A stretch of DNA of 64,000 nucleotides. Origin: Amycolatopsis azurea DSM 43854. GTDB lineage: Bacteria; Actinomycetota; Actinomycetes; Mycobacteriales; Pseudonocardiaceae. The notes below the pieces were generated by a model. That model was not told the DNA's origin, did no database searches, and worked only from the letters and a program-made list of their open reading frames with translations. Below, one piece after another: positions 1 through 64,000 of the stretch (positions within the stretch are counted from its first letter, which is position 1; each line of letters begins with the position of its first letter). Location: assembly GCF_001995215.1 (NCBI RefSeq), contig NZ_MUXN01000001.1, forward strand, positions 1 to 64,000, read 5' to 3'. A program made the position numbers and the translations under genes.

Positions 1-64
1 GGACGGCCCCGCACCCAGCGTATCGCGGGGGTAGGACGTTTCCGGCCGATCGCGGGCCGGGAGG

Positions 65-106
65 GGCCGGTTGTCCACAACGGGGTTCCGCTGTGGACAA
101 CCGGCC
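65..106. repeat. Hairpin made of two inverted DnaA boxes
   Basis: The arms GGCCGGTTGTCCACA (65-79) and TGTGGACAACCGGCC (92-106) are perfect reverse complements around a 12-base loop. Each arm contains the actinobacterial DnaA box TTGTCCACA (71-79 and, inverted, 92-100). It lies downstream of the peptidase gene, so it could act as a terminator, a DnaA-binding site, or both. The same box geometry recurs at 2826-2855. Confidence 0.6.
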
Positions 107-165
107 CGAAGGCTCCCGAAGCACTGAAGCCTCCGAAGCGCCGAGGGTCGCGAACACGCCGAAGG

Positions 166-2010
166 TCAGCGGAGTCCGACGGCCCGTAGCGCGAAGTACA
201 CCTCGATCGCCGTCTGTTTGATCGTCTCGGCGATCACCAGCGACCCGTGGCCCGCGTCGAAACGGTAGAACTCGAACGGGATCTCGCGCTTCGCGAGCCT
301 GCCGAGGTAGTTCTCGACCTGCCGGATCGGGCAGCGCGGGTCGTTGTCCCCGGCGAGCACCAGCACCGGTGCCGTCACGGCCTCGACGTAGGTGATCGGC
401 GAGCATTCCCGGTACACCGCCGGCACCGTCTCCGGCGAACCGCCGAACAGCGCCCTGTCGAACGAGCGCAGCTGCTCCATCTCGTCCTCGTACGCGGCGA
501 CGTAGTCCGCGACGGGCACTCCCGCGACCCCCGCCGCCCACCGCGCGGGCTGGGTGCCCAGCGCCAGCAGGCTCAGGTAGCCGCCCCACGAAGCGCCGTT
601 CACCACGCACTTCTCCGGATCCGCGAGTCCACTTTGGACGGCCCAGTCGTGCACGGCGGCGACGTCTTCGAGTTCGGTCAGACCGGGGCGGCCTTCGATG
701 GCGTCGCGCCAGGCCGAGCCGTAGCCGGTCGAGCCGCGGTAATTGACCTCGACGACGGCGAAACCGGCGTCGAGCCAGACCGCGCGGTACGCGGAGAACC
801 GGTCCTCGTCCGCCGAATGCGGCCCGCCGTGCAGGGAGAAGACCGTCGGAAGCGGGCCTTCGGGCGCGTCGGCCGGGCGCGAGACCAGCGCGTGGATCTG
901 CCCGCCGATCCCGTCGACGAACGCGTCGGTGACGGGCGCGGACTCCGGCGCCCGCTCGCCCGGCGGTTCGAGGAGGACCGAGTCGGCGCCGTCCGCGGTC
1001 CGCGCGCGCACCGCCGTCGGCCGCGCGGCACTGGACCACGAGTACTCGACGGTGCCGTCGGGCCGCACCCCGGCGCCGCCGATCCGGCCGGGCGGAGTGT
1101 CCAAAGAGGACAGCTCGCCGCTCGTGAGGTCGTACCGGTGAAGGGAACTGCGGCCCTGGTGGAAGTGAACGACCAGCAGCGCCCGCGCGTCCGGGTACCA
1201 GCCCGCGACCACTTCGCCGGGCAGATCGAGTTCGATCTCCCGCTCGGTGTCCGCGGCGGTGTCCCAGATCAGCAGTTCCTCGCGGCCGCGCCGCTCGTGC
1301 AGCACCAGCAACCGCTGGTCGCCCGCGACCGGTGAGAACTCCAGCGCGCCGAGGCCCTTGCCTTCACCGTCCCACTTGTCGGCAACCGTGGTGAAGCCGT
1401 TTGTCGACAGAACGCGCAGTGCGGGGTGTCGCGAATCACCGTGCTCGGAGTGGGAGATCGCGAGCAGCGACTCGTCGCGGGAAAGCGAGGCGATCCCGGC
1501 GTCGTCCTCGTGCCGGTAGAAGCTCGTGGTCTCGCCGCCGATGTGGGCGAAGAGTTCGCTGCCGTCGTCGGTCGAGACGCCGACCGCGATCACGCGGGTG
1601 CCGATCTCGAGCCCGGCGGGGTAGCCGTCGTGGACGTCCGGCACCGCGCGTTCGGCGGCGGCCCCCGGCGCGAACGGTTCGCGGACCCAGGAACCGAACT
1701 CGTCGCCGTCGGTGTCGTTGAACCACCAGATCCAGCGCCCGTCGGGCGACGGTGTGGCGTGCATCGTGCCGTTGGGGCGGTCGGTGACGCGGCGGTGCTC
1801 GCCGGTCGAGCGGTCCCAGGAGTAGACCTCCCAGACGCCGCTGGCGTTGGAGACGTAGACGTTCGCGTCCGGGGCGTCGATGGCCCACTCGGGGACCGAG
1901 ATGCGCGGCGCGTGGAAGCGGGCCCGCCACTTGGCCTCGGCTTCGGCGTCTTCGAACAGGCGGTCCGGGACCGCCGCGGACGGATATTCATTGCCTGGCT
2001 GCGTGCTCAC
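166..2010 (-). CDS. Prolyl oligopeptidase family (S9) serine peptidase
   Basis: A 614-residue cytosolic protein (no signal peptide) with an N-terminal half of WD/beta-propeller-like repeats and a C-terminal alpha/beta-hydrolase domain. The nucleophile elbow GASWGG is near residue 473. The acid is probably the Asp in LAGDNDPRCP and the base the His in DAGHGS near the C-terminus. The family (acylaminoacyl peptidase/dipeptidyl peptidase type) cleaves short peptides; the exact specificity cannot be read here. The start is a GTG (MSTQPGNEY) only 30 bases from the divergent methyltransferase start, so the two genes share a very short promoter region. Confidence 0.88.
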   Translation of the reverse strand: MSTQPGNEYPSAAVPDRLFEDAEAEAKWRARFHAPRISVPEWAIDAPDANVYVSNASGVWEVYSWDRSTGEHRRVTDRPNGTMHATPSPDGRWIWWFNDTDGDEFGSWVREPFAPGAAAERAVPDVHDGYPAGLEIGTRVIAVGVSTDDGSELFAHIGGETTSFYRHEDDAGIASLSRDESLLAISHSEHGDSRHPALRVLSTNGFTTVADKWDGEGKGLGALEFSPVAGDQRLLVLHERRGREELLIWDTAADTEREIELDLPGEVVAGWYPDARALLVVHFHQGRSSLHRYDLTSGELSSLDTPPGRIGGAGVRPDGTVEYSWSSAARPTAVRARTADGADSVLLEPPGERAPESAPVTDAFVDGIGGQIHALVSRPADAPEGPLPTVFSLHGGPHSADEDRFSAYRAVWLDAGFAVVEVNYRGSTGYGSAWRDAIEGRPGLTELEDVAAVHDWAVQSGLADPEKCVVNGASWGGYLSLLALGTQPARWAAGVAGVPVADYVAAYEDEMEQLRSFDRALFGGSPETVPAVYRECSPITYVEAVTAPVLVLAGDNDPRCPIRQVENYLGRLAKREIPFEFYRFDAGHGSLVIAETIKQTAIEVYFALRAVGLR

Positions 2011-2040
2011 CCCTCGATCCTGCCACCCCGGAGCCGTACT

Positions 2041-2742
2041 GTGTGCGGGGTGCTGGAGGGAAACGCGCCGCGCGCCGCGGTGTCCGCGCGGTCAGCGCGC
2101 CAGGCGGTCGAACGGGCCGTGTTCGCGCAACCGCTGTTCGGACCGGGGATGGGGTTCGTCGACGTCGGCTGCGGGCCGGGTTCGATCACCCTCGGTATCG
2201 ACAACGGGCACAGAAAGTCCACAGTGGACTTTCTGGTGGCGGACGCGTGTGCCTTGCCGTTCGCCGAGGCGTCCGTGGACGTGGTCTTCGCACATGACGT
2301 CTTCGAGCATCTTCGGGAGCCAGGTGCCGCGCTGGCGGAGCTCCGGCGGGTGCTCAAGCCGGGCGGCGCGCTCGCACTGTCCACATCGGACTGGAGCCGG
2401 GCGCGGCTGCGGCCGAAGACGGCGAACGTCGATGCCGCCCTTCGCGGGCACTATCTGTTGTGCCGTCGTGCGGGTGGCGACCCGTTCGCCGGGCGCTCGA
2501 TCTCCGCCGCGGTCACCGCCGCGGGTTTCACTGACGTGCGAACGAAAACCCGCTACCGCGCGGACGTGACGTACCGGGCGCTGGCGACGTACGTGGAGGC
2601 GCGTCTGGTGACGGCGCTGGAGACCGCGACGACCCCGGACCGGGATCAGCTCGCTTCGGCCGCCCGCTCGGCGTGGTCTTGGGCGCGGTCGGGGGACGGG
2701 GATTTCGCGCAGTGCTGGACCGAGCTTCTCGCGACTCGCTGA
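2041..2742 (+). CDS. Small class I SAM-dependent methyltransferase, shortened core
   Basis: About 233 residues from GTG 2041 (GTG 2050 is an alternative); the open frame extends upstream but there it only shadows the peptidase gene. Motif I VDVGCGPGSITLGI and the later VVFAHDVFEHL...LKPGG segment are typical of ubiE-like methyltransferases. Between motif I and VDFLVADACALPF only about eight residues remain, where relatives usually have 25-35 holding the second strand and the acidic SAM-ribose ligand. A perfect 25-base palindrome lies exactly there (2211-2235). The frame is intact. Substrate unknown; SAM binding may be impaired. Confidence 0.7.
   Translation: MCGVLEGNAPRAAVSARSARQAVERAVFAQPLFGPGMGFVDVGCGPGSITLGIDNGHRKSTVDFLVADACALPFAEASVDVVFAHDVFEHLREPGAALAELRRVLKPGGALALSTSDWSRARLRPKTANVDAALRGHYLLCRRAGGDPFAGRSISAAVTAAGFTDVRTKTRYRADVTYRALATYVEARLVTALETATTPDRDQLASAARSAWSWARSGDGDFAQCWTELLATR
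2211..2235. repeat. Perfect palindrome inside methyltransferase gene
   Basis: CAGAAAGTCCAC, one base, then GTGGACTTTCTG. It sits where the canonical methyltransferase core loses about 25 residues. Its centre GTCCACAGTGGAC belongs to the GTCC-N5-GGAC semi-palindrome family seen throughout this window. Confidence 0.8.
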
Positions 2743-2762
2743 CTGGGGCTCGCCTCGCGTGT

Positions 2763-2815
2763 CCCCAATGCCACATTCGTGTCGCTCAGTGTCCCCAATG
2801 TGGCATTGGGGACAC
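2763..2815. repeat. Dispersed palindrome family GTGTCCCCAATG, copy 1
   Basis: The half unit CCCCAATGCCACATT (2763-2777) is followed by the perfect hairpin GTGTCCCCAATG-TGG-CATTGGGGACAC (2789-2815). A second copy with the units in the opposite order lies at 45275-45331. Both sit just downstream of a plus-strand gene, which fits a mobile or recombining terminator-like repeat. Confidence 0.8.
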
Positions 2816-2825
2816 GTGCCCGGGT

Positions 2826-2855
2826 TTGTCCACACGCGCCCGCCGTTGTGGACAA
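2826..2855. promoter_or_regulatory. Inverted pair of DnaA boxes
   Basis: TTGTCCACA (2826-2834) and TGTGGACAA (2847-2855) are separated by 12 bases, the same geometry as at 71-100. TTGTCCACA is the consensus DnaA box of high-GC actinobacteria. No origin genes (dnaA, replication dnaN, gyrB) are near, so titration or regulation is more likely than initiation. The rest of 2856-3020 holds no gene I can support. Confidence 0.5.
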
Positions 2856-2991
2856 CCAGCCCCGTCGCCCCCACTTTCCTGCTGTTCCGACGCCCCTGGC
2901 CGATACGCTGGACCCGGGGTCGCCCCCCTGGGAGTGGCGGGGGCTGCGCGGGGGCGCTTTCGCGGGGTGGAGGGGCGAGGGGATCGTGGTC

Positions 2992-3013
2992 GGGTTCGGG
3001 TTCGGGTTCGGGT
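2992..3013. repeat. Short tandem repeat of GGGTTC
   Basis: About 3.7 uninterrupted copies of the hexamer GGGTTC occur between the methyltransferase gene and the tRNA terminator. It could vary in length by slippage. No function is apparent. Confidence 0.6.
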
Positions 3014-3020
3014 GTGACGC

Positions 3021-3061
3021 AAGTAGGCCCCGCTCGCATCAGCTGCGAGCGGGGCCTACTT
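3021..3061 (-). terminator. Strong hairpin downstream of tRNA-Pro
   Basis: AAGTAGGCCCCGCTCGCA (3021-3038) pairs perfectly with TGCGAGCGGGGCCTACTT (3044-3061), an 18-bp stem with a five-base loop. It starts ten bases after the tRNA 3' end. There is no U tract, as is usual for actinobacterial I-shaped terminators. Confidence 0.75.
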
Positions 3062-3070
3062 GATCTAGCG

Positions 3071-3144
3071 TCGGGGTGGCGGGATTCGAACCCACGACCT
3101 CCTCGACCCGAACGAGGCACGCTACCAAGCTGCGCCACACCCCG
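3071..3144 (-). tRNA. tRNA-Pro (anticodon CGG)
   Basis: Read on the minus strand the 74 bases fold as a cloverleaf. The acceptor CGGGGTG pairs with CACCCCG with discriminator A. The anticodon stem CCTCG/CGAGG carries loop TTCGGGT (anticodon CGG), and the T arm has GTTCGAATC. No 3' CCA is encoded. The CGG anticodon decodes CCG proline codons, the main proline codon of a high-GC genome. Confidence 0.95.
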
Positions 3145-3172
3145 GATACTTCTTAGCGGGTCGAGGAGAAGT

Positions 3173-4153
3173 TTAGCGGACGGTGTTTCGGGCTTTGCGG
3201 GGGGCTGCTTTCCGGTGGTTCTCGCTGGTCGTCCCCCGTGGGACGAGGGTCAGCAGGCTCGCCTCGGGCGGGCACGCGAAGCGGGCCGGTGCGTACGGCG
3301 ACGTGCCAAGACCGGCGGAGACGTGCAGCCACATCTGGGCGCCCCAACGGGACGCGCCGCGGGCACGGGTGCGGTCGAGCTCGCAGTTGGTGACGAGGGC
3401 GCCGTAGCCGGGGACGCGGAGCTGCCCGCCGTGGGTGTGCCCCGCGAGGACGAGGTCGTAGCCGTCACCGGCGAACTCGTCGAGGACACGGGGCTCCGGG
3501 GAGTGGGTGACGCCGATGCGGACGGCCGCGCCGGTGTCGGCCGGGCCGGCGATGTCGGCGTAGCGGTCGCGGCGGAGGTGGGCGTCGTCGACGCCGGCGG
3601 TGAACACGTACTGGTCGGCGACCTCGATGGTGCGGCGGACGTGCGTGAGGTCGTCCCAGCCGTGTTCGACGAAGGCCGCGCGCAGGTCGCGCCAGGGCAG
3701 GTGCTCGCCGTGGATCCGCTTCTTCTTGCCCTTCGGCATGAGGTAGCGCGCGGGGTTCTTCGGCTTCGGTGCGTAGTAGTCGTTGCTGCCGAAGATGAAC
3801 ACGCCGGGCCGGTCGAGCAGGGGGCCGAGCGCGCGCAGCACGGACGGCACGGCCTGGTGATGTGACAGGTTGTCACCGGTGTTGACGACGAGATCCGGTT
3901 CGAGCTCGTCGAGCGCGGCTACCCAGCGTTGCTTGCTCACGTGACCGGGAAGCATGTGCAGATCCGAGATGTGGAGGATCGTGAAGGGTTTCGCCCCTGC
4001 GGCGAGGACCGGAAGCTCCGCGGTCCGGAGCGTCCACCGGCGCCTTTCGATACCGACTGCGTAACCGAGGGTCGCGGCTCCCAGAGCGACGGTTCCCACG
4101 GCCAAGCGCCGCACCGTCGCCCCCGACGTACTGTTGTTACTCAGCGTGCTCAC
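3173..4153 (-). CDS. Membrane-anchored metallophosphoesterase (YaeI/Rv3683 type)
   Basis: A 326-residue calcineurin-like phosphoesterase. Metal-site motifs appear in order: ISDLH, NTGDN, GSNDYY (the GNHD position), VTHSPEP and GHTHGG. One N-terminal hydrophobic segment (ATVRRLAVGTVALGAATLGYAVG) should anchor it with the catalytic domain outside. I chose GTG 4153 (MSTLSNNS); the open frame runs further upstream to 4318 but that part looks non-coding. It lies downstream of the PBP on the same strand, the Rv3682-Rv3683 pairing of mycobacteria. The substrate is unknown; lipid or cell-wall phosphate is possible. Confidence 0.85.
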   Translation of the reverse strand: MSTLSNNSTSGATVRRLAVGTVALGAATLGYAVGIERRRWTLRTAELPVLAAGAKPFTILHISDLHMLPGHVSKQRWVAALDELEPDLVVNTGDNLSHHQAVPSVLRALGPLLDRPGVFIFGSNDYYAPKPKNPARYLMPKGKKKRIHGEHLPWRDLRAAFVEHGWDDLTHVRRTIEVADQYVFTAGVDDAHLRRDRYADIAGPADTGAAVRIGVTHSPEPRVLDEFAGDGYDLVLAGHTHGGQLRVPGYGALVTNCELDRTRARGASRWGAQMWLHVSAGLGTSPYAPARFACPPEASLLTLVPRGTTSENHRKAAPRKARNTVR

Positions 4154-4396
4154 GATGTCCAGTTTACGTGCTCGTCGGTGGTGATCGTCCGCCCCCATTC
4201 CGGCGAAGCCTGAGAATCGCTTGAATGGCCTCTTTCGCTCGCTGTAAGTAGTCGGAGTCGGGTGGCGCACTCGCTGGCCGCGAACGCGCCAACCCGTGTT
4301 CCCCTCAACGCCGCTCAACAGTTACACAATGCGAGATGCTGTTGACTATGGGTAGTTTCGGCTGTTGAGGGAGGGAAGCCGGCCACGAAAACGAAG

Positions 4397-6574
4397 TCAG
4401 CGTCCGCCGCCCATGTACTTCGGGTCCGGCTGCGGCAACGGCAGCGCTTCCTGGCCTTCGAGGATCTTCGACATCGCCCCGAACCAGGTCTGCGCCGGCG
4501 TCTTCCCGCCCCACATGTTTTCGCAGCCGCGGGTGGACACGTTGCCCGGGCCGAGGTAGCAGAGACCGCCACTTCCACCCTTCGGACGGAACACCATCGC
4601 CGCGCCCGCGAGCTGCGGAGTGGCCCCGAGGTACGACCCGGCGCCGTTGCTCTGGGTGGTCCCGGTCTTGCCGATCACCGGCCGGTTCCACCTGGCGCCG
4701 TTCGCGGCACCGAACGACGTGCCGCCGGGCGCGCTGTCCCTGCTCATTCCGACCGCGAGAGTGTTGGCGAGGCCTTCGGGCACCACCTGCTCGCAGGCGG
4801 CTTCCTTGACAGGAACCGGCTTTCCGTCCCGGTCGGTGACACCTGAGAGGGGAGTCGGCGGGCACCAGACGCCGCCGCTCATGATCGTGGCGCCGACGTT
4901 CGCCAGTTCCAGCCCGGACAGCGGGCTCACGCCGAGGGTGAACGCACCGGATCCGTTCCAGCCCGGCCTCGGCCCGTACGCCTGGAGCTGATTGATGTTG
5001 ACGCCGTCGTCCTTGGAGTTCGGGTCGACGGTGCCACCGCCGCGGTTGCTGGCCATGGTGTCGCGCATGCCGAGCTTGCGCGCCATTTCCACGACCGGGC
5101 CGGTGCTCCCGAGCCGGTCCTCCAGGGCCACGAACGCCGTGTTCGGCGAGGTCGCCAGCGCCTGCTGCATCGACATGGCGCCACCGGCGGGGTTGTAGTC
5201 GCCCGCGTTGCCGACGCAGTACCAGTTGCCGCCTGGCCCGGCAGGGGGCCGGGGAGCCACGGGGCACTTCTTCGGACCACCGGCGAACACGTTGGAGACG
5301 TAGAGATCGGGCACCGGGAGCGAACTGTTGATCCCGGCCACGCCGGCTTCCAATGCCGCGGCGCTGGTGAAGACCTTGTACGCCGAGCCCGCGCCCGCGG
5401 TGTTGTAGACGCCGGAAGGCAACGCGAACGTCGTCTGGCCCTGGTCTTCGTGCAGCCCGTAGTCACGGTTCGCCGCGAGCGCCACGACTTCGTGCCGCTG
5501 CTTGCCCGGCTTCACCAGTGAGAGCGTGTTCGCGACGTTGTCCTGGGTCTTCTTGACCTGGGCTTCGGCCGACATCTTGGCCTCGTGGTTCGCCCGTTCG
5601 TCCAAAGTGGTCTTGATCTGGTAGCCGCCGGTGTAGAGATCGTCCTTCGTCATGCCGTTCTTGAGGAGGTAGTCCTCGACGTACTGGCAGAAGAAACCGT
5701 TTTCCGTCCCGGCGCCGACGCAGTTCGACGCGGGTTTCTGCGGACCGCCTTCGACGACGCCGAGCGGCTCGGCCTTGAACCGGTCCGCGTCCGCCTTCGC
5801 GAGCTTCTTGTTGTCGACCATGCGGTCCAGCACCAGGTTCCGACGTTCGGTCGCCTTCGCCGGACTCTTCCACGGGTCGTTGACGGCGGGGTTGTTCACC
5901 AGACCGGCCAGCAGCGCGGCCTGCGGCACCGTGAGCTTCTCGACGGGCGTGTTGAAGTACGCGTTCGCGGCCGCGCCGACGCCGAAGATCTCACGCGAGA
6001 ACTCGACGACGTTCAGGTAGCCGGTCAGGATCTGCATCTTGTTCAGCTTGGTTTCCAGCTGGATCGCGATCCGGGCTTCCTTCAGCTTCCGGGCGACCGA
6101 CTGCTCCTGTGCGCGCTTCTGGCCCGGCTTGTCGTCCCGGTAGACGACGTTGATCAAGTAGTTCTTGACGTACTGCTGGGTCAGCGTCGACGCGCCCTGC
6201 GTGTCCCCGCCGGTGGTGTTGCTGACCGCCGCGCGCAGCGTGCCCTTCCAGTCCACCCCGTTGTGCTCGTAGAAGCGCTTGTCCTCGACCGAGATCAGCG
6301 CCCACTTCATGGCGTCGTTGATCTGCGTCTCGTTGGTGGGGATGCGGTACTGCTTGTACAGCGTCGCGATCTGCTTGCCGGTGTTGTCGGTGATCGTCGT
6401 CACCAGGGGCGGCGGAATGTCCGCGAGATCCGAAGATGTCTTGTCGACGGTCTCGCTCGCCTGGTTGGAGAGAACGCCCGCGGCACCCGCCACCGGGAAC
6501 AACATCCCCGCGACCAGCACCCCAGCGAGCACACACAGGCCAATGAGCTTCAGCAGACCGTCCGTTTTGCGCAC
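4397..6574 (-). CDS. Class A penicillin-binding protein (PonA2-like)
   Basis: A bifunctional peptidoglycan synthase of 725 residues. One N-terminal membrane segment (LLKLIGLCVLAGVLVAGML) is followed by a GT51 glycosyltransferase domain (catalytic Glu in SVEDKRFYEH; GASTLTQQYVKN). The transpeptidase domain has SAYK near residue 397 (SxxK), SPN near 473 and KTGT near 635. It polymerises lipid II and cross-links stem peptides outside the membrane. Mycobacterial PonA2 ends in a PASTA domain; this protein stops soon after the transpeptidase fold in a short Pro/Gly tail. It is divergent from the WhiB gene, as in mycobacteria. Confidence 0.92.
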   Translation of the reverse strand: MRKTDGLLKLIGLCVLAGVLVAGMLFPVAGAAGVLSNQASETVDKTSSDLADIPPPLVTTITDNTGKQIATLYKQYRIPTNETQINDAMKWALISVEDKRFYEHNGVDWKGTLRAAVSNTTGGDTQGASTLTQQYVKNYLINVVYRDDKPGQKRAQEQSVARKLKEARIAIQLETKLNKMQILTGYLNVVEFSREIFGVGAAANAYFNTPVEKLTVPQAALLAGLVNNPAVNDPWKSPAKATERRNLVLDRMVDNKKLAKADADRFKAEPLGVVEGGPQKPASNCVGAGTENGFFCQYVEDYLLKNGMTKDDLYTGGYQIKTTLDERANHEAKMSAEAQVKKTQDNVANTLSLVKPGKQRHEVVALAANRDYGLHEDQGQTTFALPSGVYNTAGAGSAYKVFTSAAALEAGVAGINSSLPVPDLYVSNVFAGGPKKCPVAPRPPAGPGGNWYCVGNAGDYNPAGGAMSMQQALATSPNTAFVALEDRLGSTGPVVEMARKLGMRDTMASNRGGGTVDPNSKDDGVNINQLQAYGPRPGWNGSGAFTLGVSPLSGLELANVGATIMSGGVWCPPTPLSGVTDRDGKPVPVKEAACEQVVPEGLANTLAVGMSRDSAPGGTSFGAANGARWNRPVIGKTGTTQSNGAGSYLGATPQLAGAAMVFRPKGGSGGLCYLGPGNVSTRGCENMWGGKTPAQTWFGAMSKILEGQEALPLPQPDPKYMGGGR

Positions 6575-6716
6575 GCGGACCAGGGTACGCGGATCCCGTT
6601 AGCCCACCGTGACGTCACCTAGCTGTCGGTGGGGATTTGGTCACGAAACCGACCCCATGGAGTGACAGCTGGTAGTCGGAGGCATTCTAGGGCTTGGCGG
6701 AGGGAACCGAGGGCCC

Positions 6717-6745
6717 TTACAGTCCGTCAACGTCTCACGTATGAA
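6717..6745 (+). promoter_or_regulatory. Candidate sigma-70-type promoter for the whiB gene
   Basis: TTACAG (6717-6722), a 17-base spacer and TATGAA (6740-6745) match -35/-10 elements. Transcription would start near 6752, leaving a leader of about 175 bases before the whiB ATG. The rest of 6575-6716 holds only weak inverted repeats (AGCTGTC/GACAGCT and GTCGGT/ACCGAC, around 6612-6673). Confidence 0.45.
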
Positions 6746-6801
6746 AAAGCCGACAGACGGGTGAGTGCGAGCGGCAGTCGCATTCGACCGAACGGAGGCA
6801 C

Positions 6802-6822
6802 CCGGCACCGGGGAGGTGCCGG
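6802..6822 (+). promoter_or_regulatory. Hairpin in the whiB leader
   Basis: CCGGCACC (6802-6809) pairs with GGTGCCGG (6815-6822) around a five-base loop, inside the predicted long 5' leader of the whiB gene. It may affect translation or RNA stability. I recognise no riboswitch. Confidence 0.35.
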
Positions 6823-6925
6823 CTCAACCGACGTGAGCACACAGGGAGACACGCTCATGGGGGCAGGAGCGCAGGCTTTTCGTCCCCCCGTGGTGTGTCG
6901 AACACCAGGGTAGGGAGCTGGGGGT

Positions 6926-7243
6926 ATGGAAACCAACCAGTCGAGCTGGCGAGTCAATGCGTCGTGCCGCGACACCGATCCGGACGGCTTGTTCGTCCGG
7001 GGGGCGGAACAGAACCGGGCCAAGGCGGTCTGCCTCGGATGCCCGGTCAGGACGGAATGCCTCGCCGAGGCGCTCGATGGCCGGATCAACTTCGGCATCT
7101 GGGGAGGTATGACCGAACGGGAACGGCGGGCGCTGCTGAGGCGGCGGCCGGACGTTTCAAGCTGGGCGGACCTGCTCGAAGCGGCGAAGCGCAGTTTCAC
7201 CGGGATCGACGAAGAGGAAGACGTACGCGTCCGAGTCTCGTGA
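6926..7243 (+). CDS. whiB4: WhiB-family iron-sulfur regulator (WhiB4-like)
   Basis: A 105-residue protein with the four cluster cysteines C14, C36, C39 and C45 (C-x21-C-x2-C-x5-C) and the FGIWGGMTERERRALL turn typical of WhiB proteins. These bind a [4Fe-4S] cluster and usually act on transcription together with the primary sigma factor. In mycobacteria the WhiB4 gene sits in the same place, divergent from ponA2 and next to the ArsA-like genes, so I transfer the name by synteny. GGGAGCTGGGGGT precedes the ATG. The acidic tail (IDEEEDV) is unremarkable. Confidence 0.88.
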   Translation: METNQSSWRVNASCRDTDPDGLFVRGAEQNRAKAVCLGCPVRTECLAEALDGRINFGIWGGMTERERRALLRRRPDVSSWADLLEAAKRSFTGIDEEEDVRVRVS

Positions 7244-7249
7244 TCTTCA

Positions 7250-7304
7250 TTCCGTGAAGGGCCCCTTCCCTGAGTCCAAGGTAGGGAAGAGGTCCTTCAC
7301 GGAA
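7250..7304. terminator. Bidirectional terminator between whiB and arsA-like genes
   Basis: TTCCGTGAAGG (7250-7260) and AGGGAAG...CCTTCACGGAA (7283-7304) form a long stem with inner pairing CTTCCCT/AGGGAAG. It lies between the convergent stop codons. Confidence 0.7.
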
Positions 7305-7307
7305 GGA

Positions 7308-8441
7308 TCAGGACTGGGTGGCTAGGCGTGTGCCGATGTCGCGCAGGCCTTCGAGATCGTGCACGTCACTGGGGAGCGCGGGCACCCGCACCAGCGGGAC
7401 CTCGGGATGCGCCCGCGTGAACCTGGCGAGCAGCCGCGTCTCCCGATCGGCCAGCGCGACCCGGTCCGCGTGCAGGCGTAGGACGGCTTCGGCCAGCGGA
7501 GCGCTGGTCTCGCCCTTCGCCAGCTGTTCGGCGGCCGCGATGGCTTCGGCGCTGGACAGCGGGGCGAGCACCGGATGCGTCCGGTTCGCGACCAGCCCGG
7601 CCAGCGGCATGCTCTCTTCCGAAAGCCGCTCCACGAAGTAGGACGCCTCGCGCAGCGCGTCCGGCTCCGGCGCGGCGACCACGAGGAACGACGTCCCGCC
7701 GGACCGCAGCAGCTCGGAGGTCTTGCGCGCGCGTTCGCGGAAGCCGCCGAACATGCTGTCGAAGGCCTGCATGAACGCCGAAGCGTCGGTCAGCAACTGG
7801 CCGCCGATGATCGTCGAGACGGCCTTCGCGAACATCGAGAACCCGGCGTTGACGACCTTGCGCAGACCCCAGCCGCCCGCCTTGGCCGGACCGGTGAGCA
7901 GCCGGATCATCCTGCCGTCGAGCGCGCTCGAAAGCCGTGTCGGCGCGTCGAGGAAGTCCAGCGCGGACCGGCTCGGCGGCGTGTCGACGATGATCAGATC
8001 CCATTCGTCGGTGGCCGCGAGCTGCCCCAGCTTCTCCATCGCCATGTACTCCTGCGTGCCGGAGAACGACGTGGAAATGGTCTGGTAGAAGGGGTTCTGC
8101 AAGAGCTGTTCGGCGCGCTCCGGGCCGGCGTGCACCCGCACCATGTCGTCGAAGGTGCGGCGCATGTCGAGCATCATCGCCCAGAGTTCGCCCTTGGGCT
8201 CGAAGCCTTCGACCTGCACCTGCTTCGGGTGATTGCCCAGTTCGCGCAGGCCGAGCGCCTGCGCCAGCCGCCGGGCCGGGTCGATGGTGAGCACCACCGT
8301 CTGCCGTCCGCGTTCGGCCGCGCGCAACGCCAACGCCGCCGCGGTGGTCGTCTTGCCGACGCCGCCGGACCCGCAGCAGACGATGACCCGGCTCTCCGGA
8401 TCGTCGATCAGCTTGTCGATCTCCAGGATGTCGTCCGGCAT
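7308..8441 (-). CDS. ArsA-like P-loop ATPase (Rv3680 type)
   Basis: A 377-residue soluble ATPase of the ArsA/GET3 class. It has the deviant Walker [14 protein letters not shown] near the N-terminus, a switch I/II-like [16 protein letters not shown] segment, and no CxxC tail-anchor zinc motif. Its ATG shares one base with the TGA of the second ArsA-like gene, so the two are translationally coupled and probably work as a heterodimer. In mycobacteria this pair is linked to redox stress and glycerol tolerance; the cargo is unknown. No metal-binding cysteine triad is seen, so arsenite transport is unlikely. Confidence 0.85.
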
Positions 8442-9454
8442 CAGCGCACCCCCTGCTCGGTCAGCGCTTCGGCGAGGTCGTAGAGCGCCGCGACGTCGAC
8501 GCCGTCGGTCAGGTCCGGCAGTTCGAGGCCGGGAAGATCCGCTTCGGACAGTTGCTCGCGGGCGCGTTGTTCGGCGGCGACCCGGACGGCATGCTCGACG
8601 GTCTCTTCGACCAGCGCGTCGAGGGTGCTGTCGGGCAGGTTCAGCCCGGCCGACGCGAGCCCGGCGCGGACCCGTGAGGCGTCGACACGGCCGTCGGCCG
8701 CGGCCGTCACCGAACGGGCGGGCAGCCGCGGCGGGCGGACCCGGTTGACCAGGACCGCGCCGGGGCGCAGATCCGCGCCGTCGAGTTCGGCGACCGCTTC
8801 GACGGTCTCCCGCACCGGCATCTCTTCCAGCAGCGTGACCAGGTGGACGGCGGTCTCACCGGAGTGCAGCAGCCGGACGACGCCGTCGGCCTGGCCGCGG
8901 ATCGGGCCGGTCTTGGCGAGATCGGTCAGCGCCTTGGTGACGTCGAGGAACTTCACGACCCGGCCGGTGGGCGGCGAGTCGACGACGACGGCGTCATAGG
9001 TGTGGCGGCCGTCCGATTCGGTGCGGCCGACGCATTCCTTGATCTTCCCGGTGAGCAGGACGTCGCGCAGACCCGGCGCGAGCGTGGTGGCGAACTCGAT
9101 CGCGCCCATCCGCCGCAGCGTGCGCCCCGCGAAGCCCAGGTTGTAGAACATCTCGAAGTATTCGAGCAGCGCGGCCTCGACGTCGATGTGCAGCGCGCGC
9201 AGCTCACCGCCGCCGGGGACGGCCGCGATGCGCTGCTCGGCGTACGGCAGCGGCTCGGTGTCGAAGAGCTGGGCGATGCCCTGGCGGCCTTCGACCTCGA
9301 TCAGCAGGACACGGCGCCCGCCCTTGGCGAGCGCGAGGCCCAGGGAGGCGGCGAGCGTGGTCTTGCCCGTCCCGCCCTTACCGGTGACGAAATGCAGCCT
9401 GGCTCTCGCGAGTTCGTCGGTCCAGCCGGCAAGGGGAGTGCTCACCGGTCCCAC
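8441..9454 (-). CDS. ArsA-like P-loop ATPase (Rv3679 type)
   Basis: The upstream partner, 337 residues. The N-terminal Walker A is [21 protein letters not shown] and the switch segment [16 protein letters not shown]. It is the first gene of the pair and overlaps the next gene by one base. The length matches the shorter mycobacterial paralogue (Rv3679). Both partners keep the signature lysine, so both should hydrolyse ATP. Confidence 0.86.
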
Positions 9455-9467
9455 CCTAATTGAGTGG

Positions 9468-9716
9468 TCAGCTTGCCAGCATCATGACGCCGAGCGCGGC
9501 CGCGACCACGGCGACGATGACCCAGGTCAGGACGCCGGGCAGGACCGTGAGCATCACCACACCGAGCAGCAGGAGCACCACGAAGGCCACCGCGCCGGTG
9601 ATCGCGACCGCTCCCGAGCTGTTCCGGCGGTCCCGGGCCTTGGCCATCAGGACCAGCACCAGCGGCAGCCCGGCCGCGGCGAGCAGGACGGTCGCGACCA
9701 CACGCCAGGTCTCCAC
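9468..9716 (-). CDS. Small membrane protein, unknown function
   Basis: 82 residues, with a first hydrophobic stretch (VVATVLLAAAGLPLVLVLMA), a short basic loop (KARDRRNSS), then two closely spaced hydrophobic stretches; two or three membrane spans. It ends 13 bases before the ArsA-like pair begins and reads in the same direction, so it is probably in the same transcript. That makes it a possible membrane partner of the ATPases. I recognise no family. Confidence 0.6.
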   Translation of the reverse strand: METWRVVATVLLAAAGLPLVLVLMAKARDRRNSSGAVAITGAVAFVVLLLLGVVMLTVLPGVLTWVIVAVVAAALGVMMLAS

Positions 9717-9739
9717 GGGACCTCACGTTAGCGGAGCGG

Positions 9740-10684
9740 TCAGCTCCCGATCGGGGTCGCGGGCACGCACGGCACCGGCTTCGCGTGCGCCGGGTCGAGC
9801 GCGTTGAGGACGTGACCGGCCGCGTTGCGGTCGGCGGCGACCCCGGCGTGCTCCGCCAGGTCCAGCAGGCAGCCGTCCTGCAGGACGATGTTCTTCACGT
9901 TCGGCCCCTTCCCGAGCCCGCTCGTGTACGGGACGACGGCTTCGTCGTAGCGGGTCAGGATGTTCGTGTACGTCACACCCGGCTGGAAGACGCCGTTGCC
10001 GGAGCGCAGGTTCGTGAGGAATTCGGAACCGCGCAGGAACTGGCGGCACGAGCCGCAGACCGGGTCGAGGATCCCGTTGATCCCGGGCGCCAGGCCCAGC
10101 GCGCTCGCGAGCGCGTACAGCTGCGAAGCGCCGAACAGCGTCGTGCCGTCCCAAAGCGGGGTGAGGCTCACGTACTTGTCCACTTTGGACGCTCCGCCGA
10201 GGAACTTCACGTAATAGGAAGGCATCAGCGTGCCCTCGGAATGCCCGAGGATGTCCACCTTGGACGCGCCGGTCGCGCCGAGCACCTTGTCGACGAACGC
10301 CGAGAGTTCCTTCGCGCTCTGTTCCATCGGCAGGAGTCCGCCGGGCTGATAGATCGGCAGCGGCTCGCCGGGGACCCCGTAGGTCAGGGAGAAGACGCAG
10401 TACCCGTTGTTCTTGAGCAAGGGGCTGTACGTCTGCCAGTTCACCGTCTGGTTGGCGCCGAGGCCGTGGGTGAGCACGACCGGGTTCGGATGCGCGGCAC
10501 TCGGACGGCAGCCGAAGTCGTTCGCGCCGGGCGGCGGGCCGCCGGGGTTCGCCGCCTGCGCGGGCAGCGCCGCCGCGAGAGTCCACGGAACGGGAAGCTT
10601 CTCGTCGGCGTTCGCCGGTGAAACGCAGATCAGGGCAAGGGCCGCGGCCAGGAAGGCGACGGCGAGGGACTTCGTTGTCCGCAT
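9740..10684 (-). CDS. Secreted triacylglycerol lipase/esterase (alpha/beta hydrolase)
   Basis: 314 residues with a Sec signal peptide (MRTTKSLAVAFLAAALALICVSPANA). The oxyanion segment VVLTHGLGANQ and nucleophile elbow GHSEG place it in the lipase class 2 (EstA/LipB-like) family. A likely disulfide is the Cys pair in DPVCGSCRQF. It would act outside the cell on acyl esters. The gene is divergent from the DUF4177 gene, and a perfect palindrome lies just upstream of its start. Confidence 0.85.
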   Translation of the reverse strand: MRTTKSLAVAFLAAALALICVSPANADEKLPVPWTLAAALPAQAANPGGPPPGANDFGCRPSAAHPNPVVLTHGLGANQTVNWQTYSPLLKNNGYCVFSLTYGVPGEPLPIYQPGGLLPMEQSAKELSAFVDKVLGATGASKVDILGHSEGTLMPSYYVKFLGGASKVDKYVSLTPLWDGTTLFGASQLYALASALGLAPGINGILDPVCGSCRQFLRGSEFLTNLRSGNGVFQPGVTYTNILTRYDEAVVPYTSGLGKGPNVKNIVLQDGCLLDLAEHAGVAADRNAAGHVLNALDPAHAKPVPCVPATPIGS

Positions 10685-10697
10685 GTCAACGTCCTAT

Positions 10698-10711
10698 CTA
10701 CTCCCGAGTAG
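10698..10711. promoter_or_regulatory. Candidate repressor operator upstream of the lipase gene
   Basis: CTACTCCCGAGTAG is a 14-base palindrome with a CC centre, 14 bases upstream of the lipase ATG and overlapping the possible minus-strand -10 TAGATA. The size fits a TetR-type operator. No tetR gene is nearby. Confidence 0.4.
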
Positions 10712-10813
10712 GTGTGAAGTGAAACACATCGACGGGAAATCGGCGAGCCGGTCACGAGAGGGTTTGCCGCATGTGTGTCGGGCGCCCTTGCCGGTTTGGC
10801 TACGCTCCCGGGC

Positions 10814-10975
10814 ATGAGCGCCACCAAGTGGGAGTACGCGACCGTCCCCCTGTTGATCCACGCCACCAAGCAGATCCTCGACCAGTGGGGCGAGGACGGC
10901 TGGGAGCTTGTCACCGTGCTCCCGAACCCGACCGGCGAGCAGCACGTCGCCTACCTCAAACGAGCCAAGAACTGA
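10814..10975 (+). CDS. DUF4177-type small protein (Rv3678A homologue)
   Basis: 53 residues (MSATKWEYATVPLLIHATKQ...). The pattern KWEY-x-TVPLL...ILDQWGEDGWELVTVLP matches the short DUF4177 proteins found next to ridA in actinobacteria. I chose ATG 10814; an upstream in-frame ATG at 10775 would add non-conserved sequence. It is 12 bases upstream of ridA and probably co-transcribed. Function unknown. Confidence 0.75.
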   Translation: MSATKWEYATVPLLIHATKQILDQWGEDGWELVTVLPNPTGEQHVAYLKRAKN

Positions 10976-10987
10976 GGGATTGAAGCC

Positions 10988-11443
10988 ATGACCTGGACCG
11001 ATCGACTCGCCGAGCTCGGTATCGAACTGCCCGGCGTCGCCGCACCGCTGGCGGCCTACGTGCCCGCCGTCCGCACCGGTTCGTACGTCTACACGTCCGG
11101 GCAGCTGCCCTTCGTGAAGGGCGAGCTCGAAGCGACCGGCAAGGTTGGCGCCGAGGTCAGCCCCGAAGAGGCGAAGCAGTACGCGCGGACGTCGATCCTC
11201 AACGCCCTCGCCGCGGTCGACTCGGTCGTCGGGCTCGACAACATCGCGCGCGTGGTCAAGGTCGTCGGGTTCGTGGCGTCCGCGGAGGGCTTCACCGGTC
11301 AGCCCGCGGTGATCAACGGCGCGTCCGAGCTGCTCGGGGAGATCTTCGGCGAGGCGGGCATCCACGCCCGGTCGGCCGTCGGGGTCGCCGAGCTGCCGAT
11401 CGGGGCGCCGGTCGAGATCGAACTGATCGTGGAGGTGAAGTAG
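10988..11443 (+). CDS. RidA/YjgF/UK114 family protein
   Basis: 151 residues with the chorismate-mutase-like RidA fold: VRTGSYVYTSGQLPF, the S-x-EEAKQYAR...NALAAVDSVVGLDNIARVVKV stretch, and a C-terminal ARSAVGVAELPIGAPVEIELI whose Arg is the usual carboxylate-binding residue. RidA proteins hydrolyse reactive enamine/imine intermediates; this divergent actinobacterial subgroup (Rv3678c) has no proven substrate. The stop is immediately followed by the ATG of the next gene, so four or more genes from 10814 probably form one operon. Confidence 0.85.
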   Translation: MTWTDRLAELGIELPGVAAPLAAYVPAVRTGSYVYTSGQLPFVKGELEATGKVGAEVSPEEAKQYARTSILNALAAVDSVVGLDNIARVVKVVGFVASAEGFTGQPAVINGASELLGEIFGEAGIHARSAVGVAELPIGAPVEIELIVEVK

Positions 11444-12073
11444 ATGGATCCGGACATCGAGAAGTCCTCGCACGAACTCCTGCTCCGGCTGGCGGGACGC
11501 CTGCCGGACCAGCTCCTGTGGCGGTTCCGCGACTGGCTGGGCGAGGGCGCGATGGGCACGCTCGCGCGGACCCTGCCCCGGTCTTTGCTTAAGCACAGGA
11601 TCGACCTGGACCAAACCGAGTATCGCCTGCTAGTCGCCGGGCTCATTCCTCACGGGGCCGACTGGCATCAGGTGAGTTCCACCCTGGGGGTAGACGACGT
11701 CACCGAGACCAGGTACACATTCACGCAGAGTGCGCCCGAATGGGTGAACTCCGTCGACTCTGTGTCCGTATTGATCCACGCGACGTTGCGGGGGCGGCCG
11801 GATGTGGGTGAAGTGCGGCAAAGCTGGCGACACCTCGGTGTGGTCGGCGAGGGTGGGGCGAAACGAGTCCTCCTGGTCACGGCGACGAACGGGCTGCCGA
11901 GGCTGACCGGCGAACTGCAGCGCGTCCTGCGCGTGCTGGGTGACGAGGAGCCCGGCGTCGAGGTTCTCCCGCCGAGCATCGACCTCACCGGCTATCACCG
12001 CACCGCGCTCGCCAGCTCCGAACTGGTCTGTGTGGGCGCGGTGGACACCGGAAGTCGGCTGGTCGCCGCTTAA
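11444..12073 (+). CDS. Conserved hypothetical protein, first of a tandem paralogue pair
   Basis: 209 residues, unrecognised. The helical N-terminus LLLRLAGRLPDQLLWRFRDWLGEGAM...RTLPRSLLKHRIDL is followed by an alpha/beta segment KRVLLVTATNGLPRLTGELQRVLRVLG. The same order of a LAGR-D helix bundle followed by R-VLV and LRVLG/LRRAG strands appears in the next gene, so I infer an old tandem duplication. No catalytic motif, membrane segment or signal peptide is visible. It starts directly at the ridA stop. M. tuberculosis lacks these genes at this position as far as I recall. Confidence 0.7.
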   Translation: MDPDIEKSSHELLLRLAGRLPDQLLWRFRDWLGEGAMGTLARTLPRSLLKHRIDLDQTEYRLLVAGLIPHGADWHQVSSTLGVDDVTETRYTFTQSAPEWVNSVDSVSVLIHATLRGRPDVGEVRQSWRHLGVVGEGGAKRVLLVTATNGLPRLTGELQRVLRVLGDEEPGVEVLPPSIDLTGYHRTALASSELVCVGAVDTGSRLVAA

Positions 12074-12111
12074 CGCTCGCACCACCAGGCGAGCCGGGAG
12101 GGAGCAGAGCA

Positions 12112-13272
12112 ATGGTGGAGGTCCACGACGGCCCGCCCATGGACGGGTTCTCGGTGCCCCTGCGCCTGCACAACCTGTTACTGGCCCTGGCGGGTCGAAT
12201 CGACGACAGTGCTTTGACCGAAGCGCGTGAGCTGATCGCGCGTGCGCACATCGACGAAGCGGTGGAGCTCACCACCGGGACCCTGATCGCGGGGAAGATC
12301 CCGGTGAGCTCGTCCGAGCAGCGCGAGCTCGCGCTCGTCCTCGAAATGAGCCGGTCCGACGCCACCCTGGCGAACGACCTGCTCGTCGAGGAGGACGAGT
12401 CGGTGCTCACGCACCGGTTCACCGGCGAGAACCAGCCGGAATTCGGCCTCGCCGAGGCGCTCGACCGCACCCTGCAGGTGCTGCCGGACGTCCGGTCGGT
12501 GCACGCGGTGTGGCGGAACACACCCGCCGGCAGCGTGCCCGGCGCGCTGCCGCAGCGCGTGGTCCTGGTCGAGATCGGGCCCGAGGGCAATCCGCCCGCG
12601 GTCGCGTTCCGGGTGGACACCGCGCTTCGCCGCGCGGGCATCCGCTCGGTCGTCGAGGTCGCGGGACCGGGTGTCGCGCGGTCCGCGTACCACCAGGCCG
12701 CGTCGTCGGCCGCCAGCCCGGTCTGGGTCACCGGGAGCACCCACACCAGTGACTACCGGTCCGAGCCGATGACCCCGCCGCCCGCTCCCGCCCCGGCTTC
12801 CGAGCCGTCCAAGGAGCAGCCGAGCAGGCACGGGCTGCGGCCGGTGGGCAGCGGCGGCCACGAACCGGTCGAGCCGATCGCGCCGGTGGTGCCGATCGTG
12901 CAGCAGGCGCCCGCGCCGGCCGCGCCGTCGCCGTCTTCGGCCGTGTCTTCGGCGGAGCAGGCACCGCCGCGCAAGTCGCGGGCGGAGACCCGTGCCGAGC
13001 GCACGGCCGACCTGACCCCGGCCGAAGTGGCGCAGCTGCGCCAGGCGCTCAAGGAGGACCCGGAAAAGGGCCGTGAGATCGCCTCGGGCAAGCCGAGCAT
13101 GCACGAGGTCGTCGAGCTGCCCGCTCTCGACCTCGACGACCCCAGCCTGAGCGAGCGCGACCGCGCCCTTCTGCGCGAGCTGCACGCCGAGCTCGCCGAA
13201 CGGGAGCGCGCCGAAGCGGCGAAGATCCGGCTGAACGGTGCTTCGCGCAGCAGCGGTTCGAGCTGGTCCTAG
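12112..13272 (+). CDS. Conserved hypothetical protein, second of the pair, with Pro/Ala linker
   Basis: 386 residues in three parts. Residues 1-200 are a helical domain plus alpha/beta segment related to the previous gene (LLLALAGRIDDSALTEARELIARAHIDEAV; QRVVLVEI). Residues 215-290 are a disordered Pro/Ala linker. The C-terminal part is helical and strongly charged (RAETRAERTADLTPAEVAQL; LSERDRALLRELHAELAERERAEAAK). It could be an adaptor or scaffold, but I assign no function. RBS GGGAGGGAGCAGAGCA precedes the ATG. Confidence 0.7.
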   Translation: MVEVHDGPPMDGFSVPLRLHNLLLALAGRIDDSALTEARELIARAHIDEAVELTTGTLIAGKIPVSSSEQRELALVLEMSRSDATLANDLLVEEDESVLTHRFTGENQPEFGLAEALDRTLQVLPDVRSVHAVWRNTPAGSVPGALPQRVVLVEIGPEGNPPAVAFRVDTALRRAGIRSVVEVAGPGVARSAYHQAASSAASPVWVTGSTHTSDYRSEPMTPPPAPAPASEPSKEQPSRHGLRPVGSGGHEPVEPIAPVVPIVQQAPAPAAPSPSSAVSSAEQAPPRKSRAETRAERTADLTPAEVAQLRQALKEDPEKGREIASGKPSMHEVVELPALDLDDPSLSERDRALLRELHAELAERERAEAAKIRLNGASRSSGSSWS

Positions 13273-13289
13273 CAATTCCTGCGCATTTC

Positions 13290-13337
13290 GTCCTCTGGAT
13301 GCGGTGGTTGCACGCGCAACTACCGCATCCAGAGGAC
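13290..13337. repeat. GTCCTCT hairpin family, copy A
   Basis: GTCCTCTGGATGCGGT (13290-13305) pairs with ACCGCATCCAGAGGAC (13322-13337), and the inner GTTG/CAAC also pair. It lies between the hypothetical gene and the NUDIX gene and probably terminates the upstream operon. Copies B and C are at 18256 and 36861. Confidence 0.8.
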
Positions 13338-13361
13338 TAATTGCGATGTTAGGTTGCGGGT

Positions 13362-14174
13362 GTGGCTGAAGAACTGACATTCGACATCCCGGTGGGGGCC
13401 GGGGTGGGCACCCGCGCCAACGCCGACGGCGAGCCGGTGACGCCCAAGGACGCGGCGACCGTGATCCTCCTCCGCGACGGCGCGCAAGGCGTCGAGGTGT
13501 TCCTGCAGCACCGGGTGAAGGGCATGCCGTTCGCGGGTGGGATGACCGTCTTCCCCGGCGGCGGCGTGGATTCCCGCGATGTCGACGCCTCGGTGAGCTG
13601 GGCGGGCCCGGAGCCCGCCTGGTGGGCGGAACGCTTCGGCTGCGGGGAATCGCTCGCCCGCGCCCTGGTGTGCGCGGCCGTGCGGGAGACGTTCGAGGAG
13701 TCCGGGGTGCTGCTCGCGAGCATCGGGGACGCCGTCGTCACCGACACGACGCCCTACCAGGAAGCCCGCGAGAAGCTGGTTTCCCGTGAACTCTCCCTCG
13801 CCGCGTTCCTCGAAGCGAACGGCCTGACGCTGCGCGCGGATCTCCTGCACCCGTGGGCGAACTGGCTCACCCCGCCGCAGGAACCGCGCCGCTACGACAC
13901 CTGCTTCTTCGTCGCCGTCCTGCCCGAGGGGCAGGAGGCGGACAGCGCCACCTCCGAGGCCGTCAGCACCGGCTGGCAGCGACCGGAAGAGGCCATCGCC
14001 GACGCCAAGGAAGGGCGCCGCATGCTCATGCCACCGACCTGGATCACCCTCGCCGAACTGGGCGAGTTCGGCTCGGCCGCCGCGGCGCAGGCCGTCGAAC
14101 GCGAGATCGTGAAGATCATGCCGACGCTGGTGCGCGAGGGCGACAAGGTCCGCGTCGTCATGGACCCGGCATGA
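13362..14174 (+). CDS. NUDIX hydrolase, divergent Nudix box
   Basis: 270 residues from GTG 13362. The Nudix region starts FPGGGVDSRD and continues, after an insertion of about 35 residues, with ALVCAAVRETFEESGVLL, which carries the REx2EExG core that binds the metal. This split arrangement is that of long actinobacterial NUDIX proteins, so the substrate (nucleoside diphosphate derivative or CoA) cannot be deduced. The stop overlaps the next ATG (ATGA), so it is coupled to the metallohydrolase gene. Confidence 0.85.
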   Translation: MAEELTFDIPVGAGVGTRANADGEPVTPKDAATVILLRDGAQGVEVFLQHRVKGMPFAGGMTVFPGGGVDSRDVDASVSWAGPEPAWWAERFGCGESLARALVCAAVRETFEESGVLLASIGDAVVTDTTPYQEAREKLVSRELSLAAFLEANGLTLRADLLHPWANWLTPPQEPRRYDTCFFVAVLPEGQEADSATSEAVSTGWQRPEEAIADAKEGRRMLMPPTWITLAELGEFGSAAAAQAVEREIVKIMPTLVREGDKVRVVMDPA

Positions 14175-14941
14175 GCGCCCCCGCGTACGGCGTGCTGCGC
14201 CGGGTGACGCCGACGGCTTCCGTGCTGCTGGAGCACAACCCGTCCTCGATGACGTTGGAGGGCACCAATTCCTGGGTGCTGCGCGGGCCGGGCGCGTCCG
14301 GTTCCGTGGTCGTCGACCCCGGTCACGAGGACGTCGAGCACCTGACCCTGCTGGCGGAAACCGGCGACGTCGAGCTGATCGTCCTGACCCACCATCACCC
14401 GGACCACGCCGAGGGCGCGCCCTGGTTCGCCGAGCGGACCGGTGCTCCGGTGCGGGCGTTCGACGAGTCGCTCTGCGCCGGCGGGAAGTCCCTTGTGGAC
14501 GGTGAGGTGATCGAGGCGGCCGGGTTGCGGCTCTCGGTGCTGCACACGCCGGGGCACACCGGCGACTCGATCTGCCTGGTGTCCGACGGGCAGATCCTGA
14601 CCGGTGACACCATCCTCGGCCGAGGCACCACCGTGCTGCACGACCTCGGCGACTACCTGCGCTCGCTGCGCAAACTCATCGCACTGCCCGAGGGCACCAC
14701 CGGCCTGCCCGGGCACGGCCCGGAACTGCCCGACCTCGCCGCGACCGCGCGCGAGTACCTGGCGCACCGGGAAGAACGGCTGGATCAGGTGCGTTCGGCA
14801 CTGAAGGAACTCGGTGCGGACGCCACCCCGCGCCAGGTCGTCGAGGTCGTCTACGCCGACGTCGACAAGGCCTTGTGGGCGCCCGCCGAGTGGAGTGTGC
14901 AGGCACAGTTGGACTACCTGAGGTCGGAGGACGGCGAATGA
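14171..14941 (+). CDS. Metallo-beta-lactamase-fold hydrolase (Rv3677c/LACTB2-like)
   Basis: 256 residues from ATG 14171, overlapping the NUDIX stop. The metal motif THHHPDHAEGAP (HxHxDH), the second His in LHTPGHTGDS, the Asp in LTGDTILG and GLPGHGPEL give a complete two-zinc site. Relatives include LACTB2-like nucleases and glyoxalase II-like thioesterases; the C-terminal helical REYLAHREERLDQV segment favours the LACTB2 branch. It also overlaps the glutaredoxin-like gene by an ATGA. Confidence 0.87.
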   Translation: MSAPAYGVLRRVTPTASVLLEHNPSSMTLEGTNSWVLRGPGASGSVVVDPGHEDVEHLTLLAETGDVELIVLTHHHPDHAEGAPWFAERTGAPVRAFDESLCAGGKSLVDGEVIEAAGLRLSVLHTPGHTGDSICLVSDGQILTGDTILGRGTTVLHDLGDYLRSLRKLIALPEGTTGLPGHGPELPDLAATAREYLAHREERLDQVRSALKELGADATPRQVVEVVYADVDKALWAPAEWSVQAQLDYLRSEDGE

Positions 14942-15189
14942 GTGACGTCGAGGTCGAGTTCTACTGGCGCCCCGGATGCGGGTTCTGCGCCGCGCTGGAG
15001 CGGCCGCTGTCGAAGAGCGGCTTCAAGGTCAAGCGGGTCAACATCTGGGAGGACCCGGAGGCCGCCGCGCGGGTGCGCTCGGTGGCGGACGGCAACGAGG
15101 TCGTCCCGACGGTTTTCGTGGGCTCGACGGCGATGGTGAACCCTTCGTTCGGCGAGATCGAAGCCGCCGTGAAGGCCGCTTCCGTCTGA
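14938..15189 (+). CDS. Mycoredoxin/glutaredoxin-like thiol oxidoreductase
   Basis: 83 residues from ATG 14938. A thioredoxin-fold protein with active-site CGFC (RPGCGFCAALERPL) and the cis-proline segment EVVPTVFVG. CGFC/CGYC is typical of mycoredoxins, which reduce mycothiol mixed disulfides in actinobacteria. It is the last gene of the NUDIX-MBL-redoxin operon. This resembles mycoredoxin-1 but could be a paralogue. Confidence 0.85.
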   Translation: MSDVEVEFYWRPGCGFCAALERPLSKSGFKVKRVNIWEDPEAAARVRSVADGNEVVPTVFVGSTAMVNPSFGEIEAAVKAASV

Positions 15190-15191
15190 CC

Positions 15192-15318
15192 TCTCGTGAG
15201 TGGCCAGGACGGTTCCTTCACGGACTGGTGTTAGTCAGCGATCAGCGTGGTGAAGTCCTCGAAGCGTTGCGAAAGCCACTTTCGCAACCTTCAACGTTGT
15301 GAAAGTGGCTTTCGCGAC
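15192..15318. terminator. Convergent terminator: repeat remnant plus two hairpins
   Basis: Between the converging redoxin and sliding-clamp genes lie two adjacent hairpins, GTTGCGAAAG-CCA-CTTTCGCAAC (15266-15288) and GTTGTGAAAG-TGG-CTTTCGCGAC (15296-15318). They are near-complementary to each other and could also form one long stem. At 15194-15217, TCGTGAGTGG..AGGACGGTTC is a half copy of the hairpin at 22825-22872. Confidence 0.7.
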
Positions 15319-15329
15319 ACGGCGCCGTC

Positions 15330-16394
15330 TCAGCGTGGGAGCATCGGCATCACGTAATACGTCAGTTCCACGTCGCCCGGCTCCACCGCGCGGATGACGC
15401 AGGCCCGCATCCCGGGCTGGATGTCGAGCCGTACCCGTTCCCCGGCGAATCCCTGCAACGCGTCCAGCAGGTAGCGCGCCTGGAACGAGGGCGACGTCCG
15501 GCCGCCGGAGACCTCGGCCTTCAGTGTCTCCTCGGCCTCCCCGGTGTCCTGCTTGGAACTGGCCAGGCGCAGCTGCGAGTCGCCGACCTCCAGCGTCAGC
15601 ACCCGCCGCTCGTCCGCGTAGACGCCCACCCGGCGCACCGCGGCGGCCAGCGCGTCGGCGGAGACCTCGACCGTCGTGTCCACTGTGGACGACTCGATCA
15701 GCTTCTCGGACAGGAATCCCGCGTCGAGCACGGCGGTGGTGACGGTGACGCCCGCCCAGCTCAGCCCGAACCTGGTCCCGTCTCCGTGCAGGCCGACGGT
15801 GCCGCGTGCCTGTTTCGCCGTCTCGGCGAGCAGGCCGGCCGGGACGAGCGCGTCGATCGGCTCGCCTTCGGCGCGCAGCGGAAGCGTGGCCACGGCCATC
15901 CGGTACCTGTCGGACGCCGTCAGCCGCAGCTCGCGGCTGAAGCTCTGCACCCGGACGCCGGTGAACATCGGAAGCGCGTCGTCCTTGGCCGCCGTGCCCG
16001 CGACCGTCCGCAGCGCCGTCGCCAGCGCGGCACCGTCCACTTCGGACACCTTGGGTGGCATCTCCTGGAGCCGCAGTTCGCGGCTCAGCAACGGCAGCGC
16101 GAACCGGCCGCCTTCCACTCGCACGGCCAGCCGCGATCCCTCGACGACCAGGCGCACCAGGTCGTCTTCGAGCATGCGCAACGTCTCCGCGAGCGGACCG
16201 GCCGGGACGAGGACCTCGCCGTCGGTGTGCACGACGGCGTCACAGGTCAGGCGGACCGCTCGTTCGCTGTCGTTGCCGCCGACGGTCAGGCCGTCCCGTC
16301 CGGCGCGCAGGAGCAGGCCGGACCGGGCCGAGAGCAGCCGTGCGGCGGCGGAAACGGCGGACGAGAGGGAGCGGGTGGCGGCAGTCAGGTCCAT
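15330..16394 (-). CDS. DnaN-like DNA sliding-clamp paralogue
   Basis: 354 residues laid out as three repeated clamp domains: an N-terminal MDLTAATRSLSSAVSAAARLLSAR, a middle domain with MFTGVRVQ...LRLTASDRYRMAVATLPL (the DnaN T/A-x-D-xYR signature), and a C-terminal domain ending ELTYYVMPMLPR, close to the YLLMPMR tail that forms the protein-binding pocket. The chromosomal replication clamp normally sits beside dnaA, which is not here, so this is a second clamp. A role in repair or translesion synthesis is a guess. It stops 60 bases from the redoxin terminator. Confidence 0.8.
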   Translation of the reverse strand: MDLTAATRSLSSAVSAAARLLSARSGLLLRAGRDGLTVGGNDSERAVRLTCDAVVHTDGEVLVPAGPLAETLRMLEDDLVRLVVEGSRLAVRVEGGRFALPLLSRELRLQEMPPKVSEVDGAALATALRTVAGTAAKDDALPMFTGVRVQSFSRELRLTASDRYRMAVATLPLRAEGEPIDALVPAGLLAETAKQARGTVGLHGDGTRFGLSWAGVTVTTAVLDAGFLSEKLIESSTVDTTVEVSADALAAAVRRVGVYADERRVLTLEVGDSQLRLASSKQDTGEAEETLKAEVSGGRTSPSFQARYLLDALQGFAGERVRLDIQPGMRACVIRAVEPGDVELTYYVMPMLPR

Positions 16395-16403
16395 GCCCGC
16401 AAG

Positions 16404-17678
16404 CTAGCGGGCGGCACCGACAAGTTCGGGGGCTTCGGCGACGGCTCCGGACGGCTGAGGCCGGAAGGTGCCGCGCAGCAGCCACACCACCGCGGCGAGT
16501 GCGAACCCGACGGCGCCGGCGGCGAGGAAGGCCGCTTCGTGCCCCGCGTGCTCGACGAGGTAACCGCTGATCGACTGCCCGAACGCGAGGCCGAGGGTCA
16601 CCGCGGTGAGCACCCAGCCGAACGCCTCGGCCGCCGTGCCCTTCGGCGCGGCGATCTCGATGGCCGCCGAATGCGTCGTCGACTGCGGCGTGATGAGCGC
16701 GCCCGCGGCGAGCATGGCGAGCGCGAGGCCCCAGAGCGACCCCGGCAGCGCGAGCAGCGCCACCAGCGCGCCGAACCCGGCCAGCAGCACCGGCAGCCGC
16801 AGGCCCATCTGACGCGGCCACGGCCGCAGGCTGTACGCGACCCCGAACGCGACCGAGCTGACCGACCAGGCCGACAGCAGCAGCCCGCCGATCGAGGTGT
16901 TCCCCGCCTCGGTGGCGGCCGCCGGGACGGCGACCTCGACGAACCCGATCACGGCACCGAAGCCCAGCGCGGCGAGCGCGAGCGTGCGCATCCCGGGGCT
17001 GGCCAGCGCGCCGAGCAGCTTCCCGCCCGACGACGGCGCCGGTCCCCAGGCCCGCACGGTCGGGCTCAGCGCGAACAGCACCGCGCCCGCGATCATCGTC
17101 AGCGAGCCGGTCACGATGCCGGTGCCCGCCCACGGCGCGGCGATCAGCAGCCCGGCGAACCCGGGACCGAGGATGAAGAAGACCTCCATGCTGATCGCTT
17201 CGTAGGAGAAGGCGGCGTTCCGCGTCGGCCCGGCGGGCAGCAGCCGTGTCCACAGCGCCCGCGAGGCCGAACCGACCATCGGTTCCGTGATGCCGGTGCC
17301 GAAGGCGAGCGGGACCAGGACGAGCGTCGGCGCGTGCGCCTCGATCGCGAACACCAGCCCGGTCATCGCCAGCGCGAAGAGCACCGTGGTGACCAGCAGC
17401 GGCCGCGTCGGGCCGAAGCGGTCGATGAGCCGCCCCTGCACGACCGCCCCGACGGAGACACCCACCAGCGACCCGGCCGAAACCAGTCCGGCCGAGGCGA
17501 AGGAGCCCGTCTCACGCTGGACGTAGAGCAGCGCGGAGATGCCGATCATCGCGATCGGCAGGCGGGCGAGCAGGGACGCGATGACCGCCCCGCGAGATCC
17601 GGGCGCGGTCAGCGCGGCCTTGTAGTCGGCGAGGGAAGTGCGGTGGCTCTCGGCGGAAGCGGACACAGACTGGGACAC
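16404..17678 (-). CDS. MFS transporter (drug-efflux-like)
   Basis: 424 residues with about 12 hydrophobic helices and the MFS motif between helices 2 and 3 as GRLIDRFGPTRP. No substrate can be deduced. The start is GTG 17678, and a long inverted repeat overlaps it, suggesting repressor control. It lies nine bases upstream of the clamp gene on the same strand and may be co-transcribed. Neither gene belongs to the conserved mycobacterial order. Confidence 0.85.
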   Translation of the reverse strand: MSQSVSASAESHRTSLADYKAALTAPGSRGAVIASLLARLPIAMIGISALLYVQRETGSFASAGLVSAGSLVGVSVGAVVQGRLIDRFGPTRPLLVTTVLFALAMTGLVFAIEAHAPTLVLVPLAFGTGITEPMVGSASRALWTRLLPAGPTRNAAFSYEAISMEVFFILGPGFAGLLIAAPWAGTGIVTGSLTMIAGAVLFALSPTVRAWGPAPSSGGKLLGALASPGMRTLALAALGFGAVIGFVEVAVPAAATEAGNTSIGGLLLSAWSVSSVAFGVAYSLRPWPRQMGLRLPVLLAGFGALVALLALPGSLWGLALAMLAAGALITPQSTTHSAAIEIAAPKGTAAEAFGWVLTAVTLGLAFGQSISGYLVEHAGHEAAFLAAGAVGFALAAVVWLLRGTFRPQPSGAVAEAPELVGAAR

Positions 17679-17708
17679 GCGTACCAGTATGAACTACTTT
17701 GGTACGCG
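17678..17708. promoter_or_regulatory. Operator-like inverted repeat at the MFS start
   Basis: CGCGTACCA (17678-17686) and TGGTACGCG (17700-17708) are perfect 9-base arms around 13 bases. A further GTACCA half follows at 17711-17716. It covers the start codon, so a bound repressor would block transcription. No regulator gene adjoins it. Confidence 0.5.
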
Positions 17709-17870
17709 AGTACCAGATCTGCGGCGGTAAGGTTTGTCACCCCTGGGTTTCGGGTACTAGCGTCCTTGAAGTGCGCAAGTTCGTCACGATCAGGTAACAG
17801 TCAGTCGATTTTGAGTCGTTCGGGGCAACAAATCGACGCAGATGGCGTCCTTGAGAGTGAAAGAACTTGT

Positions 17871-18204
17871 ATCCACGGCCGACGGCCGTGGATGGTTGTA
17901 CGACAAAACACAAAATCTCCAGCTCCCTCCGGCGTACGGGTCGGGGCCTTGTTCCGGAGGGCGGGGAGCGCGGATCGTCGGGGGATGGTCCGCGCACAGC
18001 GAAGAGCCGGTGCGCCACGTCGGGGGTGGCGCCCGGCTCTTTGCCTGCCCGCGCGCTGACGGAAACATTTCGCAGGGCGCAGCCATGCGAAATGCTTCCG
18101 TCAGCGCGAAGGGCGCCCCGCAAAATGTTTCCGTGGGCCTTCGGCCCGAAAAGAGGCGCGCGGGGTGAAGTCTCCCCATCGCGCTGACGCGCTTCCGGGG
18201 AGAC
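17871..18204. other. Gene-free region with six strong hairpins; possible structured RNA
   Basis: The stretch 17709-18255 has no ORF I can support. It holds stems in series: 17871-17893 (ATCCACGGCCG with one-base loop), 17922-17969, 17968-17995 (GCGCGGA/TCCGCGC), 18002-18041 (AAGAGCCGG...CCGGCTCTT, followed by TTT on the plus strand), 18053-18107 (GCGCTGACGGAA...TTCCGTCAGCGC), and 18170-18204 (GTCTCCCC/GGGGAGAC). A plus-strand RNA ending at the 18041 hairpin is one reading. A minus-strand leader for the MFS/clamp operon is the other. I recognise no known riboswitch. Confidence 0.4.
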
Positions 18205-18255
18205 GGTCCGCCGGTCACCTTGTCGGGCGCGTCGGGTGCCTGGTGGGCGCGGTTC

Positions 18256-18318
18256 GTCCTCTGGATGCGGTGGTTGAAAGCACAACTGCCGCAAGTAGAG
18301 GACTACTTGCGGCAGTTG
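18256..18318. repeat. GTCCTCT hairpin family, copy B, with alternative stem
   Basis: GTCCTCTGGATGCGGTGGTTG (from 18256) pairs with CAACTGCCGC..AGAGGAC (to 18303). Independently, CAACTGCCGCAAGTA (18283-18297) pairs perfectly with TACTTGCGGCAGTTG (18304-18318). The two stems exclude each other. It lies directly downstream of the crp stop and probably ends that transcript. Confidence 0.75.
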
Positions 18319-18329
18319 CGGTGAAAGAT

Positions 18330-19004
18330 CTAGCGGGCGCGGCGGGCCAGGCGCTCCGGGTCCAGGATCAGGACGCTCTTGCCTTCGAGCCGCAGCCAGC
18401 CGCGGTGCGCGAAGTCGGCGAGGGCCTTGTTGACGGTCTCGCGCGAAGCGCCGACGTACTGGGCGATCTCTTCCTGCGTCAGGTCGTGCGTGACCCGCAG
18501 CAGACCGGCTTCCTGGCTGCCGAAACGCTGCGCGAGCTGCAGCAGCGCACGCGCCACGCGGCCCGGGACGTCGGTGAAGATCAGCTCGGCGACCATGTTG
18601 TTCGTCCGGCGCAGCCTACGGGCGACCACGCGCAGTAACTGCTCCGCGATCTCCGGGCGGGTGGAGATCCACTGCCGCAGCGCCGGGCGGTCCATCGTCA
18701 CCGCGCGGACCTCGGTCACGGTCGTCGCGCTGGACGTCCGCGGGCCCGGGTCGAAAATGGACAGTTCGCCGAACATGTCGGACGGGCCGAAGATGCCGAG
18801 CAGGTTCTCGCGGCCGTCGGGAGACTTGCGGCCGATCTTCACCTTGCCGGACTGGATGATGTAAAGCTTGTCGCCGGGTTCACCCTCGTTGAAGATGACA
18901 TGCCCGCGAGGGAACTCCACGGATTCCAAGGTCTGTGCCAGCGCCTCGGCGGCTGCCGGCTCAACACCCTGGAAAATGCCCGCTCGGGCCAGGGTTTCGT
19001 CCAC
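18330..19004 (-). CDS. crp: Crp/Fnr-family cAMP-responsive regulator
   Basis: 224 residues, the same length as M. tuberculosis Crp (Rv3676), and in the same context beside nth. The N-terminal cyclic-nucleotide fold includes [17 protein letters not shown] and [19 protein letters not shown], the phosphate-binding FGE-[LI]-x(5-8)-R-[TS]-[SA] cassette. The C-terminal winged helix has [24 protein letters not shown] as recognition region. It should be a cAMP-activated global regulator. The 8-base inverted repeat upstream (19035-19057) is not a standard Crp box. Confidence 0.93.
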
Positions 19005-19034
19005 CTCGGGTGCCTCCTCATCGAGATACGACGT

Positions 19035-19057
19035 CGATCCTCATCGGTCGAGGATCG
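19035..19057. promoter_or_regulatory. Inverted repeat upstream of crp
   Basis: CGATCCTC (19035-19042), ATCGGTC, GAGGATCG (19050-19057) lies about 30 bases upstream of the crp start. It could be an operator or a leader hairpin. No -10/-35 pair is clear around it. Confidence 0.35.
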
Positions 19058-19163
19058 TGTCGTCGATCACTTTTCGCGTCAGTCTAGGTCGTGCGCGCGA
19101 GTTCGCTCGTCGGCACGCCGCAGGCGCGCGCGGGCCGTGAACGATCTCGCTCGAACGTGGAGC

Positions 19164-19415
19164 CTAACTCCGCACGCGTCGCGCGCGAAGCCTGGCCGCC
19201 TTCCCGCCCAGCCTGCGCAGCCGGAACAGCTCGAGCGCGCGCCCGATGCCGTGCCCGTAGAGGGCCCTGACCTCGTTGGGCTGAGCCTGCTCGAGGAACT
19301 CCTCGACTTCGTTCTCCTGCACGGCGACGTGCTTGAGCCTGGTCTCCACGCGCTCCATGAACAGCGCGAAGAACATGATCACCAAGGGGACGAGGATGAC
19401 GAACCAGACTGTCAT
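19164..19415 (-). CDS. Small single-span membrane protein (Rv3675-like position)
   Basis: 83 residues: one N-terminal membrane span (MTVWFVILVPLVIMFFALFM), then a charged cytoplasmic tail with VQENEVEEFLEQAQ and an Arg-rich end (RLRRLGGKAARLRARRVRS). It lies between crp and nth like Rv3675, which also starts with a hydrophobic segment. Function unknown; similarity beyond topology and position is not established. Confidence 0.6.
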   Translation of the reverse strand: MTVWFVILVPLVIMFFALFMERVETRLKHVAVQENEVEEFLEQAQPNEVRALYGHGIGRALELFRLRRLGGKAARLRARRVRS

Positions 19416-19571
19416 GAGCCCTGCCCTGGGAATTCCGAAAGTTTGTGCATTACTCCAGATCCTCGCTCATGGCGTCCTCGATCGAAGCGCCGAGGTGGTG
19501 CTCTGGCGTGTCGGGCGACGACCGGCGGGTGCTCCCACTGGCTCGTCCGATGGCGCCCGTAGGCTATCGGG

Positions 19572-20336
19572 GTGCCTCCTGCCCTCACCAATGCCCCCCG
19601 TGCGGGGGGTAAGGGTGAAAGCCGGCTCGCATTGGTGAGACGCGCCAGGCGGATGAAGCGTTGCCTCGACGACGAGTTCCCGGACGCCCACTGTGAGCTT
19701 GACTTCACCACTCCGCTCGAATTGCTGGTCGCGGTCGTGCTTTCGGCACAGACCACCGACGTCCGCGTGAATCAGGTCACGCCCGCGCTCTTCGCGCGCT
19801 ACCGGACCGCGGCGGACTACGCCGGCGCCGATCGCGCCGAACTCGAGGAGTACCTCCGGCCGACGGGCTTCTTCCGCGCCAAGGCGAACTCCGTGCTCGG
19901 CCTGGGTGCCGCGCTGGTGGAACGCTACGACGGCGAGGTGCCCGGCAAGCTGAAGGACCTCGTCACGCTGCCCGGTGTCGGCCGCAAGACGGCCAACGTC
20001 GTGCTCGGCGACGCCTTCGGGGTCCCCGGGATCACCGTCGACACCCACTTCGGCCGCCTGGTCCGCCGCTGGGGCTGGACCGAGGAGGAAGACCCGGTCA
20101 AGGTCGAGCACGCCGTCGGCGAGCTGATCCCGCGCAAGGAGTGGACGCTCCTGTCGCACCGGACGATCTTCCACGGCCGCCGCGTCTGCCATGCCCGCAA
20201 ACCCGCCTGTGGCGCCTGTCCGCTGGCCAAGATGTGCCCCTCGTACGGAACCGGCCCGACGGGGTTCGAAGAGGCCGCGAAGCTGGTCAAGGGCGAAGAA
20301 CGCGACCACATCCTCGAGCTGGCGGCGCGCCGGTGA
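19572..20336 (+). CDS. nth: Endonuclease III, DNA glycosylase/AP lyase
   Basis: 254 residues from GTG 19572 with a short basic extension before the conserved core. The helix-hairpin-helix [13 protein letters not shown] carries the catalytic Lys and VDTHFGRL the catalytic Asp. The C-terminal cluster C-x6-C-x2-C-x5-C ([19 protein letters not shown]) binds [4Fe-4S]. It removes oxidised pyrimidines in base excision repair. The TGA overlaps the GTG of the next gene. Confidence 0.95.
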
Positions 20337-20929
20337 CGAGAGTCACCAAGATCGCCCTCGGTGCCGCCGTGCTGGTGGTGGCCCTGATCGTCGCGCTGCT
20401 CACCACCCGTGACGGCCAGGCGCCGGCCAAGACGTCGGGGGACCTCACGGCCGCCCGCGCGAAGGCCGCGCTCGCGCCCTGCCCGCCGCCCGGGCCGGGT
20501 GAGGTCGCGAAACTGCGCGGGGTCGACGTCGAATGCCTCGGCGACGGCTCCCGGGTCGACCTCGCCAAAGTGCTTTCGGGCGGTCCCGTGCTGGTCAACC
20601 TGTGGGCGTCGTGGTGCGGGCCGTGCCGGGCCGAGCTGCCGCTGCTCCAGGAGTACGCCGCGCTGCCGGGTGCCGCGCGCGTGCTCCTCGTCCAGGTCGC
20701 GAGCTCCGGCGCCGACGGGCTGGCGCTGCTGTCCGAACTGGGGGTCCGGCTGCCGTCCGTGTTCGACGGTGACGGGCAGTCGGGGCCGGCGCGGACGGCA
20801 CTAAAGGTCCCTTCCTCTCTTCCGGCGACGTACCTGGTCACGGCGGCGGGCGACGTCCGGCTCATCGAGAACCCACGCGTCTTCCTGAACACTGACCAGG
20901 TGCGCGCAGCTGTGGAAGGGACACCATGA
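20333..20929 (+). CDS. Membrane-anchored TlpA-like thioredoxin (Rv3673c type)
   Basis: 198 residues from GTG 20333, overlapping the nth stop. One N-terminal anchor ([20 protein letters not shown]) is followed by an extracytoplasmic thioredoxin domain with [19 protein letters not shown] and the cis-Pro in LPATYLV. An extra Cys pair (APCPPP, VECLGDG) precedes the domain. It likely reduces or exchanges disulfides on exported proteins, perhaps cytochrome c maturation or the MarP protease two genes downstream. Confidence 0.88.
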
Positions 20930-21633
20930 CCGGCCCTCTCGTGGACCCGGAGGACGTTCCCGCCTGGCTGCAGCCGCTCGTCAAGATCAGCGGCGAAGTC
21001 GGCGCGGACACCTTCAGCCGGTTCAGCGTGCCCGCGGACGCGAGCTACCGGTCCGCGTCGGTCCTGATGCTCTTCGGTGAAGGCCCGCAGGGGCCGGACG
21101 TCCTCCTCCAGCGCCGCGCCGACACCCTCGGCTCGCACGCCGGTCAGGTCTCGTTCCCCGGCGGCGGCGCCGAGCCCGGCGACGACGGCCCGGTCGGGAC
21201 AGCGTTGCGGGAGGCGGAGGAAGAGACCGGCGTCGTGCCCTCCGGGGTGCAGCCGGTGGCGATCTTCCCCGAACTGTTCGTGCCGGTTTCCGGATTCGCC
21301 GTGACGCCGGTGCTCGCCCACTGGCGGACGCCGTCCCCGGTGCACGCCGTCGACCCCGGCGAGACGGCGGCGGTGGCCAGGGTGCCGGTCGCCGAGCTCA
21401 CCGACCCGGTCAACCGGTTCCAGGTCGTGCGCAAGGGATACGACTGGAAGGGGCCCGCGTTCGACGTGAGCGGGATGTTCGTCTGGGGCTTCACGGGCGG
21501 TCTGCTGGCGATGACGCTGTCGCTCGGCGGCTTCGAACGGGACTGGGACCACGGCGACGTCCGGGACCTTGACGTAGCGTTGGCCGAACATCAGGCGCGG
21601 GTCGACGGGCGGCAAGTGCCGGAGAAGGAGTAG
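20926..21633 (+). CDS. NUDIX hydrolase, CoA pyrophosphatase type (Rv3672c)
   Basis: 235 residues, start overlapping the upstream stop. It has the CoA-type Nudix motif SFPGGGAEPGD followed by GTALREAEEETGV, preceded by VLLQRRADTLGSHAGQVSFPGGG, the UPF0035 signature LLTKR-x(3)-L-x-H-x-GQ-[IV]-xFPGG. It probably hydrolyses CoA to phosphopantetheine and 3',5'-ADP. It sits between the thioredoxin and MarP genes as in mycobacteria. Confidence 0.9.
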   Translation: MTGPLVDPEDVPAWLQPLVKISGEVGADTFSRFSVPADASYRSASVLMLFGEGPQGPDVLLQRRADTLGSHAGQVSFPGGGAEPGDDGPVGTALREAEEETGVVPSGVQPVAIFPELFVPVSGFAVTPVLAHWRTPSPVHAVDPGETAAVARVPVAELTDPVNRFQVVRKGYDWKGPAFDVSGMFVWGFTGGLLAMTLSLGGFERDWDHGDVRDLDVALAEHQARVDGRQVPEKE

Positions 21634-21639
21634 GCGCCG

Positions 21640-22824
21640 GTGAACTGGGTTGACGTACTGGTGATCCTGCTCGCGCTGCTGGCGGGCGTGTCCGGCGCGT
21701 TCCAGGGGGTGATCATCGCCCTGCCGTCACTGGTCGGGGTGGTGCTGGGCGCGCTGGCGGGGATCAAGATCGCGCCGTTGGTCGTCGAACTCTTCGAGCA
21801 TCCGGCGGCGAAGGTCGCCTTCGCGGTGGCGACCGTGGTGTTCCTGGTCGCGCTCGGCGAGACCCTCGGCGTGTGGGCCGGGCGGAAACTGCGCCAGAAG
21901 ATCAACCCTGACAAGCTTTCCGGCGTCGACAAGACCCTCGGCGCGGTGGTGCAGGCCGCCGTCGTGTTCGTGGTCGCGTGGCTGATCGCGACGCCGCTCA
22001 CGGCCGTCTCGGGAGTGCCTGGGCTGGCGAAGTCGATCAACGGCTCGGTGGTGCTCGGCGGCGTCAACGACGTCATGCCGGAAGCGGCGCAGGGCTTTCC
22101 GAGCGAACTGCGCAAACTGCTGGACAAGTCGGGCTTCCCGTCCATTGTGGACCCGTTCCAGAAGCCGAACGTCGAGGACACCAGCCCGCCGGACACCGCG
22201 CTGCAGGCGAGCGCGATCGTCAAGCAGGTGCACGGCAGCGTCGTGAAGATCCGCGGCAACGCGACCAAGTGCTCACGGGCGCTGGAGGGCAGCGGATTCG
22301 TCATCGCGCCGCAGCGCGTGATGACGAACGCGCACGTCGTCGCGGGGACCGACGAGGTCGCCATCGAGTCGACCTCGGGCAAGTTCCCGGCGCGGGTCGT
22401 CTACTTCGATCCCGAAGCCGACGTCGCCGTGCTCGCGGTGCCGAGGCTGCAGGCGCCGGTGCTCCCGTTCACACCGAAGGTCGCGCGGGCGGGCGACAAC
22501 GCGATCGTGCTCGGCTACCCGCTCGACGGCCCGTACACCGCTTCGCCCGCCAGAGTGCGCGGCCGGATCAACCTGCGCGGACCGGACATCTACGAGTCCA
22601 ACACCGTGCAGCGCGACGTGTTCACCGTGCGCGGGCAGGTCCGCAGCGGTAACTCGGGCGGGCCGATGATCAACCCCGACGGCGAGGTCATCGGGGTCGT
22701 CTTCGGCGCGGCCGTCGAGGATCCGGAGACCGGCTTCACGCTGACCTCCGAGCAGGTGCGGCCGGTGGTGGACACGGCTCCGTCGCTGAGCGCGAACACG
22801 TCGACCGGTCGCTGCGCGAATTAG
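21640..22824 (+). CDS. marP: MarP-type membrane serine protease (CvpA domain plus trypsin-like domain)
   Basis: 394 residues. The N-terminal third has four membrane spans (CvpA-like: VDVLVILLALLAGVSGAFQGVIIALPSL...); the rest is a chymotrypsin-fold periplasmic domain. The triad is H232 (TNAHVV), D261 (EADVAVL) and S339 (GNSGGP), almost the same numbering as M. tuberculosis MarP (H235, D264, S343). Cysteines in ATKCSRAL and the C-terminal GRCAN match the redox-active pair. In mycobacteria MarP maintains pH homeostasis in acid and cleaves the peptidoglycan hydrolase RipA. Confidence 0.93.
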   Translation: MNWVDVLVILLALLAGVSGAFQGVIIALPSLVGVVLGALAGIKIAPLVVELFEHPAAKVAFAVATVVFLVALGETLGVWAGRKLRQKINPDKLSGVDKTLGAVVQAAVVFVVAWLIATPLTAVSGVPGLAKSINGSVVLGGVNDVMPEAAQGFPSELRKLLDKSGFPSIVDPFQKPNVEDTSPPDTALQASAIVKQVHGSVVKIRGNATKCSRALEGSGFVIAPQRVMTNAHVVAGTDEVAIESTSGKFPARVVYFDPEADVAVLAVPRLQAPVLPFTPKVARAGDNAIVLGYPLDGPYTASPARVRGRINLRGPDIYESNTVQRDVFTVRGQVRSGNSGGPMINPDGEVIGVVFGAAVEDPETGFTLTSEQVRPVVDTAPSLSANTSTGRCAN

Positions 22825-22872
22825 CCTCGTGAGTGGTAGGGCTGGTTAGAACCGTCCTTACCACTCACGAGG
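22825..22872. terminator. Convergent terminator hairpin (CTCGTGAGTGG family)
   Basis: CCTCGTGAGTGGTA (22825-22838) pairs perfectly with TACCACTCACGAGG (22859-22872), and GGTT/AACC pair inside. It begins at the base after the marP stop, and its right arm covers the stop codon of the converging DUF1992 gene. A half copy is at 15194. Confidence 0.8.
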
Positions 22873-23278
22873 AAGTCCGGCCCTCGCGCCACGAGGCCAC
22901 CGTTTCGTCCACGTCCAGCGGGCGGGCCCGCAGCACCGGACCGCCCGCCGGACGCCGGTGCTCCTCGCGGATCCGTTCGTTCAGGTCCTCGACGATCTCC
23001 CGCACCCGAGCCTCCCGGCGTACGCGGGCCAGCCGCGCCGGCAGGTCTTCGAGCTCCTTCGCGATCGCCAGTGAAGGCGGCAGCAGGGCCGAAACGTCGT
23101 GCCCCTCCGTGCGGACCTTGTTCACCACCCAGGCCAGGGCCGTGTCCTTGCCGTCGTTCTTCGGCAGCGGCTTCCCCGCGCCGGGAAGGTCGTCGAACTC
23201 GCCCTTCGCCGCCGCGGCGCTGATCTGCCGATCCACCCAGGACTCGAACGACACTCCCGTCGGTTTGCGCTCGGTCAT
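22865..23278 (-). CDS. DUF1992 (DnaJ-C28-like) protein
   Basis: 137 residues from ATG 23278. The N-terminal motif SFESWVDRQISAAAAKGEFDDLPGAGKPLP matches the DUF1992 family (E...I..A...G.FDNLPG.GKPL). The rest is helical and charged (LARVRREARVREIVEDLNERIREEHRR). Function unknown across the family. The start overlaps the hydrolase stop by four bases, so it is the last gene of the 24198-22865 group. Confidence 0.85.
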   Translation of the reverse strand: MTERKPTGVSFESWVDRQISAAAAKGEFDDLPGAGKPLPKNDGKDTALAWVVNKVRTEGHDVSALLPPSLAIAKELEDLPARLARVRREARVREIVEDLNERIREEHRRPAGGPVLRARPLDVDETVASWREGRTSS

Positions 23279-24198
23279 GCCTCCAAGATACGGAGAAACT
23301 CCACCAGCGCGGCCGACGTGCGGTCCGGGGCCTCCAGATGCGGGAAGTGGCCGATGCCGGGCCAGCGTTCGAGCCGGGCGTCCGGGGCCCAGCGTCGTGA
23401 CGCCGCCGCGGTCTCGGGCAGGACGCACCGGTCTTCCTCGCCGTGCAGTTGCAGCACCCGGGGAGCGAAGCGGCCTCGCAGCGCTTCGCTGAACCGCCGG
23501 CCTTCGCCGCGGAACTGCGCGCGGAACGCCCAGCGGTAGTACTCCAGCGCGCTGTGCGGCACGCCAGGTACGAGCATCGCCTGCCGGAACGCCCGGACGG
23601 CTTCCTCGAAGTCCGGCGTGTCCGTCCACTGTGGACCGGCCCAGTCGCGGAACAGCTCTTCGACGGCGAGCGCGTCGTCCTTGACCAGCCATTTTTCCGG
23701 CGCCATGGGTACCTGGAAGCGGAACAGATGTCCCGACGCCCTCAGCTGTCCCGGCCGTTTGACGGCGGTGCGCAACGCCAGCGGGTGCGCGCCGCCCAGC
23801 ACCGTCACCGAGGAGACCAGCCGGGGGTGCAGCGCGCCGACCGTCCACGCGAGCATGCCGCCCCAGGCATGTCCGGCGAGATGGGCCTTGCGCGCGCCGA
23901 GTGACTTGATCAGCCCGCCGACGTCGCCCGCGAGAGTCCAGGCGTCGTAGCCGCGCGGGGGTTTGTCCGAGTCGCCGTAGCCGCGCAGATCCACCGCGAC
24001 CGCGCGGAAACCGGCGTCGGCGAGCGCTGTCAGCTGGTGGTGCCAGGTCCACCAGAACTCGGCGAACCCGTGCAGCAGCACGACGAGCGGTCCGTCGCCG
24101 AGTTCGGCGACGTGCAGCCGGATGCCGTTCGCCGAGACGTCACGATGGGTCCACGGACCGTCGATCCGGACGATCGACGGATCCGGCGTCGCCTGCAC
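23275..24198 (-). CDS. Epoxide-hydrolase-like alpha/beta hydrolase lacking the nucleophile (EphE position)
   Basis: 307 residues, soluble, with the oxyanion motif LLHGFAEFWWTW and VDLRGYGDSDKPPRGYD as in epoxide hydrolases. The nucleophile elbow reads GHAWGG: the codon at the Asp/Ser position is GCC (Ala). A late acid (EEDRCVLP) and His (GIGHFPHLEAP) are present. M. tuberculosis EphE (Rv3670) occupies the same place. Without a nucleophile, ordinary esterase or epoxide-hydrolase chemistry is not expected; it may be a binding protein or use another mechanism. Confidence 0.8.
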   Translation of the reverse strand: MQATPDPSIVRIDGPWTHRDVSANGIRLHVAELGDGPLVVLLHGFAEFWWTWHHQLTALADAGFRAVAVDLRGYGDSDKPPRGYDAWTLAGDVGGLIKSLGARKAHLAGHAWGGMLAWTVGALHPRLVSSVTVLGGAHPLALRTAVKRPGQLRASGHLFRFQVPMAPEKWLVKDDALAVEELFRDWAGPQWTDTPDFEEAVRAFRQAMLVPGVPHSALEYYRWAFRAQFRGEGRRFSEALRGRFAPRVLQLHGEEDRCVLPETAAASRRWAPDARLERWPGIGHFPHLEAPDRTSAALVEFLRILEA

Positions 24199-24687
24199 TC
24201 AGTCTTGGTCTTCGGCGCCGTGCCGCGGTTTGAAGGCGGCGGCGGTGTCCTTGAAGCTGTTGATCGTGCGCTCCGGCGCCTTGATCTTCTTCACCTTGCG
24301 GTAGCCGAGGAAGCCCGCGACGGCCGTCGTGACGAGCATCAGCCCGAACACGATCGCGAACGCCGCCCAGCGCATCAGCCACTCCGACAGCAGCTCGCCG
24401 AGGAAGAAAAAGAAGAAGAACGAGCTGTACAGCCCGACGACCAGCGCGACCAGGAAGAAGATGGCGCCCTTGAGGCCCTTCTTCGCCTCCGCGACGACCT
24501 CGGACTTGGCCAGCTCGACCTCGGCGCGGATCAGCGTCGAGACGTGCTGGGTGGCATCGCCGACGAGTTTCCCGAGGGACTGCTCGCTCGCTACCACGTC
24601 GTCATCGCTCGACAGGGGGAGGTAGGGCACGGCCCCCACGCCGTCGGGGCCGGTACGTTCGTGCTTGGGGCTGCTCACACCGGCCAT
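24199..24687 (-). CDS. Actinobacterial holin-X superfamily (phage_holin_3_6/DUF1469) membrane protein
   Basis: 162 residues from ATG 24687 (GTG 24705 is an alternative). A charged N-terminus with EQSLGKLVGDATQHVSTLIRAEVELAKSE precedes two membrane spans and a basic tail (YRKVKKIKAPERTINSFKD). The VSTLIRAEVELAK signature is that of PF07332 proteins, abundant in actinobacterial chromosomes and not prophage lysis genes. Six consecutive Phe codons (SFFFFFFLGE) make an unusual TTC/TTT-rich run. It ends at the base before the hydrolase start, so it is probably co-transcribed; compare Rv3669. Confidence 0.75.
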   Translation of the reverse strand: MAGVSSPKHERTGPDGVGAVPYLPLSSDDDVVASEQSLGKLVGDATQHVSTLIRAEVELAKSEVVAEAKKGLKGAIFFLVALVVGLYSSFFFFFFLGELLSEWLMRWAAFAIVFGLMLVTTAVAGFLGYRKVKKIKAPERTINSFKDTAAAFKPRHGAEDQD

Positions 24688-24735
24688 CGTGCCACGTGCC
24701 CTCACCCCGGGCGCGGCGGACCGGGGAGTGTCGCG

Positions 24736-25938
24736 CTAGAGATCCTCTCGCGCGTGCACGCGACTGCGGTGCAGCAGCATCGCGGCCGCCGTCAGCGACG
24801 CGATGCCCGAGGCGATCAGCACCGCCGCCTTCGCCAGTTCGACGGCTTCCCCGTCGAGCGCGAGGTCGGCGATCAGCAGGCTCACCGTGAACCCGACGCC
24901 GCCGAGCATCGACAGCGCGCCGATGTCACGCCAGCCCATGCCCCGGGGTTTCTCCGCGAGCTTGAACTTCACCGCGAGCAGGCTGGCGCCGAAGATCCCG
25001 ATCAGCTTCCCGCCGACCAGCCCGACCAGCACGGCCAGCGGCAACGCCGTGGTGAACACCGCGCCGAGCGACTCGCCGTCCACTTTGATCCCGGCCGCGA
25101 ACAGCGCGAACAACGGCACCGCCACCGCGGCCGACCACGGCTGCAGCCGGTGTTCGAGCCGGATCGCGGGCGAATGCTCCTCGCCCTCGTCGGCGCGGAC
25201 CCGGGTCAGCAGGCCGAGCGCGACGCCGGCGATGGTGGCGTGGATACCCGCCGAGTGCACCGCGACCCATGTGATCAGCGCCAGCGGAACGTAGATCCAG
25301 GCGCTGCGGACGCGGCGGTGCTGCAAGTAGGCGTACAGCGCGAGAGCGGCGAGGGCGATGCCTGCGGCGACGAGGTCGAACTTCGCGGTGAACAGGATCG
25401 CGATGACGAGGATCGCGCCGAGGTCGTCGACCACCGCCAGCGAGAGCAGGAAGACCCGGGCGCTGCTCGGCAGGTTCGACGCGGTCAGCGCGAGGACGCC
25501 GAGCGCGAACGCGATGTCCGTCGCGACCGGGATGGCCCACGCGCGCTCGATGCCCGGCGTTCCCCAGCCGACCCAGAGCGCGACCAGCGCCGGGACGATC
25601 ATGCCGCCGATCGCGGCGACCACCGGCAGGATCGCCTGCTTGAACCGGGAGAGTTCGCCGACCACGAGTTCGCGTTTGAGTTCGAGCCCCGCGACGAAGA
25701 AGAACAGCGCGAGCAGGCCGTCCTTCGCCCAGTCGCCGATCGTCAGATTCAGGTGGAGGAATTCGGGGCCGAGCCGGAAATCGCGGATCGCGCGGTAAAT
25801 GTCGTCGATGGGCGAATTCGCCCACAGGAGGGCTATCGCGGTGGCACCGAGCAGGATCAGCCCGCCGGTGGTCTCAGTGCGGAGATAGCGGGCGAAGTCG
25901 GCGACGACGGCTTTCGCGGGACGGTTGGGGCCGGACAC
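24736..25938 (-). CDS. nhaA: Na+/H+ antiporter NhaA
   Basis: 400 residues from GTG 25938, chosen because GGAGGATGCC precedes it; the open frame continues upstream to 26004 without similarity. About 12 membrane spans. The signature AVVDDLGAILVIA contains the paired Asp (D163/D164 in E. coli), and the conserved ATDIAFALGVLAL and GGVGFTVSLLIADLA segments are present. It exchanges sodium for protons to hold cytoplasmic pH. Not part of the mycobacterial order. Confidence 0.93.
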   Translation of the reverse strand: MSGPNRPAKAVVADFARYLRTETTGGLILLGATAIALLWANSPIDDIYRAIRDFRLGPEFLHLNLTIGDWAKDGLLALFFFVAGLELKRELVVGELSRFKQAILPVVAAIGGMIVPALVALWVGWGTPGIERAWAIPVATDIAFALGVLALTASNLPSSARVFLLSLAVVDDLGAILVIAILFTAKFDLVAAGIALAALALYAYLQHRRVRSAWIYVPLALITWVAVHSAGIHATIAGVALGLLTRVRADEGEEHSPAIRLEHRLQPWSAAVAVPLFALFAAGIKVDGESLGAVFTTALPLAVLVGLVGGKLIGIFGASLLAVKFKLAEKPRGMGWRDIGALSMLGGVGFTVSLLIADLALDGEAVELAKAAVLIASGIASLTAAAMLLHRSRVHAREDL

Positions 25939-26144
25939 GGCATCCTCCGGTTTTCGGCAACACGAATACTGTTGCCGACCAGGCTTCCCGGCGCACCTTG
26001 ACATTATTTTAGCGCCTGGAGCTGCGGATTTCTCCCGTTCATGACGGCGACCACAAGATCCATCCGGATGTCGGTGTCAGTTCCACATGCTGGACTTCTA
26101 GCATGTGAGCGGAAAACGACAACGATGTCTTCGATAAGGACGGC

Positions 26145-27605
26145 ATGGTGAGTACCTCTACCGAGGTCCAGCAAGACACGAGGTTCTTCGGGCACCCACG
26201 AGGGCTGGCGAACCTCTTCGGCGTCGAGATGTGGGAGCGGTTCTCGTACTACGGGATGCTCGGCATCCTCCCGATCTACCTCTACTACGAAGTCAGTCAG
26301 GGCGGCCTCGCGCTGCCGAAGGCCTCCGCGCTCGGCATCGTCGGCGCGTACGGCGGCATGGTCTACCTGTCGGCGGTGATCGGCGCCTGGGTCGCGGACC
26401 GCGTGCTCGGCTCCGAACGGACGCTGTTCTACAGCGCGATCCTGATCATGATCGGCCACATCAGCCTGGCCGTGCTGCCGGGATTGGCGGGCATCGGTGT
26501 CGGCCTCGCGTGCGTGGCCATCGGCAGCGGCGGGCTGAAGTCCAACGCCACCACCATCGTCGGGACGCTGTACGCGAAGGGCGACGAGCGTCGCGACGGT
26601 GGTTTCACGATCTTCTACATGGGAATCAACCTCGGCGGTTTCGTCGGGCCGCTGCTGACCGGGCTCGCGCAGAGCGAGATCGGTTTCCACGTCGGCTTCG
26701 GGCTCGCCGCGTTCGGTATGGCGCTCGGCCTGATCCAGTACACGATCGGCCGCAAGAACCTCGGCGAGAAGGCGAGCGAGATCCCGAACCCGCTGCCCGC
26801 CTCGCGGCGTCCGCTGGTCTTCGGCGGCACCGCCGTGGGCGTCGCGGCGATCGTGCTGCTCGTGGTGTTCGGCGTGATCAACCCGGCGAACCTGGTCGAC
26901 GTCGTCGTCTGGGCCGTCGCGATCATCTCGGTGATCTACTTCGTGGTGATCATCACCAGCAAGAAGATCACCTCCGACGAACGCAGCCGGGTGTACTCGT
27001 TCATCCCGATGTTCATCGCGAGCGCCGCGTTCTTCTCGCTGTACCAGCAGCAGTTCACCGTCGTCGCGGCCTACACCGACGAACGGCTGAACCGGACGAT
27101 CTTCGGCTGGGAGATGCCGGTCGCGTGGGTCAACTCGATCAACCCGGTCTTCATCATCCTGTTCGCGCCGGTGATCGCCGCGATCTGGACGAAACTCGGT
27201 TCGCGGCAGCCGTCCTCACCGGTCAAGTTCGTGCTCGGCACGGTCACCATGGGCGTGGCGTTCCTGCTGTTCCTCCCGATGGTCGGCAGCGGCAAGAACG
27301 CCAGCCCGCTGCTCGCGCTGGCGGGCATCCTGTTCGTGTTCACCATGGCGGAGCTGATGCTTTCGCCGGTCGGCCTCTCGCTGTCGACGAAACTCGCGCC
27401 GGAGGCCTTCCGGACGCAGATGGTGGCGCTGAACTTCCTGTCCATCTCGCTCGGCACGGCGATGTCCGGGAAGCTCGCCGAGTACTACACGGTGGACGAC
27501 GAAGCGCCGTACTTCAGCATCGTCGGCGGTGTGGCCGTCGTGGTCGGTGTGGCGCTCCTGGTGGCGACGCCGATGATCCGCAAGCTGATGAAGGGCGTTC
27601 ACTGA
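26145..27605 (+). CDS. POT/PTR2 family proton-coupled oligopeptide transporter
   Basis: 486 residues with about 14 membrane spans. The POT signature ExxERFxYYG appears as EMWERFSYYGMLG, and the second PTR2 signature FTIFYMGINLGGFVGPLL follows. It imports di- and tripeptides driven by protons. The start is ATG 26145, with GTG 26148 possible. The 140-base gap to nhaA is divergent and AT-richer; no operator is clear. Confidence 0.92.
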   Translation: MVSTSTEVQQDTRFFGHPRGLANLFGVEMWERFSYYGMLGILPIYLYYEVSQGGLALPKASALGIVGAYGGMVYLSAVIGAWVADRVLGSERTLFYSAILIMIGHISLAVLPGLAGIGVGLACVAIGSGGLKSNATTIVGTLYAKGDERRDGGFTIFYMGINLGGFVGPLLTGLAQSEIGFHVGFGLAAFGMALGLIQYTIGRKNLGEKASEIPNPLPASRRPLVFGGTAVGVAAIVLLVVFGVINPANLVDVVVWAVAIISVIYFVVIITSKKITSDERSRVYSFIPMFIASAAFFSLYQQQFTVVAAYTDERLNRTIFGWEMPVAWVNSINPVFIILFAPVIAAIWTKLGSRQPSSPVKFVLGTVTMGVAFLLFLPMVGSGKNASPLLALAGILFVFTMAELMLSPVGLSLSTKLAPEAFRTQMVALNFLSISLGTAMSGKLAEYYTVDDEAPYFSIVGGVAVVVGVALLVATPMIRKLMKGVH

Positions 27606-27646
27606 CGCTCTTCTTCCCGCGCCGCCGGGCGACCCCCGGAGGTGCT

Positions 27647-27689
27647 GAAAGGGCCCTTCATCGCGTAGCACGCGGTGAAGGGCCCTTTC
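27647..27689. terminator. Convergent terminator AAGGGCCCTT type
   Basis: GAAAGGGCCCTTCA (27647-27660) and TGAAGGGCCCTTTC (27676-27689) form a perfect 14-bp stem, with CGCG/CGCG pairing in the loop. It lies between the transporter and VIT1-family genes, which converge. Confidence 0.8.
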
Positions 27690-27690
27690 G

Positions 27691-28410
27691 CTACCCGACG
27701 GTCGTCCCGAACAGCACGCCGACGTAGTACGTCACCAGCATCGTCAGCGCGCCCACACCGACGTTTCGCGCGATCGCGCGGCCGACGCGGGCGTCGCCGA
27801 GTTTCGCGCTGACGAACCCGGTCAGCGCCAGTCCGACCACGACCGCCGACGCACACGCCCAGACCCGCGCCGAGGTCGATGTCCACACGATCGACAGCAG
27901 CGGCAGCAGCGCGCCGACGGTGAACGCCACCAGCGAGGCCCAGGCCGCCTGCCACGGGCTGGTCAGATTGTCCGGATCGATGCCGAGTTCGGCCTCCGCG
28001 TGCGCCTGCAGCGCGTCCTTTTCGGTCAGTTCGCGGGCCACCTGCGCGGCGAGTTCCGGGGAAAGGCCCTTCGCCTCGTAGATTTCCGCGAGTTCCCGTT
28101 CTTCGGCTTCGGGCATCTCTTTCAGTTCGCGCTTTTCCAGCCGCAACTGCGCGCGTTCGGTGTCGCGCTGTGTGCTCACCGAGACGTATTCGCCGCCCGC
28201 CATGGAAAGCGCGCCGGCGACCAGTCCCGCGATTCCCGCGGTCGCGATCGCGGTGGAGTCGGTGGTCGCGCCCGCGACACCGACCACGATGCCCGCCACC
28301 GACACGATCCCGTCGTTGGCGCCGAGGACCCCGGCGCGCAGCCAGTTCAGTTTGCCGCTCAGATCCGCGTGCGGTTCGTAGGGATGTCCGGTCGACACGG
28401 TTTCGGTCAC
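27691..28410 (-). CDS. VIT1/CCC1 family iron/manganese transporter
   Basis: 239 residues. The first span region KLNWLRAGVLGANDGIVSVAGIVVGVAG and the following SMAGGEYVSVSTQRDTERAQL match the VIT1 signature. The cytoplasmic metal-binding helices (LEKRELKEMPEAEERELAEIYEAKG) come before three C-terminal spans. It probably exports Fe(II) or Mn(II) from the cytoplasm. An IdeR/DmdR-like half-perfect iron box lies upstream (28482-28500). Confidence 0.9.
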   Translation of the reverse strand: MTETVSTGHPYEPHADLSGKLNWLRAGVLGANDGIVSVAGIVVGVAGATTDSTAIATAGIAGLVAGALSMAGGEYVSVSTQRDTERAQLRLEKRELKEMPEAEERELAEIYEAKGLSPELAAQVARELTEKDALQAHAEAELGIDPDNLTSPWQAAWASLVAFTVGALLPLLSIVWTSTSARVWACASAVVVGLALTGFVSAKLGDARVGRAIARNVGVGALTMLVTYYVGVLFGTTVG

Positions 28411-28481
28411 CCTTTCAGTGAAACACGGAGAACGGGAATCGGCGAGAGGAAACCTTTTCGGTCAATGCAGGCAATCCTTAT

Positions 28482-28500
28482 TGACTATTGCCTTACCTAA
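28482..28500 (-). promoter_or_regulatory. Possible iron box (IdeR/DmdR) upstream of VIT1 gene
   Basis: Read on the minus strand, TTAGGTAAGGCAATAGTCA matches 13 of 19 positions of the consensus TTAGGTTAGGCTAACCTAA, with the left half nearly perfect. It is 70-90 bases upstream of a metal transporter, a sensible target. It also overlaps the GGCAAT/ATTGCC repeat (28470-28492) and could belong to the kinase gene promoter instead. Confidence 0.4.
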
Positions 28501-28522
28501 GTCCTCGGATAGGTTGCCGGAC

Positions 28523-28990
28523 ATGACCGAGGTGGTGATCCTGATCGGGCTCCAGGCGTCCGGGAAGACGACGTTCTTCCGGCGGGAGTTCGCGGATACG
28601 CACGTCCACCTCAGCAAGGACCACTTCCCGAACGCCAAGCAGCGGCAACGCCGCCAGCTGCGGATGCTGGACGAGGCGCTCGAGGACGGCCGTTCGGTGG
28701 TCGTGGACAACACCAACCCGTCGCCCGAGGAGTGGACGCCGCTGATCGAGGTCGCGAGGCGGCACGGCGCGCGCGTCGTCGGGTACTGGTTCCCGCCGGA
28801 TCTCGAAGGTTCGCAAGAGCGCAACGCGCGCCGGGACCGGAAAACCCGGGTGCCCGACGTCGGTCTGTATGCGACTCTCAAGCGGCTGCGGCGACCGGCC
28901 GCGGAGGACGGTTTCGACGAGCTGTACACCGTCGGTTTCGACGGTGAAGGCGGGTTCGCGGTGGAACGGGGTGACCATGGACGCCGGTGA
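28523..28990 (+). CDS. P-loop polynucleotide-kinase-like protein
   Basis: 155 residues from ATG 28523. An AAA_33/zeta-like kinase: Walker A LIGLQASGKTTFF, VVVDNTNPSPEEWTPLI (the lid and Walker-B-like DNTN segment of T4 Pnkp 5'-kinases), and a lid RNARRDRKTRVPD. The T4 Pnkp-like DNTN favours RNA or DNA 5'-end phosphorylation, but small-molecule kinases share it. Its last 14 bases overlap the start of the Thg1-like gene, so the two proteins are made together. Confidence 0.78.
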   Translation: MTEVVILIGLQASGKTTFFRREFADTHVHLSKDHFPNAKQRQRRQLRMLDEALEDGRSVVVDNTNPSPEEWTPLIEVARRHGARVVGYWFPPDLEGSQERNARRDRKTRVPDVGLYATLKRLRRPAAEDGFDELYTVGFDGEGGFAVERGDHGRR

Positions 28991-29720
28991 TTTCGAGGCG
29001 CGGCAACGGGAACGCGAGTGGTTCCACGGCCTGACCGTGCCCCCGGGCTCCTGGACGGTGCTCCGCGTCGACGGCCGGGGCTTTTCCAAGTTCACCGAAG
29101 CCCGGTTCGAGAAACCGTTCGACCCCCGCTTCGCCGAGTGCATGGCCGAGGCGGCGAGCGCCCTGCTGACGGAGTTCGCTTCGCCTTACGTGTACACGGA
29201 AAGCGACGAGATCTCGCTCCTGCTCCCGCCCTCCGCCGAGTTGTTCGGCCGGGGCGTGGAGAAGCTCGTGTCGATCTCCGCGGGGGTCGCGTCGGCCGCG
29301 TTCACCCACGCGGCCGGGGTGCCCGCGCACTTCGACGGCCGGGTCTGGCTCGGCACGACGGCGGACGACGTCGTCGACTACTTCTCCTGGCGCCAGGCGG
29401 ACGCGGCCCGCTGCGCGCTCAACGGCTGGTGCTACTGGATCCTGCGCAAGGCGGGGAAGTCGGCGAGCGAGGCCGGGGCGGCTCTCGAAGGCGCGGGCGT
29501 CTCCGAGAAGAACGAACTGCTTTTCGCGCACGGCGTCAACTTCGCCGAAGTCCCCGCCTGGCAGCGGCGCGGCGTCGGGCTGTACTGGGAATCCTTCGAG
29601 CGCACCGGTTTCGACCCGGTGCGCGGGATCGAGGTCTCCGCGACCCGCCGCCGCGTCCGCGTCGATCGGGAGTTGCCGATGAAGGCCGAGTACCGTGCCT
29701 TCCTCGGTGGACTGCTCTAG
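28977..29720 (+). CDS. Thg1-like 3'-5' nucleotidyltransferase (tRNA-His guanylyltransferase family)
   Basis: 247 residues from ATG 28977 (GTG 28971 also possible). The family core is clear: LRVDGRGFSKFTEARFEKPFD (metal-binding DGRGF), ESDEISLLL (second metal motif S-D-E-[IV]), then SISAGVASAAF and the RQADAARCALNG helix. Bacterial Thg1-like proteins add nucleotides in the 3'-5' direction to 5'-truncated tRNAs. The overlap with a 5'-kinase-like gene supports an RNA 5'-end repair role. The gene ends four bases into the converging DUF2848 gene. Confidence 0.88.
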   Translation: MDAGDFEARQREREWFHGLTVPPGSWTVLRVDGRGFSKFTEARFEKPFDPRFAECMAEAASALLTEFASPYVYTESDEISLLLPPSAELFGRGVEKLVSISAGVASAAFTHAAGVPAHFDGRVWLGTTADDVVDYFSWRQADAARCALNGWCYWILRKAGKSASEAGAALEGAGVSEKNELLFAHGVNFAEVPAWQRRGVGLYWESFERTGFDPVRGIEVSATRRRVRVDRELPMKAEYRAFLGGLL

Positions 29721-30397
29721 CCGATCGGTTCCGGCAGCCGTCGCACGGCGTAGGCGAGTTCGATCGTCTCGCCGGTCGCCGGGTCGCCCAGTTCCACGCG
29801 CCAGGAGTCGGCGAACTGGTCGACGCCGTGCACCATCGGGATGGTGCCCGAGATCAGCACGGTGCCCGGGGCGTACAGGTCGCGTTCGCGCAGCACGTCC
29901 AGCCAGTACGACGGCGGCAGCAGCTCCGCGAGCTTCCCTTGCTGGATCAGGGTTTCCCCCGCCCAGGCGGACAGCGTGAGGTCGTCGAGCCGGTCCTGGA
30001 CGTCGACGAGCCGCCAGGCCTTGGCGGCGAGGACGTCGGGGCCGGCGTTCTTGCTCCACGCGACGCCGTGCGCTTCGAGCGCGCGGTCGGTGTGGTCGCA
30101 GGCGGCGGTCAGGAGGACGTCCTCGGGCGCGGGTCCGGTGATGACGATGGCCCACTCGGCCTCGCCGGAGGTCTTCTCGTGCTGCACCGGGACCTCTTCG
30201 GTCTGGCTCGCCAGGTACGGCGCGACCGGGTAGAGCGCCGGGATCACCGAAGGCGCGGGGACGCCGAGTTCGGCCAGTTCGGCCACGTGGGCGGCGACGT
30301 CCTCCTGGCTGCGACCGGCGTATCCGGCGTTCAGCAGCGTGTGGACCTCGGTCCGCCGCTCCTGGCCGTCGGGAAGGGTGAAACGCAGCTCAGGCAT
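29717..30397 (-). CDS. DUF2848 family protein
   Basis: 226 residues from ATG 30397, chosen for GGAGGACAG just upstream. It contains GYAGRSQEDVAAHVAELAELGVPAPSVIPALYPVAPYLASQ and CDHTDRALEAHGVAWSKN, features I associate with DUF2848, a family distantly like fumarylacetoacetate hydrolases. Enzyme activity is unproven. It is divergent from an MHS transporter and cupin across a perfect operator-like palindrome, suggesting joint control of a carboxylic-acid pathway. Confidence 0.7.
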   Translation of the reverse strand: MPELRFTLPDGQERRTEVHTLLNAGYAGRSQEDVAAHVAELAELGVPAPSVIPALYPVAPYLASQTEEVPVQHEKTSGEAEWAIVITGPAPEDVLLTAACDHTDRALEAHGVAWSKNAGPDVLAAKAWRLVDVQDRLDDLTLSAWAGETLIQQGKLAELLPPSYWLDVLRERDLYAPGTVLISGTIPMVHGVDQFADSWRVELGDPATGETIELAYAVRRLPEPIG

Positions 30398-30423
30398 CTG
30401 TCCTCCGAGATTGGGGGTTGCGC

Positions 30424-30447
30424 ATACAGCTTGTATACAAGGAGTAT
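30424..30447. promoter_or_regulatory. GntR-type operator between DUF2848 and MHS transporter
   Basis: The perfect palindrome CTTGTATACAAG (30430-30441) is flanked symmetrically by ATAC (30424-30427) and GTAT (30444-30447). TTGTATACAA is typical of GntR/FCD regulators. The spot is centred in the 107-base divergent region. No gntR gene is in this window, so the regulator acts in trans. Confidence 0.65.
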
Positions 30448-30504
30448 ATCCGCAATTCAACCCCTCCCGGCGGGGTTGCGGACCTACTGCGGACGGATGT
30501 GGAC

Positions 30505-31812
30505 ATGACCTCACCAGCCGGTGACCGGCGCTCGTTGCACAAGGCCTTCGCGGCCAGCCTCTCGGGAACCGCGCTCGAGTGGTACGACTTCGCGGCCTAC
30601 TCGGTGGCGGCCGCGACGATCTTCGGGCACCTCTTCTTCCCGTCGGAAGACCAGCTCGCGAGCACGATGGCGGCGTTCTCCACCTACGCCGTCGGTTACC
30701 TCGCCCGGCCGCTCGGCGGGTTCCTCTTCGGCCGCCTCGGCGACGTGCTCGGCCGCAAGCGCATCCTGGTCATGACCCTCGTGCTCACCGGCGTCGCGAC
30801 GTTCCTCATCGGTGTCCTGCCCACGTACGAGAACATCGGCGGCTTCGCGGCCGTCCTGCTCGTGGCGCTGCGGTTCGTTCAGGGGGTCGGCATCGGCGGC
30901 GAATGGGGCGGCGCCGTCCTGCTGTCGAGCGAGTTCGGGGATCCGGGCAAACGCGGGTTCTGGGCGTCGGCCGCGCAGATCGGCCCGCCCGCGGGCAACC
31001 TGCTCGCCAACGGTGTCCTCGCCGTCCTCGCCGCGCTGCTCACCGAGGACCAGTTCAACAGCTGGGGCTGGCGGATCGCGTTCCTGCTGTCAGGCGCGCT
31101 GGTCGGGTTCGGCCTGTGGATCCGGCTCAAGCTGGAGGAGACGCCGGTCTTCAAGAAGATCCAGGAGCGCGGCGAGCGTTCGTCGGCGCCGATCTCGGAG
31201 GTCTTCCGCACCGAACGCCGCGCGCTCGTCGCGGCCGTGCTGATCCGGGTCTGCCCGGACGTCCTCTACGCGCTGTTCACCGTCTTCGTCCTCACGTACG
31301 TCACCACGCACACCGACCTGTCGCGCGGCGCCGGGCTGGCCGCGGTGATGATCGGTTCGGCGTTCCAGCTGGTGCTGATGCCGCTGTTCGGCGCGCTGTC
31401 GGACCGGGTCTCGCGGCGCAAGCTGTACCTGGTCGCGACCATCGCCGCCGGGATCTGGCCGTTCGTGTTCTTCCCGATGATCAGCGGCGGCTCGTTCGCG
31501 ATGCTGGCGATCGGGATCGTGCTCGCGCTGGTCATCCACGCCGCGCTCTACGGGCCGCAGGCCGCGCTCGTCACCGAGCAGTTCTCGCCGCGCCTGCGCT
31601 ACACCGGCAGCTCGCTGGCGTACACCCTCGCCGGGGTCATCGGCGGGGCGCCCGCGCCGCTGCTGTTCACGGCGCTGCTCGCCGGCTTCGACACCTGGGT
31701 GTCGATCGGCGTCTACTTGCTCGCGACCGCGGTGGTGAGCATCATCGGTGTCGTGCTCGCCCGCGACCCGGACCGCGAAGAGGAGGCCGCGGCCATGGAG
31801 CCCGCGCGATGA
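30505..31812 (+). CDS. MHS-family MFS metabolite/proton symporter
   Basis: 435 residues from ATG 30505. The N-terminal SGTALEWYDFAAYSVAAATIFGHLFFP and GRLGDVLGRKR motif are those of metabolite:H+ symporters (shikimate, alpha-ketoglutarate, proline or citrate carriers). GVGIGGEWGGAVLL is the second family hallmark. The substrate is likely a small carboxylate shared with the DUF2848 and cupin genes. The cupin ATG overlaps its stop. A paralogue is at 37795. Confidence 0.88.
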   Translation: MTSPAGDRRSLHKAFAASLSGTALEWYDFAAYSVAAATIFGHLFFPSEDQLASTMAAFSTYAVGYLARPLGGFLFGRLGDVLGRKRILVMTLVLTGVATFLIGVLPTYENIGGFAAVLLVALRFVQGVGIGGEWGGAVLLSSEFGDPGKRGFWASAAQIGPPAGNLLANGVLAVLAALLTEDQFNSWGWRIAFLLSGALVGFGLWIRLKLEETPVFKKIQERGERSSAPISEVFRTERRALVAAVLIRVCPDVLYALFTVFVLTYVTTHTDLSRGAGLAAVMIGSAFQLVLMPLFGALSDRVSRRKLYLVATIAAGIWPFVFFPMISGGSFAMLAIGIVLALVIHAALYGPQAALVTEQFSPRLRYTGSSLAYTLAGVIGGAPAPLLFTALLAGFDTWVSIGVYLLATAVVSIIGVVLARDPDREEEAAAMEPAR

Positions 31813-32144
31813 CCTGGCAGCGAATGTCCACAGTGGAGGGTCTCCCGCTACTCGGCGGACAGGGCCGGTTCCGGACGCTCGCGACGGCGGAAGGCGGCCT
31901 GGCGTACGAGATCTTCTATCCGGCGGGCGTCGCTTCTCCCGTGCACAGCCACGATCACGACAGCATCGTGTACCTGCACACGGGTTCGCTGCGCGGCACG
32001 CTCGACGGCAGGGAAGTGACGCTGGAGGCGGGCGGCACGATCGTCCACCCGCGCGGCGTCCCGCACAGTGTCGAGGCCATTGTGGACAGTCAGTGGGTCG
32101 AGTTCAAGACGCCGCTGCCCGCGCGGCCACCGATCGCGGAATGA
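31809..32144 (+). CDS. Single-domain cupin
   Basis: 111 residues from ATG 31809, overlapping the transporter stop. Cupin motif 1 reads PVHSHDHDSIVYLHTGSLRGTLDG (two metal His and the Glu replaced by Asp/Ser), and motif 2 is HPRGVPHSVEA. A metal-binding isomerase, dioxygenase or sensor role is possible. It is in one operon with the MHS transporter, so it probably acts on the imported compound. Confidence 0.8.
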   Translation: MTWQRMSTVEGLPLLGGQGRFRTLATAEGGLAYEIFYPAGVASPVHSHDHDSIVYLHTGSLRGTLDGREVTLEAGGTIVHPRGVPHSVEAIVDSQWVEFKTPLPARPPIAE

Positions 32145-32187
32145 AAAAACCGGGGCGGGCACTGAAGTTTCCAGCGTCCGCCCCGGT
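32143..32187 (-). terminator. Rho-independent terminator of the AT-hook gene
   Basis: ACCGGGGCGG (32149-32158) pairs with CCGCCCCGGT (32178-32187). Read on the minus strand the stem is followed by six T residues (32148-32143), giving a classical intrinsic terminator. It also separates the converging cupin gene. Confidence 0.85.
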
Positions 32188-32200
32188 CGGGAGGAAAGTC

Positions 32201-32695
32201 TCAGGCGTCCAGCTCGGCCAGCGCCAGCTTCGCCTTCTCCAGCTCCGCTTCGAGCTGGGCCACCTTAGCGGCCTGCAGTTCGCGAGCGGCGTTGATGACC
32301 TCGTCGATCGGGCCCGACAGGTCCGCGTGCAGCTCCTTGGCGGCACGGGACACGGCGGCGGCCGGGATCTCCAGGCCCTTCGCGACCCACTTGGCGCCGT
32401 TCTTGAGCTCGGCCTGCCACTCGCCGTCGGCGGTGCCGGTGACGGTGAGGGTCAGCTCGACGGTGCGGGTCTTCTTCGCGGTGGTGGCGACCTTCGGACG
32501 GCCACGCTTGGGCTTGGGGGACTCGGCCGTGTTCTCTTCGGCGGGGGTTTCCGAAGTCCCGGAAGCCTCGGGGGCCTCGGTCTTGGCCTCGGTGGACTCC
32601 GAGGTGGTCTCCGCCTGCGGCGTCGAGTCGACGGGCGCTTCGGTAGCCGCTTCTTCGGACACGGCGTCAGTGCGTGTCAAGGCATCCACGGTCAT
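32201..32695 (-). CDS. AT-hook-containing protein with acidic Thr/Ser-rich N-terminus
   Basis: 164 residues from ATG 32695 (GGAG 11 bases upstream). Residues 1-60 are disordered and acidic (many Glu, Thr, Ser, Pro). KPKRGRPKV near residue 65 is a textbook AT-hook. A compact beta/helical domain follows (TVELTLTVTGTADGEWQAELKNGAKWVAKGLEIP) with a C-terminal coiled coil (LQAAKVAQLEAELEKAKLALAEL). Similar proteins occur in actinobacteria under DUF6319-like names, as I recall. Possibly nucleoid-associated. Confidence 0.68.
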   Translation of the reverse strand: MTVDALTRTDAVSEEAATEAPVDSTPQAETTSESTEAKTEAPEASGTSETPAEENTAESPKPKRGRPKVATTAKKTRTVELTLTVTGTADGEWQAELKNGAKWVAKGLEIPAAAVSRAAKELHADLSGPIDEVINAARELQAAKVAQLEAELEKAKLALAELDA

Positions 32696-32801
32696 CGTCG
32701 GTGTCGTCTCCTTGCCCGGGTATGGGGTGGTACCCGGCACATCCTAGAACAGGCGTTCGAGTAGGGCGAACCGGGGTGTGGTAGGCGTGTCGGGTGACGG
32801 G

Positions 32802-32842
32802 AAAGGGGTGTTCAGGACGAAAAGTGTCCTGAACACCCCTTT
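32802..32842. terminator. Terminator downstream of acs
   Basis: AAAGGGGTGTTCAGGAC (32802-32818) pairs perfectly with GTCCTGAACACCCCTTT (32826-32842) around GAAAAGT, a 17-bp stem starting 19 bases after the acs stop. Confidence 0.85.
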
Positions 32843-32860
32843 CGCGACATTCTCGAGGGA

Positions 32861-34831
<1,971 letters not shown>

Positions 34832-34931
34832 GGTGCGATGCCTCCTGTGTTTCGCGTGTCTTCACGCCCGTTGGCACGCTATCGACGTTACGACGCGAAG
34901 TAAAAGGTTGCATCGCGGTTGCGGACCGCAT

Positions 34932-35510
34932 TCACACGCTTGAGGACAAAGCGGTACGGACCGCGGGCCATTCTGGTCCGGTCACCGAGTAGACAACGGT
35001 GTCACGGACGGTTCCGTCGGGCCGGACGCGATGCGCGCGCAGCACGCCTTCCCGTTGCGCGCCGAGGCGTTCGATCGCCTTCTGTGACTTCAGGTTGTGG
35101 ATGTCGGTCTCCCATGACACACGGTTCGCGCCGAGGTCGTCGAAAGCGTGGCGCAGCAACAGGAGTTTCGACTCGCGGTTGAGCCCGGTCCGCTGCCAGG
35201 CGGAACCGATCCAGGTGTAGCCAAGGGAAATGATCTTGTGGTGCGCGTCCATCGCGTAGAACGACGTCGTGCCCGCGACCTCGCCGGTGCGCGCGTCGAG
35301 CTGCGCCCAGGCGCGGCGGCCGGGGTCGGCGAGGATGCCGTCGACCATGGCTTCGGCGGCGGCGAGGTCCGACGGCTGCCGGAGGCTGAGCCAGGTCCAG
35401 ATCGCCGGGTCGGAGCCGGCCTCGAACAGGCCTTTGGCGTGGTCACGGGTGAGGGGTTCGAGGCGGACGCGTTCGCCGGTCAAGGTCGCATGGGTGTTCC
35501 AGTCGGTCAC
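34932..35510 (-). CDS. GNAT N-acetyltransferase, RimJ/RimL-like
   Basis: 192 residues from GTG 35510 (MTDWNTHATLTGERVRLEPL); ATG 35564 would add 18 non-conserved residues. Features: LTGERVRLEPLTRDHAKGL at the start, EVAGTTSFYAMD, the acetyl-CoA region around GSAWQRTGLNRESKLLLLRHAF, and VSWETDIHNLKSQKAIERLGAQREGVLR, the Asn/Ala-I-x-[KR]-xG motif of this subfamily. Substrate unknown; protein or antibiotic N-termini are candidates. Confidence 0.85.
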   Translation of the reverse strand: MTDWNTHATLTGERVRLEPLTRDHAKGLFEAGSDPAIWTWLSLRQPSDLAAAEAMVDGILADPGRRAWAQLDARTGEVAGTTSFYAMDAHHKIISLGYTWIGSAWQRTGLNRESKLLLLRHAFDDLGANRVSWETDIHNLKSQKAIERLGAQREGVLRAHRVRPDGTVRDTVVYSVTGPEWPAVRTALSSSV

Positions 35511-35625
35511 GATCTTGACGGTACGGACGGCAATGGCCTTGCTGGATAGCCAGTTTCGAAGCATTCGAGAAGGCCACTGGGGCGTTGCCTATGCTCGCGG
35601 GAACGATCGACGAAGGCGAGGCAGC

Positions 35626-36123
35626 ATGGCCGAGGAGCGGGAAGAACTCACCTGGGAGTTGTTCGGGACGGCCAGCAGAGAGCTGGCGCAGGCCGTCGCC
35701 GACGACGGCTTCGAGCCGGACCTGATCCTGTCGATCGCGCGCGGCGGGCTGTTCGTCGCCGGTGCCCTCGGCTACGCGCTGGACGTCAAGAACCTGCACG
35801 TCATGAACGTCGAGTTCTATACCGGTGTGGACCAGCGCCTCGACCTGCCCGTGATGTTGCCGCCGGTGCCGAACGTCGTCGACCTGACGAAGAAGAAGGT
35901 GCTCGTCGCCGACGACGTCGCGGACACCGGCGCGACCCTGAAGCTGGTTCGCGACTTCTGTGCCGACCACGTCGCCGAGGTGCGCTGCGCCGTCGTCTAC
36001 GAGAAGCCGCGCTCCGAGGTCAAATGCGAGTACGTGTGGAAGCACACGGACCGGTGGATCAACTTCCCGTGGTCGGTGCAGGCGCCGGTCGTGCGCCGCG
36101 AGGGTCAGGTGCTGGACGCGTGA
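35626..36123 (+). CDS. Phosphoribosyltransferase (xanthine-guanine PRT-like)
   Basis: 165 residues from ATG 35626. A type I PRTase fold: DLILSIARGGLFVAGALGYAL and the PRPP loop KVLVADDVADTGATLKLV. The C-terminal KCEYVWKHTDRWINFPW resembles the WI-[VD]-[FW]-PW segment of xanthine/guanine enzymes. Probably purine salvage, although some actinobacterial members have other roles. The TGA overlaps the GTG of the Fic-like gene. Confidence 0.82.
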   Translation: MAEEREELTWELFGTASRELAQAVADDGFEPDLILSIARGGLFVAGALGYALDVKNLHVMNVEFYTGVDQRLDLPVMLPPVPNVVDLTKKKVLVADDVADTGATLKLVRDFCADHVAEVRCAVVYEKPRSEVKCEYVWKHTDRWINFPWSVQAPVVRREGQVLDA

Positions 36124-36851
36124 CGGATCCGCTGAAGCCGCTGCTGGACCTCGAAGGGGTCGCGGCGGCCGCGAAATCGGCCCAGGACGCGGTGTTCGCC
36201 GTCCACCGGCTGCCCGCCAACCTGCGCGGCGGCGCGGCGACGGCCGCCGAGGCGTCCGTGCGGTCGGCGCGGGCGTCGGCCGGGATCGAGGGCGCGGCGC
36301 CCGAACTGCCGGAATCCGGCGAGGTGACCGATCCGGTGCTGGCAGGCGCGCTGCGTGTCGCGGAAGCCTTGGAGGGCTTGCTCCCGACCTGGCGGCGGGC
36401 GCCGTTGCAGGCGTTGGCGCGCTTGCACGTTCTCGCCGCGTCGGACCTGGTGACGGACCTCGACGCGCTCGGGCGGCCGCGGTCGTCCGGCGACGTCGGC
36501 CCGCGGCTGGAGCTGCTGGCGCAACTGGTCACCGGCGCGACGTCGGTGCCGGGTCCGGTGCTGACCGCCGTCGTGCACGGAGAACTGTTGGCGCTGAAGC
36601 CTTTCGGCTCCGCGGACGGTGTCGTCGCGAGGGCGGCGGCGCGGCTTTCGGCGGTGGCGACGGGGCTCGATCCGAAGGCGCTGACGGTGCCGGAGGTCGC
36701 GTACTTCCGGCGGGTGCCGAAGTACATCGAGGCCGCTTCATCCTTCGCCGGCGGGACGCCCGACGGCGTCCGCGCTTGGCTGCTCTTCTCCTGCGAAGCC
36801 TTCGAGGCCGGTGCCCGCGAGGCGAAGTCCATCTCGGACGCCGCCGGCTGA
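36120..36851 (+). CDS. Degenerate Fic-domain protein
   Basis: 243 residues from GTG 36120, coupled to the phosphoribosyltransferase gene. The sequence SAGIEG near residue 55 matches the Fic inhibitory motif [S/T]xxxE[G/N]. At about 160, LKPFGSADGVVARAAAR aligns with the active-site loop HPFxxGNGRxxR, but the catalytic His is Lys, the Asn is Asp and the first Arg is Val. AMP transfer by the usual mechanism is therefore unlikely. Actinobacterial relatives are often mislabelled oxidoreductases. I infer a pseudoenzyme or new activity. Confidence 0.65.
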   Translation: MTDPLKPLLDLEGVAAAAKSAQDAVFAVHRLPANLRGGAATAAEASVRSARASAGIEGAAPELPESGEVTDPVLAGALRVAEALEGLLPTWRRAPLQALARLHVLAASDLVTDLDALGRPRSSGDVGPRLELLAQLVTGATSVPGPVLTAVVHGELLALKPFGSADGVVARAAARLSAVATGLDPKALTVPEVAYFRRVPKYIEAASSFAGGTPDGVRAWLLFSCEAFEAGAREAKSISDAAG

Positions 36852-36860
36852 CCTCCCGCG

Positions 36861-36916
36861 TTTCGTCCTCTGAATGCGGTCCTTGCGTGTGCAACTACCG
36901 CATTCAGAGGACGAAA
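36861..36916. repeat. GTCCTCT hairpin family, copy C
   Basis: TTTCGTCCTCTGAATGCGGT (to 36880) pairs with ACCGCATTCAGAGGACGAAA (from 36897). TTGC/GCAA pair in the loop. Relative to copy A one G-C pair in the stem is replaced by A-T on both arms. It follows the Fic-like gene. Confidence 0.8.
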
Positions 36917-36955
36917 TGCGAAAATGGGGTGAGCCCACATGGGATCTTGAGTAGG

Positions 36956-36972
36956 TGTGGTGCCTGACCACA
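36956..36972. promoter_or_regulatory. Inverted repeat upstream of bdhA
   Basis: TGTGGT-GCCTG-ACCACA lies 37 bases upstream of the bdhA ATG, in the promoter region of the 3-hydroxybutyrate operon. It is a candidate binding site for the PucR/GAF regulator encoded at the end of that operon. Confidence 0.45.
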
Positions 36973-37009
36973 TGGTCTAAGCGCGCCCGGCGACCTAACG
37001 TCGTCCGGC

Positions 37010-37768
37010 ATGAGTGGTGCGTATCACAGCGATCTGGCCGGTAAGTCCGCGCTGGTCACGGGCGCGGCGAGCGGGATCGGCCTGGCCTGCGCCGAAGCGT
37101 TGGCGCTGGCCGGGGCCAAGGTCCACCTCGTCGACATCGACGACGCCGTCGAGAAGGCGGCGGCCGACGTCAACGGCATCGCGCACGTCGCCGACCTCAC
37201 CGACGACCGGGCCATCGAGACCCTTCCGGCCGAGGTCGACATCCTCGTCAACAACGCCGGCTTCCAGCACATCGCACCGATCCACGAGTTCCCGCCGGAG
37301 ACGTTCACCCGCATCCAGGCGCTCATGGTCACCGCGCCGTTCCTGCTGATCCGCCGCGTGCTGCCGTGGATGTACGACCGCGGCCGCGGTCGCGTGATCA
37401 ACATGTCCAGCGTCCACGGTCTCCGCGCGAGCCCGTTCAAATCCGCGTACGTCACCGCGAAGCACGCGCTCGAAGGACTCTCGAAGGTCACCGCGCTCGA
37501 AGGCGCGGAGCACGGGGTGACCAGCAACTGCGTCAACCCCGGCTACGTCCGGACCCCGCTGGTCACCGGCCAGCTCCAGGCGCAGGCCGAAGAACACGGG
37601 CTCGAACGCGACGCCGTCATCGAACAGGTCCTGCTGCGCCGGTCGGCGATCAAGCGGCTCATCGAACCCGAAGACGTCGCCGCGTGCGTGCTCTGGCTCT
37701 CCGGAGACCACGCCGCCCATGTCACCGGCACCTCGATCCCCCTCGACGGCGGCTGGACCGCCGCGTGA
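37010..37768 (+). CDS. bdhA: 3-hydroxybutyrate dehydrogenase (short-chain dehydrogenase)
   Basis: 252 residues. Classical SDR: TGAASGIG NAD-binding motif, NNAG, catalytic Ser in NMSSVHG, and YxxxK in SAYVTAKHALEG. The segment VNPGYVRTPLVTGQLQAQAEEHG and the late AIKRLIEPEDVAACVLWLSGDHAAHVTG are typical of D-3-hydroxybutyrate dehydrogenases. It oxidises 3-hydroxybutyrate to acetoacetate. Context (MHS transporter, PHB depolymerase nearby) supports the call. First gene of a three-gene operon. Confidence 0.9.
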   Translation: MSGAYHSDLAGKSALVTGAASGIGLACAEALALAGAKVHLVDIDDAVEKAAADVNGIAHVADLTDDRAIETLPAEVDILVNNAGFQHIAPIHEFPPETFTRIQALMVTAPFLLIRRVLPWMYDRGRGRVINMSSVHGLRASPFKSAYVTAKHALEGLSKVTALEGAEHGVTSNCVNPGYVRTPLVTGQLQAQAEEHGLERDAVIEQVLLRRSAIKRLIEPEDVAACVLWLSGDHAAHVTGTSIPLDGGWTAA

Positions 37769-37794
37769 ACCCCTCCTCGGAAAGGATGTCCCCG

Positions 37795-39114
37795 GTGACC
37801 GCGCAGAACCGTGGCTCGATCGCGAAAGTCGTCAGCGCCAGCCTGATCGGAACGACGATCGAGTGGTACGACTTCTTCCTCTACACCTCCGCCGCGGCGC
37901 TGGTGTTCGGCAAATTGTTCTTCCCCACCAACGATCCGCTGACCGGTACGCTGCTCGCGTTCCTGACCTACGCCGTCGGCTTCCTCGCGCGGCCGATCGG
38001 CGGGCTGGTGTTCGGGCACTTCGGCGACCGGGTCGGCCGCAAGAAGCTGCTGGTGCTGAGCCTGCTGCTGATGGGCGGTTCGACCTGCCTGATGGGTGTC
38101 CTCCCGACGTACGCCACCGTCGGCGTCCTGGCGCCGATTCTGCTGACGTTGCTGCGGCTGGTTCAGGGTTTCGCGCTCGGCGGCGAGTGGGGCGGCGCGG
38201 TGCTGATCGTCTCCGAACACGGCGACGACAAGCGGCGCGGGTTCTGGGCATCGTGGCCGCAATGCGGTGCGCCCGGCGGGAACCTGCTCGCGACGGCGGT
38301 TTTGGCGATCCTCGCCGCGACGCAGTCGGACGAGGCGTTCCTCAGCTGGGGCTGGCGGATCCCGTTCCTGCTTTCCGGTATCCTCGTGGTGATCGGGCTG
38401 TGGATCCGGCTCGCGGTCAGTGAATCCCCGGTGTTCCTCGCCGCGCAGAAGAAGAACGACACGGCCACGCACGCCCCCGTCGTCGAGGTGTTCCGCAAGA
38501 GCTGGCGCGCGGTGCTGATCACGATCGGTTCGCGGATGGCGGAGAACGTCTCCTACTACGTGATCACCGCGTTCATTCTCGTTTACGTCACCACCGGGCT
38601 GAGCCTGCCGAAATCGGTGGGACTCAACGCGGTGCTCATCGGTTCCGCCGTGCATTTCGTGACGATTCCCTTGTGGGGAATTCTTTCCGATCGGATCGGC
38701 CGCCGTCCCGTTTACCTGTTCGGCGCGATCGGCATGGCGGTGTGGAGTTTCGCGTTCTTCGCGATGCTCGACACGAAGAATTCCGGTGTCATCATTCTCG
38801 CGGCGACCGTCGGGCTGGTGCTGCACGGCGCGATGTACGGCCCGCAGGCCGCGTTCTTCTCCGAACAGTTCCCGACGCGGGTGCGCTACACCGGACTTTC
38901 GGTCGGCGGCCAGCTGTCGTCGATCGCGGCCGGTGCGGTGGCGCCGCTCATCGCGGTCGCGCTGTTCAAGGAGTTCGGCAGCACGGTCCCGGTCTCGCTC
39001 TACGTCGTCGCGATGTGCGCGCTGACCGTGATCGCGCTGCTCGCCGCGCGGGAGACCAAGGGCGAGTCCCTGCACTCCGAAGTTCTCGCGGAGCGCAGTC
39101 ACGTGTCAGCATGA
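37795..39114 (+). CDS. MHS-family symporter, probable 3-hydroxybutyrate importer
   Basis: 439 residues. I chose GTG 37795 because GGAAAGGA lies 8 bases upstream; ATG 37786 would sit directly on that RBS. SLIGTTIEWYDFFLYTSAAALVFGKLFFP, GHFGDRVGRKK and GFALGGEWGGAVLI are MHS hallmarks, with 12 spans. Its position between bdhA and the regulator suggests import of 3-hydroxybutyrate with protons. Related to the transporter at 30505 (both share EWYDF and GGEWGGAVL). Confidence 0.88.
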   Translation: MTAQNRGSIAKVVSASLIGTTIEWYDFFLYTSAAALVFGKLFFPTNDPLTGTLLAFLTYAVGFLARPIGGLVFGHFGDRVGRKKLLVLSLLLMGGSTCLMGVLPTYATVGVLAPILLTLLRLVQGFALGGEWGGAVLIVSEHGDDKRRGFWASWPQCGAPGGNLLATAVLAILAATQSDEAFLSWGWRIPFLLSGILVVIGLWIRLAVSESPVFLAAQKKNDTATHAPVVEVFRKSWRAVLITIGSRMAENVSYYVITAFILVYVTTGLSLPKSVGLNAVLIGSAVHFVTIPLWGILSDRIGRRPVYLFGAIGMAVWSFAFFAMLDTKNSGVIILAATVGLVLHGAMYGPQAAFFSEQFPTRVRYTGLSVGGQLSSIAAGAVAPLIAVALFKEFGSTVPVSLYVVAMCALTVIALLAARETKGESLHSEVLAERSHVSA

Positions 39115-40955
39115 CCGTTGTGGACAGTGCTGAGACGGCGAGGTCGTTGCGCCGGCTGCTCGAGCTGCTCGCCTCCGGGGCGGGCAGCGAGCAGCTGGCG
39201 CACGTCCCCGTCGATCCGAAGGCCACCGAGCTGGCGCTGCGGATCCGGGACACCGTCGCCGAGCACCGGCGGCGGGAGGCGGAGCTGGCCGCGTTGTTCG
39301 ACACCGCCAGCGATCTGGCCCGGCTGGACGATCCGGACGCCGTCCTCCGGTCGATCGTGCGGCGGGCGCGGGCGCTGCTCGGCGTGGACGTCTCGTACCT
39401 CAGCCTGAAGAACGAGGCCGAGGGCAACACCTACGTCCGGGTCACCGACGGTTCGGTTTCCGCGCTGTTCCAGGACATCGTGCTGGGCATGGGCGAAGGG
39501 CTCGGCGGACTGGTCGCGCAGACCGCGCGGCCGTACGCGACGGCGGACTACTTCAACGACGAGCGGTTCCACCACACCTCGTCGATCGACACCGGGGTGC
39601 TCGACGAGGGGCTGACCGCGATCCTCGGGGTGCCGCTGGCGATCGGCAGCAAGGTCATCGGGGTGCTGTTCGCCTCGGACCGGGCGGCGCGGGAGTTCAG
39701 CGCGGAGGAGGTCGCGCTGCTGTCGTCGCTGGCCGACCACGCGGCGATCGCGCTGGACAACGCGCATCTGCTGGACGAGACGCGCCGCGCGGTCGCCGAG
39801 CTGAACGACGCCAACGCGACGATCAGCGCGCACAACGACGCGATGCGCCGCGCCGAAGACGCGCACGATCGGCTGATGGATCTCGTGCTGCGCGGCGGTG
39901 ACCTGGCCGAGGTCGCCGCCGCCGTCGCGGACGTGCTCGGCGGCGCCATCGCCGTCTACGACGCCGAAGGTGTCGTCCTGGCCCGGACCGACGGGGAGCT
40001 GAGCCTCTCGCGCGCGGCGGTGTCGGCGTCCCGGACGAGCGGGCGGGCGGTGTCCACTGAGGACGGTTGGCTGTGCGCGGTCCAGGCGGGGCAGGAGTTC
40101 CTCGGCAGTCTCGTGCTGGGCGGCGGCCGGTCGCTCGGCGAGGCGGACCGGAGGCTGTTCGAGCGGGCGGGCGTGGTCACCGCGGTCCTGCTCATGCAAC
40201 GGCGGTCCGTCGCGCGTGCCGAGGACGAGGTACGCGGGGAGCTGCTGTCGGATCTGCTCACCGCGCCCGGCCGGAATCCCGCCGCCTTGCTGGCGCGAGG
40301 ACGGCGACTCGGAGTCGATTTGTCGATATCGCACGCGGTGCTGATCGCGCGTTCCGACGACGTCTCACGGCGACGGCTGGCCGCGGCGGCCGCCCGGCAC
40401 GCGGCCCTGGTCGGTGTGCACGCGGACGAGGTCGTCCTGCTGGTCCGGGGAACGGACGCCGGCGCGCTCGCGAGATCTGTCGCCGCCGAACTCGGGTCCA
40501 CAATGGACTGTCCGGTGACGGTGGGCGCGGCGGGTCCGGCCGCCTCGCCGCGCGAACTGGCCGTGGCGCACGCCGAGGCCGCGCGGTGCGTCGCGTCGCT
40601 ACTGGCGCTGGGCCGGGTGGGCGAAGGCGCGAGCACGGCCGACCTCGGCTTCGTCGGGCTGCTCCTCGGCGAGCACGCCGATCTCGGCGCGTACGTGACG
40701 GCCACGATCGGGCCGGTGCTCGACTACGACGAACGCCGCGGCACGGATCTGATCGGCACCCTCCGCGCGTATTTCGCCTGTGGCGGCAACCTGACGAAGG
40801 CGAAGGATCAGCTTCACGTGCACGTCAACACCGTCGTGCAGCGGCTGGACCGCATCGCGTCACTGCTGGGCGAACACTGGCAGGCGCCCGAGCGCGCGCT
40901 GGAACTCCAGCTCGCGCTCAGGCTGCACCGCCTCACCAATGACCGAAACGGATGA
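39111..40955 (+). CDS. GAF-domain PucR/CdaR-type transcriptional regulator
   Basis: 614 residues from ATG 39111, overlapping the symporter stop. Order: short N-terminal coil, GAF domain about 60-220 (VSYLSLKNEAEGNTYVRVTDG...GVPLAIGSKVIGVLFASDRAAREFSAEE), a middle CdaR-like region, and a C-terminal PucR helix-turn-helix (LIGTLRAYFACGGNLTKAKDQLHVHVNTVVQRLDRI). It most likely senses 3-hydroxybutyrate or a derived acid and controls this operon. Its last 23 bases overlap the converging nitroreductase gene. Confidence 0.88.
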   Translation: MTVVDSAETARSLRRLLELLASGAGSEQLAHVPVDPKATELALRIRDTVAEHRRREAELAALFDTASDLARLDDPDAVLRSIVRRARALLGVDVSYLSLKNEAEGNTYVRVTDGSVSALFQDIVLGMGEGLGGLVAQTARPYATADYFNDERFHHTSSIDTGVLDEGLTAILGVPLAIGSKVIGVLFASDRAAREFSAEEVALLSSLADHAAIALDNAHLLDETRRAVAELNDANATISAHNDAMRRAEDAHDRLMDLVLRGGDLAEVAAAVADVLGGAIAVYDAEGVVLARTDGELSLSRAAVSASRTSGRAVSTEDGWLCAVQAGQEFLGSLVLGGGRSLGEADRRLFERAGVVTAVLLMQRRSVARAEDEVRGELLSDLLTAPGRNPAALLARGRRLGVDLSISHAVLIARSDDVSRRRLAAAAARHAALVGVHADEVVLLVRGTDAGALARSVAAELGSTMDCPVTVGAAGPAASPRELAVAHAEAARCVASLLALGRVGEGASTADLGFVGLLLGEHADLGAYVTATIGPVLDYDERRGTDLIGTLRAYFACGGNLTKAKDQLHVHVNTVVQRLDRIASLLGEHWQAPERALELQLALRLHRLTNDRNG

Positions 40956-41517
40956 CCTCCTCGAATTCGCGGCGAGCGATCTTGGTCGCCGAAGAACCGG
41001 GCGACGGGCCGATTTCGGCGCCGTGCCCGAGCGCGACGACGCCGATCGGGTCGTGATCCTCGGGCACGCCGAACTCGCTGTGGAGACGCTCCACGCTTTC
41101 CGGCGCGAGCCCGAAGAACACCGCGCCGAGATCCTCGTCTACGGCCGTCTGGAGGATCAGCAGCGCCGCCATCCCGGTGTCGACGTCCCAATACGGCACG
41201 CGCCACCACGAGTCGTCACCTTCGGCGAAACCCTTGTCCGGCTTGGCGTAGCGGTCGAGGTAGGCGTTCTTGACCGAAAGCGGCACGATCGCGACCGGTG
41301 CCGTGGTCACGGTTTCCGGTGCCCAGCTCGCCCCGAACTCCCAGAACTTCGCGAGTTCTTCGCCGGTGAGGACGAGAAACCCTTGTCCCTGTGAGAAACC
41401 GGCCGAGGGACCCTTCAGCGCGTTACGCAGGATGCGCTGAAGGCTCGCCTCGGCGACGGGCTCGTCGGTGAACTTCCGGACCATGCGACGGCGTCGTACG
41501 ACGTCCTGGAATTCCAT
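40933..41517 (-). CDS. Nitroreductase-family flavoprotein
   Basis: 194 residues. FMN-binding pattern RRRRMVRKFTDEPV and RNALKGPSAGFSQGQGF at the N-terminus, DTGMAALLILQTAVDEDLGAVFFGL in the core, and the C-terminal PIGVVALGH. Likely NAD(P)H-dependent reduction of nitro compounds or quinones; some members act in ligand-free flavin cycling. It starts four bases after the secreted hydrolase stop, so both share a transcript, a link that is not explained by PHB metabolism. Confidence 0.85.
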   Translation of the reverse strand: MEFQDVVRRRRMVRKFTDEPVAEASLQRILRNALKGPSAGFSQGQGFLVLTGEELAKFWEFGASWAPETVTTAPVAIVPLSVKNAYLDRYAKPDKGFAEGDDSWWRVPYWDVDTGMAALLILQTAVDEDLGAVFFGLAPESVERLHSEFGVPEDHDPIGVVALGHGAEIGPSPGSSATKIARREFEEVIRFGHW

Positions 41518-41521
41518 GCGA

Positions 41522-42793
41522 TCAGCTTAGTGCGCAACCGGTCGCCAGGTCGCCGTCTCCACGGGGGATGGTCGCGGAGGCGGGTGGGCGAACGCCGTCG
41601 AGCCAGCCTTCGAGAGCGGTGAAGGCCGTCCGGAAACATGGGCCGATAGGACGCAGCTTGCCGGGAAAGGCGTCGTACAACCCGTCGACGTGGTTGCCGT
41701 CGACGATCCGGTAATAGCGCTGTAGCCCGGCGCGGCCCTGATCGGCGATCATCCGCTGGTAGACGTCGGAATCGCGGGTGATCGGGAGGAGGGTGTCGAG
41801 GGTGCCGTGCAGGGTGATCAGCGGTTTGCCGATCCGGCCGGTCAGCGAGATCCGTTCGACCGCACGGTGCACCGACGGCGGACGGGTGGCGTAGTCGTAG
41901 CCGGTCCCGGTGAACGACGGATCGAATTCGGCTTGGTAGATCCGTTGGGTCAGCCCCCAGTAGACGTCGTTGTGGTACTGCCAGAGGAATTCCGATCCCG
42001 GCGCGAACCCGGCGTCGAGAATCTGGCGGTGGGCTTGTGCCGAACCGGCGACGTAAGCGGGGTAGGCCTCGATCGCGGGCGGCAGGAACGTGAACAGGTT
42101 CGGCCCGTCCTCGTGCCAGAGCGTGCCCTCCCAGTCGATGCCGCCGTCGTAGAGCCACGGCCGGTTCTCCAGCTGCCAGCGGACGAGGTAGCCGCCGTTC
42201 GACATCCCGGCCGCGAGGGTGCGGCTCGGCAGGCGTCCGTAGCGGTGCGCCACGGCGGCCTTCGCGGCGATGGTCAGCTGCGTGACCCGCGAATTCCACT
42301 CGGCGAGCGCGTCGCCGGGGCGCCGTCCGTCGGTGTGGAAGTCAGCGCCGGTGTTGCCCTTGTCGGTCGCGGCGAACGCGTAGCCGGCGGCGAGGACCTG
42401 GTCGCCGATCGCGCGGTCGTTCGCGTACTGGCGGCGCACGCCGGGGGAGCCGGAGATCACGAGGCCGCCGTTCCAGCGGTCGGGCAGCCGCAACACGAAC
42501 TGCGCGTCGTGGTTCCAGCCGTGCGCGGTGTTGGCCGTCGAGGTGTCCGGGAAATAGCCGTCGATCTGGATGCCGGGAACACCTTGGGGGGCGGGGAGGC
42601 CTGCCGAGGTCAGCCCGGCCCAGTCGGCCTGGACCGTATGCCCGGTGACCAGTGTTCCGGTGGTCGTCAGATCGTCCAAACAGGACAGTTCTTGCTCGGC
42701 GGCGCCGGGAACGCGCACGTTCCCGCAACCGCTCGCCGCCTGGGCGGGCGTGGCCAGGGCCAGCATCATCGCGAGGACCAGAATGAGCCGCAT
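41522..42793 (-). CDS. Secreted tannase/3-hydroxybutyrate-oligomer-hydrolase-like enzyme
   Basis: 423 residues from ATG 42793 with signal peptide MRLILVLAMMLALATPAQAA. Nucleophile elbow GMSNGG, acid in LHGTLDTLLP, His in DGNHVDGLYD. Cysteines GCGNV, LSCLDD, GPCFRT and TGCALS probably form disulfides. Sequence style fits tannase/feruloyl esterase and the extracellular 3-hydroxybutyrate oligomer hydrolases. Divergent from the PHB depolymerase gene, which favours cleavage of hydroxybutyrate oligomers; aromatic ester hydrolysis remains possible. Confidence 0.72.
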   Translation of the reverse strand: MRLILVLAMMLALATPAQAASGCGNVRVPGAAEQELSCLDDLTTTGTLVTGHTVQADWAGLTSAGLPAPQGVPGIQIDGYFPDTSTANTAHGWNHDAQFVLRLPDRWNGGLVISGSPGVRRQYANDRAIGDQVLAAGYAFAATDKGNTGADFHTDGRRPGDALAEWNSRVTQLTIAAKAAVAHRYGRLPSRTLAAGMSNGGYLVRWQLENRPWLYDGGIDWEGTLWHEDGPNLFTFLPPAIEAYPAYVAGSAQAHRQILDAGFAPGSEFLWQYHNDVYWGLTQRIYQAEFDPSFTGTGYDYATRPPSVHRAVERISLTGRIGKPLITLHGTLDTLLPITRDSDVYQRMIADQGRAGLQRYYRIVDGNHVDGLYDAFPGKLRPIGPCFRTAFTALEGWLDGVRPPASATIPRGDGDLATGCALS

Positions 42794-42911
42794 CGGCCGA
42801 CGGTAAGCGCGGTTTTCGCGCACTGGTATCCGGCGCGACCACATAAAACGGGCCGTCGCTGTGGTGGTCGTCCACGTGGGAACCGGGCGTCGGCGGTTTT
42901 AGCCTGAGGTG

Positions 42912-43766
42912 ATGCGAAAACTCCTCATCGGCGCGGTGGTTTCGGCATTGGTCCTCTTCCTTTCTACTCCGGCGCAGGCGGCGACGATCCGTCCGGTGAC
43001 CGGGTTCGGGAGCAATCCCGGTGCTTTGCAGATGTACGAATACGTTCCCGACGAGCTGCCGTCCGGACGTCCGGCGGTGGTGGTGCTGCACGGCTGCACC
43101 CAGGACGCCGCCGGCTACGCGAACGGCTCCGGCTGGGTCGAGCTCGCGGACAAGCTGCGGTTCAAACTCGTGCTGCCGCAACAGGTTTCGGCGAACAACT
43201 TCAACAAATGCTTCAACTGGTTCCAGCTGGGCGACAGCAAACGCGGGTCCGGGGAAGCCGAATCGATCGCGCAGATGGCGCGGTATTCGGCAGGGAGCCG
43301 CACGTACGTGACCGGCCTGTCCGCGGGTGGCGCGATGACCTCGGTGATGCTGGCGGCGTATCCGGACCTGTTCTCGGGCGGCGGTGTCGTGGCGGGGCTG
43401 CCCTACGCCTGCGCGACCTCGATGATCGACGCGTACTCCTGCATGAATCCCGGCAAGGATCTGACGCCGAGGCAGTGGGGTGACAAGGTGCGGGCCGCGA
43501 GTACGGGCGCGCGTTCGCCGGTCAGTGTCTGGCACGGGACCGCGGATTACACGGTCGCCCCGATGAACCTGCGCGAGCTTTCCGAGCAGTGGACGGACGT
43601 CGGCGCCGCCGTCGACACGCACTCCGTCAGCGGGATGGGGCACGGTCAGCCGATCGCGCCCGGGTCCGGTTGCGGGAAGGCGGGACCGTATCTGCTCGAC
43701 GTCGGCGTCTGCGCCGCGGCGGAACTCGCGGCGAAATGGCGGCTAGCTGAGGACGGCGTCCAGTAA
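42912..43766 (+). CDS. Secreted poly(3-hydroxybutyrate) depolymerase, esterase PHB family
   Basis: 284 residues from ATG 42912 (GTG 42909 adjacent). Signal peptide MRKLLIGAVVSALVLFLSTPAQA. The catalytic domain has LHGCTQDAAGYANGSGW (oxyanion Cys/His type), nucleophile TGLSAGGAMTSVML, Asp in WHGTADYTVAP and His in VSGMGHGQPI. No substrate-binding or fibronectin domain follows, so it may prefer amorphous or short-chain PHB. Together with bdhA and the symporter it forms a PHB scavenging set. It overlaps the converging arsR gene by 24 bases. Confidence 0.87.
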   Translation: MRKLLIGAVVSALVLFLSTPAQAATIRPVTGFGSNPGALQMYEYVPDELPSGRPAVVVLHGCTQDAAGYANGSGWVELADKLRFKLVLPQQVSANNFNKCFNWFQLGDSKRGSGEAESIAQMARYSAGSRTYVTGLSAGGAMTSVMLAAYPDLFSGGGVVAGLPYACATSMIDAYSCMNPGKDLTPRQWGDKVRAASTGARSPVSVWHGTADYTVAPMNLRELSEQWTDVGAAVDTHSVSGMGHGQPIAPGSGCGKAGPYLLDVGVCAAAELAAKWRLAEDGVQ

Positions 43767-44048
43767 GCCGGGGAACCGCTTGTGGACGTCCTCGGTCCGT
43801 AGTTCGACCCAGCGGGTCCGGCCCTCGACGAACGTCGTCGTGAGGCCGGCCTCGCGCAGCACCTTCCAGTGGTGGGAAAGCGTCGGCGCGCTGATCTCGA
43901 CGTCGTACTCGGTGATGGCGCAGCTTCGCGGCGAAGGGTTGCTACGCAGGGCGCGGATGAGCTCCAGGCGCACCGGGTCCGCCAGCGCTTGGAGCACCGG
44001 CACGATCTCGATCTCCTCGGTCGCCGGCTGCGGCAGCGTGGTGCTCAC
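43743..44048 (-). CDS. ArsR-family winged-helix repressor
   Basis: 101 residues from GTG 44048 (MSTTLPQPATEE). HTH region: LADPVRLELIRALRS...DVEISAPTLSHHWKVLREAGLTTTFVEGRTRWVELR, typical of ArsR. No CxC metal ligand motif; the lone Cys (RSCAITEYD) does not make an arsenic or cadmium site, so the effector is probably organic or redox. It is divergent from an MFS transporter, with matching operators in between. Confidence 0.87.
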   Translation of the reverse strand: MSTTLPQPATEEIEIVPVLQALADPVRLELIRALRSNPSPRSCAITEYDVEISAPTLSHHWKVLREAGLTTTFVEGRTRWVELRTEDVHKRFPGLLDAVLS

Positions 44049-44061
44049 TTCGCTCCAAACT

Positions 44062-44124
44062 ATTTGACAGTCATCGAATAGTCCGGCCACTATACCTCCC
44101 ATGACGATTCGACGATCATCAAAT
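44062..44124. promoter_or_regulatory. Two matching ArsR operators at the arsR/MFS divergent promoter
   Basis: ATTTGACAGTCATCGAAT (44062-44079) and ATTCGACGATCATCAAAT (44107-44124) share the pattern ATTYGA-N6-TCRAAT. A perfect TTGACA lies inside the first, and TATACC (44091-44096) lies between them. The second copy is inside the first codons of the MFS gene. Confidence 0.75.
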
Positions 44125-45270
44125 GATCGGCTCGGCCTGGGGGCTCTGCTGGTACTCGCCGTCGGGACGTTCACCGTCGGCACCGACGGGTTCGTCCTGA
44201 ACGGGCTGCTGCCCACCATCGCCGCCGACCTGCGCGTTTCCGAAGCCGTCGCAGGGCAGCTGACCACGGTCTTCGCGGTGACCTACGCGATCTCTTCGCC
44301 GCTCATCGCGGCCTTCACCGGACGGCTCGATCGGCGCTGGGTGCTCGGCGCGGGGATGGTGCTGTTCACGATCGGCATGGCCGGTCAGGCGATCGGCGAG
44401 TCCTTCGCCGTGGTCGCCGTCGCTCGCGTGCTGGCCGCCCTGGGCGCCGCCGCGTTCCAGTCCAACGCCTACGTCCTCGCCGGGGCGCTGGCCTCCGACG
44501 AGCGCCGCGGCCGTGCGCTGGCCACGGTGTCCAACGGGATGAGTGTGTCGATGGTGCTCGGCGTGCCGATCGGGGTACTCGCCGGGAACTGGTTCGGCTG
44601 GCGCGCGGTGATGTGGGGGATCGGCGCGGTGGCGCTGGTCGTGATGCTGCTCGTGCCGCTGCTGCCGGGGCTTCGGATGCCGACGGTGACCCTGCGCGAC
44701 AGGCTCGCCGTCGTCGTGCGGCCGCCGATCGCGCGCGTGCTCGGCGTCAGCGTTCTCGGCACCGCCGCTGCCTTCGCGGCCTTCGTGTACCTGCCGGTGC
44801 TCGTGGCGCCGGTGGCGGCGGGCGCGATGATCTCGTGGCTGCTCGTCGGTTTCGGGATCGGGCAGATCGCGGGCAACGCCTTCGCGGGCCGGGCCACCGA
44901 CTCGCTCGGCCCCGCGCGCGTCCGGTCGATCTCGCTCATCGGCACGGTCGCGACGTTCGCGCTGCTGGACGTCGCCGTGCTGAGCCTGCCCGGCGCGCTG
45001 GTCCTCGCGCTGGCTTCGGGGGTGTTCGGCGGGATGCTGATGGTGCCGCAGCAGCATCGGCTGTTCTCGCTGGCGCCTGACGCGCCGACGGTCGCCTTGG
45101 GACTCAACGGGTCCGCGATCTACGGCGGTGGCGCCCTCGGTGCCGCGCTGGGCGGCATCGTCCTGTCCTCGGCGGGCGTCTGGTGGGTCGGTCCCGTTGC
45201 CGCCTTCGTCGCCCTACTCGCCTTCGCGCTTTCGGTCCCTTCGCGCGCTCCGGTGGCTCAGTCCGCCTGA
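44101..45270 (+). CDS. DHA1-type MFS exporter under ArsR control
   Basis: 389 residues, 12 spans. Motifs: VGTDGFVLNGLLPTIAADLRVSEAVAGQL (helix 1-2 of the DHA1 YdhP/AraJ-like group), AFTGRLDRRWVLG and VLGVPIGVLAGNWFGWRAVM (antiporter motif C region). The start ATG 44101 has no RBS and lies five bases after a TATACC box, so the transcript may be leaderless. Exports an unknown compound, possibly the inducer of the adjacent repressor. Confidence 0.87.
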   Translation: MTIRRSSNDRLGLGALLVLAVGTFTVGTDGFVLNGLLPTIAADLRVSEAVAGQLTTVFAVTYAISSPLIAAFTGRLDRRWVLGAGMVLFTIGMAGQAIGESFAVVAVARVLAALGAAAFQSNAYVLAGALASDERRGRALATVSNGMSVSMVLGVPIGVLAGNWFGWRAVMWGIGAVALVVMLLVPLLPGLRMPTVTLRDRLAVVVRPPIARVLGVSVLGTAAAFAAFVYLPVLVAPVAAGAMISWLLVGFGIGQIAGNAFAGRATDSLGPARVRSISLIGTVATFALLDVAVLSLPGALVLALASGVFGGMLMVPQQHRLFSLAPDAPTVALGLNGSAIYGGGALGAALGGIVLSSAGVWWVGPVAAFVALLAFALSVPSRAPVAQSA

Positions 45271-45274
45271 CTGA

Positions 45275-45331
45275 GAGTGTCCCCAATGTGGCATTGGGGA
45301 CACTCAGCGTCTCCAATGCCACATTGGGGGC
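45275..45331. repeat. Dispersed palindrome family GTGTCCCCAATG, copy 2
   Basis: GTGTCCCCAATG-TGG-CATTGGGGACAC (45277-45303) is identical to the hairpin at 2789-2815. It is followed by CCAATG-CCA-CATTGG, the half unit that precedes the hairpin in copy 1, so the unit order is reversed. Lies between two convergent genes. Confidence 0.8.
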
Positions 45332-45407
45332 AGCGGGTCGGCAACGAACACGTATCCCGGGCAACGTGATAGCAAAGGTCCCTTGCTCTCTTCCCGCAGG
45401 TCAGGGG

Positions 45408-46511
45408 CTACTTCGCGGGCAGCCGGGCCGACCAGCGCTCCTCGATGCGCGCGAAGCGCCATACGAGGAGCGCGAAGAGCCACGTAAGCACGAAGAGCGC
45501 TACGACCGCGTAGCCGACGTAGTCCAGGCTCAGCGAGCCGATCGCCGCGAGCGGTCCGGTCGTGATGCCGAACCGTTCGGTGACGATCGAGATCACCTCG
45601 ATCGTCCCGATGAGCAGCGCGACCGCGACGGAAAGCGCCGTCACCGTCAGGTTGTAGTAGATCTTCCGCACCGGCTTCGCGAAGGCCCAGCCGTACGCGT
45701 AGTTCATGAAGCAGCCGTCGGCGGTGTCGAACAGCGTCATCCCCGCGGCGAACAGGATCGGCAGCACCAGGATCGCGTACCAGGGCAGGGAGAACGCGGC
45801 CGCGCCACCGGCGAGCACCAGCAGGCTGATCTCGGTCGCGGTGTCGAAGCCGAGCCCGAACAGCACGCCGATCGGGTAGATGTGCCAAGGCTTCCGCACC
45901 GCCTTGGTGGCGCCGCGCAGCAGGCGGTTCATGAACCCGCGGTTGTCGAGCTGCCGCTCCAGCGCCGCCTCGTCGAACTCGCCCCGCCGCATCCGCCGGA
46001 ACACCTTCACGATGCCCACCAGCACCACGAGGTTCATGATCCCGATGAGGTACAGGAACACCGCCGAAACGGACGTCCCGATCAGCCCGGTCGCTTCGTG
46101 CAACGCCGACGTGTCGTCCTCGACGGCGCCGGCGAGCGCGCGGACGCCGAGCGACAGCAACAGGCACAGCACGAAAACGATCGTCGAGTGTCCCAGCGAG
46201 AACCAGAAACCGACCGACAGCGGCCGTTGCCCGTCGGCCATCAGCTTGCGGGTGGTGTTGTCGATCGCGGCGATGTGGTCCGCGTCGAACGCGTGCCGCA
46301 TCCCGAGCACGAAGGCCGTCACGCCGAGGCCGACCCCGAACACGCCCGTGGCGCCGAGCTCGTATTGGCGCGGCGCCACGAAAAGCGTCAGGACCCCCCA
46401 GCCCACGACATTGAGGAACAGGATGAATCCGGCCATCCCGGCGACGGACACCCGTTCGCGTCGCGTGAGCGCGAGGCGTCGGGATGAACGGGGTTGCCCG
46501 CCGGTGCTCAT
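45408..46511 (-). CDS. HoxN/NixA-type nickel/cobalt permease
   Basis: 367 residues, eight or so spans. Signature GMRHAFDADHIAAIDNTTRK (H-x4-D-H) and GLGFDTATEISLL are the two conserved NiCoT motifs. High-affinity uptake of Ni(II) or Co(II). It starts eight bases after the murQ stop and so reads as the last gene of the murRQ transcript. No urease, hydrogenase or cobalamin gene is nearby to explain it. Confidence 0.92.
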   Translation of the reverse strand: MSTGGQPRSSRRLALTRRERVSVAGMAGFILFLNVVGWGVLTLFVAPRQYELGATGVFGVGLGVTAFVLGMRHAFDADHIAAIDNTTRKLMADGQRPLSVGFWFSLGHSTIVFVLCLLLSLGVRALAGAVEDDTSALHEATGLIGTSVSAVFLYLIGIMNLVVLVGIVKVFRRMRRGEFDEAALERQLDNRGFMNRLLRGATKAVRKPWHIYPIGVLFGLGFDTATEISLLVLAGGAAAFSLPWYAILVLPILFAAGMTLFDTADGCFMNYAYGWAFAKPVRKIYYNLTVTALSVAVALLIGTIEVISIVTERFGITTGPLAAIGSLSLDYVGYAVVALFVLTWLFALLVWRFARIEERWSARLPAK

Positions 46512-46519
46512 CTGATCTT

Positions 46520-47470
46520 TCAGCTCGCGCGCACCCGCAGGGAGTCGAGAGCCTTCCGTACATGGCCATCGCTGGCCGTCAGCGCCTTCGCCGCGCTCGC
46601 GACGTCCTCGCCGGACAACAGATGGACCAGCGCCACCTTGAGGTCGCCGTCGGCCTCGGTGAGCGCGTCAGAGCAGTCCGCCATGCTCATCCCCGTGGCC
46701 TCGCGCAGGATCCGGATGGTCCGCCCGCGCAGCTTCGCGTTGGTCGCGCGCATGCTGACCATCAGGTTCGAGTACGTGCGGCCGAGCTTGATCATCGTCG
46801 CCGTGGAGAACGCGGTGAGGATGATCTTCTGCGCCGTGCCCGCCTTCATCCGCGTCGACCCGGCGATCGCCTCGGGGCCGGTGTCCACCGCGATGAGGAC
46901 ATCGACACCGGGCGGCGTCACCGCGGCCGGATTGCCCGAGACCAGCGCGGTCCGGGCACCGCGACGGCTGGCCGCGGCCAGCGCGCCGAGCACGTAGGGC
47001 GTCCGGCCGGAAGCCGTCAGCCCGAGCACGAAGTCACCGGGCGCGACGGTGTCCGCCACTTCGGCGGCTCCTGCCTTCGCGTTGTCCTCGGCGTCTTCGA
47101 CGGCTTGACGCAGAGCGCGCGCGCCGCCCGCGTGATGCGCGATGAACCAGTCGGAGGGCACGTTGAACGTGGGCACGAGCTCCGCCGCGTCCAACGTCGC
47201 CAGCCTGCCGGAGGTACCGGCGCCGAAGTAGTGCACGCGGTGGCCCGACCGCAGCGCCTCCACGGCGAAGTCGACCGCCCGGGCCACCTGCGGCAAGACC
47301 GCGGCGACGGCTTCGGGGACCCTGCGGTCCTCGGCGTTGATCGCGCCGAGGATGCCCATGGTCGACATCAGGTCGATGTCGGTCGTCCGTGGATTTCGCT
47401 GTTCGGTTGGCGAATCGACGTGCACCACCTGGCGTGGGACGGTCATCATGCGCCTCACTTTTTCGCTCAT
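46520..47470 (-). CDS. murQ: N-acetylmuramic acid 6-phosphate etherase
   Basis: 316 residues; SIS-domain lyase with the MurQ signature VHYFGAGTSGRLATLDAAELVPTF, then GLTASGRTPYVLGAL and TRMKAGTAQKIILTAFSTA. It cleaves the lactyl ether of MurNAc-6-phosphate to GlcNAc-6-phosphate and lactate in peptidoglycan recycling. The ATG overlaps the murR stop. No PTS MurP or MurNAc kinase gene is in the window, so the source of MurNAc-6-phosphate is open. Confidence 0.94.
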   Translation of the reverse strand: MSEKVRRMMTVPRQVVHVDSPTEQRNPRTTDIDLMSTMGILGAINAEDRRVPEAVAAVLPQVARAVDFAVEALRSGHRVHYFGAGTSGRLATLDAAELVPTFNVPSDWFIAHHAGGARALRQAVEDAEDNAKAGAAEVADTVAPGDFVLGLTASGRTPYVLGALAAASRRGARTALVSGNPAAVTPPGVDVLIAVDTGPEAIAGSTRMKAGTAQKIILTAFSTATMIKLGRTYSNLMVSMRATNAKLRGRTIRILREATGMSMADCSDALTEADGDLKVALVHLLSGEDVASAAKALTASDGHVRKALDSLRVRAS

Positions 47471-48465
47471 TTGCCGGTTTCCCGCGGCCGCCGCCTGCCG
47501 TCGGGCCGTACGCCCAGCCGGTGCGAGCCAACCGCGTCCCTGGTCGCGTCGAGTGCGTTGACCGACGCGTCCATGTGCCGCTGCGCGACACCGATGAACA
47601 GGCAGTCGATGACGGTCAGCTGCGCGATGCGACTGGCGGTCGCACCGGAACGGAACGTCGTCTCCCGCGCGGCCGTGGTCAGCACGTGGTCGGCGACCTC
47701 GGTGATCGGCGAACGCGGGAAGTTCGTCACGGCGACGGTGATCGCGCCGTGCTCACGGGCCACACGCAGCGCCTCGACGGTGTCCGTGGTCGCGCCCGTG
47801 TGGGAGATGCCGATCGCGACGTCTCCGGGGCTCAGCACGGCGGCCGAGGTCAGCATGATGTGCGTGTCCGACCAGGCGAAGCTGACCCGTCCGATGCGGT
47901 GCAGCTTCTGCTGGAGATCCGCGGCCACGAACGCGCTCGCGCCCACGCCGTAGACGTCCACGCGGCCCGCGCCCGCCACGATGTCGATCACGCGCTGTAG
48001 CGACGGGACGTCGAGCTGGTCGGCGGTCTCCTCCACGGCACGCGCGTCCGCGAAGCTGACCTTGCCGATGACCGCGGCCAGGTCGTCCTCCGGCCCGATC
48101 TCGCCACCGAGGTTCCGGCTCGACCGCGCTTCGGACCGAGCGGTGTCGGCCGCCAGGGCGATCCTGAGCTGCGGGTATCCACCGACGCCGACCGCCTTGC
48201 AGAACCGCGTGACGGTGGTCTCGCTGGTGTTGGCCGCGAGCGCGACCTCGGTGATGCTGCGCCGCGCGACCTGCGCGGGGTCGTCCAGGACGACCTTCGC
48301 GACGCGCTGCTCGGCCCGGGCGAGCCCGGGCAGGAGGGAGCGAATCCGGACCAGCGGGCTCGCGTCAGCGTCCCGTGTCGGCTGCGCCGGCACGGCCTCG
48401 GACGGTGCGGCCGCGATTACGGAATCGGTATCGCCCACCGTGGGAAAGTTACTAACCGTTGGCAT
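47467..48465 (-). CDS. murR: MurR/RpiR-family regulator of MurNAc catabolism
   Basis: 332 residues from ATG 48465. N-terminal RpiR HTH (RVAKVVLDDPAQVARRSITEVALAANTSETTVTRFCKAVGVGGYPQLR) and C-terminal SIS domain (GRVDVYGVGASAFVAADLQQKL; AIGISHTGATTDTVEALRVA). By homology it represses mur genes until MurNAc-6-phosphate binds. Candidate direct repeats lie upstream (48558-48595). Confidence 0.9.
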   Translation of the reverse strand: MPTVSNFPTVGDTDSVIAAAPSEAVPAQPTRDADASPLVRIRSLLPGLARAEQRVAKVVLDDPAQVARRSITEVALAANTSETTVTRFCKAVGVGGYPQLRIALAADTARSEARSSRNLGGEIGPEDDLAAVIGKVSFADARAVEETADQLDVPSLQRVIDIVAGAGRVDVYGVGASAFVAADLQQKLHRIGRVSFAWSDTHIMLTSAAVLSPGDVAIGISHTGATTDTVEALRVAREHGAITVAVTNFPRSPITEVADHVLTTAARETTFRSGATASRIAQLTVIDCLFIGVAQRHMDASVNALDATRDAVGSHRLGVRPDGRRRPRETGK

Positions 48466-48531
48466 CTGCGACAAGGCTACCCACACCCTTCGGGAAGATC
48501 GCAACCTATCCGTGTCTGCGGATTCGATTTG

Positions 48532-48595
48532 CGATTAATCGTTGACCAGAAAGTCGCTAACCAGGTCGAGGCCGTTAACGAGGTCGAGCTAACGA
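48532..48595. promoter_or_regulatory. Candidate MurR-binding repeats upstream of murR
   Basis: A palindrome CGATTAATCG (48532-48541) is followed by direct repeats TAACCAGGTCGAGG (48558-48571), TAACGAGGTCGAGC (48576-48589) and a partial TAACGAC (48590-48596). They lie in the 210-base gap between murR and the upstream serine hydrolase gene, where the murR promoter must be. Confidence 0.4.
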
Positions 48596-48675
48596 CTTGG
48601 CAACTTAGTGTCGCGACGCAAGGGGCTGTGTCCCGGTCAGCGGGGCAGTACGGTCAGCGCAATGCAGCGGCCCGG

Positions 48676-50610
48676 TTACCTAGTGCTCAACTTCCATCCG
48701 GTAGCGACGAAAGGAGGGGGATTATGCTCACTGTCCAGCAGTATGCGGCCCCGTTCAGTGACTTTCACACTGTCCAAAGAAATTCCGCGTCCCGTGTAAC
48801 GAGCGTCGGTCGTGTAACGCCAGCGCAGGGTGATTTGTGAGCTTTGTGACACCTCGGCGGCGGCCCTCCACCAAGCCCGATGGCCGTGCCCGCCGAGGCC
48901 GGATAGGTCCCCGGCGGGGGCGCCAGGCCCGCTGGCACGCACAGTAATCGTTTTCCAGGTGGCGCCGCCGTCGGTACTTGTTTCCAGGAAGAGCGAATCC
49001 GACGGTCCCTCGGTGTCGACGAAGGTGTCGAAGGAGACCTTCAGCGGGCCTCCGCGAGTCTGTAACGGCGGCGACGTGAGCGTGGCCGTGGAGACGTCCC
49101 CTGCGCCGCTGAACCACGCGTCGCGCCCATGGGCCGGGCGGACGGCCATCGCCTTCGCGAGCGAACTCGCCCACGTCTCCCTGGCGAGGTTGATCGAGCC
49201 CCAGTTCCGCGTCGGATGCACGCGGTTGGTGAGCAGGATCGCGAACGACCGCGACAGCGGGTCGATCACCAGCGAGGTCCCGGTGAACCCGGTGTGGCCG
49301 GCGGTCGAGGGCGCCGACAGCGCGCCCATGTACCAGGGCTGGTCGAGCTCGAAACCGAGTCCGTGGGCGTTGTCGGGGAACTTGTGGTTGTAGTTCGTCA
49401 GCATCGCCCGCACGGTCTCCGGGCGCAGGATCCGGTGACCGCGGTACGCGCCGCCGTTGAGGATCGTCTGCGCCAGCACGGCCATGTCCGAGGCCGTGGA
49501 GAACACGCCCGCGTGCCCGGCGACGCCGCCCAGCGACCAGGCGTTCTCGTCGTGGACTTCCCCGCGTACGAGACCTCGCGGCGGCTTCACGGCGTACTCG
49601 GTCGCCGCGACCCTGGCGAGTTTCGACGCCGGCGGGTTGTACCCGGTGTCGGCCAGGCCGAGCGGACCGGCGACGCGGTCCTGGACGACCTTGTCCAGCG
49701 GCGCCCCGGCCAGTTTCTCGACCAGGAAGCCGAGCGTCAGCAGGTTGATGTCGGAGTAGAGGTACGTGCTGCCCGGCGGGTTCTTCAGCGGACTGTCGAG
49801 AACGGCCTTCCGGCGCGACGGGATGTCCGGGTAGCCCTCCCACAGGGACGGGAGCGGCGTCGCGGCGAAACCCGAGACGTGGGTGAGCAGTTGCTGAACG
49901 GTGACGGCCTCCTTGCCGTTCACCCCGAACTCCGGCAGATACCGCACCACCGGCGCCGAGATGTCCAGCTCGCCCTTCTCGGCCAGCTGCATCACCGCGA
50001 TGGAGGTGAACAGCTTCGAGATCGAGGCCATGTCGAAGATGGTGTCCGCGCGCATCGGCACCTGCTGCTCCGGCGGCAGTTCGGTGCCGTTCGCGTCGGC
50101 GTAACGGACGGCACCGCCGACGGCCTGGCGCTCGACGACCACGCCGTCGTGCGCGAGCAGGCCGACCGCGCCGGAGAAGTGCGGATGCCCGGTGGCGTCC
50201 GGCTTCGTCCAGCTCTCGACGAACCGTTCGGCCGCCTTGATCGGCTCCGGGTCGAGACCGACGTCGGCGGGCGCGCCGTCACGCAGGACGGTGGACGCGG
50301 GCGCGAAGCCTCCGCGCGGCTTGTCGAACCGGCCCGCCGCGCGGTCTTCCTGCTGTCCGGTACCCGGAATCGCCTGTGCTCCCGCCGTCGACAGCGTGGT
50401 CGCCGCGACCAGCACGGAGACGGCCGCGATCACGATCTTCCTAGCACGGTGCCGACGCGGCTTTGCGCGCGACCGCGATCGCATCGCCAGGGCGTACGTT
50501 GGCATCGGCGGTGCGGTACCCGGTGCGGACGCCCTGCCGCTGCGATAGCGGGGCCTGCCGGCCAACACGCGCTCTTGGGTCTCGTCGGGCGCGGCGTCTT
50601 GCGTTCCCAT
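48676..50610 (-). CDS. Exported beta-lactamase-fold serine hydrolase (YbbE/AmiE-like) with C-terminal beta domain
   Basis: 644 residues. A long basic n-region, then a hydrophobic export segment (KIVIAAVSVLVAATTLSTAGAQA) at about 60-85. The PF00144 domain follows: SISK near 197, YSD near 285 and GHTGFTG late in the domain. About 130 further residues (FSGAGDVSTATLTSPPLQTRGGPL...) look like a beta-sandwich absent from the basic fold. In the B. subtilis recycling operon the equivalent gene acts on muropeptides. The start is supported by GAGGGGAGCGGAGCG; it lies 13 bases after the namZ stop. Confidence 0.82.
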   Translation of the reverse strand: MGTQDAAPDETQERVLAGRPRYRSGRASAPGTAPPMPTYALAMRSRSRAKPRRHRARKIVIAAVSVLVAATTLSTAGAQAIPGTGQQEDRAAGRFDKPRGGFAPASTVLRDGAPADVGLDPEPIKAAERFVESWTKPDATGHPHFSGAVGLLAHDGVVVERQAVGGAVRYADANGTELPPEQQVPMRADTIFDMASISKLFTSIAVMQLAEKGELDISAPVVRYLPEFGVNGKEAVTVQQLLTHVSGFAATPLPSLWEGYPDIPSRRKAVLDSPLKNPPGSTYLYSDINLLTLGFLVEKLAGAPLDKVVQDRVAGPLGLADTGYNPPASKLARVAATEYAVKPPRGLVRGEVHDENAWSLGGVAGHAGVFSTASDMAVLAQTILNGGAYRGHRILRPETVRAMLTNYNHKFPDNAHGLGFELDQPWYMGALSAPSTAGHTGFTGTSLVIDPLSRSFAILLTNRVHPTRNWGSINLARETWASSLAKAMAVRPAHGRDAWFSGAGDVSTATLTSPPLQTRGGPLKVSFDTFVDTEGPSDSLFLETSTDGGATWKTITVRASGPGAPAGDLSGLGGHGHRAWWRAAAEVSQSSQITLRWRYTTDARYTGRGISLDSVKVTERGRILLDSEHNPPPFVATGWKLSTR

Positions 50611-50623
50611 CGCTCCGCTCCCC

Positions 50624-51892
50624 TCAGTGATAGATGAGATGGCGACGGCGTTTCCGGTCGAATTCGGCCAGTTCGGCCTGCCAGGACCCGACTATCTCGT
50701 CCGCCCCGGCGCCTTTGTCGATCATCGTGCGCAGCCTGTCGGAGCCCGAGAGTTTGTCGAGGAAATTGTCGGGCCGCCACTTGAACTTGTCCGGATGCAC
50801 CTGTTTCGCGGTGACGAACATGGTGACCGCGGTGCGGATGGCGTCGAACGCCCGCGCGTCCGTGATCGTCACCTGCACACCGCCGCAGGGCTCGTTGACG
50901 AACTTGCCGAACGTCGGCACGAAGTACGTCTCGCGGAACTTCACGCCGGGAAGCCCGAGTTCGCCGAGCTTCTCGCGCCAGCGCCAATCGAGGCCCGGCG
51001 CGCCGATGATCTCGAACGGCCTCGTGGTGCCGCGGCCTTCGGAGAACACGGTGCCCTCGAACATCCCGGTGCCGGGATAGACGAGCGCGGTGTCCGGCGT
51101 CGGCATGTTCGGGCTCGGCGGGACCCAGGTCAGCCCGGTGCGGGCGAAGAGCTGATCACGCCGCCAGTCGCGCACCTCGACGATTTCGAGCTTGCCCGGC
51201 GTGACGCCCTCGGCGGGAAGGAACTCCGCCGCGAAGAACCGCGCGAGCTCGCCGACGGTCATGCCGTGCTGCTGCGCGATCGGCTTCCGGCCGACACCCG
51301 AGGCGTACGCCGGGTCCAGCATCGGCCCGGCGGCCTTGCCGCCCAGCGGGTTCGGCCGGTCCAGCACGACGACCGCCGCGCCGGCCTTCGCCGCCGCGAC
51401 CATCGCCGTGTAGAGCGACCAGATATAGGTGTAGAACCGCGCGCCGACGTCGGCGATGTCGAAGACGATGGTGTCGACGCCCGCCTTCGTGAACATCCCG
51501 GCGAGCTTCGTCGCGTCGACGCCGTACGCGTCGTACACCGGCACGCCGGTGCGCGGGTCGGTGTAGTCGCCCTCGGAGCCGCCCGCCTGCGCGCTGCCGC
51601 GGAAGCCGTGTTCCGGCCCGAACGCGGCGAGCGGCCGGACCCCGGCGGCGACCATCGAGTCGACGATGTGGTCGCCGCTCGCCAGGACCCCGGTCGGATT
51701 CGACAGCACGCCGAGCTTGCGCCCGGCCAGCGCCGCCCAGCCGCGGGCGGCGAGCACGTCCGCTCCGGTGCGGGTGAGCGGGGGACCTTTGCTCTCGCTT
51801 TCCGGCTGGGCCCCCGCGACCGAGGACCCGGCCGTCAGCGCGGGGACCGCGAGCGCGCCGGTGGCGAGGAAGTGGCGGCGGTTGAGGTTCAC
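50624..51892 (-). CDS. namZ: Exo-beta-N-acetylmuramidase (DUF1343), Tat-exported
   Basis: 422 residues. Tat signal NRRHFLATGALAVPALTAGSSVAGA. DUF1343 landmarks: KLGVLSNPTGV, FGPEHGFRGSAQAGGSEGDYTDPRTGVPVYDAYG, VFDIADVGARFYTYIWSL, and GTGMFEGTVFSEGRGTTRPFE. B. subtilis NamZ (YbbC) of this family removes terminal MurNAc from glycans. The ATG overlaps the nagZ stop, so the two exo-enzymes would strip the chain alternately outside the membrane. Confidence 0.9.
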   Translation of the reverse strand: MNLNRRHFLATGALAVPALTAGSSVAGAQPESESKGPPLTRTGADVLAARGWAALAGRKLGVLSNPTGVLASGDHIVDSMVAAGVRPLAAFGPEHGFRGSAQAGGSEGDYTDPRTGVPVYDAYGVDATKLAGMFTKAGVDTIVFDIADVGARFYTYIWSLYTAMVAAAKAGAAVVVLDRPNPLGGKAAGPMLDPAYASGVGRKPIAQQHGMTVGELARFFAAEFLPAEGVTPGKLEIVEVRDWRRDQLFARTGLTWVPPSPNMPTPDTALVYPGTGMFEGTVFSEGRGTTRPFEIIGAPGLDWRWREKLGELGLPGVKFRETYFVPTFGKFVNEPCGGVQVTITDARAFDAIRTAVTMFVTAKQVHPDKFKWRPDNFLDKLSGSDRLRTMIDKGAGADEIVGSWQAELAEFDRKRRRHLIYH

Positions 51893-53703
51893 CAGGTCAG
51901 CCCGTGGCCGAACGGGTACTTCACGGTGCCCACGTCCTTGCCGGCGGGGACGTCCACCGGCAGCTTGCCCTGCGGCTTCACCTTGCCGAGGATCACCTTC
52001 GCCAGCGCCTCGAGCGACGGCGTGATGTAGCCGTACGTCGCGAGCCAGGTCTTGACCGGGTTCTCGTAACCGGCGTCGTAGGGGATCTGGGCGGCGACCG
52101 CGACCACGGGCTTCCCGGTGTCGGTCAGCGCCTGCAACAGCTTGCCCTGCAACGGATACGTGCCGACGTTGTTGGTCAGCACCACGACCAGGTCGACGTA
52201 CTTCGCCGCCGCGACGGCCTGCGCGATCTGCGCGTCGGTCGGCGTCTGGCCGGTCTGGAGCGCGGTCGCCTGCGTTCCGTGCGCGGTGAGTTTCGAGGCC
52301 AGCGCGGTCGTCGTGCTGACGCCCCAGCCGGTCACGAGGGTCTTCGCGGGCTGCTGCGCGAGCGGCAGGACGCCGCCGTCGTTGCGGATCGCGGTGACCG
52401 ACCGGTCGGCGATGCCCTGCGCGGTCGCGAGGTTGGCCGGGACGCCGACCTTCGACATCACCTTGGCCGGGTCGACGAACGGCGAGGTCAGGATGCCCCG
52501 GTTCAGCTTGAGCTTGAGCACCCGCAGGACGCTCTCGTCGATCCGCTTCTCGGTCAGCTCACCCTTGCGGACCGCGTCGAGCACCGAGTTGATCGCCAGG
52601 TCGAGGTTCACCGGCATGAGCAGCTGGTCGATACCGGCCTTGAGCGCCAGCACCGGGATCTCCGCGTCGGTGTGCAGTTCGCGCACGGCGTCCATGGAGA
52701 GCGAGTCGGTGACGACGACACCGCGATAGCCCAGCTCGCCGCGCAGTTTGCCGGTGAGGATCGGCTTCGACAGCGTCGCGGGCTCGCCCGACGGGTCGAG
52801 GCTGGGGAACTGGATGTGCGCGCTCATGATCGAGTCGATGCCCGCGCTGATGGCGGCCTTGAACGGCGGGACGTCGGTCTCGCGCCAGCTGGCCTCGCTC
52901 CGGTCGATCCGCGGCAGTTCGAGGTGACTGTCCGTGGCCGCGTCGCCGTGGCCGGGGAAGTGCTTCGCGGCGGCGGAAACCGTTTCCGTCCGTCGCCCGG
53001 AGTCCTGGAAGCCCTTGACCTGGGCCCCGACGAACTGACTCGCCAGATCCGGGCGGCCGGAGAAGGAACGGACGCCGATCACCGGGTTCGCCGGGTTCGA
53101 GTTCACGTCCGCGTCGGGGGCGAAGTCCTGGTTGATGCCGACCGCGCGCAGTTCGTGCCCGAGGATCCGGGCGGCCTCCTGCGCGGCCTTGGTGTCCCGG
53201 CCCGCCGAGATCGCCATCGCGTTCGGCAGCTCGGTGGCGGGGGCACCCATGCGGGTGACCGTGCCGCCCTCCTGGTCGGTCGCGATCTGCAACGGGATGC
53301 GGGCGCCGCTGCGGATCGCGGCCCGCTGGAGCCCGTTCGACAGCTTGGCGACCTGGACCGGGTCGTCGAAGTTGTCGCGGCTGTCGTTGTTGAAGTAGAT
53401 GACGCCGCCCAGGTGGTACTTCTCGATCACCTGCGCCGGGGTGTCCACTCCGAAGTCGGCCTTGTTCTTGGCGTTGACCTCGTCGGCGGACTTCCCGTTC
53501 ACCCACGTGACGAACAGCTGGCCGACCTTCTGCTCCAGGGTGAGACCGCGCAGCGTCCGCTGGGCCTCCACGTCCGCGGTCACCGGCTGAGCGGTGGCCG
53601 GGACACCGGCTGCGACTCCAGCGGCAAGGGTGAGCAGACCCGCGAGGGGCACGGCGAGCGCATGGATCCTCCGATGACGGGCGTGCGCGATTCGGGTCGT
53701 CAC
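51889..53703 (-). CDS. nagZ: Secreted beta-N-acetylhexosaminidase, GH3 (NagZ type)
   Basis: 604 residues from GTG 53703 (GGGAGG upstream) with signal peptide (HALAVPLAGLLTLAAGVAAGVPATAQ). GH3 motifs: KHFPGHGDAATDSH (NagZ His-Asp loop) and nucleophile Asp in VVTDSLSMDAV. A C-terminal GH3_C-type domain follows, as in the two-domain B. subtilis YbbD rather than short Gram-negative NagZ. It removes terminal GlcNAc from peptidoglycan chains. First gene of the recycling cluster. Confidence 0.92.
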   Translation of the reverse strand: MTTRIAHARHRRIHALAVPLAGLLTLAAGVAAGVPATAQPVTADVEAQRTLRGLTLEQKVGQLFVTWVNGKSADEVNAKNKADFGVDTPAQVIEKYHLGGVIYFNNDSRDNFDDPVQVAKLSNGLQRAAIRSGARIPLQIATDQEGGTVTRMGAPATELPNAMAISAGRDTKAAQEAARILGHELRAVGINQDFAPDADVNSNPANPVIGVRSFSGRPDLASQFVGAQVKGFQDSGRRTETVSAAAKHFPGHGDAATDSHLELPRIDRSEASWRETDVPPFKAAISAGIDSIMSAHIQFPSLDPSGEPATLSKPILTGKLRGELGYRGVVVTDSLSMDAVRELHTDAEIPVLALKAGIDQLLMPVNLDLAINSVLDAVRKGELTEKRIDESVLRVLKLKLNRGILTSPFVDPAKVMSKVGVPANLATAQGIADRSVTAIRNDGGVLPLAQQPAKTLVTGWGVSTTTALASKLTAHGTQATALQTGQTPTDAQIAQAVAAAKYVDLVVVLTNNVGTYPLQGKLLQALTDTGKPVVAVAAQIPYDAGYENPVKTWLATYGYITPSLEALAKVILGKVKPQGKLPVDVPAGKDVGTVKYPFGHGLTW

Positions 53704-53733
53704 CTCAAGCCTCCCAGATTCGTGCCTGACTCA

Positions 53734-53828
53734 CAGGTGGAAAGAAGTCCACCTGGAAGCACTGATATCCGGAAGCTACCCACGAGCACTTTGCTTGTCC
53801 ATCGGCCACCCGCACGAACGGTCCGTTC
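53734..53828. promoter_or_regulatory. Two inverted repeats upstream of nagZ
   Basis: CAGGTGGA-AAGAAG-TCCACCTG (53734-53755) lies 31 bases upstream of the nagZ start, and GAACGG-T-CCGTTC (53816-53828) about 110 bases upstream. Either could be an operator of the recycling cluster. Neither resembles the TAAC-type repeats upstream of murR. No convincing -10/-35 pair was found. Confidence 0.35.
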
Positions 53829-53871
53829 ATACACAAAGGGACGCGAAGGGGCCTGTCACGCTTGAAAACAG

Positions 53872-54126
53872 GGACAAAACACTGGCGGCGCCCGTCGGCA
53901 AGAAGCCGGCGGGCGCCGCCAGTCAGTGCGGACCACTCGGGCGACCAAGCGTGCAACTCTGGTCGTACCTTCATGGACTCGGCGTCCGGCGTCCCGGTAC
54001 GCAGTCCCTAGACGACGAGCCTCCCGCGGCGCGCTGCGCGTGGGTACCCGGTGTCCGCACACGGAGATTCGCCGGGGTGGAACAGGCTTCTCTTCTACCT
54101 GTTCCCTGGCCGACCGAACGTCCGCA
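53872..54126 (-). ncRNA. Ms1/MTS2823-like 6S-type RNA (candidate)
   Basis: On the minus strand a promoter (54160-54132) is followed by about 255 gene-free bases ending in a perfect 14-bp stem (53881-53923) and the run GTTTTGTCCCTGTTTT. The RNA 5' end GTGCGGAC (54127-54120) is complementary to GTCCGCAC (53933-53926) just before the terminator, so the molecule closes into a rod, as 6S-type RNAs do. It lies downstream of the Rv3661-like HAD gene, where mycobacteria encode MTS2823/Ms1, which binds core RNA polymerase. Identity is inferred from position and shape only. Confidence 0.65.
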
Positions 54127-54131
54127 CCTAC

Positions 54132-54160
54132 TTTCTACGCCGTGAGCCGGGTCACTTCAA
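54132..54160 (-). promoter_or_regulatory. Promoter of the Ms1-like RNA
   Basis: Minus-strand TTGAAG (54160-54155), exactly 17 bases, then TAGAAA (54137-54132). This is one of the best housekeeping-type promoters in the window. The start is predicted near 54126, directly at the RNA's closing stem. Confidence 0.65.
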
Positions 54161-54279
54161 GTGCGCAGACGGGTGCACCGGTACAGAGGCTCGATCTAGT
54201 GACACGGGTACGCTGGGCGACGGACAATTCGCCGTCCTGGCTGCGGAAACCGGCTCCGTACCGCCGTCCGGGTACGCGT

Positions 54280-55077
54280 TCAGCGGGTGCGTTTGCGCCG
54301 GTTGAAGCCGTACCAGGTGGCCCCCGCGGCGACGGCGCCGAGCGCGACCAGGCCCGCCGACCGGGCCGGGATCCGGGTCCGCAGTGACATCGGGTGCTCG
54401 AAGGTCAGGATCTCCCAGCCCTGTTCGGTCGCGTGCTTGCGCAGGACGCGGTCGGGGTTGACCGCGTGCGGCCGTCCGACGACCTCGAGGAGCGGGATGT
54501 CGGTGCTCGAATCGGTGTACGCGTGGCACTGGGTGAGGTCGTAGCCGTACGTGGCCGCGAGTTCCTTCGCGGCGATGGCCTTGTTCTCGCCGTAGCAATA
54601 GAAATCGACTTCGCCCGAGTATCGGCCGTCCACGATCTGCATCCGCGTGGCCACGCTGCGCGTCGCGCCGAGCATCTCGGCGACCGGGGCGACGACCTCC
54701 TCGCCGGTCGCCGACAGCACCACGACGTCGTGACCGTCCGCCCGGTGCGCGGAGATCAGTTCCGCGGCCTCCGCGTAGACGAGCGGGTCGACGACGTCGT
54801 GCAGCGTCTCGCGGACGATCGCGGACACCTGCGCGACGTCCCATCCGGCGCACAGCGCGGAAACCTCGGCGCGCATCCGCTCGGTTTTCGCCGCGTCCGC
54901 GCCCGCGAGGGAGAACACGAGCTGGGCGTACGCGCTGCGAAGCGCGGCCCGGCGGTTGATCAGGCCTTCGCGCAGAAGAGGTTTGCTGAAGGCCAGCGCG
55001 CTCGAGGACGCGATGATCGTCTTGTCGAGATCGAAGAACGCCGCGACCGGGCTCGGTGTCGTGCTGGGTTGGGCCAC
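54280..55077 (-). CDS. HAD-IB family phosphatase with C-terminal membrane anchor (Rv3661 type)
   Basis: 265 residues from GTG 55077; the frame extends to 55155 without conserved sequence. HAD motifs: FFDLDKT (I), VVVLSATGEE (II), K in GENKAIAAKEL (III), YTDSSTDIPLLE (IV), as in SerB-like phosphatases. A C-terminal hydrophobic helix (AGLVALGAVAAGATWYGF) and basic tail anchor it. The substrate may be a phospholipid or phosphoserine-like compound. It is divergent from ssd, as in mycobacteria, and flanked on both sides by structured RNAs. Confidence 0.87.
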   Translation of the reverse strand: MAQPSTTPSPVAAFFDLDKTIIASSSALAFSKPLLREGLINRRAALRSAYAQLVFSLAGADAAKTERMRAEVSALCAGWDVAQVSAIVRETLHDVVDPLVYAEAAELISAHRADGHDVVVLSATGEEVVAPVAEMLGATRSVATRMQIVDGRYSGEVDFYCYGENKAIAAKELAATYGYDLTQCHAYTDSSTDIPLLEVVGRPHAVNPDRVLRKHATEQGWEILTFEHPMSLRTRIPARSAGLVALGAVAAGATWYGFNRRKRTR

Positions 55078-55240
55078 CCGCCAAGGATAGGAGAGGCCGG
55101 ACGGCGGCGCGCCCGTTGGTCGACCACGATCGGGATACGGCGGTGGAAAATTCACGACCGCGTGCCCGCTCCGGCGCGTCGTGCCGTTATCGAATTGTGG
55201 GTACGGTCCTCGCCCGCAACGGGCAGGTATCGGAGTTACA

Positions 55241-55349
55241 GTGAGATTGTCCGGTGTCGAACCGGACCCAGGTTCAGTCCGACCCCCCGGGGCTGAACCC
55301 TCAGGCGGCCCTCGTCCCTCCCCCCTGGCGAGGGCCGCCCTTTATTTTC
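55241..55349 (+). ncRNA. 6C RNA
   Basis: Three hairpins in series: GTCCGGT/ACCGGAC (55249-55267); GGTTCAG...CTGAACC (55271-55299), whose loop carries CCCCCC; and GGCGGCCCTCG/CGAGGGCCGCC (55304-55339), with CCCCCC in the loop and CTTTATTTT after it as terminator. Two consecutive stem-loops each with six cytosines define the actinobacterial 6C RNA (mycobacterial B11). It lies between the HAD gene and ssd on the ssd strand, the same arrangement as in mycobacteria. The precise 5' end is not resolved. 55350-55560 holds nothing else I can support. Confidence 0.85.
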
Positions 55350-55560
55350 CCGCACTGCCAATGGTTCGGACCTCGTGGTGGGCGGAAAACTCGGTGGGAC
55401 AAGGCCGAATCGGCCGATGTTCGTAAACTTTCTTTTCTCTCAACGCTTTTCGGGCACCGATCGGCCGGAAGGCCGGGCGCGGGCGTCCGGCCGGGAAAGC
55501 CGGGAAGTATGCCGGAAAGGTCTGACGGAAACCACGGGAAACCGGTTTCTCGGGGACGGG

Positions 55561-55587
55561 TTGTCCACAACACCCCGGTTGTCCACA
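55561..55587 (+). promoter_or_regulatory. Direct pair of DnaA boxes upstream of ssd
   Basis: TTGTCCACA occurs at 55561-55569 and again at 55579-55587 with nine bases between, about 87 bases upstream of the ssd ATG. DnaA control of the septum-site/pilus operon is possible; a titration site is the alternative. Confidence 0.5.
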
Positions 55588-55673
55588 GGCGGGGCGGGAT
55601 GGCGTTGTGCGCGGACGGATACGGCGCGACCGTGGAGACACAGCCCGAGACCGACCGAATCCCCGGGGGAGTC

Positions 55674-56747
55674 ATGACCGAACAACATCCGCTCGTCGTC
55701 GCCGGAGACGACATCCTGCTCGACGAGATCCTGCGTGTGGCGGCGGCCGCGGGCTGCGAGGTGGAACGCGCACCCGATCTGGACGCCGCCCGCGGGAGAT
55801 GGGCCAGGGCGCCCCTCGTGGTGCTCGACGAAGAAGCCGCGAGCGCGCCGAACCGCCTGCTGCGGCGGAACAAGGTCCTGCTCGTCTGCAAGGGCGCGCC
55901 GACACCGGCGACCTGGGAGCGCGCGTTCAACACCGGCTCGGAGAAGGTCCTTTCGCTGCCGGACGAGGAAGGCGACCTCATCGGTGAGTTCGCCGACGTC
56001 GTCGACGGGCCCGCGCGTGACGACGGCGTCGTCATCGGGGTCATCGGCGGCCGGGGCGGGGCCGGCGCCTCCGTGCTGGCGGCCGCCGTCGCGTACCGGG
56101 CGGAGAAGTCAGGTGGCGGCGGGCTGCTCGTCGACTGCGATCCGCTCGGCGGCGGGGTCGACGTCCTCCTCGCCGCGGAACGCGATCGCGGGCCGCGCTG
56201 GCCGGAACTCGACCTCGGCGGCAGGGTGACCATGACGGCGTTGAGCGAAGCCCTGCCACGGAAGAGATACACGACCGGATCACTGTCCTTTGTGTCCTAC
56301 GGACGGGAAGGACCCGGCCCCGGACCGGACGCGATCGAAGGCGTGCTGTGCGCCGGTCGCCGGGCGGGCCGGACGGTCGTGTGCGATCTGCCGAGGTATT
56401 TCGGCATGGAAACGTCCACCGTGATCGGGCTGGCCGATCTGATCGTGGTCGTCGTCCCCGCGGAACTCCGCGCCTGCGCGGCGGCGAAACAGGTCCTCGC
56501 CAGGCTCGAGCCCCACGCGGCCCGGATCGGCGTCGCGGTCCGCAGGCCGTCGCCGTCGGGGCTGGGCCCGCGAGAGATCGCCGACGCCGTCGGCGCGCCG
56601 CTCATCACGTCGATGGGCCGCGAACGGTTCTTGCCGGCGGCTCTCGACCGCGGTGAGTTCACGCCGCGGCGTCGCGGGCATCTCGCCACGGCCGCCGCCG
56701 AAGTCCTCGCCGCCGCGCGCGGAAATCTCACCGGCGCCTCGCGATGA
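55674..56747 (+). CDS. ssd: Septum-site-determining/CpaE-like MinD-family ATPase (Ssd)
   Basis: 357 residues from ATG 55674 (GGGGGAGTC upstream); the frame is open far upstream but non-coding there. The N-terminal receiver-like domain (LVVAGDDILLDEILRVAAAAGCEVERAPD) is followed by a MinD-like domain with GVIGGRGGAGASVLAAA. The Walker A lysine position is altered (GGAGAS rather than GKT), as in CpaE/Ssd proteins, so ATP hydrolysis may be weak. In mycobacteria Ssd (Rv3660c) affects septation; next to tad genes it probably positions the pilus machine. Confidence 0.88.
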   Translation: MTEQHPLVVAGDDILLDEILRVAAAAGCEVERAPDLDAARGRWARAPLVVLDEEAASAPNRLLRRNKVLLVCKGAPTPATWERAFNTGSEKVLSLPDEEGDLIGEFADVVDGPARDDGVVIGVIGGRGGAGASVLAAAVAYRAEKSGGGGLLVDCDPLGGGVDVLLAAERDRGPRWPELDLGGRVTMTALSEALPRKRYTTGSLSFVSYGREGPGPGPDAIEGVLCAGRRAGRTVVCDLPRYFGMETSTVIGLADLIVVVVPAELRACAAAKQVLARLEPHAARIGVAVRRPSPSGLGPREIADAVGAPLITSMGRERFLPAALDRGEFTPRRRGHLATAAAEVLAAARGNLTGASR

Positions 56748-57886
56748 CCGAGGAACTGGTCGAGCGGGTCCGGCGGCGGCTGGCCGCGTCGGGCGCCCCG
56801 ACGGATCCGGTGAGCGTGGCGCGGGCGGTCCGCGCCGAAGCCGGTGGCGCGCTCGGTCAGGAGGCGGTCCTCGGAGCGGTCCGGCAGGCCCGTGACGAGT
56901 TCGTCGGCGCCGGTCCGCTCGCGCCGCTCCTCGGGAAACCCGGTGTCACCGACGTTCTCGTCACCGCCCCGGACGAGGTCTGGGTCGACACCGGGGAAGG
57001 TCCTGAGAAGACAGGCGTTCGCTTCGCCGACGAGGAATCCGTCCGTAGGCTGGCCCAGCGGCTCGCCCTCGCCGGAGGGCGGCGGCTGGACGACGCGCAA
57101 CCGTTCGCCGACTGCTGGCTGCCGGGTGTGGGGCCGCAGGGCCGGGTCCGGCTGCACGCGGCGCTCCCGCCGCTCGCGCCCGCCGGGACCGCCCTCTCGC
57201 TCCGGGTCCTCCGGCCCGCCACCCACGATCTCGCCGAACTCCGGCTGCGCGGGGTTTTCGGCACCAGCGGCGCGGACCTGCTCGATTCGATCATCCGGAA
57301 CCGGCTCGCGTTCCTGGTGTCCGGTGGCACCGGGACCGGCAAGACGACGCTGCTGTCCGCGCTGCTCGGCGCGGTACCGCCGCGCGAACGCATCGTCTGT
57401 GTCGAAGACGCCGGCGAACTGAAACCGGACCATCCGCAGTTCGTCAGCCTGGTCACCCGTCCGGCCAACGTCGAAGGGGCGGGTGAGATCGGGCTCGGCG
57501 AACTGGTGCGGCAGGCGCTGCGCATGCGTCCGGACCGCATCGTCGTCGGCGAGGCGCGTGGCGGTGAGGTCATCGCCTTGCTCAACGCCATGAACACCGG
57601 GCACGACGGCGGAGCCTGCACCCTGCACGCCAATTCGGCGGCGGAGGTCCCGGCGCGGATGGAGGCGCTGGCCGCGCTCGGCGGGCTCAAACGGGACGCG
57701 CTGCACAGCCAGCTGGCGGCGGCGGTGCGGGTGGTCCTGCACATGCGCCGCCTGCCGAGCGGGATCCGGCGGCTGGACGAGGTCGGCGTCCTCCGGTCGT
57801 TCCGGGGCGAGGCCAAGGTCGTCCCGGTCTGGAGCAAGGGCGACTGGATCGGCGACGAGACACCCTTCGAGGAGATGGCGGCATGA
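56744..57886 (+). CDS. tadA: TadA/CpaF-type secretion ATPase
   Basis: 380 residues, coupled to ssd by an ATGA overlap. Type II/IV secretion ATPase: Walker A SGGTGTGKTTLLSALLG near 198, Asp box CVEDAGELKPDHPQFVSL, Walker B GLGELVRQALRMRPDRIVVGEARGGE and His box TGHDGGACTLHANSA. It powers assembly of Flp/Tad pili. Short for the family, lacking the long N-terminal extension of CpaF. Confidence 0.92.
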   Translation: MTEELVERVRRRLAASGAPTDPVSVARAVRAEAGGALGQEAVLGAVRQARDEFVGAGPLAPLLGKPGVTDVLVTAPDEVWVDTGEGPEKTGVRFADEESVRRLAQRLALAGGRRLDDAQPFADCWLPGVGPQGRVRLHAALPPLAPAGTALSLRVLRPATHDLAELRLRGVFGTSGADLLDSIIRNRLAFLVSGGTGTGKTTLLSALLGAVPPRERIVCVEDAGELKPDHPQFVSLVTRPANVEGAGEIGLGELVRQALRMRPDRIVVGEARGGEVIALLNAMNTGHDGGACTLHANSAAEVPARMEALAALGGLKRDALHSQLAAAVRVVLHMRRLPSGIRRLDEVGVLRSFRGEAKVVPVWSKGDWIGDETPFEEMAA

Positions 57887-58623
57887 ACCCCTGGTCGCTC
57901 CTCTTCTCCGGCGCGGGGCTGGCCTGCTGGCCGAGGACGGCGGTGCGCCTGCCGCTCACCTGGCGGCTGCCGAAGGCCGCTCGCGCGTACTGGTGGCCGC
58001 TGCTCGCATTGCTCGTCTTGCCGTTCCTCGGGATCGGCTGGGCCGTGGCGACGCTGGTGCTCACCTCGACCGTCCGTCAGGAGCACCGGTGGCGGGCACG
58101 GGCGAAGGCGGCGCTGGCCGAAGCCGAACTCACCGCGTCCGTACTGCGGGCGATGATCAGCGAACTCCGGGCGGGCGCCCATCCGGTGGCGGCGGCCGAG
58201 GCCGTGGCGGAAGCGGTTCCCGCCGCGTCCGGGCGGCTGCGCGGGCTCATCGCGGCCGCCCGGCTCGGTGGCGGGACGGCCGATCCGGACGCGCCACCGG
58301 CGCTGGTGAACGCGTGGGAGCTCGCGGGCCGGTTCGGGCTCCCGATGGCCGGCGTGCTCGATGCCGCGCGGCGGGACGCCGAGGCCGAGGCCGGCTTCCG
58401 GCGTCGTCTCAAGGCGAAGATGGCCGGACCCCGGGCGAGCGCCGCGGTTCTCGCCGTCCTCCCGCTGGTGTGCCTGCCGCTCGGCGAGGTGATGGGGGCG
58501 AGCCCGCTCGGTGTCCTCACCGGGACCGGTGCCGGCCAGTCGCTGCTCGTCGTGGGAAGCGGCCTGATCTGGGCGGGAACGGCCTGGTGCCGGGCACTCA
58601 CCGGACGGACGGCGTCGTGCTGA
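57883..58623 (+). CDS. TadB-like type II secretion F-domain protein
   Basis: 246 residues, ATGA-coupled to tadA. Hydrophobic N-terminus (WWPLLALLVLPFLGIGWAVATLVL), a cytoplasmic T2SSF helical domain (LTASVLRAMISELRAGAHPVAAAEAVAEAVP...NAWELAGRFGLPMAGVLDAARRDAEAEAGFRRRLKAKMAGPRAS) and two C-terminal spans. The inner-membrane platform of the Tad pilus (Rv3658c counterpart). Confidence 0.85.
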   Translation: MNPWSLLFSGAGLACWPRTAVRLPLTWRLPKAARAYWWPLLALLVLPFLGIGWAVATLVLTSTVRQEHRWRARAKAALAEAELTASVLRAMISELRAGAHPVAAAEAVAEAVPAASGRLRGLIAAARLGGGTADPDAPPALVNAWELAGRFGLPMAGVLDAARRDAEAEAGFRRRLKAKMAGPRASAAVLAVLPLVCLPLGEVMGASPLGVLTGTGAGQSLLVVGSGLIWAGTAWCRALTGRTASC

Positions 58624-59195
58624 CCGGAGTGGCGTTGATCCTGCTGGGCGGTGCCGTCTTCTGCCGGCCACGTGGCGGCCTAGGAGCCGTCGCGCGGCCT
58701 GGGCGTCTCCTCACCCGGCTTCGAGGGCGGGCGGCACAAGACACAGGCGGCTCCGAACTTCTCCGGTCGGCGGCCACCCTCGATCTTCTGGCCGCTTGCC
58801 TGGCGGGCGGGCTGCCGGTCCCCGTCGCACTGGAAGCGGTCGTCCCGACGGCGTCACCGAAGACCGCGGTGGCCCTGCGGTCCGTCTCGTCGCACCTCGC
58901 CTTGGGCGTCGGACCGGCCGAGGCCTGGGCGCCGGTTCGTGACCGGCCAGGCCTGACCGAACTGTCCGTCGCCGCCGTCCGTACGGCGAGAGCGGGCACC
59001 GCACTCGCGGAGCACGCGAAAGACCTCGCGCGACGGCTGCGCGAATCGCTCTCCGCCGAAGCCGAGGAACGCGCTGAACGGGCCGGAGTGCTGCTGGCGG
59101 CGCCGATCGGCCTGTGCTTCCTCCCCGCGTTCCTCTGCCTCGGTGTCCTGCCCGTCGTGCTCGGCCTCGTCGGCCGTCTCGACGGCATCCTCTGA
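58617..59195 (+). CDS. TadC-like type II secretion F-domain protein
   Basis: 192 residues from GTG 58617, overlapping the previous gene by seven bases. A T2SSF domain (LLRSAATLDLLAACLAGGLPVPVALEAV...ELSVAAVRTARAGTALAEHAKDLARRLRESLSAEAEERAERAGVL) is followed by a C-terminal hydrophobic pair. Partner of the TadB-like protein in the pilus platform (Rv3657c counterpart). Confidence 0.83.
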   Translation: MLTGVALILLGGAVFCRPRGGLGAVARPGRLLTRLRGRAAQDTGGSELLRSAATLDLLAACLAGGLPVPVALEAVVPTASPKTAVALRSVSSHLALGVGPAEAWAPVRDRPGLTELSVAAVRTARAGTALAEHAKDLARRLRESLSAEAEERAERAGVLLAAPIGLCFLPAFLCLGVLPVVLGLVGRLDGIL

Positions 59196-59213
59196 AACGA
59201 AAGGCGTCCTCCC

Positions 59214-59387
59214 ATGCGCAAGCTCCCCACCTTCCGCGAAGACGACGGAATGACGACCGTCGAGTACGCCATCGGCACCCTGGCCGCCGCCGCGCTGGCC
59301 GCTGTCCTCTATCTGATCGTCACCAGTGACGCCGTCGTCGCCGGGCTCACCGCGCTCGTCGAGCGGGCCCTGTCGGTGAAGTTCTGA
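59214..59387 (+). CDS. Flp-type pilin, DUF4244 family (Rv3656c-like)
   Basis: 57 residues: MRKLPTFREDDGMTTVEYAIGT, then one hydrophobic helix (LAAAALAAVLYLIVTSDAV). The G/MTTVEYA element with Glu at +5 is the processing-site pattern of Flp pilins. It should be cut by a prepilin peptidase and polymerise. No peptidase gene is in the operon. The stop shares a base with the next ATG. Confidence 0.85.
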   Translation: MRKLPTFREDDGMTTVEYAIGTLAAAALAAVLYLIVTSDAVVAGLTALVERALSVKF

Positions 59388-59731
59388 TGCCGCGCGACGA
59401 CCGTGGATCCGTCACGGTGGAGGCCGCGCTCGGCATCGGTGCGCTGACCTTCGTCTCGGCCCTGTTGCTCGCCGGGATCGGCGTCGCCGCCGATCAGCTC
59501 CGCTGCACCGACGCGGCCCGCGAGGCGGCCCGGCTCCTGGCCCGGGGCCAGCCCGCCCGCGCCGAACAGGCGGTGCGGGAGATCGCGCCGCCCGGCGCGC
59601 GGCTGGACGTCGTCCGCGAAGGCGACGCCATCACCGCGGGCGTCGAGGCCGACCCGGTGGCCGGGCTGCTGCCGGGCATCCGGCTGCGCTCTCACGCTTT
59701 CGCGATCGCAGAGCCGGGTGGCGGGCCGTGA
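59387..59731 (+). CDS. TadE-like minor pseudopilin (Rv3655c-like)
   Basis: 114 residues. RGSVTVEAALGIGALTFVSALLLAGIGVAADQLRCTDAAREAARLLARG matches the TadE N-terminus (G-xxTVE-x-A plus one span and the DAAREAARLLARG helix). The C-terminal domain is extracellular and small. Forms part of the pilus base or tip. Confidence 0.85.
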   Translation: MPRDDRGSVTVEAALGIGALTFVSALLLAGIGVAADQLRCTDAAREAARLLARGQPARAEQAVREIAPPGARLDVVREGDAITAGVEADPVAGLLPGIRLRSHAFAIAEPGGGP

Positions 59732-60084
59732 ACGCCGACGATCGCGGCGTCGCGACCGCGTGGACCGCTTCGATCGTGGCCGTCCTGATCTGCGCCGCGG
59801 CGTCCGTCTTCTGGATCGGCGCCGCCGTCACGACCCGGCACCGCACCGAGGCCGCCGCCGATCTGGCGGCGCTCGCCGCCGCTTCGCACGCGACGAGCGG
59901 GCCCGGCGCGGCCTGCGACCGGGCGCGGCAGGTCGCCGTCCGCATGTCGGTCACCCTGCTGACCTGCCGGTGGGAGCGGGGCGATGCCCTGGTCGAGGTG
60001 CGGTCCGAGCCGTCGGGCCACTGGGCGTCCGCCGGGCGGGCGGAGGCACGGGCCAGGGCGGGCCCGGTCGACCGGCCACCGTGA
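59728..60084 (+). CDS. TadE-like protein of the helicase/secretion neighbourhood (Rv3654c-like)
   Basis: 118 residues from GTG 59728, overlapping the tadE stop. RGVATAWTASIVAVLICAAASVFWIGAAVTTRHRTEAAADLAALAAASHA is the signature of this family, always near a Tad operon and an Mrf-type helicase, as here. Two cysteines (AACDRAR, LLTCRWERG) may pair outside the cell. Last gene of the pilus operon. Confidence 0.83.
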   Translation: MNADDRGVATAWTASIVAVLICAAASVFWIGAAVTTRHRTEAAADLAALAAASHATSGPGAACDRARQVAVRMSVTLLTCRWERGDALVEVRSEPSGHWASAGRAEARARAGPVDRPP

Positions 60085-60498
60085 CGGGCGTCGCACGGTG
60101 AACGGTCGACCGGCGGTGACCGGCCGGTAGTACGCGTGAGTAACCGTCAGGCGCGAGCAGCGGTCGTTGACGCGCGGCGAGCGGTCGCGGTCATGATCAG
60201 CGCTCCGCCGAACGGTCGTGTGCCGTTGGCCGTGAGCACGGTCACAAGGGCAAGGATGCCCAGCTCGGCTGCGACGAACGGCTCCGAAGTGGTCGGGCAC
60301 GCCCGTTAATCGGACGTCCGGCATTCAGTCCGTCCTGTCGGACTACCGCGCGTTCATCGCTAAGTAACGGCCGGTTGTCGCGTGAGGTCTTCTCCCGATG
60401 TGCAACTTGCCGTTTATTGAGATGTGCGCCACCTCGAGAAGGTCGCCGGGTGGCAGCGGCAAGACACAGGACAGAGTTGACCTGAGGCAGGGACAGTA
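60085..60498. other. Gene-free intergenic region
   Basis: 414 bases without an ORF I can support. Several short GC-rich inverted repeats (for example ACCGGCCGGT near 60119) and TTGACC at 60477-60482 close to the next start are the only notable elements. I see no RNA gene here. Confidence 0.5.
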
Positions 60499-61125
60499 AT
60501 GTTGGACGCGAATTGGCCGGACAGCTGGCGGGGCGCCTTCCGCATCGAGATGCGGGCGGAGGCGATCGGCCTCGCGTGGCGTGGCTGGCCGGTGCTCCCC
60601 GGTGCGGAGCCCGCCGCGATCACCGCGGAAGGTGACGACCTCACCTGGCGGCGTCCCGTCCCCGCCCAGGACAACTGGCGTGAGCTGACCGAGGCCCACC
60701 CGCACGACGTGGCCACCTGGTTCGGCGACGACACGCACAGCCTGCTCGTGGCCACCGGCACCGTGCTGGACGCCATCGAGGTCGACGACGAACTCGGCAA
60801 GGCCGCCGCCCGTCTGCTGCGCGCCTCCGGCCACCCGGCCCCGATCGTCGCGATGCCGAACGGCCGCTGGCTGTTCCTCACCACCGCCGCCGCGAGTATC
60901 CCCCGCGAGCTGGCCGAGCAGGCCTCGATCCAGTGGCACGGCGCGAACGACTACATCCCGCTGCCCCCGTCGCCGTTCCAGCACGGTGTCGTGCACTGGC
61001 GGGTCAAGCCCGAGGTCTGGGGCTGGCAGCTGCCCGAGGCCGCCGAGGTGCACGACGTGCTCGTCCGTGCGCTGGCCGGTGACCAGGCCGCCGCCCCCGT
61101 GGCGCGCCTGACCACCGCCGCCTGA
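60499..61125 (+). CDS. PrimPol-like (bifunctional DNA primase/polymerase-related) protein, short
   Basis: 208 residues. MLDANWPDSWRGAFRIEMRAEAIGLAWRGWPVLPG matches the start of actinobacterial proteins named bifunctional DNA primase/polymerase, with TWFGDDTHSLLVATGTVLDAIEVDD where the AEP catalytic residues would lie. The canonical DxD and sxH motifs are not evident, so catalysis is doubtful. It is monocistronic and conserved in many actinobacteria. Function unknown, possibly a degenerate AEP. Confidence 0.65.
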   Translation: MLDANWPDSWRGAFRIEMRAEAIGLAWRGWPVLPGAEPAAITAEGDDLTWRRPVPAQDNWRELTEAHPHDVATWFGDDTHSLLVATGTVLDAIEVDDELGKAAARLLRASGHPAPIVAMPNGRWLFLTTAAASIPRELAEQASIQWHGANDYIPLPPSPFQHGVVHWRVKPEVWGWQLPEAAEVHDVLVRALAGDQAAAPVARLTTAA

Positions 61126-61179
61126 TCGACCCACCAGCTCAACCCACAATTTCAGAACCCCGATAAACCCTTAGTGGCC

Positions 61180-63672
61180 TTACTGGGACCCGTGTTGACG
61201 CAACGCCCCGAGCACGGTGTCCAGAACGGCCACGGCCCCCGCCTTGTCCAGCGGATCGTTGCCGTTCCCGCACTTCGGCGACTGGACGCAGGACGGGCAG
61301 CCGGCCGGGCACTCGCAGGAAACGATCGCCTCCCGCGTTGCGGCCAGCCAAGGGACAATTGCGGCAAACCCGCGATCGGCGAATCCCGCACCCCCGGGAT
61401 GGCCATCGTGCACGAACACCGTCGCCTCCCCGGTGTCCTCGTGCCACGCGGTAGACACCCCGCCAATGTCCCAGCGGTCGCAAGTAGCGAACAGCGGTAG
61501 CAGGCCGATCGCCGCGTGCTCGGCGGCATGCAGGGCACCGGGGACGCGCGCCGGATCCAATCCGGCGCCCGTCCCCGGTGCTCCGCCAAGTTCCTCGGTC
61601 CCCACCCTGGAGCCTCCGGTCCCCACCGGCTCCAGAACTTCGGTCCCCACCCGATGGCCCCCGGTCCCCGCCACGCCATCGGAAGGCAGGCCATCGGAAG
61701 AACCGAGCAGCTCCGCCGAGATCGTGTACCAGACGGCGCGGGTGTGCAGGCTCTGCTCCGGCAGGTCCAGCGGAGTCTGGTCCAGCACCTCACCCGACGG
61801 CCGTCTCCGCAAGTAGCCGACGACTTGCGAACTCACCGAAACCTCGCCGAGGTTCACCGTGATCCCGCCGTGCACCCTGGTCTCTTCGGTGCGCAGCACA
61901 CTGATGTCGACGATCTCGCGCGGTGACGTGCTCCAGTCCGGATCCTCCGCGTGCACCAGGGCGAGCCCCGTCTCCAGATCGAGTTCGTCGACCACATAGG
62001 ACGAACCCTGGTGCAGGTACACCGCACCGGGATGCACCGCGTAGCAGGCGGAACCCGGGTCGACCGTGCCGAGCATCCGCCCGGAATCGGCCTCCACCAC
62101 GGCGATCTGCTCGCCGCCGGAACCGCGGATGCCGACCTCGGAGTGCGGCCGGTCGCGCGAAGTCCAGTACCAGCCGCTCGTGCGGCGACGGATGATCTTC
62201 TCCTTGACCAGATCCGCGAGCACCGCACGCGCCGCGTCGCCGCCGAAGGCCGCGACCTCCGGTTCGGTCAGCGGGAGTTCGGCGATGGCGCAGGCCAGCT
62301 GCGGACCCAGCACATACGGGTTCGACGGATCGAGGACGGCGGCTTCCACCGGCCTGTCCAGGATCGCGGCCGGATGGTGCACGAGATAGGTGTCCAGCGG
62401 ATCGTCGCGGGCCACGAAGACGACCAGCGCCGCGTCTCCCGCGCGCCCGGCCCGGCCCGCCTGCTGCCAGAACGACGCGAGCGTTCCCGGATAACCGGCC
62501 AGCACCACCGCGTCCAGCCCGGCGATGTCGACGCCGAGTTCGAGTGCGTTCGTCGTCGCCACACCGAGCAGCCGCCCGGACAGCAACGCCGCTTCGAGGG
62601 CACGACGCTCCTCCGGCAGATACCCGGAGCGGTACGCGGCGACCGATTCCGCCAGCGAACCGTCCACTTCGGACAGAATCCGCCGCGCGCCGAGCGCCGT
62701 CAGCTCCGCGCCGCGCCGGGACCGGACGAACGCCAGCGAGCGCGCGCCCTCGATGACCAGTTCGGCGAGGATCCGGGAAGCCTCGGCGCCCGCCGATCGC
62801 CGCACCGGCGCCCCGTTCTCGCCCGAAATCTCCGACAGCAGCGGGGGCTCCCACAACGCGACCGTGCGGGAGCCGCGCGGCGAAGCGTCCTCGGTGACCG
62901 GGACACATTCCTGCCCGGTGAGCTTCGACGCGAACGCCGCCGGGTCCGCGGTCGTCGCCGACGCGAGAACGAAGACCGGCGAAGCGCCGTAGTACGCCGC
63001 GACCCTCCGCAGCCTGCGCAACAGCAGCGCGACGTGGGAGCCGAAGACGCCGCGGTAACTGTGGCATTCGTCGACCACGACGAACGAGAGCCGCCGGAAG
63101 AACCGGGACCAGCGCGAGTGCGACGAGAGGATCCCGCGATGCAGCATGTCCGGGTTCGTGAACACCCAGTTCGCGTGTGCGCGGACCCAGTCCCGCTCCT
63201 CCAGCGGGGTGTCGCCGTCGTACGACGCCGGCCGCGCTTTCTTGATGTCCAAAGAGGACACGGACCGCAGCTGGTCGGCGCCGAGCGCCTTGGTCGGGGA
63301 AAGGTAGAGCGCCGAAGCCCGCTCGTCCTCGACCAGAGCCGAAAGCACCGGCAGCTGGTACGCGAGCGACTTGCCCGACGCTGTCCCGGTGGAGATCACG
63401 ACGTGCTCGCCCTCGCGCGCCAGCGACGCGGCTTCGGCCTGATGCCGCCACGGAGCCTTGACGCCGCTCGCCTTCAGTGCTTCGACCACTCCGTCCGCCG
63501 CCCACTCCGGCCAATCCACCGAATCCGCCTGCCGCGCGGGCAGCTCGGCCACATGGGTGACCGGGTACAGCGAAGCCGGGATTCCCGCCGTCGCGCGGTC
63601 GAGAAGCCGCCGTCCCTTACCGGATTCCGCCGTGCCGTCCACCTTCGGAACCTTGGCACAGCGCACCGACAA
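61180..63672 (-). CDS. Mrf/Hrq1-type DEAD/DEAH-box helicase with Zn-binding DUF1998 region (Rv3649)
   Basis: 830 residues. Superfamily 2 motifs: STGTASGKSLAYQLP (I, near 92), VVVDECHSY (II), LASATT (III), GVATNALELGVDIAGLDAV (V), QQAGRAGRAG (VI). The C-terminal DUF1998-type region ends with a four-Cys cluster (SCECPAGCPSCVQSPKCGNGND). Related MrfA works in repair of mitomycin cross-links. An insertion near 665-695 made of VGTxxxR/VGTEEL repeats is unusual. It is divergent from the gene starting at 63962 across 289 bases in which I see no other gene. Confidence 0.9.
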   Translation of the reverse strand: MSVRCAKVPKVDGTAESGKGRRLLDRATAGIPASLYPVTHVAELPARQADSVDWPEWAADGVVEALKASGVKAPWRHQAEAASLAREGEHVVISTGTASGKSLAYQLPVLSALVEDERASALYLSPTKALGADQLRSVSSLDIKKARPASYDGDTPLEERDWVRAHANWVFTNPDMLHRGILSSHSRWSRFFRRLSFVVVDECHSYRGVFGSHVALLLRRLRRVAAYYGASPVFVLASATTADPAAFASKLTGQECVPVTEDASPRGSRTVALWEPPLLSEISGENGAPVRRSAGAEASRILAELVIEGARSLAFVRSRRGAELTALGARRILSEVDGSLAESVAAYRSGYLPEERRALEAALLSGRLLGVATTNALELGVDIAGLDAVVLAGYPGTLASFWQQAGRAGRAGDAALVVFVARDDPLDTYLVHHPAAILDRPVEAAVLDPSNPYVLGPQLACAIAELPLTEPEVAAFGGDAARAVLADLVKEKIIRRRTSGWYWTSRDRPHSEVGIRGSGGEQIAVVEADSGRMLGTVDPGSACYAVHPGAVYLHQGSSYVVDELDLETGLALVHAEDPDWSTSPREIVDISVLRTEETRVHGGITVNLGEVSVSSQVVGYLRRRPSGEVLDQTPLDLPEQSLHTRAVWYTISAELLGSSDGLPSDGVAGTGGHRVGTEVLEPVGTGGSRVGTEELGGAPGTGAGLDPARVPGALHAAEHAAIGLLPLFATCDRWDIGGVSTAWHEDTGEATVFVHDGHPGGAGFADRGFAAIVPWLAATREAIVSCECPAGCPSCVQSPKCGNGNDPLDKAGAVAVLDTVLGALRQHGSQ

Positions 63673-63961
63673 GAACGGACCGCCGCCGGAGGAGAACGAA
63701 CGCCGGAACAGGCCCCCGGATGATCGATACAGTGATCAGACTCACAAGGTTACGGAACGTGCGGTGGCAGGGACGGCTTGCCGCCCGCCATCCCACTACC
63801 AATACACTCCCGCAATCCACACCGTCTGTGGCGAGCGTCATGTGAGACGTACCTTGCAGTGCGACTAGCGTGACATTCGGCTCAGATCCCATGCCAACGT
63901 CGGCACGCCGGTTCCATCGGCGGATCGTCGTTGGCCAACGGCGACGTCTCCAGGAGGACGA

Positions 63962-64000
63962 ATGTCCCGGCAGTTCCTCGCGGCGGGCGAAATCACGCTC
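63962..64000 (+). CDS. Start of an unidentified protein (truncated by window end)
   Basis: ATG 63962 is preceded by AGGAGGACGA, a near-perfect RBS. The first 13 residues MSRQFLAAGEITL are all that is visible. In mycobacteria the next gene at this position is a cold-shock protein (cspA), but this N-terminus does not look like one. Confidence 0.5.
   Translation, partial: MSRQFLAAGEITL

Follow-up and report, generated by a model that had tools for sequence, protein, structure and literature searches.

A maintained, lineage-specific palindromic DNA word scattered about 1,700 times through an Amycolatopsis genome

The window, by which we mean the whole 64,000-nucleotide stretch of Amycolatopsis azurea DSM 43854 analysed here, contains 19 exact copies of the inverted repeat GTCC-N5-GGAC (GTCCNNNNNGGAC), compared with a mean of 3.37 in 100 dinucleotide shuffles (s.d. 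1.78, maximum 9); each other gap from 0 to 13 between the same halves gave 1 to 7 copies. Fifteen of the 19 carry A or T (W) at the exact centre, and coordinates are given without strand for this palindromic word. A gene with a Pfam assignment to Peptidase_S9 holds two W-centred copies, GTCCACTTTGGAC (627..639) and GTCCAAAGAGGAC (1099..1111), followed by a copy in consensus form whose palindrome continues into the flanking bases (GTCCACAGTGGAC, 2217..2229) and by the W-centred GTCCACATCGGAC (2379..2391). The copy in a Lipase_2 gene (GTCCACTTTGGAC, 10178..10190) is intact in all nine named Amycolatopsis genomes that align there, and GTCCCTTGTGGAC (14488..14500) in 9 of 10. Within a beta-clamp-like (DnaN family) gene lie the consensus copy GTCCACTGTGGAC (15678..15690; intact in 10 of 10) and the W-centred GTCCACTTCGGAC (16035..16047; 9 of 10). 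Further along are GTCCATTGTGGAC (22140..22152; W centre, intact in 9 of 10) and a second consensus GTCCACTGTGGAC (23624..23636; 8 of 9). The remaining W-centred copies are GTCCACTGAGGAC (40052..40064) and GTCCACAATGGAC (40496..40508) in one PucR-type regulator gene, GTCCAAACAGGAC (42674..42686) in a Tannase-like gene, and GTCCACTTCGGAC (62662..62674) and GTCCAAAGAGGAC (63247..63259), both in a gene for an MrfA-type helicase. The four exceptions, with C at the centre in GTCCAGCGCGGAC (7956..7968), GTCCACCTTGGAC (10253..10265) and GTCCATCTCGGAC (36827..36839) and G in GTCCTCGCCGGAC (46604..46616), are of background type and fall outside the enriched class defined below.

A preliminary description of this DNA had called GTCC-N5-GGAC over-represented; the excess is stronger than was claimed there (19 versus 3.4 expected). 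Fifteen of the 16 exact starts that it listed are right, the one given as 2389 belongs at 2379, and those at 7956, 36827 and 46604 had been omitted; near copies at 5600 and 31826 are as described. It also holds that A directly follows GTCC in nearly all copies (17 of 19) and that most read Ser-x-(Val/Leu)-Asp (12 of 19); the codon phase NNG TCC NNN NNG GAC is shared by 17 of 19. The AT-rich centre it proposed is present in the 15 W-centred copies, with the refinement that the exact centre must be W, the G/C-centred form occurring at shuffle expectation.

Across the 9.22-Mb draft genome (54 contigs), GTCC-N5-GGAC occurs 2,279 times and the word read backwards 190 times, and the W form, GTCC-NN-W-NN-GGAC (in one-line notation GTCCNNWNNGGAC), occurs 1,669 times compared with 54 for the backward control. 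In a sample of 1.264 of 9.216 Mb, W copies in codon phases 0, 1 and 2 numbered 30, 20 and 176 versus 3.75, 2.08 and 8.43 in 40 synonymous-codon shuffles (observed/expected ratio, O/E, 8.0, 9.6 and 20.9), and 13 copies lay between genes versus 2.3 under a second-order Markov model, an approximately sixfold excess. The G/C-centred form gave 12, 1 and 56 copies versus 7.4, 1.4 and 61.5 (total coding 69 versus 70.3), so that the excess over synonymous shuffles was confined to A/T-centred copies, in a 464-kb sample and then in the 1.264-Mb sample. Against a Markov background over all sequence the G/C-centred form was also above expectation (73 versus 37.6; W form 240 versus 17.8). The comparison with a codon-preserving shuffle suggested in the preliminary description, run on 1.26 of 9.2 Mb, places the count far above the shuffle. 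A restriction-modification target was rejected as an explanation, the word being enriched, not avoided.

Among coding tetramer inverted repeats with gaps of 0 to 13, scored against synonymous shuffles in a scan that also took in gap 0 with halves of 3, 4, 5 and 6, the GTCC-N5-GGAC type had the largest z (22.9; next 18.4). By ratio, some other coding inverted repeats are equally enriched, for example GATC-N4-GATC (45 versus 12.2). A Markov scan over all sequence, covering part of the repeats, ranked four above the motif (z 34.4), namely AAAG-N3-CTTT (50.6), AAGG-N3-CCTT (41.2), GAAA-N5-TTTC (34.7) and GACG-N1-CGTC (34.6), the first three of which are mostly intergenic.

The word is defined strictly. 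Its best form is GTCCACWGTGGAC, with 32 copies in 1.1 Mb of coding DNA versus 0.38 in synonymous shuffles. Changing T2, C3 or W7 of the 13 letters brought the O/E near chance (0.8 to 1.3), except for T2 to A (2.2); C4 was nearly strict (1.5 to 3.1) and the outer G soft, its changes leaving 2.6 to 4.9. Positions 5, 6, 8 and 9 within the gap of five are degenerate, with a preference of A over T, G and C, in that order, at position 5 and with G disfavoured at position 6. Spacings of 3, 4, 6 and 7 showed no enrichment (O/E 0.4 to 1.2), and neither did the half-sites GTCCNNW (0.96) and GTCCAC (0.87); GTCCACW stood at 1.69 overall, and after removal of full copies at 202 versus 228 expected. The actinobacterial DnaA box, TTGTCCACA, is an asymmetric 9-mer of which single copies suffice. 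Its right part is similar to the half GTCCAC, and in 1.1 Mb of coding DNA the box itself was counted 3 times, with 1.3 expected; the DnaA box was rejected as an explanation because half-sites are not enriched outside full copies.

These tolerances also bear on an element acting in RNA. As an inverted repeat lying chiefly in genes (225 of the 240 sampled W copies are wholly within a called gene), the word could form a hairpin GUCCA-NNN-UGGAC in mRNA. This is disfavoured because the changes T2 to C (O/E 0.90) and C3 to T (0.83), either of which would leave a G-U pair, are not tolerated; moreover, symmetric swaps that preserve pairing are mostly weak, 10 of 12 having an O/E below 2.5 and the two at the outer pair 2.7 and 3.4, and the centre of the loop must be A or T. 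We regard a hairpin as extremely improbable.

Of 83 copies in the codon phase NNG TCC NNN NNG GAC (464 kb), 65 have A or T as the third letter of the middle codon, compared with 10.2% of all codons, in agreement with the earlier remark that the copies use codons otherwise avoided in this genome. The tetrapeptide STVD is found 36 times versus 6.1 expected and its reverse, DVTS, 5 times; the protein sequence seems to bend to fit the DNA word. Selection on DNA rather than on protein, as had been surmised, is supported by the enrichment in all codon phases and by the conservation at synonymous sites described below. A DNA constraint that forces rare codons and favours one tetrapeptide is relevant to gene design in these bacteria, and also to statistical methods in which synonymous sites are taken to be neutral.

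Genes were called with a home-made codon-usage caller, so that gene starts are approximate. In the first 60 nt of genes the excess was lower (5 versus 0.95, O/E 5.3), whereas further in, past 300 nt, the O/E reached 18.5 and 19.2. With their dyad symmetry and W centre, features common in helix-turn-helix operators, the copies might be ordinary transcription-factor operators of one regulon. We consider this very unlikely, as the 225 of 240 W copies wholly inside called genes argue against it and the excess is lowest at gene starts and in intergenic DNA. On the complete chromosome of a relative, G007, five bins of distance from parB held 183 to 250 copies per Mb, with no significant trend (Spearman 0.19, P=0.25; 40 windows), and a polar or regional signal of the KOPS, Chi or matS kind was rejected, the word being palindromic and without a trend from parB. 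No copies were present in the two sampled 20-kb windows of G007 that lie closest to parB. In the G007 windows density rose with GC content (Spearman 0.48, P=0.0016) and was over-dispersed relative to Poisson (mean 3.9, variance 5.7; 40 windows). The spacing of the sampled copies was near random with slight clustering (29 gaps under 500 bases versus 21.8 expected).

Copies were compared with G007 (92.3% identity to this genome over 379 kb) and G018. Contig C1, whose first 64,000 positions are the window, carries 97 W copies, of which those that aligned in full and lay in called genes were used, 74 for G007 and 32 for G018. With phase- and base-specific rates, 68 of 74 coding copies were intact in G007 versus 25.3 predicted, and 27 of 32 in G018 versus 10.1; for 14 control half-sites the values were 49 of 80 versus 41.2, and 17 of 35 versus 17.9. 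A simpler count gave, for G007, 68 of 76 W copies, 14 of 24 G/C-centred copies and 41 of 62 copies of ten control half-sites intact; for G018 the corresponding values were 27 of 33, 5 of 7 and 16 of 28. Where the centre of the word falls on the third letter of a codon, its W was retained in 53 of 57 copies (G007) and 27 of 28 (G018), compared with 61.6% of 10,546 and 58.6% of 4,563 ordinary third-position W. As W copies are intact far beyond expectation, the DNA word is kept between related species; the conservation at synonymous sites in relatives to which the preliminary description had pointed was thus found in both, on samples.

A search with the beta-clamp-like protein of the window gave 17 loci: ten from Amycolatopsis (92 to 98% identity, among them A. 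thailandensis, which NCBI assigns to Pseudonocardiaceae, at 98%, A. oliviviridis at 97% and A. coloradensis at 96%), one from an Amycolatopsis MAG (66%), one from Tamaricihabitans (51%) and five from Saccharothrix (50%). Across the ten Amycolatopsis genomes, the six W-centred window copies that could be aligned were intact in 54 of 58 cells; in the distant MAG, RYN_118, which is excluded from this count, both cells (copies 15678 and 16035) were not intact. At copy 15678 the centre is T in the window and A in all ten other Amycolatopsis, a change that stays within W.

A bias of mutation, repair or gene conversion directed at the site could keep a word that is itself without function. In G007, 9 of 131 words that are one letter off here were full (1.83 predicted; controls 17 of 1,405 versus 21.2), as such a bias would give, although the count does not show direction; in G018, 3 of 50 were full (0.72 predicted; controls 11 of 534 versus 8.4). 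The nine G007 cases carry no direction: G018 has the full word in three, in which loss here is then more likely, lacks it in one and is unaligned in five. At third codon positions the fixed letters diverged in 8 of 322 cases (2.5%), the ten bases on either side in 106 of 469 (22.6%) and the genome overall at 14.7%; the flanks diverge faster than the genome average, and therefore there is no converted tract. The lower excess at gene starts, in turn, argues for an effect on function, and we judge a bias of this kind to be improbable. An insertion-element footprint was rejected, since few aligned copies have a gap inside the site (G007, 2 of 76; G018, 1 of 33) and the remaining differences are substitutions.

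To place the word among related bacteria, the W form was counted in 397 genomes of the order and in 296 genomes drawn from the class. The 13 genomes of the window organism's genus carry about 126 to 183 copies per Mb and other genera of its family, f1, about 8 to 265; in family f5 values were 46 to 90 (three genomes), in f9 106 and 19 (two) and in f12 25 and 39 (two). Elsewhere in the order densities were about 2 to 51 per Mb, the upper value in genus g59 of family f15, where the W counts need not represent the same system because one member, G103, is without the consensus 13-mer; in the 296-genome draw, class genomes outside the order reached at most about 17 per Mb. Among named genomes, which may partly coincide with the numbered ones, 11 Amycolatopsis hold 1,035 to 1,760 copies, five Saccharothrix 470 to 825 and Tamaricihabitans 450. 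The consensus 13-mer itself occurs 183 times in this genome, 640 in G318, 323 in G135, 237 in G039 and 74 in G046, 6 and 26 times in G010 and G012 of the window organism's own genus, and is absent from 10 of 39 genomes examined. The contrast is sharp within one genus, in which G056 has 114 copies and G043 one, and the question of the reader is therefore testable by gene content. In viral contigs TGTCCACWGTGGACA was found in 87 stretches, approximately the chance level by a rough estimate with an assumed collection size. No Amycolatopsis plasmid record was among the matches listed for one 25-kb stretch (best 30 of 70) or for one protein (best 30 of 110), and no earlier report of the word was found in a literature search that left most subscription journals outside.

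Such a distribution recalls the highly iterated palindrome HIP1, and the word could be the target of a DNA methyltransferase, with methylation-linked repair or selection making and keeping the copies. Like HIP1 of cyanobacteria it is an abundant genic palindrome, restricted to lineages and retained, and a match to PF02384 is present in 14 of 15 motif-rich genomes of a panel. Methylase targets, however, seldom have a gap in which a W is required between two NN pairs. In the panel of 24 genomes (15 motif-rich, 9 motif-poor; E 0.001), PF02384 matched 14 of 15 rich and 6 of 9 poor genomes, PF00145 11 of 15 and 6 of 9, and PF07669 11 of 15 and 4 of 9; for PF01555, 34 genomes were searched and no match was found in this genome (G000), G003 or G018. 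The only rich genome missed by PF02384 was G056, which with its 114 consensus copies matches none of the four families. The PF02384 proteins vary in size, and the 596-aa frames of G000, G007 and G014 have a match of similar extent, compared by extent only, in the motif-poor G245 (622 aa). A methylase of the HIP1 type is weakened because no family tested follows the split between motif-rich and motif-poor genomes, and we rate it as possible but unlikely. Passages of Elhai 2015 (PMC4390886) favour it in tying HIP words to cognate methyltransferases and proposing a repair ratchet.

Taken together, the word is a real, maintained, lineage-specific DNA word spread over the genome, and its conservation far above chance suggests that something reads it across the whole chromosome. 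A symmetric, spacing-strict, A/T-centred word is what a dimeric DNA-binding protein would need, and we therefore infer a dimeric reader; protein binding and a chromosome-scale role belong to the same inference. On balance we lean slightly towards GTCC-NN-W-NN-GGAC being a putative chromosome-wide site of a homodimeric, sequence-specific DNA-binding protein. In this proposal the two-fold symmetric site, with GTCCACWGTGGAC as its optimum, would be recognised on double-stranded DNA, each subunit contacting TCC and, more softly, the outer G, and the A/T centre might be sensed indirectly through bending or groove shape. Sites at about one per 5 kb, chiefly in gene bodies, would be under selection not for local gene control but for a task on the scale of the whole chromosome, for example nucleoid organisation, marking or maintenance, and gain or loss of the reader could switch the site population on or off between lineages. 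Selection keeping each of about 1,700 sites is a demanding assumption and counts against this proposal, as do the empty windows closest to parB, the over-dispersed density that rises with GC, the slight clustering and the excess of G/C-centred copies over the Markov background. ParB, the sole chromosome-binding protein tested, is present in motif-rich and motif-poor genomes alike; a ParB paralogue as the reader was rejected, since 21 of the 24 genomes have a single ParB_N match, additional ones fall in both the rich G155 and the poor G214, and the two matches of G042 are halves of one frame.

Among known chromosome-organising sites, matS, the target of MatP in E. coli, is a 13-bp palindrome of similar architecture, known from few copies in the terminus region, whereas the word described here occurs at every distance from parB that the five bins cover. 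HIP1 (GCGATCGC) is, in the parts of PMC4390886 that bear on it, likewise a frequent palindromic word, lineage-restricted and retained, and the purpose of highly iterated palindromes is still termed a mystery there. The W form is a palindrome far above genome-wide chance that acts at the DNA level largely in coding sequence, and the likeness to HIP1 drawn in the preliminary description holds for abundance, position in genes and lineage restriction. HIP1 and its alternates appear in those parts (PMC4390886) as short, ungapped, GC-rich palindromes tied to methyltransferases, in contrast to the 13-bp gapped word with its degenerate spacer and obligatory A/T centre, for which none of the four families tested distinguishes rich from poor genomes; the host, too, differs, being Actinomycetota rather than cyanobacteria, and such a palindrome thus occurs in another phylum.

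A precedent for the proposed reader is Gbn (SCO1839), a GATC-binding nucleoid protein of Streptomyces, for which sections of PMC9239103 give more than 2,800 bound regions genome-wide and list Amycolatopsis orthologues. Gbn thus illustrates that a nucleoid protein of actinobacteria can have sequence-specific sites in the thousands (PMC9239103, same sections), and the W form, its spread judged from samples, likewise has sites in such numbers over the chromosome; the Gbn site given there is GATCWT, as opposed to GTCC-NNWNN-GGAC, and the term 'overrepresented' does not occur in the text of that paper. With somewhat less than even confidence, we suggest that the word may belong to a dedicated chromosome-wide site system that families of the Amycolatopsis order acquire or lose as a whole. 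In such a system a single putative dimeric protein would have left as many as thousands of copies on its host chromosomes, at the expense of codon and even amino-acid preferences, and would use them in organising or marking the chromosome; the system would be an actinobacterial counterpart of HIP1 with a DNA-binding reader instead of a methylase.

The two 20-kb stretches nearest parB among those sampled in G007, a relative with a complete chromosome, lie at 4.37 and 4.60 Mb (L267 and L248, respectively) and contain no copy of the W form; approximately eight would be expected across the pair, given the mean of 3.9 copies per window. Other words also deviated from the synonymous shuffle in the sampled coding DNA of A. 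azurea: GATC pairs were 1.7 to 3.7 times commoner at six listed spacings, and both GCCGGC (964 observed versus 2,236 by shuffling) and GGCCGGCC (53 versus 203) were strongly avoided. Separately, TGTCCACWGTGGACA was seen to occur three times in a viral contig, with a period of 36 bp (L208:5927-6013).

Within the window, a 6C RNA (RF01066) was detected at 55268-55343 with a score of 70.3 bits. The gene at 15330-16394 encodes a beta-clamp (DnaN-family) protein, possibly a second sliding clamp, with relatives at 17 loci in the genome collection by a search method that detects close relatives only.

The window further contains three intergenic double palindromes (2767-2807, 15272-15312 and 45285-45325), and others were observed in the sampled stretches L031-L090. 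Using repeat centres from a preset list, the search covered 1.264 Mb and yielded 57 doublets, each consisting of a short inverted repeat present twice, with centres complementary to each other and with the arms AAAG (28), AAGG (25) or AATG (4). The two copies were spaced 30 bp apart in 53 of the 57 doublets, and 55 did not fall within a single called gene. These elements may be long hairpins of the terminator type or belong to a family of REP-like repeats.
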